Positions 1-64,000 of a stretch of DNA of 64,000 nt are shown in pieces. The position numbers and the translations under genes are program-made. The notes beneath the pieces are model-generated. The model was given only the letters and a program-made list of their open reading frames with translations. It made no database searches and was not told the origin of the DNA. The stretch comes from Sinohyriopsis cumingii (Eukaryota > Mollusca > Bivalvia > Unionida > Unionidae), in NCBI GenBank assembly GCA_028554795.2, contig CM068839.1, positions 18,180,043 through 18,244,042 of the forward strand, written 5' to 3'. Within the stretch, counting starts at the first letter, position 1; the number at the start of each line of letters is the position of its first letter.

Positions 1-1134
1 TCTGGAATGTTTCGCTCATCGATAAATTCTGCCGACTACTTTTATTTCCCTTTCCCAGGTGATTTGATGTGAGGTTGCATCTATATCAACGTCTTACACC
101 ATAATAATAGCAAAAACAAAACCCCATCTGCCGACTACTGTGATTGTCGATAAAACTTTACAGACCCCAGTTTAAAATCGACCATTAAAATTTAAAACAA
201 TGTAGTTGCACAAATTTCCTTGCGATCTGACACTCAACTTTTTTGCCGAAGAAGGCGTAGCAGGATTTGCAAGCCAGTCTTTGGAAATTATTAAACTTTG
301 CTTCGATAACATGTTCCAAAAGCTGTTATTAAAGGTCAAGGTGACATGTCAAGCAAGGGATCTCACTAAAAATGGACAGGACTTTGTTTTAAGGGTCGAA
401 ATGCACAGAAAGAAATAACAATGAATGGCATAATAACACGTGCCATAAGCGAGAGTAAAGTTTAGAAAAAATAAGAATAACCTGGTTAAACAGCATCACC
501 AATTATTTTCAATACATTACTATAATTATCATAACAATATATCACTGGTATGACCCGCTATGACACTCAACCTTATATTACCTTATAAAGTATCGACGAC
601 TCTTGGTAAGCGAAGATTGTGCTGTGTATTCTGTCGCAATTAAGAGACTAATGAAAGAAAGCTTCGATCTACATAAAAGTGAATATTCTGTTAATGAAAT
701 TGTCTGATCTGATAACAGAAAGGAAGTAAATTGGAAATATAAGGATTCATTGATCATGGCTGTGTATTTATCGATGTATAAAGTTTACTTAATCACTTAC
801 AAAGTTAAAATAAAGTCATTCGGACTATATTCACTTTGTGACTGATTAGGTAAAATTTTCACATCTATAAATACCCGACCATAATCGTTTATTCTTATAT
901 TATACCACTACTAATATTACAAAACCTCGTCTTCCTTTGTTTATTTGATGATTAATATTTCAAGTTGTTTTCCCTTCCCATGTAATATTCTCATTCTATT
1001 TGATCAATGTTTTTTATTCTAATTTCCTCTAATTAAGACCAGAAGTGACCACATAAATAAATGATCATTATTAGAAATCGTAAACCTTGATATAAAGTTT
1101 TATCAGTATGTATGTTTTTGAAATAAGTTTTATG
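1..1134. other. AT-rich non-coding sequence
   Basis: No open frame with recognisable composition or domain, no RNA gene and no obvious repeat is visible on either strand. The longest frame, about 70 codons at 206-418, has no family resemblance and no flanking splice or promoter context, so it is left unannotated. Confidence 0.6.
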
Positions 1135-4100
1135 AACAAGAAAGGAATTGAGAATATAAGAACTTGGACCCGTTAATAAATTAGAAAGGAACTGAGGCCA
1201 TAGGAACATTGACCTGTTGATAAATTTGAAAGGAATTCAGGCTATAGGAACTTGGACCTATTAATAAATTAGAAAGGAATTGAGGCTATAGGAACTTGGA
1301 TCTGTTAATAAATTAGAAAGGAATTGAGGCTATAGGAACTTGGACCTGTTAATAAATTAGAAAGGAACTTGAGGCTATAGGAATTTGGACCTGTTAATAA
1401 ATTAGAAAGGAATTGAGGCTATAGCAACTTGGATCTGTTAATAAATTAGAAAGTAATTGAGGCTTTAGGAACTTGGACCTGTTAATAAATTAGAAAGGAA
1501 CTGAGGCTATAGTAACTTGGACCTGTTAATAAATTAGAAAGGAACTGAGGCTATAGGAACTTGGACCTGTTAATAAATTAGAAAGGAATAGAGGCTATAG
1601 AAACTTGGACCTGTTAATAAATTAGAAAGGAACTGAGGCTATAGTAACTTGGACCTGTTAATACATTAGAAAGAAATTGAGGCTATAGGAACTTGGATCT
1701 GTTAATAAATTAGAAAGGAATTGAGGCTATAGGAACTTGAACCTGTTAATAAATTAGAAAGGAAATTGAGGCTATAGGAATTTGGACCTGTTAATAAATT
1801 AGAAAGGAATTGAGGCTATAGGAACTTGGACCTGTTAATAAATTAGAAAGGAATTGAGGCTATAGGAACTTGGACCTGTTAATAAATTAGAAAGAAATTG
1901 AGGCTATAGAAACTTTGACCTGTTAATCAATCAGAAAGAAATTGAGGCTATAGGAACTTGGGCCTGTTAATAAATTAGAAAGTAATTGAGGCTATAGGAA
2001 CTTGGACCTGTTAATAAACTAGAAAGGAATTGAGGCTATAGGAACTTGGACCTGTTAGAAAATTAGAAAGGAACTGAGGCTATAGGAACTTGGATCTGTT
2101 AATAAATTAGAAAGGAATTGAGGCTATAGGAACTTGGACCTGTTAATAAATTAGAAAGGAAATTGAGGCTATAGGAATTTGGACCTGTTAATAAATTAGA
2201 AAGGAATTGAGGCTATAGGAACTTGGACCTGTTAATAAATTAGAAAGGAAATTGAGGCTATAGGAATTTGGACCTGTTAATAAATTAGAAAGGAATTGAG
2301 TCTATAGGAATTTGGACCTGTTAATAAATTAGAAAGGAATTGAGGCTATAGGAACTTGGACCTGTTAATAAATTAGAAAGGAAATTGAGGCTATAGGAAC
2401 TTGGACCTGTTAGAAAATTAGAAAGGAACTGAGGCTATAGGAACTTGGACCTGTTAGAAAATTAGAAAGGAATTGAGGCTATAGGAACTTTAATCTGTTA
2501 ATAAATTAGAAAGGAACTGAGGCTATAGGAACTTGGATCTGTTAATAAATTAGAAAGGAATTGAGGCTTTAGGAACTTGGACCTGTTAATAAATTAGAAA
2601 GGAATTGAGGCTATAGGAATTTGGACCTGTTAATAAATTAGAAAGGAATTGAGGCTATAGGAACTTGGATCTGTTAATAAATTAGAAAGGAATTGAGGCT
2701 ATAGGAACTTAGACCTGTTAATAAATTAGAAAGGAAATTGAGGCTATAGGAACTTGGACCTGTTAGAAAATTAGAAAGGAATTGAGGCTATAGGAACTTG
2801 GACCTGTTAGAAAATTAGAAAGGAATTGAGGCTATAGGAACTTGGATCTGTTAATAAATTAGAAAGGAATTGAGGTTATAGGAACTTGGATCTGTTAATA
2901 AATTAGAAAGGAATTGAGGCTTTAGGAACTTGGACCTGTTAATAAATTAGAAAGGAATTGAGGCTATAGGAACTTGGACCTGCTAAAAAATTCGAAAGAA
3001 ATTGAGGCTATAGGAACCTTGACCTGTTAATAAATTAGAAAGGAATTGAGGCTTTAGGAACTTGGACCTGTTAATAAATTAGAAAGGAATTGAGGCTATA
3101 GGAACTTGGATCTGTTAATAAATTAGAAAGGAACTGAGGCTATAGGAACTTGGATCTGTTAATAAATTAGAAAGGAAATTGAGGCTATATGAATTTGGAC
3201 CTGTTAATAAATCGGAAAGGAATTGAGGCTATATGAACTTGGATCTGTTAATAAATTAGAAAGGAAATTGAGGCTATAGGAATTTGGACCTGTTAATAAA
3301 TTAGAAAGGAACTGAGGCTATAGGAACTTGGACCTGTTAATAAATTAGAAAGGAACTGAGGCTATAGAAACTTTGACCTGTTAATAAATTAGAAAGAAAT
3401 TGAGGCTATAGGAACTTGGACCTGTTAATAGATTAGAAAGTAATTGAGGCTATAGGAACTTGGACCTGTTAATAAATTAGAAAGGAATCGAGGCTATAGG
3501 AACTTTGACCTGTTAATAAATTAGAAAGGAACTGAGGCTATAGGAACTTGGACCTGTTAATAAATTAGAAAGTAATTGAGGCTTTAGGAACTTGGACCTG
3601 TTAATAAATTAGAAAGTAATTGAGGCTATAGGAACTTGGACCTGTTAATAAATTAGAAAGGAATTGAGGCTATAGGAACTTGGACCTGTTAATAAATTAG
3701 AAAGGAACTGAGGCTATAGGAACTTGGACCTGTTAATAAATTAGAAAGGAACTGAGGCTATAGAAACTTTGACCTGTTAATAAATTAGAAAGAAACTGAG
3801 GCTATAGGAACTTGGACCTGTTAATAGATTTGAAAGTAATTGAGGCTATAGGAACTTGGACCTGTTAATAAATTAGAAAGGAATCGAGGCTATAGGAACT
3901 TGGACCTGTTAATAAATTAGAAAGTAATTGAGGCTATAGGAACTTGGACCTGTTAATAAATTAGAAAGGAATTGAGGCTATAGGAACTTGGACCTGTTAA
4001 TAAATTAGAAAGGAATTGAGGCTATAGGAACTTGGACCTGTTAAAAAATTCGAAAGAAATTGAGGCTATAGGAACTTTAACCTGTTAATAAATTAGAATG

Positions 4101-4139
4101 GAATTGAGGCTATAGGAACTTGGACCTGTTAATAAATTA
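1135..4139. repeat. Minisatellite, 44-bp unit, about 68 copies
   Basis: A continuous head-to-tail array runs for about 3.0 kb. The core reads around GAGGCTATAGGAACTTGGAC followed by CTGTTAATAAATTAGAAAGG. The basic period is 44 bp; many units are 45 bp through one extra A before the ATTGAGG motif. Recurrent variants include GACCTG versus GATCTG, TTAATAAATT versus TTAGAAAATT, and GGAACTTGG versus GGAATTTGG. The period is not a multiple of three and no long frame crosses the array, so it is non-coding. The first and last units are the most diverged. There are no unique spacers, so it is not a CRISPR array. It ends about 4.5 kb upstream of the putative first exon of the modular gene. Confidence 0.97.
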
Positions 4140-4831
4140 TTATGTTGCTGGTTTGCGTTTAGATCTTACCTATTCATAATACGTTTAGATAATTGCTGTG
4201 GGCGACACATAATTACACATATTAACTGTTCTTACGCACTTATAGTGAATTCCCTGCAGCTATCTAGTTACTGTCTGTTGAAGTGGCATTTTGGCAATCT
4301 GTGCAGCATATTTTCTTATGTCGATCAGTGTAACTATAATTTGTCTATCATAAAAATGTGAATTGTTGAAACGTTTCTAAAACTAACAAACACTCAAAAC
4401 TAAATGGATTTCCTTATTCAAGTATACGAGGGGGAGAGAGAGAGCGGCGTTCGGACGTACCAAAATATGCTAATTCACCATGTTACAATCTAGATTATGT
4501 GACTTGCTTAGTGTATTTAAATTCAAGTTTAACGACATACCACCAAGATTTGTGAATCGATTATGGAAGGATTATGTTGTAATCAAGTATATTTACCGCA
4601 TGTTTTCGTATTATTGAAGCTCATTTACAACATATCAGTACCGATATCAATTAGTACTGATATAAATTGGAAATTATATGAATCAGTACTGCTAAAGACA
4701 AATATTTCCTCAAAAGTAGATTTAATGATGATCAGTGTAAGAAGAATTTCATTGTACCATAAAAACGTGAATTGTTGAAAAGTATCTAAAAATAAAAAAG
4801 CCTCAAAACTAAGAGCTGACTTATTCAAGTA

Positions 4832-4834
<3 letters not shown>

Positions 4835-4871
<37 letters not shown>
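4835..4871. repeat. (GA)n microsatellite
   Basis: An uninterrupted GA dinucleotide run of about 18 units sits at the 3' end of the second copy of the local duplicated segment. Confidence 0.95.
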
Positions 4872-4872
<1 letters not shown>

Positions 4873-5011
4873 CAAATATTCTGTCACGCAACATAAAATA
4901 TTTCAATTTTACGCATTTTTGTTTTTCATCAGACTATGTCTGTGTTATCACATATTCGTTTTGATGGAAAAACTAAAAGTTATATTGATTGCTGTATGGC
5001 AGCGAATCGAT

Positions 5012-5016
<5 letters not shown>

Positions 5017-5045
<29 letters not shown>
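5017..5045. repeat. (GA)n microsatellite
   Basis: An uninterrupted GA run of about 14 units belongs to the third diverged copy of the local duplicated segment. Confidence 0.95.
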
Positions 5046-5048
<3 letters not shown>

Positions 5049-5095
5049 GTTTGAACGGGCAAAAATATGCTAATTTACAATTATTTGTGATTTGT

Positions 5096-7089
5096 CATGG
5101 CTTGGCAATGCATACAGGTGTTATAATAGAGGCAAAGTAGTTCCATGTTTCTTGATGTCCTGTGTAAGACAAATAAACTCTTTTATTCGAAATGAATAAG
5201 CTACTGATAATTAGTCTTCAAGTAACTCTTCTATTCCTCCACAACAACTGGAATTATGCAGTTATCTAACATTATATAATATTTGTATTATCGCGATTTG
5301 TAGCCCAATTGTGCTGACAGCATGTCGGTTCATTAAATTGCATATATTTATACATTATGTTTATTAATAATGTTATTGCCACCCTAAAAAACGGTGTTTT
5401 AGATTTTCAATCTTCTCACTTTTATTCTAGGACAATTATAAATATCTTTTATTAAGCTAGAATGCGACAATGATGTATTGTTTGACCCACTCAGTTTTTC
5501 ATGCTACGAAAGATACGACATCACGTACGTTGTGGGGTTGACATCCAAGTGACATAATGGCAGCAATTAGTTCAATTGGTGAAATGTTGAATGACAATAT
5601 GTTGTTATGATACGTCATTAGTTTAAATGAATTTTACGAATGAACGTCTTAAAAATATAATTGACAAATCGCTACTTTAATCTGGATTACATTTCCAAAC
5701 CTTTGTGTCTCAAGGTGTTCATTCATATTTGAAGGTTGGAGTTTTAAAATAGTGTTGTCTAGATCTTCATGTCTGGGAATTGATTATTAACAATCTAATA
5801 CGATTATTGAATTACATTATACTTATAAACAAGCGAAAATTATGTAATACTTAAAAACAATCGAAAAAGTATATTGAATTACGCAGTGAATCGGATTGAT
5901 TCAGAACTTATTTTTGATTGTTATTGAGTATTGCGTTTAGTTGACCATTTGGTGCTTATTATAAAATTATCAGCATATAGCCCTTTCTTGAAACTCAGTC
6001 TCTTCGATCATATTCTATCTCAGTAGAGATTTTAGAATTTTTTTACCTGTATACTTTTGAATCAGATCATATATTCTTAGTGGTATTTCCGAGGGTTCTT
6101 TAGTAATGCCCCATCCTTTTCTACTGTTTATAAGTTACTCAGCTTTGCATCCAATGCAATCTAACACTGATCTCTTTCAGTGATATTTGAATTTTACCAA
6201 CGATACTCATGAAATTGTCATGAGTCCACATGGTGACAATAGCTGTTTGTTATTCTTAGAACAGTTCACATGTCATAAGATGGAACTTTCTATGCATAAT
6301 ATAGATTCGAACAACCCTTCATTGACTACACACAAGCAACGCAGCTGATAAAGACAATTACACGAGGTAGCCACAGAGTAATTTCTACGTTCGACGAGAG
6401 GCAACTAAAAAGCATGAGGCAGCCACCGAAAAATGGGAGGTAGAAAGCCAGTGTAAGGTTTCCGCCAGAACATTTTGGAAAAACTGGTGGCAGTAAACCA
6501 GTGTGATGGATGTACCGACGAATGATGTGGCAAATTTAAAGTTTGAAGGGAGTCATAACAAGAAGGAACCACGGAAACGGGATACAGAAGCCAATGTAGG
6601 ATTGACACCTGACAACGGATATTGAAGCCAGTCATATACCAGTGCAGCCAGCTAACCGGACGATGCATTAACTCTAGAGGACCAATCGTTAGCGGAGAAG
6701 AGCAAGAATTACGACTGCCAAATTGCCTCAGTGTATACGGTTTTTGATTTTGGCTTGAAAACCACTTTTGATGAAATCTCTATTTTATCATTTTCATTTG
6801 ATCTTTTATTTCCACCATCTAAATTACTATTCTTTAATATTGCGTGATACCAAAATAATATGAGTCACCTGACTTAATAGACTGGGATCTTGTGAGGAAA
6901 CGGAAAGTACACTATATACACTTAATTCCAATTTTATGAATTGAATCGTCAATGAAAATTATTTTGACTTGTGGATTTGGCTAATTACACGGGTGACTTA
7001 CACATTATTGGTTATATTAATTAGTGACTGGACTAAATTTGATTAATAAAAAGTACGAACTGGTGTTTCGGAGCTCTGTTGCGCTTGTG
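5096..7089. other. AT-rich non-coding sequence
   Basis: Nothing supported. Around 6405-6610 the sequence is less AT-rich and contains loosely repeated AAGCCAGTGTAAGG/AAACCAGTGTGATGG-like phrases, possibly remains of a small degenerate repeat. No domain is recognisable in any frame. Confidence 0.5.
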
Positions 7090-7520
7090 CCTTCTGTCGG
7101 ATTCGTTTCATCTATGCCTCTCTCGGACATTGTACTATATGACGGACTGTGGAACTATTTCCAACCCGTCTAAACTGTCAGGTGCCCCAAAATGCGTGAA
7201 ATTCGGGACAGGAGTTGCGCTATAAACGGGTGGTTCCCAATAAGCTTCTGGACAGTTAATACTGACTTTAAACATAAGTGTGTGTTGGGTCTACTCCCAC
7301 TCGTGATAGCCATACATACAGGTCGAATGGGATTTTATTCTCCCTCGATCTGTTGGCTTAATGTACCAGCACTCATTGAGTACATAAACACGTGGGGATG
7401 TGGCTCTGATTCCTTTTCCCAGTAACAATTAAACAGCCTGAAGTACAGGCATTAAACCATCGCACATGCCCGACCGGGCGAAAACGACGTAAATTTAAGT
7501 AGTCAGTCAGTCATTCGCGC
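7090..7520 (+). mobile_element. Possible retroelement 3' remnant with CAGT-type tail
   Basis: About 430 bp of higher GC content than its surroundings ends in AACGACGTAAATTTAAGTAG followed by CAGTCAGTCAGT at about 7502-7513. A terminal GACGTTAAAT-like motif followed by a short simple repeat is a common ending of mollusc SINEs and some LINEs (general knowledge). I see no tRNA-like A/B boxes, no reverse-transcriptase frame and no target-site duplication, so the class and the 5' limit are unresolved. Confidence 0.3.
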
Positions 7521-7595
7521 AAATCAACATTGAATAATTTAACCATGGCGACAAACCATATGGACAAGATACTTAAATTGCAGTAAGTGGTAGAT

Positions 7596-7945
7596 GAAGT
7601 TAGAATGGTAGAAAAGATGCTGGTTGGATTGGAGGATGAGTATTATAGCTCCCACCTTGTAAAGATGAAGATTAAAAATTTAAGGAAGGCTTAGGAAAGG
7701 GTTAGAGAGAAAAAGGAGGAAAAAGACGAAAAGTAGGAAAAAGAGTAAAAGGAACGGATAAGAAGATGGAATGAGAAACAATGAACGAAGAGGAAAACAA
7801 GAAGAGGAAAAATGAGAAGGAGGAAGAGAATGAGAAGTAGGACAAAGAAGACAAAAAGAAGATGAAAAAGAAGAATGTAGTAGAGTAGATAAGGTGTCGG
7901 TTGAAATGAATAAGAGATGACAGAAATTAGAAGAAAAAGAAGAAG
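7596..7945. repeat. Purine-rich low-complexity tract
   Basis: The + strand consists almost wholly of A and G (AAG, GAA, GAAAAAG words) with scattered T and very few C. Frames through it would give Lys/Glu/Arg-rich peptides, but several TAG/TAA stops interrupt each and no conserved feature appears, so it is read as low-complexity DNA. Confidence 0.7.
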
Positions 7946-8670
7946 AAACCCAAATGCCCTTTTTCAGTGCTCCTCCATTGCGTCGAAAATATATTTATTA
8001 TCTCTTCCCTAAAACATTTGTAGTCGATTTTATGTGTGATATGTCTCTGTCTATATCGCTAACATTTTCTCTAACCACGTCTTTATGTCTATGTCTATAT
8101 TTTTCCTAGAATAACGCGTATTCAGGTTAACCGTTGACACACTGTTCCGCCCGATTGAGGTCAGCCATTGCAACATTTCTGTATAGAGGCCCAACCTTTT
8201 GTCCGTTTATTCCTTGTCCGTATACTTCTTGTCCGTAAAGTGGCGAGACCCTCTCTGTAATGCTAATTACAATTGTCCGTAATGTGGCACTATTCGCTAT
8301 AAACGGGGTTTTATGAGAATGAACTATATACGTTGGTGTGGAAAAACACTCTCGAAGATGTAGTTTCCTAGTATACGCAGTGTTTAACGGAAAAGACTAA
8401 TTGAAGTCAATTAAGAAAAGTGATCTCATTGTCTCTAAGGTCCAACGTTCAACACAGCGTGCGATCTTTTTACTGCCGAGATTTATTTTTCAAGTCCGGT
8501 TAATAACCTAAACAAATTAACCAATTCAATGCTTTTAAAGATGCAAGCAATTTTCCAATTACGGAAAGCGGATATGATTGTTTGAAATACCGTCTCTGGT
8601 AATTGATGTCAGTTTAATAAAACACTGTAATTTGAATTACACATGTGCTACTGCGTTGATACATGAAACA
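7946..8670. other. Non-coding sequence upstream of the putative promoter
   Basis: No coding or RNA feature is visible apart from the short TTGTCCGT repeats annotated separately. If the first exon at 8747 is right, this is its proximal 5' flank. Confidence 0.4.
8199..8288. repeat. TTGTCCGT short repeats
   Basis: The octamer TTGTCCGT occurs at 8199-8206, 8214-8221, 8229-8236 and 8273-8280. The first three are spaced exactly 15 bp apart. The last two share a longer match, GTCCGTAAAGTGGC versus GTCCGTAATGTGGC, 44 bp apart. This could be a decayed tandem repeat or a cluster of binding sites; nothing in the sequence decides. Confidence 0.7.
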
Positions 8671-8671
8671 A

Positions 8672-8678
8672 TATTTAA
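8672..8678 (+). promoter_or_regulatory. TATA-like box of the modular gene
   Basis: TATTTAA lies 69 bp upstream of the first ATG. A start site 25-32 bp downstream would fall near 8700-8710 and give a 5' UTR of about 40-45 nt. The block from 8679 to 8737 is the one found again, diverged, inside intron 1 (9545-9604). Assignment rests on position only. Confidence 0.4.
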
Positions 8679-8746
8679 AGGGTCCTGGCACTTTGATGAC
8701 CTGAGAGTTCTGACTTTTCACAGTTGAAACAGTGGATCAGAGAAAA

Positions 8747-8786
8747 ATGATGTTGATATTCTCTCTCTTTGGATTTGTTTTGGGCG
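8747..8786 (+). CDS. Exon 1: start codon and signal peptide
   Basis: The start is ATG at 8747 (A at -3), immediately followed by a second in-frame ATG. It encodes MMLIFSLFGFVLG plus the first base of a Gly/Ala codon, then a canonical donor (G|GTAAGT at 8787). The hydrophobic run LIFSLFGFVLG is a short signal-peptide core. Spliced in phase 1 to the LDLa exon, the junction codon becomes GCT (Ala), giving VLGA before TSC, a plausible signal-peptidase site. Evidence is the combination of TATA-like box, Kozak A, hydrophobic leader, strong donor and matching phase. The exon is only 40 nt and is joined to its partner across 8.4 kb, so it could belong to another transcript. Confidence 0.5.
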
Positions 8787-10689
8787 GTAAGTTTATTTCT
8801 CGAATTGAATTCTCTTTCCTATTTCATTTTCCATTTACAAAACTTTGCAACACATCCAACAAGCATGAAAGTCAAGTAAGTTGTGTGTACCAACTCTGAT
8901 TACGATATATAATAGTTATTAACTGCATCCTGACGCGATAATGCTGGCTAGTGTCCAAAGCGTTTGTCGGCGACAGAGTGCTAGTCGTGTGTCCCAGGTC
9001 ACAAGGTCAATACTTCCCTAAATCTACATAAACATTATCAGAAAACAATATCAACCGCAGGATCTCAGAGACCAGTATATCTGGCACCCCCCCTCCCTTG
9101 ACATCAAAAAATAAAAAACACGACAGTAACAACATAAAATCATAAACAACAGAGAACAAAAAAGAAAAAAGAAAAACAACAACAACAGTAATATGTCATT
9201 GACATTTTTATATCAAAGATATTTTCTTTTCTTTCTTAGTTTGAATGCATATGGGTTACGCAACACTGCTGCAATTGCGAGCGTAGCTATCACAGTGTTT
9301 GACTTTTAAAACAGCACTCCACAAACTAATCCATTCTACCAACTGATCAAACAATCAAACATACAATTAAGACATATGAAAGTACTGCAAGGAACGAGAG
9401 AGTTTCAGGTAGATAAAAGAAAATAAATAAAACCAAATATTTCACTATAGCATTAAAAATATCAGGACAGATAGCGGAGTTGTTAGAAATGTATTCAAGG
9501 GAGGTAACTTGAACGAGGCTATTTTCTTTACCTTTGCTCCACATAGGGTTCTGGTACTTTGATGACTTGAGAGCTCCAACTTTTCACAGTTGAAACAGTG
9601 CATCTTAAAAAGGGACATGTATACAGTCAAGTTTTGTCCATTTGCAAAAAGCACAACGGAGAGAATGTTATCAAACTTCTGTTTTGCTTTCATTTACTTT
9701 TACTGAAGTTACCTGCTATGGCATTCGGGAAACAACACGCTGATTAAACTAGGCATCTGGTCGAATAGATCCATCTAAATGCTCGAGAAAATAAATCTCG
9801 AAATAATCCAAAGTATAATAACGCTAGCAATCAATAAATTAATGAACATGAATAGGCTAGAGATTCTAAAAGTTCAATACATGAATTATACAATATTAGA
9901 ATAATAAAACAATTATCAGCTATTTCTTTTATGCTCCCTGATAAAACTCTAAGTTCAGGAAATGAATATTCACAACTTCTCGATGAATCCTACAGATCAT
10001 AACCCGAATGTACACCGATAGCTGCCCAAATAGAATATCCTCGCCCTTTTGAGTCGAAACGAAATGGAAACATCAGATTAATTCGCGAACATTGAGAACT
10101 TTGTTCGGAATTACTTTTGATCACATGGCACAATATGACGGCGGAAGGAAACCTTGTCACAATCGGAACGTTTTCGGACTTTGCAGACTATACATATTGT
10201 TCATTCTACAGTAGAAGACGACTAAACCCATTGAACATATGTATAAACCCACCACTGGTTCCGAGGTTAATCGGAACTACATCGGCTACTTTTGCGTCAG
10301 AAACATGTCTTCGCACCAGTTTACATTAAAAAAATTATACATTTTGCTAGCAGCAAATTTCTCTGCATTCAGAAACCTGATCTATTATGACCGCCTTGGG
10401 CATTTATACATCTGGATTTGACAGTAATATAAACCAAGATGTTAAGAATAAAACTTTTGTTCGATCAGTCGTTACATTTTGGTTGGTTGAAAAATGGTTT
10501 CGTAAGGAGCCAAAGTGATCCAAATGGAAGTCTCATCATAAATTTGAGAATGATCCGTAGAATTTATCATGTTGCGAATTCTGAGTTAGTTGCCTTTCAG
10601 ACCACGTCGGATAGTTACGAAACAATGATAGACCGAAACGTTTATAAAGAAACTTTGAGCGAGCTAAATGCATGATTTTTCTGCAAATT
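8787..10689 (+). other. 5' part of intron 1
   Basis: AT-rich, with an A-rich low-complexity patch at about 9105-9195. It contains the duplicated leader block at 9545-9604. No further exon with domain content was recognised; the short frames at 9347-9693 and 10117-10675 show no conserved features. Confidence 0.45.
9545..9604 (+). repeat. Diverged duplicate of the promoter-proximal leader
   Basis: This roughly 60-bp block repeats 8679-8737: both contain AGGGTYCTGGYACTTTGATG and ACTTTTCACAGTTGAAACAG in the same spacing, with about 85-90% identity by eye. The original lies directly between the TATA-like box and the ATG of exon 1. In the copy the similarity stops before the ATG, and no signal peptide follows. 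It may be a relic of an upstream exon duplication or an alternative leader. Confidence 0.75.
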
Positions 10690-11560
10690 ATTTACATCTG
10701 AGGCATATTTTTGTTTCGCAGAAATAGGTGAGTCGGTCCGACAAGGAAGTGAAATTGAGACATATTTTTGTCTAAAAGAAATAGCCGGGTGGTCTAAATG
10801 TGAAATCGCTAACAATTACACTTCTGGTTCTTGTGAGACCGTAAAAAAAGTTTAATGAAAGAAGGGACTTCTTCAGACCAGTTAGGGGTGTATCCTTTTT
10901 CAAACGTGGATGTTTGTCTACTGATTCCGACGTGATCACCTACTTTGAATTTGGATCTAAACATAAGGCGTCTTTGGCTTGTTGTTTTTTGTTATCCGAA
11001 GTAGATACCTCAGGTATGATTTAAATGCTGCGGTACCACGTATGATTGTAGTGTTCGACGATGTCTGGCAAGAAATCTAAGTATCGCTTGGTGTTATTGC
11101 CGGTGAATCTCTTTCACATGCGATTTGTGAGTACTGTTAAACCGTTCGATTAAGGATGCTTTGATTAGGTTGTGTTCTGTATAAGGTGATGCTTTTTTTA
11201 AGCCAATTTGTAAAGATTTCTTATAAATTCACTACCATGATCTGCCAATAATATATTTGGTCTGTGTTTACGTACAATTTTATCAAACGCCTCAACCATA
11301 AAATTTTCATGTTTATTTTGTAACATATATCGTGTTGCATCGCGATGGAATGGCGCCGTTTTAGGGCTCTTGACCTGGCATTGGCTGATCGTTTTCATCC
11401 AGTTATTGTTCCAGGGGTCCCACTGTCCGGTGTATTTATGTTCATCCTCTACTAGGTCTGGCAAGGTTTGCGTGGACGTCCATCGCTCCACCGAGAATGT
11501 GTAGCTGTCCGCAACATTTGTAATCTCCCACGCACATACTTGTTTCCGCGGGAAGGTCTT
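10690..11560 (-). pseudogene. Polinton integrase (rve family) fragment
   Basis: Read from high to low coordinates. The longest unbroken frame (11491-11198) ends in the catalytic-core stretch NILLADHGSEF, where the normal Asp-x-Gly...Glu pattern is still visible. Downstream fragments in shifted frames show KASLIERFN (about 11140-11170) and RYLDFLPDIVEHYNHT (about 11040-11095), typical of the C-terminal part of the core. Next come FKVGDHV (about 10930-10950) and FEKGYTPNWSEEV (about 10868-10905), the SH3-like C-terminal domain characteristic of Polinton and LTR-type integrases. At least two frameshifts and several stops separate these blocks, so it is a pseudogene. Its role in intact elements is cutting and joining element ends to the host chromosome. 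Family assignment is secure; the exact N-terminus is not visible. Confidence 0.85.
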
Positions 11561-12452
11561 AACAGCTCGTATCGAGATCTCAGTGTCTGTAATGATATTG
11601 TTTTGTACAGACCAACTCTATAGTTTAGTGGTCGCTTTACCGGTGACGATGTGTGCTTCTTTAGCGATGAAATGTCATAAGATCGTGCTTGGGGAACACC
11701 GTCGCTTCCGCATAGCGGTCTTTGAACTGTTTAACAGTGATAGCACTGCAATGGTCTCTCGCAATCTCGTCGATGTCTAGGTTATCAAGCTCTGAAAAGA
11801 GGTCAATGCATCCCGTGTTTCGTCCGATGTATTTAGCTCACCTGGAAAGTCGATAACATTAAATTCGGCTCATGCATCGAAGTGCTGTATAACGAACCAC
11901 AACCATTGGAACAACGGTGCTGAAATTCATGACAACGATCGCCGATACCCAAATACGCAGCTTTTAAATTTGAAGGACAAGTTGCAGGGCCCACCACTCG
12001 CAGCTTGAGTTACTTTCAAATATTTACTTTGGATGATCTCATCTAACGATCTTGTATAGATCATAAAGGAAATGGTCCGAGTCTCCACGGAGCTGTACCA
12101 CCCTCGACCGGCTCGTTCTCAAGAGGACCATGTGAGTGCACGTGTGCGTGAACGAAGTGAGACGTGCAGTAAATTATCCCTGGAAGAAGCTCACGAGCGA
12201 TGGAAATATCACAACGTCAAGCGGTCTCATCGGTCCATGGGGCACATGCGATAGGATCAGTTCAGAAAAGGCATCGATCATTATTTTGCCGTACTTAAAT
12301 TTTGGAACTATCGATATTTGGCGAGATTGGTAAAAAAAAAATCGAAGGGATAGTGCACGACATAATCAACAAAGTACATACAGACCTCGTGGACATGATC
12401 GTGAGACATTGCTACGTCAAACGACAATGACTTTGGCGAAAGGAAGGCGACG
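11561..12452. other. Interior of the Polinton fossil, unassigned
   Basis: Several short overlapping frames occur on both strands (for example 11583-11780 + and 12072-12333 +). They have coding-like base composition but no motif I can assign. They are probably eroded element genes. Confidence 0.3.
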
Positions 12453-13137
12453 ATGCACATCGAAAACATCACAAGTGCAAGGACAAAGTGGTGTCAAGAA
12501 AGCGCTTTTGCGGAAAGTGACAACTTCGAGACGCTATCACAAACGAATTTTGTTCAACACGCCAGCTTGGAGGACGTGGATCAGATTCTGGCGGCGATAA
12601 CGCTCAACGAACGCTCAGAAGGAGGCACCAGTGTCTGAGAACAGCAAGTTCATGGAAGTGCTTTCTAACGTGACGATGTTTAGCATACAAGGAGAGATTG
12701 AACCAGATGGGGCTGCGATATCCTACACGTATTTGGAAAATTTTCAGCCAAATGGAACGGAGCAAAAGCTGAGTATTGTGTTTAAGAATGGAAGTGTTCT
12801 TCCACCCAGATACTTTGTCAACGCTCCAAAGGCATTTCATGAACTTTTGGATAAAATAAATGATTGAGAAAAATATCGAAAAAAGTAATGGAGTCATTGG
12901 GTTTTTAAGGACAGAGATTTTATGTTTCAAGCGATAAAAGACTTTAACGTGGAACAAATGGCCCTGTTGTATTATTACCTGCACAAGTATCATCGAAAAA
13001 TGACTTATTGCGCGGATGAGCTGTACACGTCATATATTCACAGCAATATATTTACCACGTTTGAAATGGAAGCGAATCCAGACATGATGTCGGGTCTTGT
13101 GCGGTTAAATCAGCTGGCAAAAATCCCAAAAGCTTAA
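12453..13137 (+). pseudogene. Unidentified Polinton-associated reading frames (broken)
   Basis: Three short + strand frames follow one another: 12453-12638 (61 codons), 12631-12867 (78 codons) and 12922-13137 (71 codons). They have normal amino-acid composition, including aromatic-rich stretches such as ISYTYLENF and LLYYYLHKYH. Spacing and frame changes suggest one or two former genes broken by small indels. Position between integrase and polymerase suggests element structural or accessory proteins, but I see no diagnostic capsid, protease or ATPase motif. The long antisense frame at 12604-12993 is the shadow of these. Confidence 0.35.
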
Positions 13138-14149
13138 ACATATATCCACTCTATCACGTGCCTGATCTTAATGCATACATTGCCCACCTCTTTCTCCGTG
13201 TTAGCTTCGTAAAGACTGACCACTAGGTGAACTTTACACGGATCTGCTGACTGCGTCAAGCTAAACCTTCTCCAAAAACTCTTCAAACACTGGATAATGA
13301 TTTCTGAGTCGCTGGGTGGTTCTCAATGTTTCGTAGTAATATTTAATCGCCCTGATGTTTCTGCCACCGCAGCGCTGACACACCTGGAGCTGACGTCGGA
13401 CTCCTTGACTACCTCGCTTGATATGAGAATTAGGCTGCGAGCAATACTCTCCCATGCTCGACTTGTTGGCGTTTTCCGTGATCCCTTTGAGTTACCAAAA
13501 ACACTTGTTAGAGTCATGCAGAGTCACTTTGCTATACAAGAGATTAAATTGTATCTTACAAACATTAACAAGCAATTAGACAGATGATTATGCATATATA
13601 CAAGATTAAAACCTGTGTCCGAATGAGCAAAAATAGCAAGTACTTAAAGAAACTGCAGACGGGACTACACTATATACGCGTCTGACCAGAATCCTGCCTA
13701 ATATAAATGGAAAATAAAATCCAGTACAATGTTGTTGCAGATCGAGGAAAAGATTTTACCTTGCTGCATGTTTTGCTAGCTGTATTAAGGGCGTCGCTCT
13801 ATCACTATAGGTTATTCACTCACTCTGTCTCAGATCAAATGCCGCTCTGCATGAGTTGATCGAATAAGTCAGAGGATCCTTAAAAACGATGCAAAGAATC
13901 GCTTTCCGTTGTAATCTGTCAAAGCGCTGGCGGGACGAGATATTATTACCACGCAGAAGTTCATGAAGCAACTGCGAGGCAAGTACAAAGCACTCACTGG
14001 AATAACCGTTGCACATTTCGAATTCATGAGACTCAGCATGAGATCATGATCAGGTCGACGGGAACTGACATCGTGAAAAAACTACCGAAATTGATGTGCG
14101 AGACATTCAGCGACAACGCTATAAGATAAGACAATCAAACAAGCGTATG
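13138..14149. other. Interior of the Polinton fossil between unassigned frames and polymerase
   Basis: A minus-strand frame at 13455-13261 contains a CQRCGG pair of cysteines, and an overlapping plus-strand frame runs from 13297 to 13587. They cannot both be genuine and neither is recognisable. No other feature is supported. Confidence 0.3.
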
Positions 14150-15785
14150 CAGGTGCTGTCAAGGGATTTATTTACGATCATCCTCATGTGATTTAGTAAG
14201 GAGTCGATAAAGAACTCTTGCAACACATTCTAAAACCTACTGTAGGTGCAGAACTGCGCACAAATACGGCTATCAAATTTAGATTAGCTCTCAACGTTCA
14301 TTTTGTGAGGGAAATAAGCATCGACGTGTCTATCAGAGCCAACTCGCATGTACATGATTGAGTCATTATGAGCTCGATCTGCTCTGGTATTTCTCATCAC
14401 CAGGACTCTCTGGGATGTCCTGCTAAAACAGTCTTGGGTCACCTTGGAACTCTTCACCGATGCAGACATGTTCACGTTCACGGAACAGATGGTAGGAGGA
14501 GGTATCTCCATCATCACTAAAACATACCCCCTAGCCAGCAACAATTACATGAAAAACTACGACCCCACAAAAGCCCCCGTGTACATCACTATCTCGACTA
14601 AATAATCTCTATTAATGAGCCATGTCACAACCCCTTCCCGTATGAGATTTTTACTGGATTACCGAAGAGCAGTTCCTCAAAGAAAGACGAAGCGGTATAT
14701 CATGACAATTCGGGTGACTTTGGATGTAAGTATCCGCAACATTTCCACGAGGGTCATAACGACTATCCGTTCTGAGCTGAACAAATTCTTGTCAGCAACT
14801 CAATGCTCTCTCAGCAGCAACTAAACAAAAGAGCCAGTTCGGAGTCGAAGACAACAAAGTGAACAATTAATACAAAATGTCGCCAACAAAACCCGCCACA
14901 AAATGCATCATCGACTGTTTTAACAAGCCCTCCAACATGGATTTGTTCTCAAAAAGATCGTCGGGATCTCAAGTTTCTTCAGTCACCGTGGATGAAACCC
15001 TACATCGACTTCAACACAGCACAACGCTTGAAAGCTACCACTGATTTTGAGAATGACTTCTTGAAACTCATGAACAATAGCACGTTTGGAAAAACCATGA
15101 AAAACATCAGACATCGAAAACAATCGACATCCTAATAAACCAGCGACGAGGAGATAAGCTCGTGGGCAGGGATGCTTTTGTCAGCATGAAAATCTTTGAC
15201 AACGAACTAGTCGCAACTGAATCCAGAAAAGTCAATATCTTGCTGGACAAATATATATACGCCGGTGCAGCCTTTCTAGATCTCTCCAAAATATTCATGC
15301 TCGAATTTCATCACGACTTTATCATGAACAAGTACGGCGGTAAAGTCAGGCTACTCATGACTAATAATGACCGGCTCATTGACGAGATTCACGACAACGT
15401 CGTCAATACAGACCTGTATCAAAATCGTGAACTCTTCGATCTCAGCGATTATCTACTAGACTATCCCTCCACTGCGATGACAGTAAAATAGTTCTCGGAA
15501 AGTTCAAAGATTAAACTCAGGGCATATCCAACACAGATGGGACAATCATGAAAACAGCCAAAGGAGCAAAACAAGCAGACACCTCCAAAACATCTACTCA
15601 CCAGCATTACTCACACTCACATCATGGACATCTACAGTACTACCGAATGAGAACGTTCCGTTCACAATAACACCACCTATCGGTAATGCGCAGAAACAAG
15701 CCATTATTTTGCTCATTCGATGATAAACGATACTCCGATGGCATTCACACAATCGCACACGAACATTATCGCACTCAAAAGTAAA
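14150..15785 (+). pseudogene. Polinton protein-primed DNA polymerase B, broken copy
   Basis: Conserved blocks appear in the right order but in different frames. A stretch with GAELRTNTAIKF lies near 14250-14280. MVGGGISIITKTYPLA and YDPTKAPVYI lie at about 14490-14585, the entry to the palm domain; the expected catalytic Asp block right after is lost. FLQSPWMKPYIDF to MNNSTFGKTM occupies about 14965-15100. FLDLSKIFMLEFHHDFI then NKYGGKVRLLM at 15270-15360 precede the second catalytic motif, degraded to TNNDRL. DSKIVLGKFKD lies near 15490-15515. A C-terminal stretch with DDKRYSDGIHTIA lies near 15715-15755. Multiple frameshifts and stops, plus changed catalytic residues, mean it is inactive. 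In intact elements this enzyme replicates the transposon genome using a protein primer. Confidence 0.88.
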
Positions 15786-16343
15786 CATAATAAGCCATTA
15801 GGAATCATACAGTAAGACCTTTCTGTGCGCAGGACAAAGTAAGCCAGAACCCCCATTAGTATAGGTCCATGGGACACTCGCAATCACTCTTTTATCAGGG
15901 CTCCAGCAAAGGAAGTAAAAATGAACATATGGAACTAACAGGATTATTAAATATGCACAACTAAACTAAGGCCAACATGTATACTTTCCAATTCAAATTA
16001 CCTTAATGAAACATACACCAGAAAAAACGCTTTAAAGGTTATTTTTAGAAAACCTATGATAGACAAGGTCTTTCTTAATTTAATTAACCAGGATTATCAG
16101 TGTGGAAAATTTAAGAAATAATTTTCTTTGAAACTTGAACCCCGTGCAAAGTTCGAAAATTCGATTCTAACCTTTTTCAGTTCAATGTTGGAGTTTATTA
16201 TTAAATTATTGCAGTATAGACTGATTGAGTTTTTGTGTCTTGTATGTCTGTGTATATCATCCCACAAGTGGAGACAATAGATGAAACATAAGAGGCGTTG
16301 CTATTTATTTCAATCAATTAGTGCACATGTTACCGTTGGAACA
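15786..16343. other. Intron 1 sequence between Polinton and SINE
   Basis: AT-rich, no feature supported. The right end of the Polinton probably lies here, but no inverted repeat matching the left side was recognised. Confidence 0.4.
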
Positions 16344-16597
16344 GGGGCCCCGAGTGGCCGAGTGGTCTAAAGCGCTCTTCGTTACGGATCACTGCCATCT
16401 CACCTCTGTCTGCGGCGGTTCGAGTCTAAGATTCAGCCAATGTGGGCATGTGAGAAAGCCTGCCAGTAGCTTCTCGTGGGTCGGTGGTTCTTTCCGGGGT
16501 TTTCCGGGTTCTTCCTCCACCATTAATACTGGCCGCCATGTATAGCCTATCGTGCTGAAAAATGGCGTTAAACCCCACAACAACAACAACAAGAACA
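16344..16597 (+). mobile_element. tRNA-derived SINE with perfect 12-bp target-site duplication
   Basis: A full-length insertion is flanked on both sides by ACCGTTGGAACA (16332-16343 and 16598-16609). The 5' head resembles a tRNA of the Leu/Ser type, with an A box (TGGCCGAGTGG, 16355-16365) and a B box (GGTTCGAGTCT, 16418-16428), the internal RNA polymerase III promoter. The middle contains GGTCGGTGGTTCT and TTCTTCCTCCACCATTAATA, and the element ends in AATGGCGTTAAACCCC plus (CAA)n. This central and 3' part resembles SINE bodies widespread in molluscs (recalled, not searched). The perfect duplication indicates a fairly recent insertion. It sits in intron 1, sense to the host gene. Confidence 0.93.
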
Positions 16598-16609
16598 ACC
16601 GTTGGAACA

Positions 16610-17222
16610 CAACCCAGTCCTAAAATCTAAAATTTAAAAGGTTAAAACTCTTTTCCTCTTTTTCGGTTTCCTTGAAAGATGTCAAGTCATAGGAGTTAGT
16701 TTATCAGCTTCTTGGGTGCCAACATCAGTGGTTGTATCAGACTTTCATGACACCGTGCCGTTGTTGACGCGGACTTTATTGTTCTTCATGACACTTTATA
16801 GGTGTTTTAGGGACATTCACAGTGTTTCATGACACATTTCCGGTTTCGGGGACATGACCGTGTTTCGTGATACACTGTTATCATTACTCAACGTCATCAA
16901 TGTGCTATTTAAAAATCGCTTCTCAAAATGTTCGATATTATTAATGCATACAATCACAAGATTACTATAGAAATTATGGTAATTACCATCTAATCCTAAA
17001 TATTTTAAATCAAGGTACAACTGTTAGGGTAATCTGAGAAACGCAATGCACATTGTCGTGTAAGAAATTAAATCTTGATTGATCATTCATATCATGGTCT
17101 AAATACTAGCTAAATGATTCAAATTTTGCTTGAAAACAATGTGGGAATTATAAGCTGATTAGCTCCGTTCATACATATGCAGTCAAATGCGCAACAATTA
17201 ATAAACATTTATTTATTGGCAG
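16610..17222. other. 3' end of intron 1
   Basis: AT-rich with no additional feature. It contains several copies of a TTTCATGACAC-like phrase between 16745 and 16870. It ends with the acceptor TTTATTGGCAG before the LDLa exon. Confidence 0.45.
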
Positions 17223-17342
17223 CTACTTCCTGTTCTGACCTGGAATTTCAGTGTGGAAATGGAAAATGTATTGATGTTACCAAATACTGTGACGGGTTTC
17301 CGGATTGTTTTGAGAAATCAGATGAAGTAGTTGGATGCGGAG
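17223..17342 (+). CDS. Exon 2: LDL-receptor class A domain
   Basis: 120 bp, 40 codons, phase 1 at both ends, bounded by a GGCAG acceptor and a G|GTAAGG donor. The translation holds exactly one complete LDLa module: six cysteines at residues 4, 11, 16, 23, 29 and 39, with FQCGNGKC in the first half and the calcium-binding half CDGFPDC...SDE (Asp24, Asp28, Asp34, Glu35). LDLa modules are extracellular, calcium-stabilised and bind protein or lipid ligands. The domain starts three residues after the predicted signal-peptide cleavage site, so it would form the N-terminus of the mature protein. No second LDLa copy exists in the window, unlike the other exons. The domain call is strong; linkage to exon 1 is inferred from phase. 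Confidence 0.88.
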
Positions 17343-19350
17343 GTAAGGACTTACCAGCATGCTAAAGAAATTAATAAAGATTAAAATTTACGTTGAACGA
17401 TAATGGTCAAAAGGTTTCGGCTTTGCAGCGGATTTGCTCTGCTTAACGTACCGACCGAATGCTACCAACACTAACACAGTCATACAATAAACCGATGCAT
17501 CTGGATCTATATTGTACATTTTGTTCATGAAACAAGAAATATTCTTTGATTATACAAAGACATAATAATGTTACCAGTAGCAATGATCCTTATTGACAGT
17601 TCAGGGCCTGTTAGTAAAAATACAAATCTCTAAATATTTCAAGTAACCAATATGAATCTGACCATACTCTTCGTTTATTCATAAATTCTGGACAAAATAT
17701 ATCGTGTCCTTTGTGAGCATGTTTGTCCCTCTTCATGTGAAGAGATAATCCTCTGACCGAATCGTTTATTCACGTATGAAGCTCTAATATTCGCAACCAC
17801 TGCCTCTCGATCGTAATGTCTGAATCTAATACAATAAAGACCCAAAGGTGAATACAACAGACTCTTTTTGTTATTATCAGTTATACTTAAAAACTTAATA
17901 CGCCTGAGAATTAGTATCTTTACCTATCAAGTAAATGTCACTGTCATTCAACTATCAAATTATACAATCAACGACTCTAGGTTTACTCAACACAGCAAAA
18001 ATCAGACATTAACGGTAAACTTTATCTTCACAGCCTATATCAGATTTATATGCATTAATGAGTGGAGTTTACGATCCAGTGACAATTTATATGTGATAAT
18101 TATCAGGATATACATAAGTATACGTCTTTATTTGCACGTAATTATATTAGTTGCATTTCCAAGGTTTTAGGGACTACCATTTGCTTTGAAGAATAAATCT
18201 TTAAATGCCTATCTACCCCAGACCCACCCCCAACAAAAACCAACACATTGAAATAGATGTAGCGGTTAAATCCACTCTTTGAAAGACACTAGTGTTTTTA
18301 ATAAGGCACCATCTGCATATATAATTAAATTTTAAATCTCTTTTTTAAGTTCTTAGAAGAAGATATCATGTGAAACCGACCACAAGAAATAAGGCATATT
18401 GTATGTCAAGTCCTCATTACAATTGCTTCTTGTTAATCCTAACATCATAAAGCTAAAATGTTAAAACAACCAAATACCCATTGAAATATGTATACTCTTC
18501 TACGTTCTGAACCAACTCTGCTTTATTTTTTATGTGTGCGTGTGTATATGTGTATGTGAAAGGGATACAGGTCAACAAAACCTTTAATGAAATATACGAG
18601 CATACAAAAGGGATGTAGAAACTGAATGTTTAAGTAGTGCACTTATCAGATGGCGCTGATAATGTCATGGATGACGAATATGTGATTTCTTCTTAGTATT
18701 TTTATTGTCCTTCCTTTCGATTAACTTTTCTTTTGCCATTGTTTTGTTGCTGTACCTCATCCTGTAATTATTCAGTTGCATTCCATGTGTAATTGTTAAT
18801 GTATACTACTGTACCCTGTTGACCCCGTTTATGTCGAAAGTTCTAGAGCCCCTCACTCTTGCTTCAAACATTATGTCTTAGACATACCCTCCTTAAAGAG
18901 TTTCACAATCAAGATTAAATGTGTGTCTGTGAGATAGGCGCCCATCAAATGTAAACGCACATGTGCATTTAATTTGTTTGTGGTAAAAGAAGGCACTAAT
19001 GCAAGAATTTAACACAATATGAAAGTCAATACACTATTCTCCATATACCACTTTATCTATATAATATTCCATTATCATAAAACGGCAACATCGCGTCTAT
19101 GTGAATGCATGTATTACCGGCTAGAAGAAGGTCACTAATCATAATGAATATGACATACTGTATTTGATTCTCACAATGTTATTTATTATAAACGTATAAA
19201 AAATACAAATACACGGTCTTAATTCATTATCAAGTTAAACACATACCATCCAATCCTATTCAGATGTTGAAGTGAATACTTTAACCTGTTATTACACATT
19301 ATGGCTGAAATCTATTTAATTAGAGTATGACATGAAAGTATTTCTTTCAG
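17343..19350 (+). other. Intron 2, mostly ancestral repeat-unit sequence
   Basis: From about 17640 onward it is homologous to 56700-58475, the segment before CCP4, and from about 18285 also to 49790-50833, before CCP2. The homology includes a diverged, frameshifted copy of the conserved antisense segment (17675-17857) and a GT-rich patch near 18530-18560. It marks where the repeated CCP-plus-acidic unit begins on the 5' side. No additional exon was recognised. Confidence 0.7.
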
Positions 19351-19551
19351 CCGAATGTATCTTGAATGATCTCAAGGAGTTTCTATACAAAGATGAAACG
19401 GTCAAGACAATGTACCGAAGTGGAGAAAAAATAAAGATTTCTTGTCCACTAGATGGTGACGATGAATATGTATATAACTATGGAACTGAAGAAACATCCG
19501 AGCTAACCTGCAATAATGGACGTTGGGTTGGACATATCCCAAAATGCATCG
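19351..19551 (+). CDS. Exon 3: CCP (sushi) domain, copy 1
   Basis: 201 bp, 67 codons, phase 1-1, with acceptor TTTCTTTCAG and donor G|GTAGGT. The four CCP cysteines are at residues 3, 32, 54 and 66, with the invariant-type Trp at 59 (NGRW), Gly25 and Tyr40/42 in the core, and PKC at the end. This is a complete complement-control-protein module, an extracellular beta-sandwich used for protein-protein or protein-glycan binding. It differs from copy 2 by about 18 codon changes, 11 of them replacements; all cysteines and the Trp are kept. The antisense frame at 19402-19701 is its shadow. Confidence 0.88.
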
Positions 19552-20557
19552 GTAGGTTTCAATATGTGTACTGCTTGGAAGTTTACCACCTCTTTTCAAC
19601 ATGAGACCAAAAATATGTTGTTGTAACGTACGACTATAAAGTTCAAGGAAGTTCCGAATATCTTTGTAGCTTTGAAGTCCTTCAGATCTCTTTCGCTGCA
19701 CATTTACAAGTTATAAATGGTATCTAGTTTTTCAAATAAACTTTTCGTTGAAGATATGGCATATTTCAATTGCATTTTAAAGCTTTTTGATAAAAAGCAT
19801 AATATTTTCCTTAGAAAATATTGCATTCAAGGTCCTCCATACACCGTTGATAGGAAGATAAAATTGGATTGATTCGCTCTTTAGTTTAATGTGCTGCGTT
19901 GTCTGAAAATAACCTGACATTCGAATAAACGGGATTTAAAGTAGACTAGGTCGCGTTAAAAGAAATTGGCATTTTAATAAATTGAAGCAGCTATTGTAGA
20001 GCATTTTCTGAAGAAGTTCAGTCATTACTGGACTAAGGTGCAGTACAGTTGATATCCTTGTATATTTAATAAAAAGTACTTTAACCACTCTTTACAGATT
20101 TTTAAGTCAGATTTTTCAACGGAGTCGAATGTCGTGTACAATTTTAAAACTTAAAAATATAATTCTCCAAAACCGTGCGCTGATAATTTAGTGAAATGTT
20201 TGGTGAAAGCTAATCATTGTCTCACGTTTCATTTTAACTGTTTTAGAACTGGATTGCAACTTAAAATATAATGATAAATATCAGATTGCAATGTGATAAG
20301 GGCATTTTGTTAAACATAATGCATAGATTTTCATCCCTATTACCGAATGTAGCTGTGAAACATCGACACCGTTTCCAACATTCATTCTAATCCAATGAGA
20401 TTTAAATAGATTACAGTAGTAAAGTTATTCCTTCAGAAAAGATAGTTATTTTATGTTGTTGAATAAAATAGTTACGAAGTTGGCTGACGACCAATTGGCC
20501 CGACTTGAAATAAATTAAAGAAATATTCTCAGTTTTAATCTTTTAATCCACAAACAG

Positions 20558-20764
20558 GTGATAAGGATTCACGTGTCAAATCAACACCAGAGCCCTATTT
20601 AGATGTTGTAACCAGCACCAACGAGTTCGATTCAAGACAATATGAGTCGGATGGAAGTACCAACTATGCACGACCAGAGTATGATAATGCTCGTATCGAT
20701 GACGTTAAATCCCAATCTGATATTGGTTCCAACAATACAATAGAGGAGTTATTTACAGAGAAAG
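20558..20764 (+). CDS. Acidic cassette exon, copy 1 (type A)
   Basis: 207 bp, 69 codons, after acceptor CCACAAACAG and before GTTGTA, phase 1-1. The product is hydrophilic, rich in Ser, Thr, Asp, Glu and Asn, and has no cysteine and no hydrophobic core, so it is probably a disordered linker or repeat. The N-terminal third (SRVKSTPEPYLDVV) and the C-terminal EELFTE are constant among copies; the middle varies. Residues 59-61 (NNT) form an N-glycosylation sequon. The donor matches AAG|GT but has T at +3 and is weak. If it is not used, the frame reads through ten more codons (GCI.NIIL) to TAA at about 20790, making this a last exon. Coding status is inferred from frame preservation in twelve copies, absence of indels, and uneven substitution. 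Confidence 0.68.
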
Positions 20765-23143
20765 GTTGTATCGCAAATATCATTTTATAACAAAATATTG
20801 CTTTTTGTTTGCTAACCAAAGTGGTTGTCCATCATAAAGATGTTAGCTTTAATGTCAGTGGTTGGCGGCACTTTTAAATCTTTGAGCAGGAATCATGATA
20901 GGAATTCATGTTCTATGGTCATGCAACAGTCTTAGCATAAAACTTGAATTGGCACTCAAAACCCATATATGAACACTCACAGTTTTTAGCACACGGTACT
21001 GTTGAGAAACATTTATTTAGAAGTACATAAAAGAAGAAAATGCATACATTTTCTTACAGCTAAAGCCCGTGTCTATCTGACAGATAACCCTATGTATTTT
21101 GGACATCCAATTTGATATCAATCGGACAGCTAAATTTACGTCTATCAGATTTGTAACGAATGAAATACGTTGGGAAACGTTAGTATGATTGTAGGTTTTG
21201 TGCTTAGAAAGCTATGTGACTAAGTGGTCATATTTTGTCGCAGAATTTTATTATAAAAAATATAATTCTTAGTCGCTTGCATTAGATATGTAATGCGATC
21301 CAAATAAAATCAAAGATCACATCACATGCTATAAGGGCTAAGTAGAACGTTGTTTTCATTTGTACATTGTATCATAGCTATATCATTAGCCCTATTGTGA
21401 AAACATCAAATACATTTGAAATGGAAATATTATACCCTAATTTAGGATATTAATTGCTTCATAAAGTTAAACCTGTTTGCACATATCATAGATCAAAATT
21501 AAAATCGGCAACCCTATTGAACTTCTCTATGAATAAATTAGTATATTTCAAATTTTAACAGACAAAGTCATGTCCATGATACATATCTGAACCAGGATTG
21601 TGCTTGCTGCAGAAAGACAGCCCCGATACAACACAACTCGTTAATACGCGATCAAACATCGCTTGTAACAATCAGACTATTCATCAAGATGATGAAATAA
21701 TCGCTTTCAAACTACCACTAAAGAAAATTACAATGATTGATAATGGTCAATATTAAAGGATATTGCGTGACCATCGATGACAATTAAAATCATCTAATTA
21801 GAAACTTTTAAAGTAATCATTTATTTGTACACATTAGTTTGCCCTTTTACAGACCAGGAGACCATCATGGTTACGTTTTAAAACAAACAATGTCATTTGC
21901 GCACCAGGTAATGGTAACGGTTGTTTACTTCCTGTGATTCGTTATTTTGACTACCCGAGCTGTCCTTTCTTCGCAGTAAGTCGCATTCCTCTGCAAAATA
22001 TAGCTTCAATGATGTTTTCAACACGGAAAGAAAGTGTTGTTTATTGCTTGACGTATCTATGAAAGTTCGCGCTTCTTATAATATTACATATTTGTTAAAG
22101 CAAATCCAGTGTCACGAAAATAATTTGCGACGTATAAACTAAAACCTAAGATGTCAAGGACCATTTATAGGACACGTAGTTTTTTTTTAAATCATGTACG
22201 AGAATATGTTGGAGAATTCCGAGGTAAGGGGATGCCTCGAAATCACGATAGAGAAATGGTAAAGATTTGAACAGGTTTCTTGTGTAGTATCAATTTAATT
22301 GAGTTCTTCTTGCAATAATTATACATTTGCATACCGCGCCGTTCTAACATGCATTGAGACTTGTTGAAATCTCTTCAAGTTGCGCACCGAACTGAACGTT
22401 AGTATTTCATAACACTAACAAACACAATGGATTCATATTCCATTCTTGTGCTTAGCATTACCTGTACCTAATAAGCATTTATTGTTTTGTTATTAATTTC
22501 TTAGATTCATTTCTATAAGTATTTGAAATCGTAAGACCTTAACTTAACATTTACATTATTCATAGAGTCACAAAGCTATAAAATCGATTAGACACTATGC
22601 ATGAATGAACTTTATTTCTACGGTTAGTTATGCAGTGTGTAATCGTATTTCAAGGTTCCTAATTAATTTATGTGAAAGGTCAACGCTACTCCAATTGGCA
22701 TGAATTTAATTGCCAAAACAGAAATAAATGAAACAAATGACTGTTGATCTTTAGAGTTTACTTGAAATTATTGTATTATTAGTACTGATTGCCTACTGAT
22801 TGAACTGTCCTTGTTGATATGCTGTTTAAGCATGTTTGGTACTTGATTTCAACGGTTCTAGACTACATGAATCTTTAAAATGGAATCTTAATTCCTAATA
22901 AAAGATCGATGTAAGGGAAACTCATTCAGAATGGCATGACTTTAATCACCGACATACAACAAGGGGGAAAATGACTCTTAAAATTTACATGTTACCTTAT
23001 TTAGTTTTACAATTAAAAGACGCTATAAAGGGCTCTATAAATTGGTAATTCTTCATAGTAGCAGAATCAGACACATTTCGCTTTAGACCAATTGGTACTG
23101 TTATTTACATATTAGGAACTACAATAAGGTATGGAAAACTAAA

Positions 23144-23383
23144 CTACTTATGCAGAAAGCTGGTTCTATTATATTTAAATTTATAATAGCCTGCTTCATT
23201 CATCCAATGTTTTTGGACAAATATATGTTCTTTGTGAGCGTGTTTGTCCCTCTTCATGTGAAGAGATAATCTTCCGAGCGAATCGTGTAAATGGTTCCTT
23301 TCCACGTATGCAGCTAAAATATTCGCAACCACTGCTTCTCGATCGTAACGTTTAAATCTAATACAGTAAAGACCAAATGTCAT
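23144..23383 (-). other. Low-divergence antisense-ORF segment, repeated in every unit
   Basis: Each unit ends with a segment that reads as a 79-codon frame on the - strand. Intact copies are at 23144, 30393, 34020, 37647, 41274, 44904, 48525 and 56696-56941; broken copies are at about 26790-27012 (in-frame TAG) and 17675-17857 (frameshift). The copy at 56696 is about 98% identical to this one, whereas sequence just upstream of it differs by about 10%. I do not recognise the peptide. Differences between copies are as often replacements as silent, and one copy is truncated, so I do not call a protein-coding gene. A gene-conversion tract or a conserved non-coding element fits better. Confidence 0.4.
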
Positions 23384-24176
23384 ATTTCAGTTACATTTAA
23401 AAGCGTTTTGATAAAAAGCATATTACTTTCCTTAGAAAAAATTGCATTCAAGGTCCTCCATACACCGTTGATAGGAAGATAAAATTGGATTGATTCGCTC
23501 TTTAGTTTAATGTGCTGCGTTGTCTGAAAATAACCTGACATTCGAATAAACGGGATTTAAAGTAGACTAGGTCGCGTTAAAAGAAATTGGCATTTAATAA
23601 ATTGAAGCAGCTTTTGTAAAACATTTTCTGAAGAAGTTCAATCATTACTGGACTAAGGTGCAGTACATTTGATATCCTTTTATGTTTAACAAAAAGTACT
23701 TTAACCACTCTTTACAGATTTTTAAGTCAGATTTTTCAACGGAGTCGAATGTTGTGTACAGTATTAAAACTCGAAACTATAATTCTCCAAAACCGTGCAC
23801 TGATAATTTAGTGAAATGTTTGGTGAAAGCTAATCATTTCCTCACTTTTATTTTAACTGTTTTAGAACTGGATTGCAACTTAAAATATAATGATAAATAT
23901 CAGATTGCAATTTGATAAGGGCATTTTGTTAAACATAATGCATAGATTTTCATCCCTATTACCGAATGTAGCTGTGAAACTTTGACACCGTTTCCAACAT
24001 GCATTCTAATCCAATGAGATTTAAATAGATTACAGTGGTAAAGTTATTCCTTCAGAAAAGATAGTTATTTTATGTTGTTGAATAAAACAGTTACGAAGCT
24101 GGCTGATGGCCAATCGGCAAGACTTGAAATAACTTAAAGAAATATTCTCAGTTTTAATCTTTTAATCCACAAACAG

Positions 24177-24383
24177 GTGATAAGGATTCACGTGTCAAAT
24201 CAACACCAGAGCCCTATTTTGATGTTGTAACCAGCACCAACGAGTTCGATTCAAGACAATATGAGTCGGATGGAAGTACCAGTTATGAACGCCCAGAGTA
24301 TGGTAATGCCCGTATTGATGACGTCAAATCCCAATCTGATATTGGTTCCAACAATACAACAGAGGAGTTATTTACAGAGAAAG
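24177..24383 (+). CDS. Acidic cassette exon, copy 2 (type B)
   Basis: Same boundaries, length and phase as copy 1. Relative to copy 1 it has L15F, N36S, A38E, D43G and I62T plus a few silent changes in the stretch encoding NARIDDV. I62T creates a second overlapping sequon (N60-T-T). It defines the B flavour, with Ser36-Tyr-Glu38 and Gly43. The first residues up to Tyr14 are unchanged at protein level. Confidence 0.66.
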
Positions 24384-27300
24384 GTTGTATCGGAAATATC
24401 ATTTTATAACAAAATATTGCTTTTTGTTTGCTAACCAAAGTGGTTGTCCATCATAAAGATGTTAGCTTTAATGTTAGTGGTTGGCGGCACTTTTTTTTTT
24501 TTAAATCTTTGAGCAGGAATCATGATAGGAATTCATGTTCTATGGTCATGCAACAGTCTTAGCATAAAACTTGAATTGGCACTCAAAACCCATATATGAA
24601 CACTCACAGTTTTTAGCACACGGTACTGTTGAGAAACATTTATTTAGAAGTACATAAAAGAAGAAAATGCATACATTTTCTTACAGCTAAAGCCCGTGTC
24701 TATCTGACAGATAACCCTATGTATTTTGGACATCCAATTTGATATCAATCGGACAGCTAAATTTACGTCTATCAGATTTGTAACGAATGAAATACGTTGG
24801 GAAACGTTAGTATGATTGTAGGTTTTGTGCTTAGAAAGCTATGTGACTAAGTGGTCATATTTTGTCGCAGAATTTTATTATAAAAAATATAATTCTTAGT
24901 CGCTTGCATTAGATATGTAATGCGATCCAAATAAAATCAAAGATCACATCACATGCTATAAGGGCTAAGTAGAACGTTGTTTTCATTTGTACATTGTATC
25001 ATAGCTATATCATTAGCCCTATTGTGAAAACATCAAATACATTTGAAATGGAAATATTATACCCTAATTTAGGATATTAATTGCTTCATAAAGTTAAACC
25101 TGTTTGCACATATCATAGATCAAAATTAAAATCGGCAACCCTATTGAACTTCTCTATGAATAAATTAGTATATTTCAAATTTTAACAGACAAAGTCATGT
25201 CCATGATACATATCTGAACCAGGATTGTGCTTGCTGCAGAAAGACAGCCCCGATACAACACAACTCGTTAATACGCGATCAAACATCGCTTGTAACAATC
25301 AGACTATTCATCAAGATGATGAAATAATCGCTTTCAAACTACCACTAAAGAAAATTACAATGATTGATAATGGTCAATATTAAAGGATATTGCGTGACCA
25401 TCGATGACAATTAAAATCATCTAATTAGAAACTTTTAAAGTAATCATTTATTTGTACACATTAGTTTGCCCTTTTACAGACCAGGAGACCATCATGGTTA
25501 CGTTTTAAAACAAACAATGTCATTTGCGCACCAGGTAATGGTAACGGTTGTTTACTTCCTGTGATTCGTTATTTTGACTACCCGAGCTGTCCTTTCTTCG
25601 CAGTAAGTCGCATTCCTCTGCAAAATATAGCTTCAATGATGTTTTCAACACGGAAAGAAAGTGTTGTTTATTGCTTGACGTATCTATGAAAGTTCGCGCT
25701 TCTTATAATATTACATATTTGTTAAAGCAAATCCAGTGTCACGAAAATAATTTGCGACGTATAAACTAAAACCTAAGATGTCAAGGACCATTTATAGGAC
25801 ACATAGTCTTTTTTAAAATCATGTACGAGAATATGTTGGAGAATTCCGAGGTAAGGGGATGCCTCGAAATCACGATAGAAAAATGGTAAAGATTTGAACA
25901 GGTTTCTTGTGTAGTATCAATTTAATTGAGTTCTTCTTGCAATAATTATACATTTGCATACCGCGCCGTTCTAACATGCATTGAGACTTGTTGAAATCTC
26001 TTCAAGTTGCGCACCGAACTGAACGTTAGTATTTCATAACACTAACAAACACAATGGATTCATATTCCATTCTTGTGCTTAGCATTACCTGTACCTAATA
26101 AGAATTTATTGTTTTGTTATTAATTTCTTAGGTTCATTTCTATAAGTATTTGAAATCGTAAGACCTTAACTTAACATTTACATTATTCATAGAGTCACAA
26201 AGCTATAAAATCGATTAGACACTATGCATGAATGAACTTTATTTCTACGGTTAGTTATGCAGTGTGTAATCGTATTTCAAGGTTCCTAATTAATTTATGT
26301 GAAAGGTCAACGCTACTCCAATTGGCGTGAATTTAATTGCCAAAACAGAAATAAATGAAACAAATGACTGTTGATCTTTAGAGTTTACTTGAAATTATTG
26401 TATTATTAATACTGATTGCCTACTGATTGAACTGTCTTTGTTTATATGCTGTTTAAGCATGTTTGGTACTTGATTTCAACGGTTCTAGACTACATGAATC
26501 TTTAAAATAGGAATCTTAATTGCTAATAAAAGATCGATGTAAGGGAAACTCATTCAGAATGGCATAATTTTAATCACCGACATACAACAAAGGGGAAAAT
26601 GAGTCTTAAAATTTACATGTTACCTTATTTAGTTTTACAATTAAAAGACTCTATAAAGGGCTCTATAAATTGGTAATTCTTCACAGTAGCAGAATCAGAC
26701 ACATTTCGCTTTAGACCAATTGGTACTTTTATTTACATATTAAGGAACTACAATAAGGTATGGAAAACTAAACTACTTATGCAGAAAGCTGGTTCTATTA
26801 GATTTTAATTTATAATAGCATGCTTCATTCATCCAATGTTTTTGGACAAATATATGTTCTTTGTGAGCGTGTTTGTCCCTCTTCATGTGAAGAGATAATC
26901 TTCCGAGCTAATCGTGTAAATGGTTCCTTTCCACGTATGCAGCTAAAATATTTGCAACCACTGCCTCTCGATCGTAACGTCTAAATCTAATACAATAAAG
27001 ACGCAATGTCATATTTCAGTTATATTTAAAAGCGTTTTGATAGAAAGCATAATATTTTCCTTAGAAAATATTGCATTCAAGATCCTCCATACACCGTTGA
27101 TAGGAAGATAAAATTGGATTGATTCGCTCTTTAGTTTAATGTGCTGCGTTGTCTGAAAATAACCTGACATTCGAATAAACGGGATTTAAAGTAGACTAGG
27201 TCGCGTTAAAAGAAATTGGCATTTTAATAAATTGAAGCAGCTTTTGTAAAACATTTTCTGAAGAAGTTCAGTCATTACTGGACTAAGGTGCAGTACAGTT

Positions 27301-27806
27301 GATATCCTTGTATATTTAATAAAAAGTACTTTAACCACTCTTTACAGATTTTTAAGTCAGATTTTTCAACGGAGTCGAATGTCGTGTACAATTTTAAAAC
27401 TTAAAAATATAATTCTCCAAAACCGTGCGCTGATAATTTAGTGAAATGTTTGGTGAAAGCTAATCATTGTCTCACGTTTCATTTTAACTGTTTTAGAACT
27501 GGATTGCAACTTAAAATATAATGATAAATATCAGATTGCAATGTGATAAGGGCATTTTGTTAAACATAATGCATAGATTTTCATCCGATTACCGAATGTA
27601 GCTGTGAAACATCGACACCGTTTCCAACATTCATTCTAATCCAATGAGATTTAAATAGATTACAGTAGTAAAGTTATTCCTTCAGAAAAGATAGTTATTT
27701 TATGTTGTTGAATAAAATAGTTACGAAGTTGGCTGACGACCAATTGGCCCGACTTGAAATAAATTAAAGAAATATTCTCAGTTTTAATCTTTTAATCCAC
27801 AAACAG

Positions 27807-28013
27807 GTGATAAGGATTCACGTGTCAAATCAACACCAGAGCCCTATTTAGATCTTGTAACCAGCACCAACGAGTTCGATTCAAGACAATATGAGTCGGA
27901 TGGAAGTACCAACTATGCACGACCAGAGTATGATAATGCTCGTATCGATCACGTTAAATCCCAATCTGATATTGGTTCCAACAATACAATAGAGGAGTTA
28001 TTTACAGAGAAAG
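27807..28013 (+). CDS. Acidic cassette exon, copy 3 (type A)
   Basis: A-flavour middle (Asn36, Ala38, Asp43) with two replacements against copy 1: V17L and D49H. Leu17 is otherwise found only in the type B copies 4-6, so this exon shares its 5' half with the next units and its 3' half with copy 1. The intron downstream, from about 28900, also matches the following B units. This is consistent with unequal exchange or conversion inside the exon or its flanks. Confidence 0.66.
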
Positions 28014-31000
28014 GTTGTATCGCAAATATCATTTTATAACAAAATATTGCTTTTTGTTTGCTAACCAAAGTGGTTGTCCATCATAAAGATGTTAGCTTTA
28101 ATGTCAGTGGTTGGCGGCACTTTTAAATCTTTGAGCAGGAATCATGATAGGAATTCATGTTCTATGGTCATGCAACAGTCTTAGCATAAAACTTGAATTG
28201 GCACTCAAAACCCATATATGAACACTCACAGTTTTTAGCACACGGTACTGTTGAGAAACATTTATTTAGAAGTACATAAAAGAAGAAAATGCATACATTT
28301 TCTTACAGCTAAAGCCCGTGTCTATCTGACAGATAACCCTATGTATTTTGGACATCCAATTTGATATCAATCGGACAGCTAAATTTACGTCTATCAGATT
28401 TGTAACGAATGAAATACGTTGGGAAACGTTAGTATGATTGTAGGTTTTGTGCTTAGAAAGCTATGTGACTAAGTGGTCATATTTTGTCGCAGAATTTTAT
28501 TATAAAAAATATAATTCTTAGTCGCTTGCATTAGATATGTAATGCGATCCAAATAAAATCAAAGATCACATCACATGCTATAAGGGCTAAGTAGAACGTT
28601 GTTTTCATTTGTACATTGTATCATAGCTATATCATTAGCCCTATTGTGAAAACATCAAATACATTTGAAATGGAAATATTATACCCTAATTTAGGATATT
28701 AATTGCTTCATAAAGTTAAACCTGTTTGCACATATCATAGATCAAAATTAAAATCGGCAACCCTATTGAACTTCTCTATGAATAAATTAGTATATTTCAA
28801 ATTTTAACAGACAAAGTCATGTCCATGATACATATCTGAACCAGGATTGTGCTTGCTGCAGAAAGACAGCCCCGATACAACACAACTCGTTAATACGCGA
28901 TCAAACATCGCTTGTAACAATCAGAATATTCATCAAGATGATGAAATAATCGCTTTCAATCTACCACTAAAGAAAATTACAATGATTGATAATGGTCAAT
29001 ATTAAAGGATATTGCGTGACCATCGATGACAATTAAAATCATCTAATTAGAAACTTTTAAAGTAATCATTTATTTGTACACATTAGTTTGCCCTTTTACA
29101 GACCAGGAGACCATCATGGTTACGTTTTAAAACAAACAATGTCATTTGCGCACCAGGTAATGGTAACGGTTGTTTACTTCCTGTGATTCGTTATTTTGAC
29201 TACCCGAGCTGTCCTTTCTTCGCAGTAAGTCGCATTCCTCTGCAAAATATAGCTTCAATGATGTTTTCAACACGGAAAGAAAGTGTTGTTTATTGCTTGA
29301 CGTATCTATGAAAGTTCGCGCTTCTTATAATATTACATATTTGTTAAAGCAAATCCAGTGTCACGAAAATAATTTGCGACGTATAAACTAAAACCTAAGA
29401 TGTCAAGGACCATTTATAGGACACGTAGTTTTTTTTTAAATCATGTACGAGAATATGTTGGAGAATTCCGAGGTAAGGGGATGCCTCGAAATCACGATAG
29501 AAAAATGGTAAAGATTTGAACAGGTTTCTTGTGTAGTATCAATTTAATTGAGTTCTTCTTGCAATAATTATACATTTGCATACCGCGCCGTTCTAACATG
29601 CATTGAGACTTGTTAAAATCTCTTCAAGTTGCGCACCGAACTGAACGTTAGTATTTCATAACACTAACAAACACTATGGATTCATATTCCATTCTTGTGC
29701 TTAGCATTACCTGTACCTAATAAACATTTATTGTTTTGTTATTAATTTCTTAGATTCATTTCTATAAGTATTTGAAATCGTAAGACCTTAACTTAACATT
29801 TACATTATTCATAGAGTCACAAAGCTATAAAATCGATTAGACACTATGCATGAATGAACTTTATTTCTACGGTTAGTTATGCAGTGTGTAATCGTATTTC
29901 AAGGTTCCTAATTAATTTATGTGAAAGGTCAACGCTACTCCAATTGGCATGAATTCAATTGCCAAAACAGAAATAAATGAAACAAATGACTGTTGATCTT
30001 TAGAGTTTACTTGAAATTATTGTATTATTAGTACTGATTGCCTACTGATTGAACTGTCCTTGTTGATATGCTGTTTAAGCATGTTTGGTACTTGATTTCA
30101 ACGGTTCTAGACTACATGAATCTTTAAAATGGAATCTTAATTCCTAATAAAAGATCGATGTAAGGGAAACTCATTCAGAATGGCATGACTTTAATCACCG
30201 ACATACAACAAGGGGGAAAATGAGTCTTAAAATTTACATGTTACCTTATTTAGTTTTACAATTAAAAGACGCTATAAAGGGCTCTATAAATTGGTAATTC
30301 TTCATAGTAGCAGAATCAGACACATTTCGCTTTAGACCAATTGGTACTGTTATTTACATATTAGGAACTACAATAAGGTATGGAAAACTAAACTACTTAT
30401 GCAGAAAGCTGGTTCTATTATATTTAAATTTATAATAGCCTGCTTCATTCATCCAATGTTTTTGGACAAATATATGTTCTTTGTGAGCGTGTTTGTCCCT
30501 CTTCATGTGAAGAGATAATCTTCCGAGCGAATCGTGTAAATGGTTCCTTTCCACGTATGCAGCTAAAATATTCGCAACCACTGCTTCTCGATCGTAACGT
30601 TTAAATCTAATATAGTAAAGACCAAATGTCATATTTCAGTTACATTTAAAAGCGTTTTGATAAAAAGCATATTACTTTCCTTAGAAAATATTGCATTCAA
30701 GGTCCTCCATACACCGTTGATAGGAAGATAAAATTGGATTGATTTGCTCTTTAGTTTAATGTACTGCAGTTGTCTGAAAATAACCTGACATTCGAATAAA
30801 CGGGATTTAAAGTAGACTAGGTCGCGTTAAAAGAAATTGGCATTTAATAAATTGAAGCAGCTATTGTAAAACATTTTCTGAAGAAGTTCAATCATTACTG
30901 GACTAAGGTGCAGTACATTTGATATCCTTTTATGTTTAACAAAAAGTACTTTAACCACTCTTTACAGATTTTTAAGTCAGATTTTTCAACGGAGTCGAAT

Positions 31001-31426
31001 GTTGTGTACAATATTAAAACTCGAAACTATAATTCTCCAAAACCGTGCACTGATAATTTAGTGAAATGTTTGGTGAAAGCTAATCATTTCCTCACTTTTA
31101 TTTTAACTGTTTTAGAACTGGATTGCAACTTAAAATATAATGATAAATATCAGATTGCAATTTGATAAGGGCATTTTGTTAAACATAATGCATAGATTTT
31201 CATCCCTATTACCGAATGTAGCTGTGAAACTTTGACACCTTTTCCAACATGCATTCTAATCCAATGAGATTTAAATAGATTACAGTGGTAAAGTTATTCC
31301 TTCAGAAAAGATAGTTATTTTATGTTGTTGAATAAAACAGTTACGAAGCTGGCTGATGGCCAATCGGCAAGACTTGAAATAAATTAAAGAAATATTCTCA
31401 GTTTTAATCTTTTAATCCACAAACAG

Positions 31427-31633
31427 GTGATAAGGATTCACGTGTCAAATCAACACCAGAGCCCTATTTAGATCTTGTAACCAGCACCAACGAGTTCGAT
31501 TCAAGACAATATGAGTCGGATGGAAGTACCAGTTATGAACGCCCAGAGTATGGTAATGCTCGTATCGATGACGTTAAATCCCAATCTGATATTGGTTCCA
31601 ACAATACAACAGAGGAGTTATTTACAGAGAAAG
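31427..31633 (+). CDS. Acidic cassette exon, copy 4 (type B)
   Basis: B-flavour exon with Leu15-Asp-Leu17, as in copy 3, and Ser36, Glu38, Gly43, Thr62. It encodes exactly the same 69 residues as copies 5 and 6. It is the first of the run spaced at exactly 3627 bp. Confidence 0.66.
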
Positions 31634-34600
31634 GTTGTATCGGAAATATCATTTTATAACAAAATATTGCTTTTTGTTTGCTAACCAAAGTGGTTGTCCA
31701 TCATAAAGATGTTAGCTTTAATGTTAGTGGTTGGCGGCACTTTTTTTTTTTAAATCTTTGAGCAGGAATCATGATAGGAATTCATGTTCTATGGTCATGC
31801 AACAGTCTTAGCATAAAACTTGAATTGGCACTCAAAACCCATATATGAACACTCACAGTTTTTAGCACACGGTACTGTTGAGAAACATTTATTTAGAAGT
31901 ACATAAAAGAAGAAAATGCATACATTTTCTTACAGCTAAAGCCCGTGTCTATCTGACAGATAACCCTATGTATTTTGGACATCCAATTTGATATCAATCG
32001 GACAGCTAAATTTACGTCTATCAGATTTGTAACGAATGAAATACGTTGGGAAACGTTAGTATGATTGTAGGTTTTGTGCTTAGAAAGCTATGTGACTAAG
32101 TGGTCATATTTTGTCGCAGAATTTTATTATAAAAAATATAATTCTTAGTCGCTTGCATTAGATATGTAATGCGATCCAAATAAAATCAAAGATCACATCA
32201 CATGCTATAAGGGCTAAGTAGAACGTTGTTTTCATTTGTACATTGTATCATAGCTATATCATTAGCCCTATTGTGAAAACATCAAATACATTTGAAATGG
32301 AAATATTATACCCTAATTTAGGATATTAATTGCTTCATAAAGTTAAACCTGTTTGCACATATCATAGATCAAAATTAAAATCGGCAACCCTATTGAACTT
32401 CTCTATGAATAAATTAGTATATTTCAAATTTTAACAGACAAAGTCATGTCCATGATACATATCTGAACCAGGATTGTGCTTGCTGCAGAAAGACAGCCCC
32501 GATACAACACAACTCGTTAATACGCGATCAAACATCGCTTGTAACAATCAGAATATTCATCAAGATGATGAAATAATCGCTTTCAATCTACCACTAAAGA
32601 AAATTACAATGATTGATAATGGTCAATATTAAAGGATATTGCGTGACCATCGATGACAATTAAAATCATCTAATTAGAAACTTTTAAAGTAATCATTTAT
32701 TTGTACACATTAGTTTGCCCTTTTACAGACCAGGAGACCATCATGGTTACGTTTTAAAACAAACAATGTCATTTGCGCACCAGGTAATGGTAACGGTTGT
32801 TTACTTCCTGTGATTCGTTATTTTGACTACCCGAGCTGTCCTTTCTTCGCAGTAAGTCGCATTCCTCTGCAAAATATAGCTTCAATGATGTTTTCAACAC
32901 GGAAAGAAAGTGTTGTTTATTGCTTGACGTATCTATGAAAGTTCGCGCTTCTTATAATATTACATATTTGTTAAAGCAAATCCAGTGTCACGAAAATAAT
33001 TTGCGACGTATAAACTAAAACCTAAGATGTCAAGGACCATTTATAGGACACGTAGTTTTTTTTTAAATCATGTACGAGAATATGTTGGAGAATTCCGAGG
33101 TAAGGGGATGCCTCGAAATCACGATAGAAAAATGGTAAAGATTTGAACAGGTTTCTTGTGTAGTATCAATTTAATTGAGTTCTTCTTGCAATAATTATAC
33201 ATTTGCATACCGCGCCGTTCTAACATGCATTGAGACTTGTTAAAATCTCTTCAAGTTGCGCACCGAACTGAACGTTAGTATTTCATAACACTAACAAACA
33301 CTATGGATTCATATTCCATTCTTGTGCTTAGCATTACCTGTACCTAATAAACATTTATTGTTTTGTTATTAATTTCTTAGATTCATTTCTATAAGTATTT
33401 GAAATCGTAAGACCTTAACTTAACATTTACATTATTCATAGAGTCACAAAGCTATAAAATCGATTAGACACTATGCATGAATGAACTTTATTTCTACGGT
33501 TAGTTATGCAGTGTGTAATCGTATTTCAAGGTTCCTAATTAATTTATGTGAAAGGTCAACGCTACTCCAATTGGCATGAATTCAATTGCCAAAACAGAAA
33601 TAAATGAAACAAATGACTGTTGATCTTTAGAGTTTACTTGAAATTATTGTATTATTAGTACTGATTGCCTACTGATTGAACTGTCCTTGTTGATATGCTG
33701 TTTAAGCATGTTTGGTACTTGATTTCAACGGTTCTAGACTACATGAATCTTTAAAATGGAATCTTAATTCCTAATAAAAGATCGATGTAAGGGAAACTCA
33801 TTCAGAATGGCATGACTTTAATCACCGACATACAACAAGGGGGAAAATGAGTCTTAAAATTTACATGTTACCTTATTTAGTTTTACAATTAAAAGACGCT
33901 ATAAAGGGCTCTATAAATTGGTAATTCTTCATAGTAGCAGAATCAGACACATTTCGCTTTAGACCAATTGGTACTGTTATTTACATATTAGGAACTACAA
34001 TAAGGTATGGAAAACTAAACTACTTATGCAGAAAGCTGGTTCTATTATATTTAAATTTATAATAGCCTGCTTCATTCATCCAATGTTTTTGGACAAATAT
34101 ATGTTCTTTGTGAGCGTGTTTGTCCCTCTTCATGTGAAGAGATAATCTTCCGAGCGAATCGTGTAAATGGTTCCTTTCCACGTATGCAGCTAAAATATTC
34201 GCAACCACTGCTTCTCGATCGTAACGTTTAAATCTAATATAGTAAAGACCAAATGTCATATTTCAGTTACATTTAAAAGCGTTTTGATAAAAAGCATATT
34301 ACTTTCCTTAGAAAATATTGCATTCAAGGTCCTCCATACACCGTTGATAGGAAGATAAAATTGGATTGATTTGCTCTTTAGTTTAATGTACTGCAGTTGT
34401 CTGAAAATAACCTGACATTCGAATAAACGGGATTTAAAGTAGACTAGGTCGCGTTAAAAGAAATTGGCATTTAATAAATTGAAGCAGCTATTGTAAAACA
34501 TTTTCTGAAGAAGTTCAATCATTACTGGACTAAGGTGCAGTACATTTGATATCCTTTTATGTTTAACAAAAAGTACTTTAACCACTCTTTACAGATTTTT

Positions 34601-35053
34601 AAGTCAGATTTTTCAACGGAGTCGAATGTTGTGTACAATATTAAAACTCGAAACTATAATTCTCCAAAACCGTGCACTGATAATTTAGTGAAATGTTTGG
34701 TGAAAGCTAATCATTTCCTCACTTTTATTTTAACTGTTTTAGAACTGGATTGCAACTTAAAATATAATGATAAATATCAGATTGCAATTTGATAAGGGCA
34801 TTTTGTTAAACATAATGCATAGATTTTCATCCCTATTACCGAATGTAGCTGTGAAACTTTGACACCTTTTCCAACATGCATTCTAATCCAATGAGATTTA
34901 AATAGATTACAGTGGTAAAGTTATTCCTTCAGAAAAGATAGTTATTTTATGTTGTTGAATAAAACAGTTACGAAGCTGGCTGATGGCCAATCGGCAAGAC
35001 TTGAAATAAATTAAAGAAATATTCTCAGTTTTAATCTTTTAATCCACAAACAG

Positions 35054-35260
35054 GTGATAAGGATTCACGTGTCAAATCAACACCAGAGCCCTATTTAGAT
35101 CTTGTAACCAGCACCAACGAGTTCGATTCAAGACAATATGAGTCGGATGGAAGTACCAGTTATGAACGCCCAGAGTATGGTAATGCTCGTATCGATGACG
35201 TTAAATCCCAATCTGATATTGGTTCCAACAATACAACAGAGGAGTTATTTACAGAGAAAG
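35054..35260 (+). CDS. Acidic cassette exon, copy 5 (type B)
   Basis: Identical in protein to copies 4 and 6. The unit that begins here differs from the copy 4 unit at only a handful of positions, for example CAAACTACC for CAATCTACC near 36210, TATTGAAGG for TATTAAAGG near 36257 and CCTACGATG for CCTAAGATG near 36650. Confidence 0.66.
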
Positions 35261-38200
35261 GTTGTATCGGAAATATCATTTTATAACAAAATATTGCTTT
35301 TTGTTTGCTAACCAAAGTGGTTGTCCATCATAAAGATGTTAGCTTTAATGTTAGTGGTTGGCGGCACTTTTTTTTTTTAAATCTTTGAGCAGGAATCATG
35401 ATAGGAATTCATGTTCTATGGTCATGCAACAGTCTTAGCATAAAACTTGAATTGGCACTCAAAACCCATATATGAACACTCACAGTTTTTAGCACACGGT
35501 ACTGTTGAGAAACATTTATTTAGAAGTACATAAAAGAAGAAAATGCATACATTTTCTTACAGCTAAAGCCCGTGTCTATCTGACAGATAACCCTATGTAT
35601 TTTGGACATCCAATTTGATATCAATCGGACAGCTAAATTTACGTCTATCAGATTTGTAACGAATGAAATACGTTGGGAAACGTTAGTATGATTGTAGGTT
35701 TTGTGCTTAGAAAGCTATGTGACTAAGTGGTCATATTTTGTCGCAGAATTTTATTATAAAAAATATAATTCTTAGTCGCTTGCATTAGATATGTAATGCG
35801 ATCCAAATAAAATCAAAGATCACATCACATGCTATAAGGGCTAAGTAGAACGTTGTTTTCATTTGTACATTGTATCATAGCTATATCATTAGCCCTATTG
35901 TGAAAACATCAAATACATTTGAAATGGAAATATTATACCCTAATTTAGGATATTAATTGCTTCATAAAGTTAAACCTGTTTGCACATATCATAGATCAAA
36001 ATTAAAATCGGCAACCCTATTGAACTTCTCTATGAATAAATTAGTATATTTCAAATTTTAACAGACAAAGTCATGTCCATGATACATATCTGAACCAGGA
36101 TTGTGCTTGCTGCAGAAAGACAGCCCCGATACAACACAACTCGTTAATACGCGATCAAACATCGCTTGTAACAATCAGAATATTCATCAAGATGATGAAA
36201 TAATCGCTTTCAAACTACCACTAAAGAAAATTACAATGATTGATAATGGTCAATATTGAAGGATATTGCGTGACCATCGATGACAATTAAAATCATCTAA
36301 TTAGAAACTTTTAAAGTAATCATTTATTTGTACACATTAGTTTGCCCTTTTACAGACCAGGAGACCATCATGGTTACGTTTTAAAACAAACAATGTCATT
36401 TGCGCACCAGGTAATAGTAACGGTTGTTTACTTCCTGTGATTCGTTATTTTGACTACCCGAGCTGTCCTTTCTTCGCAGTAAGTCGCATTCCTCTGCAAA
36501 ATATAGCTTCAATGATGTTTTCAACACGGAAAGAAAGTGTTGTTTATTGCTTGACGTATCTATGAAAGTTCGCGCTTCTTATAATATTACATATTTGTTA
36601 AAGCAAATCCAGTGTCACGAAAATAATTTGCGACGTATAAACTAAAACCTACGATGTCAAGGACCATTTATAGGACACGTAGTTTTTTTTTAAATCATGT
36701 ACGAGAATATGTTGGAGAATTCCGAGGTAAGGGGATGCCTCGAAATCACGATAGAAAAATGGTAAAGATTTGAACAGGTTTCTTGTGTAGTATCAATTTA
36801 ATTGAGTTCTTCTTGCAATAATTATACATTTGCATACCGCGCCGTTCTAACATGCATTGAGACTTGTTAAAATCTCTTCAAGTTGCGCACCGAACTGAAC
36901 GTTAGTATTTCATAACACTAACAAACACTATGGATTCATATTCCATTCTTGTGCTTAGCATTACCTGTACCTAATAAACATTTATTGTTTTGTTATTAAT
37001 TTCTTAGATTCATTTCTATAAGTATTTGAAATCGTAAGACCTTAACTTAACATTTACATTATTCATAGAGTCACAAAGCTATAAAATCGATTAGACACTA
37101 TGCATGAATGAACTTTATTTCTACGGTTAGTTATGCAGTGTGTAATCGTATTTCAAGGTTCCTAATTAATTTATGTGAAAGGTCAACGCTACTCCAATTG
37201 GCATGAATTCAATTGCCAAAACAGAAATAAATGAAACAAATGACTGTTGATCTTTAGAGTTTACTTGAAATTATTGTATTATTAGTACTGATTGCCTACT
37301 GATTGAACTGTCCTTGTTGATATGCTGTTTAAGCATGTTTGGTACTTGATTTCAACGGTTCTAGACTACATGAATCTTTAAAATGGAATCTTAATTCCTA
37401 ATAAAAGATCGATGTAAGGGAAACTCATTCAGAATGGCATGACTTTAATCACCGACATACAACAAGGGGGAAAATGAGTCTTAAAATTTACATGTTACCT
37501 TATTTAGTTTTACAATTAAAAGACGCTATAAAGGGCTCTATAAATTGGTAATTCTTCATAGTAGCAGAATCAGACACATTTCGCTTTAGACCAATTGGTA
37601 CTGTTATTTACATATTAGGAACTACAATAAGGTATGGAAAACTAAACTACTTATGCAGAAAGCTGGTTCTATTATATTTAAATTTATAATAGCCTGCTTC
37701 ATTCATCCAATGTTTTTGGACAAATATATGTTCTTTGTGAGCGTGTTTGTCCCTCTTCATGTGAAGAGATAATCTTCCGAGCGAATCGTGTAAATGGTTC
37801 CTTTCCACGTATGCAGCTAAAATATTCGCAACCACTGCTTCTCGATCGTAACGTTTAAATCTAATATAGTAAAGACCAAATGTCATATTTCAGTTACATT
37901 TAAAAGCGTTTTGATAAAAAGCATATTACTTTCCTTAGAAAATATTGCATTCAAGGTCCTCCATACACCGTTGATAGGAAGATAAAATTGGATTGATTTG
38001 CTCTTTAGTTTAATGTACTGCAGTTGTCTGAAAATAACCTGACATTCGAATAAACGGGATTTAAAGTAGACTAGGTCGCGTTAAAAGAAATTGGCATTTA
38101 ATAAATTGAAGCAGCTATTGTAAAACATTTTCTGAAGAAGTTCAATCATTACTGGACTAAGGTGCAGTACATTTGATATCCTTTTATGTTTAACAAAAAG

Positions 38201-38680
38201 TACTTTAACCACTCTTTACAGATTTTTAAGTCAGATTTTTCAACGGAGTCGAATGTTGTGTACAATATTAAAACTCGAAACTATAATTCTCCAAAACCGT
38301 GCACTGATAATTTAGTGAAATGTTTGGTGAAAGCTAATCATTTCCTCACTTTTATTTTAACTGTTTTAGAACTGGATTGCAACTTAAAATATAATGATAA
38401 ATATCAGATTGCAATTTGATAAGGGCATTTTGTTAAACATAATGCATAGATTTTCATCCCTATTACCGAATGTAGCTGTGAAACTTTGACACCTTTTCCA
38501 ACATGCATTCTAATCCAATGAGATTTAAATAGATTACAGTGGTAAAGTTATTCCTTCAGAAAAGATAGTTATTTTATGTTGTTGAATAAAACAGTTACGA
38601 AGCTGGCTGATGGCCAATCGGCAAGACTTGAAATAAATTAAAGAAATATTCTCAGTTTTAATCTTTTAATCCACAAACAG

Positions 38681-38887
38681 GTGATAAGGATTCACGTGTC
38701 AAATCAACACCAGAGCCCTATTTAGATCTTGTAACCAGCACCAACGAGTTCGATTCAAGACAATATGAGTCGGATGGAAGTACCAGTTATGAACGCCCAG
38801 AGTATGGTAATGCTCGTATCGATGACGTTAAATCCCAATCTGATATTGGTTCCAACAATACAACAGAGGAGTTATTTACAGAGAAAG
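38681..38887 (+). CDS. Acidic cassette exon, copy 6 (type B)
   Basis: Identical to copy 5. Over the whole 3627-bp unit I noticed a single difference from the copy 5 unit (GTAGAGACC at about 41497 against GTAAAGACC at about 37870). This is either a very recent duplication or an assembly duplication. Confidence 0.66.
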
Positions 38888-41800
38888 GTTGTATCGGAAA
38901 TATCATTTTATAACAAAATATTGCTTTTTGTTTGCTAACCAAAGTGGTTGTCCATCATAAAGATGTTAGCTTTAATGTTAGTGGTTGGCGGCACTTTTTT
39001 TTTTTAAATCTTTGAGCAGGAATCATGATAGGAATTCATGTTCTATGGTCATGCAACAGTCTTAGCATAAAACTTGAATTGGCACTCAAAACCCATATAT
39101 GAACACTCACAGTTTTTAGCACACGGTACTGTTGAGAAACATTTATTTAGAAGTACATAAAAGAAGAAAATGCATACATTTTCTTACAGCTAAAGCCCGT
39201 GTCTATCTGACAGATAACCCTATGTATTTTGGACATCCAATTTGATATCAATCGGACAGCTAAATTTACGTCTATCAGATTTGTAACGAATGAAATACGT
39301 TGGGAAACGTTAGTATGATTGTAGGTTTTGTGCTTAGAAAGCTATGTGACTAAGTGGTCATATTTTGTCGCAGAATTTTATTATAAAAAATATAATTCTT
39401 AGTCGCTTGCATTAGATATGTAATGCGATCCAAATAAAATCAAAGATCACATCACATGCTATAAGGGCTAAGTAGAACGTTGTTTTCATTTGTACATTGT
39501 ATCATAGCTATATCATTAGCCCTATTGTGAAAACATCAAATACATTTGAAATGGAAATATTATACCCTAATTTAGGATATTAATTGCTTCATAAAGTTAA
39601 ACCTGTTTGCACATATCATAGATCAAAATTAAAATCGGCAACCCTATTGAACTTCTCTATGAATAAATTAGTATATTTCAAATTTTAACAGACAAAGTCA
39701 TGTCCATGATACATATCTGAACCAGGATTGTGCTTGCTGCAGAAAGACAGCCCCGATACAACACAACTCGTTAATACGCGATCAAACATCGCTTGTAACA
39801 ATCAGAATATTCATCAAGATGATGAAATAATCGCTTTCAAACTACCACTAAAGAAAATTACAATGATTGATAATGGTCAATATTGAAGGATATTGCGTGA
39901 CCATCGATGACAATTAAAATCATCTAATTAGAAACTTTTAAAGTAATCATTTATTTGTACACATTAGTTTGCCCTTTTACAGACCAGGAGACCATCATGG
40001 TTACGTTTTAAAACAAACAATGTCATTTGCGCACCAGGTAATAGTAACGGTTGTTTACTTCCTGTGATTCGTTATTTTGACTACCCGAGCTGTCCTTTCT
40101 TCGCAGTAAGTCGCATTCCTCTGCAAAATATAGCTTCAATGATGTTTTCAACACGGAAAGAAAGTGTTGTTTATTGCTTGACGTATCTATGAAAGTTCGC
40201 GCTTCTTATAATATTACATATTTGTTAAAGCAAATCCAGTGTCACGAAAATAATTTGCGACGTATAAACTAAAACCTACGATGTCAAGGACCATTTATAG
40301 GACACGTAGTTTTTTTTTAAATCATGTACGAGAATATGTTGGAGAATTCCGAGGTAAGGGGATGCCTCGAAATCACGATAGAAAAATGGTAAAGATTTGA
40401 ACAGGTTTCTTGTGTAGTATCAATTTAATTGAGTTCTTCTTGCAATAATTATACATTTGCATACCGCGCCGTTCTAACATGCATTGAGACTTGTTAAAAT
40501 CTCTTCAAGTTGCGCACCGAACTGAACGTTAGTATTTCATAACACTAACAAACACTATGGATTCATATTCCATTCTTGTGCTTAGCATTACCTGTACCTA
40601 ATAAACATTTATTGTTTTGTTATTAATTTCTTAGATTCATTTCTATAAGTATTTGAAATCGTAAGACCTTAACTTAACATTTACATTATTCATAGAGTCA
40701 CAAAGCTATAAAATCGATTAGACACTATGCATGAATGAACTTTATTTCTACGGTTAGTTATGCAGTGTGTAATCGTATTTCAAGGTTCCTAATTAATTTA
40801 TGTGAAAGGTCAACGCTACTCCAATTGGCATGAATTCAATTGCCAAAACAGAAATAAATGAAACAAATGACTGTTGATCTTTAGAGTTTACTTGAAATTA
40901 TTGTATTATTAGTACTGATTGCCTACTGATTGAACTGTCCTTGTTGATATGCTGTTTAAGCATGTTTGGTACTTGATTTCAACGGTTCTAGACTACATGA
41001 ATCTTTAAAATGGAATCTTAATTCCTAATAAAAGATCGATGTAAGGGAAACTCATTCAGAATGGCATGACTTTAATCACCGACATACAACAAGGGGGAAA
41101 ATGAGTCTTAAAATTTACATGTTACCTTATTTAGTTTTACAATTAAAAGACGCTATAAAGGGCTCTATAAATTGGTAATTCTTCATAGTAGCAGAATCAG
41201 ACACATTTCGCTTTAGACCAATTGGTACTGTTATTTACATATTAGGAACTACAATAAGGTATGGAAAACTAAACTACTTATGCAGAAAGCTGGTTCTATT
41301 ATATTTAAATTTATAATAGCCTGCTTCATTCATCCAATGTTTTTGGACAAATATATGTTCTTTGTGAGCGTGTTTGTCCCTCTTCATGTGAAGAGATAAT
41401 CTTCCGAGCGAATCGTGTAAATGGTTCCTTTCCACGTATGCAGCTAAAATATTCGCAACCACTGCTTCTCGATCGTAACGTTTAAATCTAATATAGTAGA
41501 GACCAAATGTCATATTTCAGTTACATTTAAAAGCGTTTTGATAAAAAGCATATTACTTTCCTTAGAAAATATTGCATTCAAGGTCCTCCATACACCGTTG
41601 ATAGGAAGATAAAATTGGATTGATTTGCTCTTTAGTTTAATGTACTGCAGTTGTCTGAAAATAACCTGACATTCGAATAAACGGGATTTAAAGTAGACTA
41701 GGTCGCGTTAAAAGAAATTGGCATTTAATAAATTGAAGCAGCTATTGTAAAACATTTTCTGAAGAAGTTCAATCATTACTGGACTAAGGTGCAGTACATT

Positions 41801-42307
41801 TGATATCCTTTTATGTTTAACAAAAAGTACTTTAACCACTCTTTACAGATTTTTAAGTCAGATTTTTCAACGGAGTCGAATGTTGTGTACAGTATTAAAA
41901 CTCGAAACTATAATTCTCCAAAACCGTACACTGATAATTTAGTGAAATGTTTGGTGAAAGCTAATCATTTCCTCACTTTTATTTTAACTGTTTTAGAACT
42001 GGATTGCAACTTAAAATATAATGATAAATATCAGATTGCAATTTGATAAGGGCATTTTGTTAAACATAATGCATAGATTTTCATCCCTATTACCGAATGT
42101 AGCTGTGAAACTTTGACACCGTTTCCAACATGCATTCTAATCCAATGAGATTTAAATAGATTACAGTGGTAAAGTTATTCCTTCAGAAAAGATAGTTATT
42201 TTATGTTGTTGAATAAAACAGTTACGAAGCTGGCTGATGGCCAATCGGCAAGACTTGAAATAAATTAAAGAAATATTCTCAGTTTTAATCTTTTAATCCA
42301 CAAACAG

Positions 42308-42514
42308 GTGATAAGGATTCACGTGTCAAATCAACACCAGAGCCCTATTTTGATGTTGTAACCAGCACCAACGAGTTCGATTCAAGACAATATGAGTCGG
42401 ATGGAAGTACCAGTTATGAACGCCCAGAGTATGGTAATGCTCGTATCGATGACGTTAAATCCCAATCTGATATTGGTTCCAACAATACAACAGAGGAGTT
42501 ATTTACAGAGAAAG
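42308..42514 (+). CDS. Acidic cassette exon, copy 7 (type B)
   Basis: B-flavour exon with Phe15-Asp-Val17, so its protein is identical to copy 2 rather than to the neighbouring copies 4-6. The preceding intron also carries copy 2-like features (AGTATTAAAAC near 41890, ACACCGTTTCC near 42117). It closes the homogeneous B run. Confidence 0.66.
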
Positions 42515-45500
42515 GTTGTATCGGAAATATCATTTTATAACAAAATATTGCTTTTTGTTTGCTAACCAAAGTGGTTGTCCATCATAAAGATGTTAGCTTT
42601 AATGTTAGTGGTTGGCGGCACTTTTTTTTTTTAAATCTTTGAGCAGGAATCATGATAGGAATTCATGTTCTATGGTCATGCAACAGTCTTAGCATAAAAC
42701 TTGAATTGGCACTCAAAACCCATATATGAACACTCACAGATTTTAGCACACGGTACTGTTGAGAAACATTTTTTTTAGAAGTACATAAAAGAAGAAAATG
42801 CATACATTTTCTTACAGCTAAAGCCCGTGTCTATCTGACAGATAACCCTATGTATTTTGGACATCCAATTTGATATCAATCGGACAGCTAAATTTACGTC
42901 TATCAGATTTGTAACGAATGAAATACGTTGGGAAACGTTAGTATGATTGTAGGTTTTGTGCTTAGAAAGCTATGTGACTAAGTGGTCATATTTTGTCGCA
43001 GAATTTTATTATAAAAAATATAATTCTTAGTCGCTTGCATTAGATATGTAATGCGATCCAAATAAAATCAAAGATCACATCACATGCTATAAGGGCTAAG
43101 TAGAACGTTGTTTTCATTTGTACATTGTATCATAGCTATATCATTAGCCCTATTGTGAAAACATCAAATACATTTGAAATGGAAATATTATACCCTAATT
43201 TAGGATATTAATTGCTTCATAAAGTTAAACCTGTTTGCACATATCATAGATCAAAATTAAAATCGGCAACCCTATTGAACTTCTCTATGAATAAATTAGT
43301 ATATTTCAAATTTTAACAGACAAAGTCATGTCCATGATACATATCTGAACCAGGATTGTGCTTGCTGCAGAAAGACAGCCCCGATACAACACAACTCGTT
43401 AATACGCGATCAAACATCGCTTGTAACAATCAGAATATTCATCAAGATGATGAAATAATCGCTTTCAAACTACCACTAAAGAAAATTACAATGATTGATA
43501 ATGGTCAATATTAAAGGATATTGCGTGACCATCGATGACAATTAAAATCATCTAATTAGAAACTTTTAAAGTAATCATTTATTTGTACACATTAGTTTGC
43601 CCTTTTACAGACCAGGAGACCATCATGGTTACGTTTTAAAACAAACAATGTCATTTGCGCACCAGGTAATGGTAACGGTTGTTTACTTCCTGTGATTCGT
43701 TATTTTGACTACCCGAGCTGTCCTTTCTTCGCAGTAAGTCGCATTCCTCTGCAAAATATAGCTTCAATGATGTTTTCAACACGGAAAGAAAGTGTTGTTT
43801 ATTGCTTGACGTATCTATGAAAGTTCGCGCTTCTTATAATATTACATATTTGTTAAAGCAAATCCAGTGTCACGAAAATAATTTGCGACGTATAAACTAA
43901 AACCTAAGATGTCAAGGACCATTTATAGGACACGTAGTTTTTTTTTAAATCATGTACGAGAATATGTTGGAGAATTCCGAGGTAAGGGGATGCCTCGAAA
44001 TCACGATAGAGAAATGGTAAAGATTTGAACAGGTTTCTTGTGTAGTATCAATTTAATTGAGTTCTTCTTGCAATAATTATACATTTGCATACCGCGCCGT
44101 TCTAACATGCATTGAGACTTGTTGAAATCTCTTCAAGTTGCGCACCGAACTGAACGTTAGTATTTCATAACACTAACAAACACAATGGATTCATATTCCA
44201 TTCTTGTGCTTAGCATTACCTGTACCTAATAAGAATTTATTGTTTTGTTATTAATTTCTTAGATTCATTTCTATAAGTATTTGAAATCGTAAGACCTTAA
44301 CTTAACATTTACATTATTCATAGAGTCACAAAGCTATAAAATCGATTAGACACTATGCATGAATGAACTTTATTTCTACGGTTAGTTATGCAGTGTGTAA
44401 TCGTATTTCAAGGTTCCTAATTAATTTATGTGAAAGGTCAACGCTGCTCCAATTGGCGTGAATTTAATTGCCAAAACAGAAATAAATGAAACAAATGACT
44501 GTTGATCTTTAGAGTTTACTTGAAATTATTGTATTATTAGCACTGAATGCCTACTGATTGAACTGTCTTTGTTTATATGCTGTTTAAGCATGTTTGGTAC
44601 TTGATTTCAACGGTTCTAGACTACATGAATCTTTAAAATAGGAATCTTAATTGCTAATAAAAGATCGATGTAAGGGAAACTCATTCAGAATGGCATAACT
44701 TTAATCACCGATATACAACAAGGGGGAAAATGAGTCTGAAAATTTACATGTTACCTTATTTAGTTTTACAATTAAAAGACTCTATAAAGGGCTCTATAAA
44801 TTGGTAATTCTTCACAGTAGCAGAATCAGACACATTTCGCTTTAGACAAATTGGTACTTTTATTTACATATTAAGGAACTACAATAAGGTATGGAAAACT
44901 AAACTACTTATGCAGAAAGCTGGTTCTATTAGATTTTAATTTATAATAGCATGCTTCATTCATCCAATGTTTTTGGACAAATATATGTTCTTTGTGAGCG
45001 TGTTTGTCCCTCTTCATGTGAAGAGATAATCTTCCGAGCGAACCGTGTAAATGGTTCCTTTCCACGTATGCAGCTAAAATATTTGCAACCACTGCCTCTC
45101 GATCGTAACGTCTAAATCTAATACAATAAAGACCCAATGTCATATTTCAGTTATTTTTAAAAGCGTTTTGATAAAAAGCATAATATTTTCCTTAGAAAAT
45201 ATTGCATTCAAGATCCTCCATACACCGTTGATAGGAAGATAAAATTGGATTGATTCGCTCTTTAGTTTAATGTGCTGCGTTGTCTGAAAATAACCTGACA
45301 TTCGAATAAACGGGATTTAAAGTAGACTAGGTCGCGTTAAAAGAAATTGGCATTTTAATAAATTGAAGCAGCTATTGTAGAGCATTTTCTGAAGACGTTC
45401 AGTCATTACTGGACTAAGGTGCAGTACAGTTGATATCCTTGTATATTTAATAAAAAGTACTTTAACCATTCTTTACAGATTTTTAAGTCAGATTTTTCAA

Positions 45501-45938
45501 CGGAGTCGAATGTCGTGTACAATTTTAAAACTTAAAAATATAATTCTCCAAAACCGTGCGCTGATAATTTAGTGAAATGTTTGGTGAAAGCTAATCATTG
45601 TCTCACGTTTCATTTTAACTGTTTTAGAACTGGATTGCAACTTAAAATATAATGATAAATATCAGATTGCAATGTGATAAGGGCATTTTGTTAAACATAA
45701 TGCATAGATTTTCATCCCTATTACCGAATGTAGCTGTGAAACATCGACACCGTTTCCAACATTCATTCTAATCCAATGAGATTTAAATAGATTACAGTAG
45801 TAAAGTTATTCCTTCAGAAAAGATAGTTATTTTATGTTGTTGAATAAAATAGTTACGAAGTTGGCTGACGACCAATTGGCCCGACTTGAAATAAATTAAA
45901 GAAATATTCTCAGTTTTAATCTTTTAATCCACAAACAG

Positions 45939-46145
45939 GTGATAAGGATTCACGTGTCAAATCAACACCAGAGCCCTATTTAGATGTTGTAACCAGCACC
46001 AACGAGTTCGATTCAAGACAATATGAGTCGGATGGAAGTACCAACTATGCACGACCAGAGTATGATAAAACTCGTATCGATGACGTTAAATCCCAATCTG
46101 ATATTGGTTCCAACAATACAACAGAGGAGTTATTTACAGAGAAAG
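45939..46145 (+). CDS. Acidic cassette exon, copy 8 (type A)
   Basis: A-flavour exon with Asn36, Ala38 and Asp43, and private replacements N44K and A45T through one 3-base cluster (GATAAAACT). Thr62 is as in the B copies. Its upstream intron matches that of copies 1 and 3 (ACTTAAAAATATAATTC near 45531). Confidence 0.66.
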
Positions 46146-49100
46146 GTTGTATCGCAAATATCATTTTATAACAAAATATTGCTTTTTGTTTGCTAACCAA
46201 AGTGGTTGTCCATCATAAAGATGTTAGCTTTAATGTCAGTGGTTGGCGGCACTTTTAAATCTTTGAGCAGGAATCATGATAGGAATTCATGTTCTATGGT
46301 CATGCAACAGTCTTAGCATAAAACTTGAATTGGCACTCAAAACCCATATATGAACACTCACAGTTTTTAGCACACGGTACTGTTGAGAAACATTTATTTA
46401 GAAGTACATAAAAGAAGAAAATGCATACATTTTCTTACAGCTAAAGCCCGTGTCTATCTGACAGATAACCCTATGTATTTTGGACATCCAATTTGATATC
46501 AATCCGACAGCTAAATTTACGTCTATCAGATTTGTAACGAATGAAATACGTTGGGAAACGTTAGTATGATTGTAGGTTTTGTGCTTAGAAAGCTATGTGA
46601 CTAAGTGGTCATATTTTGTCGCAGAATTTTATTATAAAAAATATAATTCTTAGTCGCTTGCATTAGATATGTAATGCGATCCAAATAAAATCAAAGATCA
46701 CATCACATGCTATAAGGGCTAAGTAGAACGTTGTTTTCATTTGTACATTGTATCATAGCTATATCATTAGCCCTATTGTGAAAATATCAAATACATTTCA
46801 AATGGAAATATTATACCCTAATTTAGGATATTAATTGCTTCATAAAGTTAAACCTGTTTGCAAATACAATAGATCAAAATTAAAATCGGCAACCCTATTG
46901 AACTTCTCTATGAATAAATTAGTATATTTCAAATTTTAACAGACAAAGTCATGTCCACGATACATATCTGAACCAGGATTGTGCTTGCTGCAGAAAGACA
47001 GCCCCGATACAACACAACTCGTTAATACGCGATCAAACATCGCTTGTAACAATCAGACTATTCATCAAGATGATGAAATAAACGCTTTCAAACTACCACT
47101 AAAGAAAATTACAATGATTGATAATGGTCAATATTAAAGGATATTGCGTGACCATCGATGACAATTAAAATCATCTAATTAGAAACTTTTAAAGTAATCA
47201 TTTATTTGTACACATTAGTTTGCCCTTTTACAGACCAGGAGACCATCATGGTTACGTTTTAAAACAAACAATGTCATTTGCGCACCAGGTAATGGTAACG
47301 GTTGTTTACTTCCTGTGATTCGTTATTTTGACTACCCGAGCTGTCCTTTCTTCGCAGTAAGTCGCATTCCTCTGCAAAATATAGCGTCAATGATGTTTTC
47401 AACACGGAAAGAAAGTGTTGTTTATTGCTTGACGTATCTATGAAAGTTCGCGCTTCTTATAATATTACATATTTGTTAAAGCAAATCCAGTGTCACGAAA
47501 ATAATTTGCGACGTATAAACTAAAACCTAAGATGTCAAAGACCATTTATAGGACACGTAGTTTTTTTTAAAATCATGTACGAGAATATGTTGGAGAATTC
47601 CGAGGTAAGGGGATGCCTCGAAATCACGATAGAAAAATGGTAAAGATTTGAACAGGTTTCTTGTGTAGCATCAATTTAATTGAGTTCTTCTTGCAATAAT
47701 TATACATTTGCATACCGCGCCGTTCTAACATGCATTGAGACTTGTTAAAATCTCTTCAAGTTGCGCACCGAACTGAACGTTAGTATTTCATAACACTAAC
47801 AAACACTATGGATTCATATTCCATTCTTGTGCTTAGCATTACCTGTACCTAATAAACATTTATTGTTTTGTTATTAATTTCTTAGATTCATTTCTATAAG
47901 TATTTGAAATCGTAAGACCTTAACTTAACATTTACATTATTCATAGAGTCACAAAGCTATAAAATCGATTAGACACTATGCATGAATGAACTTTATTTCT
48001 ACGGTTAGTTATGCAGTGTGTAATCGTATTTCAAGGTTCCTAATTAATTTATGTGAAAGGTCAACGCTACTCCAATTGGCATGAATTTAATTGCCAAAAC
48101 AGAAATAAATGAAACAAATGACTGTTGATCTTTAGAGTTTACTTGAAATTATTGTATTATTAGTACTGATTGCCTACTGATTGAACTGTCCTTGTTGATA
48201 TGCTGTTTAAGCATGTTTGGTACTTGATTTCAACGGTTCTAGACTACATGAATCTTTAAAATGGAATCTTAATTCCTAATAAAAGATCGATGTAAGGGAA
48301 ACTCATTCAGAATGGCATGACTTTAATCACCGACATACAACAAGGGGGAAAATGACTCTTAAAATTTACATGTTACCTTATTTAGTTTTACAATTAAAAG
48401 ACGCTATAAAGGGCTCTATAAATTGGTAATTCTTCACAGTAGCAGAATCAGACACATTTCGCTTTAGACCAATTGGTACTGTTATTTACATATTAGGAAC
48501 TACAATAAGGTATGGGAAACTAAACTACTTATGCAGAAAGCTGGTTCTATTATATTTAAATTTATAATAGCCTGCTTCATTCATCCAATGTTTTTGGACA
48601 AATATATGTTCTTTGTGAGCGTGTTTGTCCCTCTTCATGTGAAGAGATAATCTTCCGAGCGAATCGTGTAAATGGTTCCTTTCCACGTATGCAGCTAAAA
48701 TATTCGCAACCACTGCCTCTCGATCGTAACGTCTAAATCTAATACAATAAAGACCCAATGTCATATTTCAGTTATATTTAAAAGCGTTTTGATAAAAAGC
48801 ATAATATTTTCCTTAGAAAATATTGCATTCAAGGTCCTCCATACACCGTTGATAGGAAGATAAAATTGGATTGATTTGCTCTTTAGTTTGATGTACTGCA
48901 GTTGTCTGAAAATAACCTGACATTCGAATAAACGGGATTTAAAGTAGACTAGGTCGCGTTAAAAGAAATTGGCATTTTAATAAATTGAAGCAGCTATTGT
49001 AAAACATTTGCTAAAGAAGTTCAATCATTACTGGACTAAGGTGCAGTACATTTTGATATCCTTGTATGTTTAACAAAAAGTACTTTAACCACTCTTTACA

Positions 49101-49560
49101 GATTTTTAAGTCAGATTTTTCAACGGAGTCGAATGTTGTATAGAATATTAAAACTCGAAACTATAATTCGCCAAAACCGTGCGCTGATAATTAAGTGAAA
49201 TGTTTGGTGAAAGCTAATCATTTCCTCACTTTTATTTTAACTGTTTTAGAACTGGATTGCAACTTAAAATATAATGATAAATATCAGATTGCAATTTGAT
49301 AAGGGCATTTTGTTAAACATAATGCATAGATTTTCATCCCTATTACCGAATGTAGCTGTGAAACTTTGACACCGTTTCCAACATGCATTCTAATCCAATG
49401 AGATTTAAATAGATTACAGTGGTAAAGTTATTCCTGCAGAGAAAATAGTTATTTTATGTTGTTGAATAAAACAGTTACGAGGCTGGCTGATGGCCAATCG
49501 GCAAAACTTGAAATAAATTAAAGAAATATTCTCAGTTTTAATCTTTTAATCCACAAACAG

Positions 49561-49767
49561 GTGATAAGGATTCACGTGTCAAAACAACACCAGAGCCCTA
49601 TTTAGATGTTGTAACCAGCACCAACGAGTTCGATTCAAGACAATATGAGTCGGCTGGAAGAACCAGCTATGCACGCCCAGAGTATGATAATGCTCGTATC
49701 GATGACGTTAAATCCCAATCTGACATTGGTTCCAACAATACAACAGAAGAGTTATTTACAGAGAAAT
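49561..49767 (+). CDS. Acidic cassette exon, copy 9, altered donor
   Basis: Replacements against copy 1 are S9T, D32A, S34R, N36S and I62T. The last exonic base is T instead of G (AAAT|GTTGTA), which weakens an already poor donor and would change the junction residue from Gly/Ala to Ser or Cys. About 20 bp downstream the unit is cut and fused to a different intron (breakpoint near 49785). The exon may be skipped, or read to a stop shortly after the fusion (GGTTGA near 49785). Confidence 0.5.
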
Positions 49768-49785
49768 GTTGTATCGGAAATATCG

Positions 49786-50833
49786 GTTGAAGGAAACCAG
49801 TGCTTTTAATAAGGCACCATCTGCATTCAATTAAGTTTTAAATCTCTTTTTAAGTTCTTAGAAGAAGATATCATGTGAAACCGACCACAAGAAATAAGGC
49901 ATATTGTATGGCAAGTCCTCGTTACAATTGCATCTTGTTAATCCTAACATCCTAAAGCTAAAATGTTAAAACAACCAAATATCCATTGAAATATTTATAC
50001 TTTTCTACGTTCTGAACCAAGTCTGTTTTATTTTATTTGTGTGCGTGTGTATTTGTGTGTGTGAATGGGATACAGGTCGACAAAACTTGTAATGAAATAT
50101 ACGAGCATACAAGTAGAAACTGAATGTTTAAGTACTGCACATCCCAGATGGCACTGATAATGTCATTGATGACGAATATGTGATTCCTTCTTAGTATTTG
50201 TATTATCCTTCCTGTCGATGAAATTTTTTTTTAGCATTGTGTTCTTGCTGTACCTCATCCTATAAATGTTTAATTGCATTCCGAGTGTAATTGTATACTA
50301 CTGTACCCTGTTGACCCCGTTTATGTCGAAAGTTCTAGAACCCCTTACTCTCACTCTTGCTTCAAACATTATGTCTTAGGCATACCCTCCTTAAAGTTTC
50401 ACAATCAAGATTAAATATGTGTCTGTGAGATAGGCGTCCATCAAATGTAAGCGCAAATGAGCATTTCCTCTGTTTTGTAGCAAAAGAAGGCCCCAGTGCG
50501 AGAATTCAACACAATATGAAAGTCTATTTTCCATATACCACTTTAATATTCCATTATCAGAAAACGGCAACATCGCGTCTATGTGAATGCATGTATTCCC
50601 GGCTAGAAGAAGGTCACTAATCATACTGAATATGACATACGGTATTTGATTCTCACAATGAGATTTATTATAAACGTATAAAAAATACATATACACGGTC
50701 TTAATTGATTAACACATTATGCACATACCATCTAATCCTATTCATATGTTGAAGTGAATACTTTAACTTGTTATTGCACATTATAGCTGAAAAATATTTA
50801 ACTAGAGTCTAATATAAAAGCATTTTATTTCAG
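49786..50833 (+). other. Intron before CCP2, fused to the truncated array unit
   Basis: Homologous to about 57415-58475 and 18285-19350, from the phrase CCAGTGCTTTTAATAAGG onward. About 2.6-3 kb of unit intron and upstream sequence present in the older unit is missing at the fusion. No additional exon was seen; the antisense frame at 50391-50696 has no support. Confidence 0.7.
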
Positions 50834-51034
50834 CCGAATGTATCTTGAACGATCTGAAGAAGTTTCTATACAAAGATGAAACGGTCAAGACAGTGTACCG
50901 AAGTGGAGAAAAAATAAAGATTTATTGTCCGCTAGATGGTGACGATGAATATTTATATGACCATGGAACTGACGAAACATCCGAATTAACCTGCAGTAAT
51001 GGACGTTGGATCGGAGATATACCTAAATGCGTCG
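50834..51034 (+). CDS. CCP (sushi) exon, copy 2
   Basis: 201 bp, phase 1-1, with acceptor TTATTTCAG and donor G|GTATGT. Cysteines at 3, 32, 54 and 66 and Trp59 are kept. Distinguishing residues are Tyr31 before the second Cys (IYC), LYDHGTDE in the middle, Ile60 and PKCVG at the end. It is closest to copy 4, its partner in the block duplication. Confidence 0.87.
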
Positions 51035-51512
51035 GTATGTTTCAGTTTTTATACTGCTTGGAAGCTTAACACCTCTTTGCAACATGAGACCAACATTTAT
51101 ATATCTGCATTCAATAAAATAAAAGTACATTAATTTAAAAATGTTTTCCACTCTTTCCAGGTTTTAAGTCAGATATTTTCACGGAGTCGAAGTTTGGGTC
51201 ATAATTTTAGAACTTGAAACTACAATACTTCCAACACTGATAATTAAGTAAAATGTTTGGTCGAAGCTTGTCGTTGTCTCACGTGTTTATTTTAAATGTC
51301 TTAGAACGTGATTTCAACTCAAAAGAAAATGATACTTATGACAGACAGTAATGTGATACAATCATTTGTAAAACATAATGTACAGATTTTACACCTTTTA
51401 CAACATTGACGGAATTTAGCTATGAAACATTGACACCGTTTCCAACATTTCTGCCAGACTCGCAAAATCCCAAGGAAATATTCTAAATTTCAAACTTTTA
51501 ATCCACATACAG
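51035..51512 (+). other. Short intron between CCP2 and acidic 10 (deleted form)
   Basis: Only 478 bp, against 2.7 kb between CCP4 and acidic 12. The sequence jumps from the ACAACATGAGACC phrase near 51093 straight to AACATTTATATATCTGC, which in the paralogue lie at about 58733 and 60970. About 2.2 kb has therefore been deleted here, including the place of the LINE. Confidence 0.8.
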
Positions 51513-51719
51513 ATAATGCGGATTCACGTGTCAAATCAACACCAAAACCCTATTTAGATGTTGTATCCAACACCAACGAGTTCGATTCAACACAATATGT
51601 GTCGGCTGGAAGTACAAGCTATGCACTCTCGGATTCTGCCAATGCTCGTGTCAATTACGGTAAATCCCAAAATGACAATGGTTACAACAATACAACAGAG
51701 GAGTTATTTACAGACTAAG
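51513..51719 (+). CDS. Acidic exon, copy 10, with in-frame stop
   Basis: Acceptor CCACATACAG; 207 bp aligned without indels to the other copies. The exon begins (G)AT AAT GCG instead of GGT GAT AAG, and the penultimate full codon is followed by TAA (51716-51718) where other copies have AAA. The protein would end ...EELFTD. About 24 residues differ from copy 1, with only about two silent codon changes. The stop may make this a genuine last exon, with the putative donor TAAG|GTTGTA left unused, or show that the copy has decayed. Absence of other damage favours the former. Confidence 0.6.
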
Positions 51720-52745
51720 GTTGTATAGGAAACACCATTTTAGGAAAAAAACGTTACCTTGTGTTTGCTAACCAGAGCAGTTGTCTATGAAAAGGATATT
51801 AGCTTTGATGATAATGGTGTAGGGCCACATTTTTAAATCTTTGAGCAGGAATCATGCTTGGAATTCATGTTCTATTGTCATGCAACAATCTTAGCACAAA
51901 ACTTGAACCCAAACATGAAAACGCACAGCTTTTGGCACAAGTAACTGTTGGAAAATATTTATTTAGACGAACAACAAAAAAAAAAGATAGTGATAGTTAT
52001 ATCTATATTGTATTTATTCTGTGTGCTTGAATTTTATTCATGATTGCAGTTTGTAGTGTATGCTAATGGTCATTTGTAAATAACCTACTTAAATAGATAA
52101 TTCTTGTCAATGTATTTCCTATTTTCAGATAATATTTGTAGTCAAGATTACAAGGCTTTTGACATTATAAAAGTCTAGAAGCGAAATTGTATAACTCACA
52201 TCCTGGTCATCACTTTGTGTCATTAGTTTTTATATAAGGATACGAAAAACAAAAATTATTAAGGTGAATTTTAATGTCAGTCTAATTGCATCAATTTTAG
52301 TTGTCTTCAGAGACATTTTGCGAGGAATCATTTATTTGAATTATTCATTGGAATGTGAAAGTGTCCGTTTACTTATCGGATTAAATGACTACTTACGGAT
52401 TATTGAGGATTCATTCAAAGAAATTCTAGAACACACCATTGCTGTACGTTAAGACTGTGGGTGCATTAGCACATTGAAGATTGAAAGTCATTCGGAACAT
52501 TTCTTTTTTGGACTTGTATAAAAACCATAATAACATTGAACATGACATACTGTACTTCAGTCTCACAAAGTAATTTGTTATAAATGTTTACAAAATGCGT
52601 ATACACGATCCCGATTAAATTCTAAAATAAGCGCACAAGATCCAATCATATTCATCTATTGAAGTGAATACTATGACTTGTTATTACACATATAATAGCT
52701 AAAATCTAGTCAATTAGGGTATGACATGTAGGATATTTTTCTCAG
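51720..52745 (+). other. Sequence between acidic 10 and CCP3
   Basis: Homologous to 61607-62630 at high identity. If acidic 10 is a last exon, the proximal part is 3' UTR and flank; otherwise it is intron. The 62-codon frame at 52264-52452 is broken by a 1-base deletion in the paralogue near 62299, so it is not supported. It ends with acceptor TTTTTCTCAG. Confidence 0.6.
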
Positions 52746-52946
52746 CCGAATGTATCTTGAACGATCTGAAGAAGTTTCTATACAAAGATAAAATGGTGAA
52801 GACGGTGTACCAAACTGGAGAGAAAATAAAGATTTCTTGTCCACTGGATGGTGTCGATGAATATGTATATGACTATGGAACTGAAGAAACATCCGAGTTA
52901 ACCTGCAATAATGGACGTTGGGTTGGAGATATGCCAAAATGCATCG
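52746..52946 (+). CDS. CCP (sushi) exon, copy 3
   Basis: 201 bp, phase 1-1, donor G|GTAGGT. All four cysteines and Trp59 are kept. It belongs to the second CCP flavour: Lys16-Met17, Gln23-Thr24 (YQTGEK), Ser31 (ISC), DMPKCIG. It has a private Val37 (GVDEY). It differs from copy 5 at this residue only, as far as I can see. The antisense 128-codon frame over this exon (52710-53096) is a shadow. Confidence 0.87.
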
Positions 52947-54153
52947 GTAGGTTTCAATATTTGTACTTCTCTGAAGTTTACCACCTCTTTTCAACATGAG
53001 ACCGAAAATATGTTGTTGTAACGTACGACTATAAAGATCAAGGAAGTCCCGAATATTTTTGTAGCTTTGGTGTCCTTCAGATCTCTTTCGCTGCACGTTT
53101 ACAAGTTATAACTGATATCCAGTTTTTCAAATAAACCTTTCGTTGAAAATATGGCATATTTCAGCTACATTTAAAGCGTTTTGATAAAAGGCATAATATT
53201 TTCGTTAGAAAATATTGCATTCAAGGCCGTGAAGACACCGTTGATAAGAAGATAAAATTGATTGATTATCTCTTTAGTTTAATGTACTGCAGTTGACTGA
53301 AAATGAACTGTTAAACGCTTGAGTAACGTCTGGTTTTTCGTTGGCATGTCAATCTTATGTCATCATAAATAAATCGATTGTCACAGATGTGATATTCTGT
53401 TCTACGCTATTTGAAAGTATAAATCGGTTTTTTAAGATGGTGTTTGGAATGTGAACTGACGGTAGACATTTGTTATCTGAACTCATCCTGAAACAGGGTA
53501 ACATTCCAAACTGACATTCGAACAGACGGGAATTAAAGTAGACTAGGTCTCATTAAAAGAAATTGGCATTTTAAAAAATTGAAGCAGCTGTTGTAAAGCA
53601 TTTTCAGAAGAAGTTCAATCATTACTGGACTAAACTGTAGTAAAATTTATATCTTTGTATATTTAATAAAAAGTATTTTAACCACTCTTTACACATTTTT
53701 AAGTCAGATTTTTTAACGGAGTCGAATGTTGTGTACAATTGTAAAACTTAATACTGCAATTCTCCGAAAACGTGCGCAGATAATTAAGTCAAATGTTTGG
53801 TCAAAGCTAACCACTGCCTCACGTTTATTTTTACTGTTTTAGAACGGGATTTCAACTTAAAATATAATGATAAATATCAGATTGCAATGTGAAAGGGTCA
53901 TTTTATTAAACATAATGCACAGTTTTTCACCCCTATTACGGAATGTAGATGTGAAACTACGACACCGTTTCCAGCATTCATTCTAATCCAATGCGATTTA
54001 AATAGACTACAATGGTAAAGTTATTTCTTCAGAAAAGATAGTTATTTTATGTTGAGAAATAAAACAGTTACGAAGTTGGCTGATGACCAATCTGCCGGAT
54101 TTGAACAAAACGAACGAAATATTCACAGTTTTAATCTTTTAATCCACAAACAG
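52947..54153 (+). other. Intron between CCP3 and acidic 11
   Basis: 1.2 kb. From about 53150 it is homologous to the start of the 3.6-kb units, with an extra block at about 53310-53510 that the amplified units lack. It retains the ancestral link between a CCP exon and the acidic exon. No exon recognised. Confidence 0.7.
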
Positions 54154-54360
54154 GTGATAAGGATTCACGTGTCAAATCAACCCCAGAGCCTTATTTAGAT
54201 GTTGTTACCAACACCAACGAGTTAGATTCAACAAAATATCTGACGGCTGAAAGTACCAGCTATACACGTGCAGAGTCTGATAATGGTCGTGTCGATGCCG
54301 TTAAATCCCAACCTGACAGTGGTCCCAGCAATACAACAGAGGAGTTATTTACAGACAAAG
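54154..54360 (+). CDS. Acidic cassette exon, copy 11 (diverged)
   Basis: 207 bp, no indels, no stop, same acceptor (CCACAAACAG) and AAAG|GTTGTA end. Against copy 1 I count 21 replaced residues and 5 silent changes. None of the replacements falls in residues 1-19, where three silent changes lie; the replacements are at 20-68. Sequon N60-T-T is kept although Asn59 is Ser. Read-through would give GCIGNTIL and a TAA, as in the other copies. Confidence 0.66.
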
Positions 54361-57300
54361 GTTGTATCGGAAACACCATTTTATAACAAAACATTACTTT
54401 CTGTTTTGCTAACCAAAGCGATTGTCTATCATAAAGATCTTAGTTTTATTGTTAATGGTTGGCCGCATTTTTAAATCTTTGAACAGGAATCATGCTCGGA
54501 ATTCATGTTCTATGGTCATGCAACAGTCCTAGCACAAAACTTGAATTGGTACTCAAAACCCATATATGAAAACTCACAGTTTTTAGCACACGGTACTGTT
54601 GAGAAACATTTATTTAGAAGTACATAAAATAAGAAAATGCATACATGTTCATACAGCTAAACCCCGTGTCTATCTGAAAGGTAACCCTATGTCGTTTGGA
54701 TATCCAATTTGATATCAATCGGACAGGTAATGTTCCGTCTATCAGAACTGTAACGAATGAAATACGTTGGGAAATGTTAGCATGATCTTATGTGTTGTGC
54801 TTAGAAAGCTATGTGACTAAGCGGCCATATTTTGTCTCATAATTTTATTACAAAAAAATCATAAGACAAAGTCGCTTGCATCAGATATGTAATGCGATCC
54901 AAATAAAATCAAAGATCGCCTCACATGCTATAACAGCTAAGTAGAATGTTGTTTTCATTTGTACATTGTATAATAGCTATAGCCCTTTTTTGAAAACATC
55001 AAATACATTTGAAATGGAAATATTATACCCTAATCTAGTATACTAAGAGCTTCATAAAGTTAAACCTGTTTGCAGATATCATAAGATCAAAATTATAATC
55101 GGCAATCCTATTGAAATTCACCTTGATTAAATAAGTACATTTCAAATTTTAACGGGCGAAGTCATATCCATGATTCATATCTGAACCATGCTTGTGCTTG
55201 CTGCAAAAAGACAGCCTCGATACAACAAAACTCGTTAATACGCGATCAAACTTCGCTTGTAACAATGAGACTATTCATCAAGATGATGAAATAATCGGTT
55301 TCAAACTATCACTAAAGAAAATTACAATGAATAATAATGGTCACTATTAAAAGATATTGCGTGACCATTGATGACAATTAAAATGATCTAATTAGAAACT
55401 TTTAAAGTAATCATTTATTTGCATACATTAGTTTGCCCTTTCACAAACAATGTCATTTGTGCGCCAGGTAATGGTAAAGGTAATTAACTTCCTGTGTTTC
55501 GTTAGTTTGACTACACGAGCTGTCCTTTCTTCGTAGTAAGTCGCATTCCTCTGCAAAATATATCTTCGATGATGTTTTCAACAGGAAAAGAAAGTGTTGT
55601 TTATTGCGTGAAGTAGCTATGAATGTTCACGCTTTCTTATAATATTACATATTTGTAAAAGCATATCCAGTGTCACAAAAGTAATTTGCGACGCATAAAC
55701 TAAAACCTAAGATGTGAAAGACCACTTACAAGACACGTTGTGTTTTAATCATGTACGAGAATATGTTGGAGAATTACGAGGTAAGAGGATTCCTCGAAAT
55801 CACAGTAAAAAAATTGTAAATGTTTGAACAGGATTCTCATGTAGCATCAATTTAATTGAGTTCTTCTTGCAATACTTATACATTTGTATATCGCGCCTTT
55901 CTAACATTCATTGTGACTTGTTAAAATCTCTTCAAGTTACACACCGAACTGGGAGTTAATGATTCATAGCACTAACAAAAACTATGGGTTTTATTCCATT
56001 TTTGTGCTTAGCATTACCTGTACCTAATAAGCATTTATTGTTCTGTTATTAATTTCTTACATTCATTTCTATAACTATTTGAAATCGTGAGACACTAACT
56101 TAACATTTACATTATTCATAGAGTCGCAAAGCTATAAAATCGATCAGACACTATGCATGAATGAACTTTATTTCTACGGTTAGTTATGAAGTGTGTAATC
56201 GCGTTTCAAGGTTCCTAATTAATTTATGCGAAAGGTCAGCGCTAGTCTGATTGGCATGAATTTAATTGCCAAAACGGAAATAAATCAAACAAATGTTGAT
56301 CTTTAGAGTTTACTTGAAATTATTTTATTATAAATAATGATTGCCTCCTGATTGAACTGTCTTTGTTTATGTGCTGTTCATGTATGGTTGATACTTGATT
56401 TCAAACGTTCTGGACTACATGAATCTTTAAAATATAAATCTTAATTCCTAATAAAAGATCGATGAAAGGGAAGCTCATTCAGAATGGCATGACTTTAATC
56501 ACCGACCCACACTATGGGGGAAAATGACTCTTACATTTTACATGTTAGCTTATTTAGTTTTACAATTAAAAGCCGCTTTAATGGCTCTATAAATTGGTAA
56601 TTCTTCATAGTAGCTGAATGTGACACATTTCGCTTTAGACCAATTGGTACTTTTATTTACATATTAGGAACTACAATAAGGTATGGAAAACTAAACTACT
56701 TATGCAGAAAGCTGGTTCTCTTATATTTAAATTTATAATAGCCTGCTTCATTCATCCAATGTTTTTGGACAAATATATGTTCTTTGTGAGCGTGTTTGTC
56801 CCTCTTCATGTGAAGAGATAATCTTCCGAGCGAATCGTGTAAATGGTTCCTTTCCACGTATGCAGCTAAAATATTCGCAACCGCTGCCTCTCGATCGTAA
56901 CGTCTGAATCTAATACAATAAAGACCCAAAGGTGAATGCAACTGGCTCTTTTTTAGTATCGTTTATACTTAAAAACTTAATATGCCTGAGAATTAGTACG
57001 TTTACCTATCAAACAAAGGTCATTGATATTCAACTATCAAATGATACATGTCTATAATTCATCATTTTTTGGCTACTTTTATAACAATCAATGACTCCAG
57101 GTTTTCTCAGCACAGCAAAAATCAGACATTACCAGTAAACTGTATCTTCGCAGCCTATATCAGATTTATATGCATTAATGAGTGGAGTTTACGATCCAGT
57201 GACAATTTATATGTGATAATTATCAGGATATACACTACGATACGTTTTTGTTTGCATGTAATTATATTAGTTGAATTTCCAAGATTTTAGGAACTACCAT

Positions 57301-58475
57301 TTGCTTTAAAGAATAAATCTTTAAATGCCTATGTACCCCATACTCTCCCCCCCCCCCCCAACAAAAAACCCCAACACATTGAATTAGATGTAGTGGTTAA
57401 ATCCACTCTTTGAAAGACACCAGTGCTTTTAATAAGGCACCATCTGCATACAATTAAGTTTTAAATCTCTTTTTTAAGTTCATAGAAGAAGATATCATGT
57501 GAAACCGACCACAAGAAATAAGGCATATTGTATGGCAAGTCCTCATTACAATTGCATCTTGTTAATCCTAACATCCTAAAGCTAAAATGTTAAAACAACC
57601 AAATACCCATTGAAATATGTATACTCTTCTACGTTCTGAACCAAGTCTGTTTTATTTTATTTGTGTGCGTGTGTATTTGTGTGTGTGAATGGGATACAGG
57701 TCAACAAAACTTGTAATGAAATATACGAGCATACAAGTAGAAACTGAATGTTTAAGTACTGCACATCCCAGATGGCACTGATAATGTCATTGATGACGAA
57801 TATGTGATTCCTTCTTAGTATTTGCATTGTCCTTCCTGTCGATGAAAGTTTCTTTTGGCATTGTTTTGTTACTGTACCTCATCCTATAAATGTTTAATTG
57901 CATTCCGAGTGTAATTGTATACTACTGTACCCTGTTGACCCCGTTTATGTCGAAAGTTCTAGAGCCCCTCACTCTCACTCCTGCTTCAATCATTATGTCT
58001 TAGACATACCCTTCTTAAAGAGTTTCACAATCAAGATTAAATATGTGTCTGTGAGATAGGCGTCCATCAAATGTAAGCGCAAATGAGCATTTCCTCTGTT
58101 TTGTAGCAAAAGAAGGCCCTAATGCAAGAATTTAACACAATATGAAAGTCAGTACACTATTTTCCATATACCACTTTATCTAGATAATATTCAATTACCA
58201 GAAAACGGCAACATCGCGTCTATGTGAATGAATGTATTCCAGGCTAGAAAAAAGGACTCTAATCATACTGAATATGACATACGGTATTTGATTCTCACAA
58301 TGAGATTTATTATAAACGTATAAAAAATACATATACACGGTCTTAATTGATTAACACATTATGCACATACCATCTAATCCTATTCATATGTTGACGTGAA
58401 TACTTTAACTTGTTATTGCACATTATAGCTGAAATCTATTTAACTAGAGTCTGATATGAAAGCATTTTATTTCAG
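54361..58475 (+). other. Long intron of the ancestral unit, acidic 11 to CCP4
   Basis: 54361-56940 aligns with the post-exon part of each 3.6-kb unit at about 90% by eye. 56941-58475 aligns with 17860-19350. This is the only place in the window where both parts are contiguous, so it shows the arrangement before the 3.6-kb amplicon formed. It contains the antisense-ORF segment (56696-56941), a C-tract near 57345-57359 and a GT-rich patch near 57660-57690. No exon recognised. Confidence 0.75.
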
Positions 58476-58676
58476 CCGAATGTATCTTGAATGATCTGAA
58501 GAAGTTTCTATACAAAGATGAAACGGTCAAGACAGTGTACCGAAGTGGAGAAAAAATAAAGATTTATTGTCCACTGGATGATGACGATGAATATGGATAT
58601 GACCATGGAACTGACGAAACATCCGAGTTAACCTGCAATAATGGACGTTGGGTTGGAGATATACCTAAATGTGTCG
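58476..58676 (+). CDS. CCP (sushi) exon, copy 4
   Basis: 201 bp, phase 1-1, acceptor TTATTTCAG, donor G|GTATGT. Same flavour as copy 2 (Tyr31, YDHGTDE, PKCVG), with Asp36 and Gly41 (DDDDEYGYD) and Asn55-Asn56 and Val60 as in copies 1, 3 and 5. All structural cysteines and Trp59 are kept. Confidence 0.87.
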
Positions 58677-58999
58677 GTATGTTTCAGTTTTTATACTGCT
58701 TGGAAGGTTAACACCTATTTACAACATGAGACCAAACACCTGTTGTTGTAACGTACGACTAGAAAGATCAAGAAAGTTCCTAGTATCTTTGTAGTTTGGA
58801 TGTACTTCAGATCTCGTTCGCTGCATATTTACGTAACATAAAGTGTACCCAGTAATTCATATAAACATTTCGTTGACGATCTTCCAATTAAGTGCTTAGT
58901 CTATATGCAGGCATAGTCGCACTGTGCTGAACTATGTAAATATGTAAAGGAAGGCTCTTTGTGCAAGTTAAAAACAGGATAAAATAATACACAGTGTGC

Positions 59000-59845
59000 A
59001 TGTTAAGACATGGGCCATGCTAAGCCGATGTGGACCTGAAAGATATCAACGGGAGGCGCTGTAATGGCTGTCGCTGGCAAGAAGTTCCAAAGATGAATGC
59101 CTGTGGAGAAGAGGGAGTTCTTATATGCGTCCACGAAACACTATTATGCCCTATATATGCTGGCATGGCCTCTGGTTGATGCTTTTACGTGGATCAAGTG
59201 CCTTGTTGTTAATATTTCAGGTAGTTGGTTAATCATTTTGGTGCATCGTGATGACCTTGTTCTGATGACGTCGGGTTCTCACGTCTTCTCACTGAAGGTC
59301 CTTAAGCATGGTTGTGACGCTACTGGTTTGTCAATAGTCGGTGTGACATAATCTTACTGCCCGCGTTTGGACTAATTCTAGTTTGGCTGCATTGGGTTTG
59401 GATTGTGGATCCCATAATGTAGAAGAGTTTTCGAGCTGTGGGCGAAAGAGCGTCATGTAGCAGCAGGCCTTGGTGTGTGTAGGGCAGGATGAAAGGTTTC
59501 TTGGAAGAATAGATGTCATCTGGTTTGCCTTTTTGGTTACGGATCCATGCGCGAATTAAATGATAGTTTGCTGTACAAGATTACACCCAGGTACTTGGCT
59601 CTGTTGGTCTCAAAAGCATTGGCTCGTGGATAGAATAGGATATGTTAATGACTTTTCGCTTGTTGGTTATGTGTATGTGTTCGCACTTGGACGGGTTAAA
59701 ATCCATTTGCCATTATCTCTCCAATTTCTGTAACTTGTTCAGGTCTTCTTTTAGTAAAATGCATCTTGTTGGGAATGAATCACTATTTAAAGTAGACAAT
59801 CGTCGACGAAGAGTCTATCCGTGAAATAAAAATGTGGAATAATGT
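59000..59845 (-). mobile_element. 5'-truncated, broken LINE (reverse-transcriptase C-terminal part)
   Basis: Reading from high to low coordinates, fragments in shifted frames give FVDDCLL (about 59800, the Asp-Asp active-site region), KLEEDLNKLQKW-like and FNPSK spacing, AKYLGVIL (about 59590-59615), LFRPQLENSSTLWDP (about 59400-59450) and ELVQTRAVR. A later stretch around WNFLPA lies near 59065-59085. This order is that of the palm, thumb and C-terminal part of non-LTR retrotransposon reverse transcriptases of the Jockey/CR1-like kind. Stops and frameshifts show it is dead; everything upstream of the FxDD motif is missing. The overlapping + strand frame at 59097-59351 is a shadow. Confidence 0.85.
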
Positions 59846-59881
59846 TTGAGGAAGAACTACTTTATTTGCTTTATATTTACA
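59834..59881 (+). repeat. 48-bp inverted repeat, left arm
   Basis: Perfect reverse complement of 60189-60236. It starts GTGGAATAATGTTTGAGG and ends TTATATTTACA, and abuts the 5' end of the LINE fragment. Confidence 0.95.
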
Positions 59882-60188
59882 TTATTATGACATCTCTAAG
59901 CTAAATTATATAGCATTTCGATAAAAAGCATGATATTAATAATACCCTTAGAAAATATTGCAACAAAAGTCCGCCAGAAACCGTTCATAAGAATCAAAAT
60001 ATAATTACTTGGCTTGCTCCTTACTTTAATATAATGAAGTTATAAGGTTGTCTGAAAATGACCTGTTGCACGCTTGAGTAACGTTATAGCGAAGCGGGTT
60101 GTTAAATGAAAACTTCAGCTAATTTACATGTTTGCAATGCAAAGTGTCATCTACGCTTGGTAACTGGAAGACAGTAGGTTGAAAGATG

Positions 60189-60236
60189 TGTAAATATAAA
60201 GCAAATAAAGTAGTTCTTCCTCAAACATTATTCCAC
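60189..60236 (-). repeat. 48-bp inverted repeat, right arm
   Basis: Perfect reverse complement of 59834-59881 across a 307-bp spacer made of unit-type intron sequence. Identity stops abruptly on both sides. Confidence 0.95.
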
Positions 60237-60369
60237 GTTATAGTAGTGGATGGTAAAATTGTTGGAAGATTGCTCCGCAATAAATTTCACATCTTCTGAG
60301 ATATATTTAATGCACCATTTACTCAGTCTGTACTTTTTCTAGCTCTTTTTCGTTTCTTTATGTTTGCAT

Positions 60370-60501
60370 TTTGCTACTACATAAAGGACAATAGTATGAT
60401 GGGTCTGGATCTTCGCAGATGTGATGTGTTGCAAATTTGCTACTACATAAAGGACAATAGTATGATGGGTCTGGATCTTCGCAGATGTGATGTGTTGCAA
60501 A
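60370..60501 (+). repeat. 66-bp perfect tandem duplication
   Basis: Two adjacent copies of a 66-bp block beginning TTTGCTACTACATAAAGG and ending GTGTTGCAAA, with no difference seen. The 79-codon frame across it exists only because 66 is a multiple of three; nothing else suggests coding. Confidence 0.95.
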
Positions 60502-60808
60502 TTTTATACGAAAGAGAAATTTGTGGGACGCGTTTTTTTAATTTAGGAATCTCTTTGGTCGCATATTTGCAAGCTTTGTCGTTGGGAAGTCGATCTTAAG
60601 GCACCATGTCTGAAACGACTTTTACATATGTGATTGTTAATATGGTATGTGAGTGCATGTTGGAATGTGAGCTTACAGTAGACACTTATTTGAATTCCTC
60701 GTGAAACAGGAAAACGTTCAAAACTAACATTCTGATAAATGAGAATTAAAGTCAACTAGTTAGCGTTCGAAACAACTGGCATGTTTGCCTCAAACTATCT
60801 TTACTAGG

Positions 60809-60809
<1 letters not shown>

Positions 60810-60839
<30 letters not shown>
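60810..60839. repeat. (TA)n microsatellite
   Basis: An uninterrupted TA run of about 15 units in the CCP4-acidic 12 intron. Confidence 0.95.
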
Positions 60840-60844
<5 letters not shown>

Positions 60845-61399
60845 TAGATGAAATAAGCAATTTGTAATGAAAATGATCAACTTGCAATGCTTTATTTAGA
60901 GAAGTAAATTGAAGTATCTATTGAAAAACAATTTCTACAGAAGAACAATCATTATAGAAACTAAAATGTAGTAAACATTTATATATCTGCATTCAATAAA
61001 TAAAAGTACATTAACTTAAAAAGGTGTTCCACTCTTTCCAGGTTTTAAGTCAGATATTTTAACGGAGTCGAAGTTTGGGTCATAATTTTACAACTTGAAA
61101 CTACAATACTTCCAACACAGGCTTTAATAATTAAGTAAAATGTTTGGTCGAAGCTTGCCGTTGTCTCACGTGTTTATTTTAAATGTTTTTGAACGTGATT
61201 TCAACTCAAACGAAAATGATACATAAAACAGACGGCAATGTGATACAATCATTTGTAAAACATAATGCACAGATTTCACACCTTTTACAACATTGACTGA
61301 ATTTAGCTATGAAACGTTAATACCGTTTCCAACATTTCTGCCAGACTCGCAAAATCCCAAGGAAATATTCTAAATTTCAAACTTTTAATCCACATACAG

Positions 61400-61606
61400 A
61401 TAATGCGGATTCACGTGTCAAATCAACACCAAAACCCTATTTAGATGTTGTATCCAACATCAACGAGTTCGATTCAACACAATATGTGTCGGCTGGAAGT
61501 ACAAGCTATGCACTCTCGGATTCTGCCAATGCTCGTGTCAATTACGGTAAATCCCAAAATGACAATGGTTACAACAATACAACAGAGGAGTTATTTACAG
61601 ACTAAG
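61400..61606 (+). CDS. Acidic exon, copy 12, with in-frame stop
   Basis: Near-identical paralogue of copy 10: same acceptor CCACATACAG, same start DNADSRV, and the same TAA (61603-61605) after EELFTD. One visible replacement (T21I, CCAACATCAAC). The stop predates the block duplication and has been retained in both members without further damage. Confidence 0.6.
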
Positions 61607-62630
61607 GTTGTATAGGAAACACCATTTTAGGAAAAAAACATTACCTTGTGTTTGCTAATCAAAGCAGTTGTCTATGAAAAGGATATTAGCTTTGATGATA
61701 ATGGTGTAGGGCCACATTTTTAAATCTTTGAGCAGGAATCATGCTTGGAATTCATGCTCTATGGTCATGCAACAATCTTAGCACAAAACCTGAACCCAAA
61801 ACTGAAAACTCACAGCTTTTGGCACAAGTAACTGTTGGAAAATATTTATTTAGACGAACGACAAAAGAAAAGATAGTGATTGTTATATCTATATTGTATT
61901 TATACTGTGTGCTTGAATTTTATTAATGATTGCAGTTTGTAGTGTATGCTAATGGTCATTTGTAAATAACCTACTTAAATAGATAATTCTTGTCAATGTA
62001 TTTCCTATTTTCAGATAATATTTGTAATCAAGATTACAAGGCTTTTGACATTATAAAAGTCTAGAAGTGAAATTGTATAACTCACATCTTGGTCATCACT
62101 TTGTGTCTTTAGATTTTATATAAGGATACGAAAAACAAAATTATTAAGGTGAATTTTAATGTCAGTATAATTGCATCAATTTTAGTTGTCTTCAGAGATA
62201 TTTTGAGAAGAATCATTTATTTTAATTTCTCATTGGAATGTGAAAATGCCTGTTTACTTATCGGACTAAAAGACTACTTACGGATTATTGAGGATTCATC
62301 AAAGAAATTCTAGAAAACACCATTGTTGTACATTAAGACTGTGGGTGCATCAGCACATTGAAGATTGAAAGTCATTCGGAACATTTCTGTTTTTGGACTT
62401 GTTAAAGAACCATAATAACATTCAACATGAGATACTGTACTTCAGCCTCACAAAGTAATTTGTTATAAATGTTTACAAAATGCGTATACACGATCCCGAT
62501 TAAATTCTAAAATAGGCGTACAAGATCCAGTCATATTCATCTATTGAAGTGAATAATATAACTTGTTATTACACATATTATAGCTAAAATCTATTCAATT
62601 AGGGTCTGACATGTAGGATATTTTTCTCAG
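61607..62630 (+). other. Sequence between acidic 12 and CCP5
   Basis: Paralogue of 51720-52745 at high identity. The frame starting at 61741 is open here but not in the paralogue. No supported gene. Confidence 0.6.
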
Positions 62631-62831
62631 CCGAATGTATCTTGAACGATCTGAAGAAGTTTCTATACAAAGATAAAATGGTGAAGACGGTGTACCAAAC
62701 TGGAGAGAAAATAAAGATTTCTTGTCCACTGGATGGTGACGATGAATATGTATATGACTATGGAACTGAAGAAACATCCGAGTTAACCTGCAATAATGGA
62801 CGTTGGGTTGGAGATATGCCAAAATGCATCG
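62631..62831 (+). CDS. CCP (sushi) exon, copy 5
   Basis: 201 bp, phase 1-1, acceptor TTTTTCTCAG, donor G|GTAGGT. Second CCP flavour (Lys16-Met17, YQTGEK, DMPKCIG), with Gly36-Asp37 where copy 3 has Gly-Val. All four cysteines and Trp59 are present. The antisense frame at 62595-62981 is a shadow. Confidence 0.87.
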
Positions 62832-64000
62832 GTAGGTTTCAATATTTGTACTTCTCTGAAGTTTACCACCTCTTTTCAACATGAGACCGAAAATATGTTG
62901 TTGTAACGTACGACTATAAAGATCAAGGAAGTCCCGAATATTTTTGTAGCTTTGGTGTCCTTCAGATCTCTTTCGCTGCACGTTTACAAGTTATAACTGA
63001 TATCCAGTTTTTCAAATAAACCTTTCGTTGAAAATATGGCATATTTCAGCTACATTTAAAGCGTTTTGATAAAAAAACATAATATTTTCGTTAGAAAATA
63101 TTGCATTCAAGGCCGTGAAGACACCGTTGATAAGAAGATAAAATTGGATTGATTATCTCTTTAGTTTAATGTACTGCAGCTGTCTGAAAATGAACTGTTA
63201 AACGCTTGAGTAACGTCTGGTTTTTCGTTGGCATGTCAATCTTATGTCATCATAAACAAATCGTCGCAGATGTCGTGATATTCTGTTCTACGCCATTTGA
63301 AAGTATAAATCGGCTTCTTAAGATGGTGTTTGGAATGTGAACTGACGGTAGACATTTGTTATCTGAACTCATCCTGAAACAGGGTAACATTCCAAACTGA
63401 CATTCGAACAGACGGGAATTAAAGTAGACTAGGTCTCATTAAAAGAAATTGGCATTTTAAAAAATTGAAGCAGCTATTGTAAAGCATTTTCAGAAGAAGT
63501 TCAATCATTACTGGACTAAACTGTAGTAAAATTTATACTTTTGTATATTTAATAAAAAGTATTTTAACCACTCTTTACATAATTTTAAGTCAGATTTTTT
63601 AACGGAGTCGAGTGTTGTGTACAATTGTAAAACTTAATACTGCAATTCTCTGAAAACGTGCGCAGATAATTAAGTCAAATGTTTGGTCAAAGCTAACCAC
63701 TGCCTCACGTTTATTTTTACTGTTTTAGAAAGGGATTTCAACTTAAAATATAATGGTAAATATTAGATTGCAATGCGATACGGTCATTTTGTTAAACATA
63801 ATGCACAGTTTTTAACCCCTATTACGGAATGTAGATGTGAAACTATGACACCGTTTCCAGCATTCATTCTAATCCAATGCGATTTAAATAGATTACAATG
63901 GTAAAGTTATTTCTTCAGAAAAGATAGTTATTTTATGTTGAGGAAAAAAACAGTTACGAAGCTGGCTGATGACCAATCTGTCGGACTTAAAAAAAGCGAA
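62832..64000 (+). other. Intron after CCP5, running out of the window
   Basis: Paralogue of 52947-54113. The alignment predicts the next acidic exon to start at about position 64040, just beyond the window, so the array continues to the right. Confidence 0.75.

Follow-up and report, generated by a model that had tools for sequence, protein, structure and literature searches.

An amplified acidic exon of Sinohyriopsis cumingii probably encodes a loosely constrained spacer

The acidic exon repeated in tandem along the DNA analysed here, a stretch of 64,000 nt of Sinohyriopsis cumingii (hereafter the window), codes, as we consider fairly likely, for a probably disordered, Ser/Thr-rich acidic spacer whose frame is kept and whose residue identity is little constrained. 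The original prediction assigned to this exon a conserved head and a core under diversifying selection. This claim is mostly unsupported once all copies, the paralogues and matched introns are included; a pairwise count resembling strong diversifying selection thereby largely dissolves, and what remains would be a translated spacer exon under loose constraint, arrayed in tandem.

The acidic exon is 207 bp long (69 residues) and the predicted twelve copies were all found inside the window. Numbered by position, and all on the + strand, they are copy 1 (20558..20764, phase 1-1), copy 2 (24177..24383), copy 3 (27807..28013), copy 4 (31427..31633), copy 5 (35054..35260), copy 6 (38681..38887), copy 7 (42308..42514), copy 8 (45939..46145), copy 9 (49561..49767), with the donor AAT/GT instead of AAG/GT, copy 10 (51513..51719), in which an in-frame TAA is the final codon before the donor, copy 11 (54154..54360), and copy 12 (61400..61606), with the same TAA as copy 10. 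The last copy of the window thus ends at 61606, and copy 13 begins outside the window, at base 40 beyond the window's 3' edge. About 20 bases 3' of copy 9 starts a duplicate of the block that precedes CCP1. Any two of copies 1-8 differ at 0-12 exon positions, which makes them nearly identical. The idea that the acidic exon is a hotspot inside the array was rejected: 14/207 exon columns vary, versus 112/3429 outside, but 50/800 just upstream vary equally.

The host gene, which would code for a complement-like protein, belongs to a family of four paralogous members, in one of which the acidic exon is amplified, while it is single-copy in the three others (x1-x3). The exon order is LDLa, CCP1, acidic, CCP2, then more, so that the acidic exon separates the first two CCP/Sushi-like modules. 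A motif scan located the LDL-receptor class A exon (17231..17340, + strand, edges approximate; Pfam Ldl_recept_a 45.3 bits, cut-off 24.1) 5' of the first CCP exon. The CCP1 exon occurs on the + strand at 19351..19551 (phase 1-1; Pfam Sushi 17 bits, under the 20.7 cut-off), 50834..51034 (14.2 bits, under the cut-off), 52746..52946 (20.1 bits, cut-off 20.7), 58476..58676 and 62631..62831. The Pfam Sushi scores of CCP1-CCP4 range from 14.0 to 20.1, all under 20.7; three exons exceed the cut-off, two of them downstream in the host gene (44.9 and 45.3 bits) and the third in paralogue x1 (26.4). The predicted model of CCP1 has a mean pLDDT of 67, and a Foldseek search with it gave no PDB match at E<=0.001; Rfam gave no match at gathering score. 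Further downstream, a C-type lectin exon scores 26.7 bits (cut-off 22.6), and the LDLa, CCP, acidic and lectin exons would belong to one transcript. A downstream serine protease was rejected within the stretches scanned, as no GDSGG or AAHC-type motif is present in x1 (20 kb), in x2 (20 kb), in 18135001-18284000 on both strands or on the + strand to 18294000. The view of the acidic exon as terminal, or as coding for a cytoplasmic tail, which a stop after copy 1 had suggested, was also discarded: in all four genes CCP exons come after it, and the paralogues preserve both its donor and its frame.

Altogether 16 acidic exons were compared, namely the 13 tandem copies and x1-x3. All 16 have the AG, the GT and phase 1-1, which makes this a tandem, phase-compatible array with splice sites, copies 10 and 12 carrying a stop. 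Such an arrangement could mean that splicing picks one copy, or a chosen few, so that the variation between copies is used as isoform choice; this reading, compatible with that of a spacer, seems rather unlikely to us. Besides the shared phase, it is favoured by the two stop-bearing copies, whose constant inclusion would terminate the protein, and by the donor. The usual donor consensus is GTRAGT, from which the GTTGTAT kept in 16/16 acidic exons departs, versus GTAxxT in 8/8 CCP1 donors, though these counts depend on locating patterns that demanded GTTGTAT for the acidic exons and GTA for CCP1. However, this donor is also present in x1-x3, which have a single copy each, and a choice among the nearly identical copies 1-8 would change little.

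That the acidic exon is translated, as originally predicted, is very probable judging from its open frame, its in-frame indels and its kept splice sites. The frame is open in 14/16 exons, including x1-x3, the most diverged copies, despite their indels. When neutral evolution was simulated, the 12 rows left after setting aside copies 10 and 12 all stayed stop-free in 0/2000 runs, and x1-x3 alone were all stop-free in 0/2000 as well. Indels of the paralogue exons are multiples of 3 in 3/3 cases, against 15/47 in the flanking introns, these counts being pairwise against copy 1, so that some are shared. The copies could, on the other hand, be decaying untranslated duplicates whose omega near 1 reflects neutral drift. 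The exon-wide omega of 0.91, the TAA of copies 10 and 12 and the altered donor of copy 9 are in line with such decay, but the simulations, the indel lengths, the splice sites kept in 16/16 and the open frames of x1-x3 speak against it and make it very unlikely.

For pairwise comparison, the exon was divided into a head of 19 codons (residues 1-19), a core of 44 and an end of 6. The original counts were reproduced between copies 1 and 11, with 0 replaced and 3 silent codons in the head and 21 replaced and 2 silent in the remainder (core 20/2, end 1/0), and between copies 1 and 10, with 24 replaced and 2 silent among 68 codons compared. The core difference between copies 1 and 11, put at about 16%, is 23/132 = 17% of sites. 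Their introns differ at 22/245 = 9.0% of the first 245 aligned downstream bases (the 10 next to the donor omitted) and at 60/599 = 10.0% over both flanks; the earlier figure, from a 245-bp sample of nearby intron, was about 7%. Replacement faster than intron change, as had been proposed, holds for the core of this pair (23/132 versus 60/599, Fisher p 0.022) but not family-wide: in 14/21 pairs, among them all 8 with a paralogue, divergence is lower in the exon than in its introns. Indeed, between copies 1 and 10 the intron differs more (127/473 = 27%) than the core (24/132 = 18%). The core exceeds the intron at p<0.05 in 5/21 pairs, three of them comparing copies 1-9 with 11/13 and two lying within the array. 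Nor is the head constant, as copy 10 replaces 5/19 of its residues (5 of its 24 replacements) and the paralogue heads replace 7 to 10 of 19. The combination of a constant head and a hypervariable core characterises one set of pairs and does not extend to the family.

Codon models were then applied to the 13 tandem copies and the three diverged paralogues. The exon-wide M0 omega is 0.91 and omega=1 is not rejected (2ΔlnL 0.2); for the window copies alone it is 1.08, likewise not different from 1. By region, omega is 0.81 in the head, 1.00 in the core and 0.57 in the end, without significant difference between head and core whether three regions (2ΔlnL 2.5) or two (2ΔlnL 1.9) are modelled. Site models, including the M7 versus M8 test suggested originally, were non-significant: for M1a/M2a, M7/M8 and M8a/M8, 2ΔlnL was 1.04, 0.90 and 1.16 with 14 rows, and 0.57-1.20 with two other sequence sets. 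In simulations with head and end set at 0.5, the region test detected a core omega of 2 in 19/20 cases and of 1.5 in 13/20, this power estimate being liberal, as 4/20 null runs exceeded the one-sided 5% threshold. The same method applied to 8 CCP1 exons gave an omega of 0.43, with omega=1 rejected (2ΔlnL 11.4). General diversifying selection on the core is thus not borne out in any of the three sequence sets, and neither is purifying selection on residues 1-19, since head and core are not different and the heads of copies 10/12 and x1-x3 are altered. An omega indistinguishable from 1 across the exon and a head that evolves like the core are the two outcomes that had been set in advance as speaking against the claim.

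The contrast between head and core appears only on the copy 11/13 stem and other deep stems. It could reflect episodic diversification, in which the core was pushed to change and the head held as the copy groups first split, the groups being later homogenised and conserved; we regard this as not very likely. On stems A+B+C, the core omega is 9.4, versus a background of 0.59 (2ΔlnL 9.41 against omega 1), a statistic reached in 0/200 null bootstrap replicates, and on A and C alone it is 6.3 (2ΔlnL 5.07). In the same direction, the head on the copy 11/13 stem has an omega of 0.01 (2ΔlnL 5.06), the core inside the array one of 0.36 (2ΔlnL 4.49), and the core of copies 1 and 11 exceeds their intron. 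Head plus end on A+B+C give 0.34, but this is not itself different from 1 (2ΔlnL 1.53). Moreover, the A+B+C set was picked post hoc, nine other branch tests having come first. With inclusion of the branch between copy 10 and the paralogues, the core omega falls to a non-significant 2.4 (2ΔlnL 3.20), and with the paralogue stem as well to 1.9 (2ΔlnL 2.14). Between copies 1 and 10, the introns changed more than the exon. A BUSTED-like mixture test yields 2ΔlnL of 4.30 for the whole exon, 4.39 for the core and 5.13 for head plus end, hence no excess of signal in the core over the other parts. Two-base differences occur in some core codons and can inflate branch tests. Collectively, the deep-stem contrast may be real, but the choice of tests was post hoc and the result for the core changes with the branches included. 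A bolder scenario, which we find unlikely, is that amplification of an exon within a complement-like gene that also has lectin exons supplies a set of acidic spacers, interchangeable or concatenated, the core having been driven apart and the head held as the first copy groups arose, before each group was homogenised by tandem duplication. If the branch signal is true, selection would here act on the disordered spacers that an amplified exon array contributes to a putative recognition protein.

We return to a loosely constrained spacer, which, in an extracellular protein, would link the first of the CCP-like modules to the second. Its amplification in one of the four paralogous genes would have proceeded by tandem duplication, both of a 3.6-kb intron-exon unit and of blocks of CCP1 plus exon. 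Conservation shows that selection holds the frame, the splice sites and freedom from stops (14/16); it holds little of residue identity, with an omega of about 0.9. The AlphaFold model of the spacer is predicted to be unstructured (mean pLDDT 59, pTM 0.16), although low pLDDT, obtained here with nine close sequences, supports disorder weakly. The net charge stays between -5 and -8; charge conservation as a selected property was rejected, as drift simulations match it in 8-14% of runs (P 0.08-0.14), and the acidic character itself may not be selected.

Between extracellular modules, disordered linkers drift rapidly, with the frame kept, residue identity loose and omega near 1. The acidic exon shares these features, but here the linker exon is amplified to 13 copies in one gene. 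Complement C6/C7, described in PMC11312191 as combining LDLa and CCP with MACPF, share the LDLa and CCP modules with the window gene; in the latter, a pattern search found no MACPF signature in the stretches scanned, and its downstream part has a C-type lectin exon instead. Bivalve C-type-lectin-domain proteins carrying additional sushi domains and having a putative immune role, presented in the relevant passages of PMC10140915, have C-type lectin and sushi domains in common with the window gene, but that text nowhere uses the term LDL and those passages mention no spacer exon. Finally, in comparison with the tandem exon duplication with exon choice treated in PMC9013439, copies 1-8 are here almost identical, two copies carry stops, and the exon would be a spacer and not a folded domain, but both systems have many head-to-tail, phase-compatible exon copies in one gene.

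Twelve copies of the acidic exon, a 207-bp spacer exon encoding 69 residues, lie within the window, and a thirteenth begins at the 40th base past its end. The window belongs to a 100-Mb chromosome of the 2.9-Gb genome, whose domains point to an animal, and a genome search with this exon yielded 18 scored candidates and 16 matches. The remaining three matches are the diverged paralogues x1, x2 and x3; this chromosome carries them as well, at distances of 55 to 235 kb upstream of copy 1. All 16 copies are of phase 1-1, preceded by AG and followed by the donor GTTGTAT; in copy 9, AAT replaces AAG before the donor. In copies 10 and 12 the final codon ahead of the donor is TAA; the reading frame is open in the other 14.

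The region 19756-49784 holds eight near-identical 3.62-kb units, whose two sequence types are interspersed (copies 1, 3 and 8 versus copies 2 and 4-7). Copies 4, 5 and 6 are identical inside the exon and differ by 1-5 bases outside it; such near-identity may reflect recent amplification or the assembly. Further on, a 3-kb block is duplicated (51092-54114 and 60974-64000, 95.9% identity), carrying two acidic exons, the TAA seen in copies 10 and 12, and CCP1, the CCP/Sushi-like exon preceding the acidic exon. Copies 10 and 12 differ at 1/207 exon sites and 31/593 intron sites. A minisatellite occupies 1139-4139 (44-bp unit, 68 copies, 92% matches). A stretch of the broken open frames at about 11200-15700 may resemble, by motif, the DNA polymerase B of Polinton/Maverick elements; the four frames tried gave no Pfam match above cut-off.

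In all four paralogous loci (x1-x3 and the window gene), a CCP/Sushi-like exon of phase 1-1 precedes the acidic exon and more CCP-like exons follow it. The window gene reads LDLa (17231), CCP1, copies 1-9, then CCP1 before each of copies 10, 11, 12 and 13, then more CCP-like exons, with a C-type lectin exon 37 kb beyond the window end. LDLa is also present in x1 and x2, but was not found in the stretch of x3 scanned. The LDLa exon of the window gene scores 45.3 bits in Pfam (cut-off 24.1). CCP1 to CCP4 remain under the Sushi cut-off of 20.7 (14.0 to 20.1 bits), which two CCP exons further down the window gene exceed (44.9 and 45.3 bits), as does one of x1 (26.4 bits). The first lectin exon is above its cut-off (26.7 versus 22.6 bits), the presumed second is without a Pfam match, and a similar lectin exon of x1 was recognised by eye only. 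Judging from order, strand, phase and collinearity, the LDLa, CCP, acidic and lectin exons would form one transcript. The four CCP genes span about 330 kb (parts of 17960001-18294000 of the chromosome), with LDLa exons in three and C-type lectin exons in two in the stretches examined. These loci suggest a cluster of LDLa-CCP-lectin genes.

The original prediction held that the exon is translated, and this conclusion stands, though on grounds other than those proposed, namely the in-frame indels of the paralogues and their open frames. The exons of x1, x2 and x3 have diverged from that of copy 1 at 25-29% of their sites, and their length differences (-9, +12 and -3 bp) are all in frame; among flanking intron indels, pairwise against copy 1, 15 of 47 are multiples of three. 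When copy 1 was drifted neutrally along the upstream-intron tree, none of 2000 runs left x1-x3 all open.

The replacement counts behind the proposed constant head (residues 1-19) and hypervariable core (the next 44 residues) were reproduced. Between copies 1 and 11, the head carries no replaced and three silent codons and the rest 21 and two; copies 1 and 10 differ by 24 replaced and two silent codons. The head is nevertheless not constant, since copy 10 differs at 5/19 of its residues, x1 at 10/19, x2 at 7/19 and x3 at 8/18; the impression of constancy came from copies 1-9 being recent duplicates and from copy 11 having the same head. As for the intron yardstick, the core of copies 1 and 11 diverges more than flanking intron (23/132 versus 60/599, Fisher p 0.022), an excess that does not hold for the exon as a whole (27/207, p 0.24). 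Against copy 10 the order is the opposite, with intron at 127/473 and exon at 33/207 (p 0.002). Among 21 pairs examined, a subset of those possible, exon divergence is below intron in 14 and above it in seven, of which three pair copies 1-9 with copies 11/13 and four fall within copies 1-9; the intron downstream of copy 9 was excluded since a different block starts there. Within the array, variability is no greater in the exon (14/207 variable columns) than in the 800 columns that precede it (50/800).

Codon models (own implementation, GY94-type, F3x4) were run on a tree built from the acidic exon, with which the upstream-intron tree agrees in the main groups and differs inside copies 1-9. With copies 5 and 6 removed as identical to copy 4, the 14 rows gave a one-ratio omega of 0.91 (lnL -989.27, versus -989.37 at omega 1), and the tandem copies only (1 to 13 without 5 and 6, 11 rows) gave 1.08, not different from 1. 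Omegas of the head (0.81), core (1.00) and end, the last six residues (0.57), did not differ significantly (2dlnL 2.5, 2 degrees of freedom), and site models on three sequence sets reached at most 2dlnL 1.20. In simulations of the region test, a core omega of 2 was detected in 19/20 and of 1.5 in 13/20, with 4/20 false calls at omega 1. CCP1 exons (8 rows) gave omega 0.43 with omega 1 rejected (2dlnL 11.4), showing that the method detects constraint where it is present.

Nine branch tests combined three branch sets with three regions. For the core, the stem of copies 10/12 had an omega of 33 (2dlnL 5.49 versus one ratio), that of copies 11/13 an omega of 3.9 (2.76), and the branches inside copies 1-9 an omega of 0.36 (4.49); for the head, the stem of copies 11/13 had an omega of 0.01 (5.06). 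These results prompted a joint test, chosen post hoc, on the stems of all three copy groups, which gave omega 9.4 for the core (2dlnL 9.41 versus omega 1), a value attained upward in none of 200 null simulations, 2.7 for the whole exon (3.89) and 0.34 for head plus end (1.53). The core omega fell to 2.4 (3.20) with the adjoining internal branch, to 1.9 (2.14) with the paralogue stem as well, and was 6.3 (5.07) on the stems of copies 1-9 and 11/13 alone. A branch-and-site mixture test gave 2dlnL 4.30 for the whole exon, 4.39 for the core, 5.13 for head plus end and 0.79 for CCP1. A genuine contrast between head and core on deep stems is thus possible, but it was selected post hoc and varies with the branch set; episodic selection is a possibility rather than a finding.

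AlphaFold predicts no structure for the acidic segment (mean pLDDT 59, pTM 0.16, nine window sequences). Its net charge of -5 to -8, not constant beyond drift, and its 15-21 Ser/Thr would suit an extended spacer that separates CCP1 from CCP2. The exon amplification changes how many spacers are available, of which the cell may use one or many. CCP1 donors are GTAxxT in 8/8, versus GTTGTAT in 16/16 acidic exons; this unusual, retained donor, together with the stop codons of copies 10 and 12, hints at most at regulated or incomplete inclusion.

Collectively, the observation of the original prediction is confirmed and its interpretation only partly supported. As a case of selection the exon is ordinary, unless the stem signal is confirmed; its interest lies in the tandem array of what is a translated spacer exon under loose constraint.
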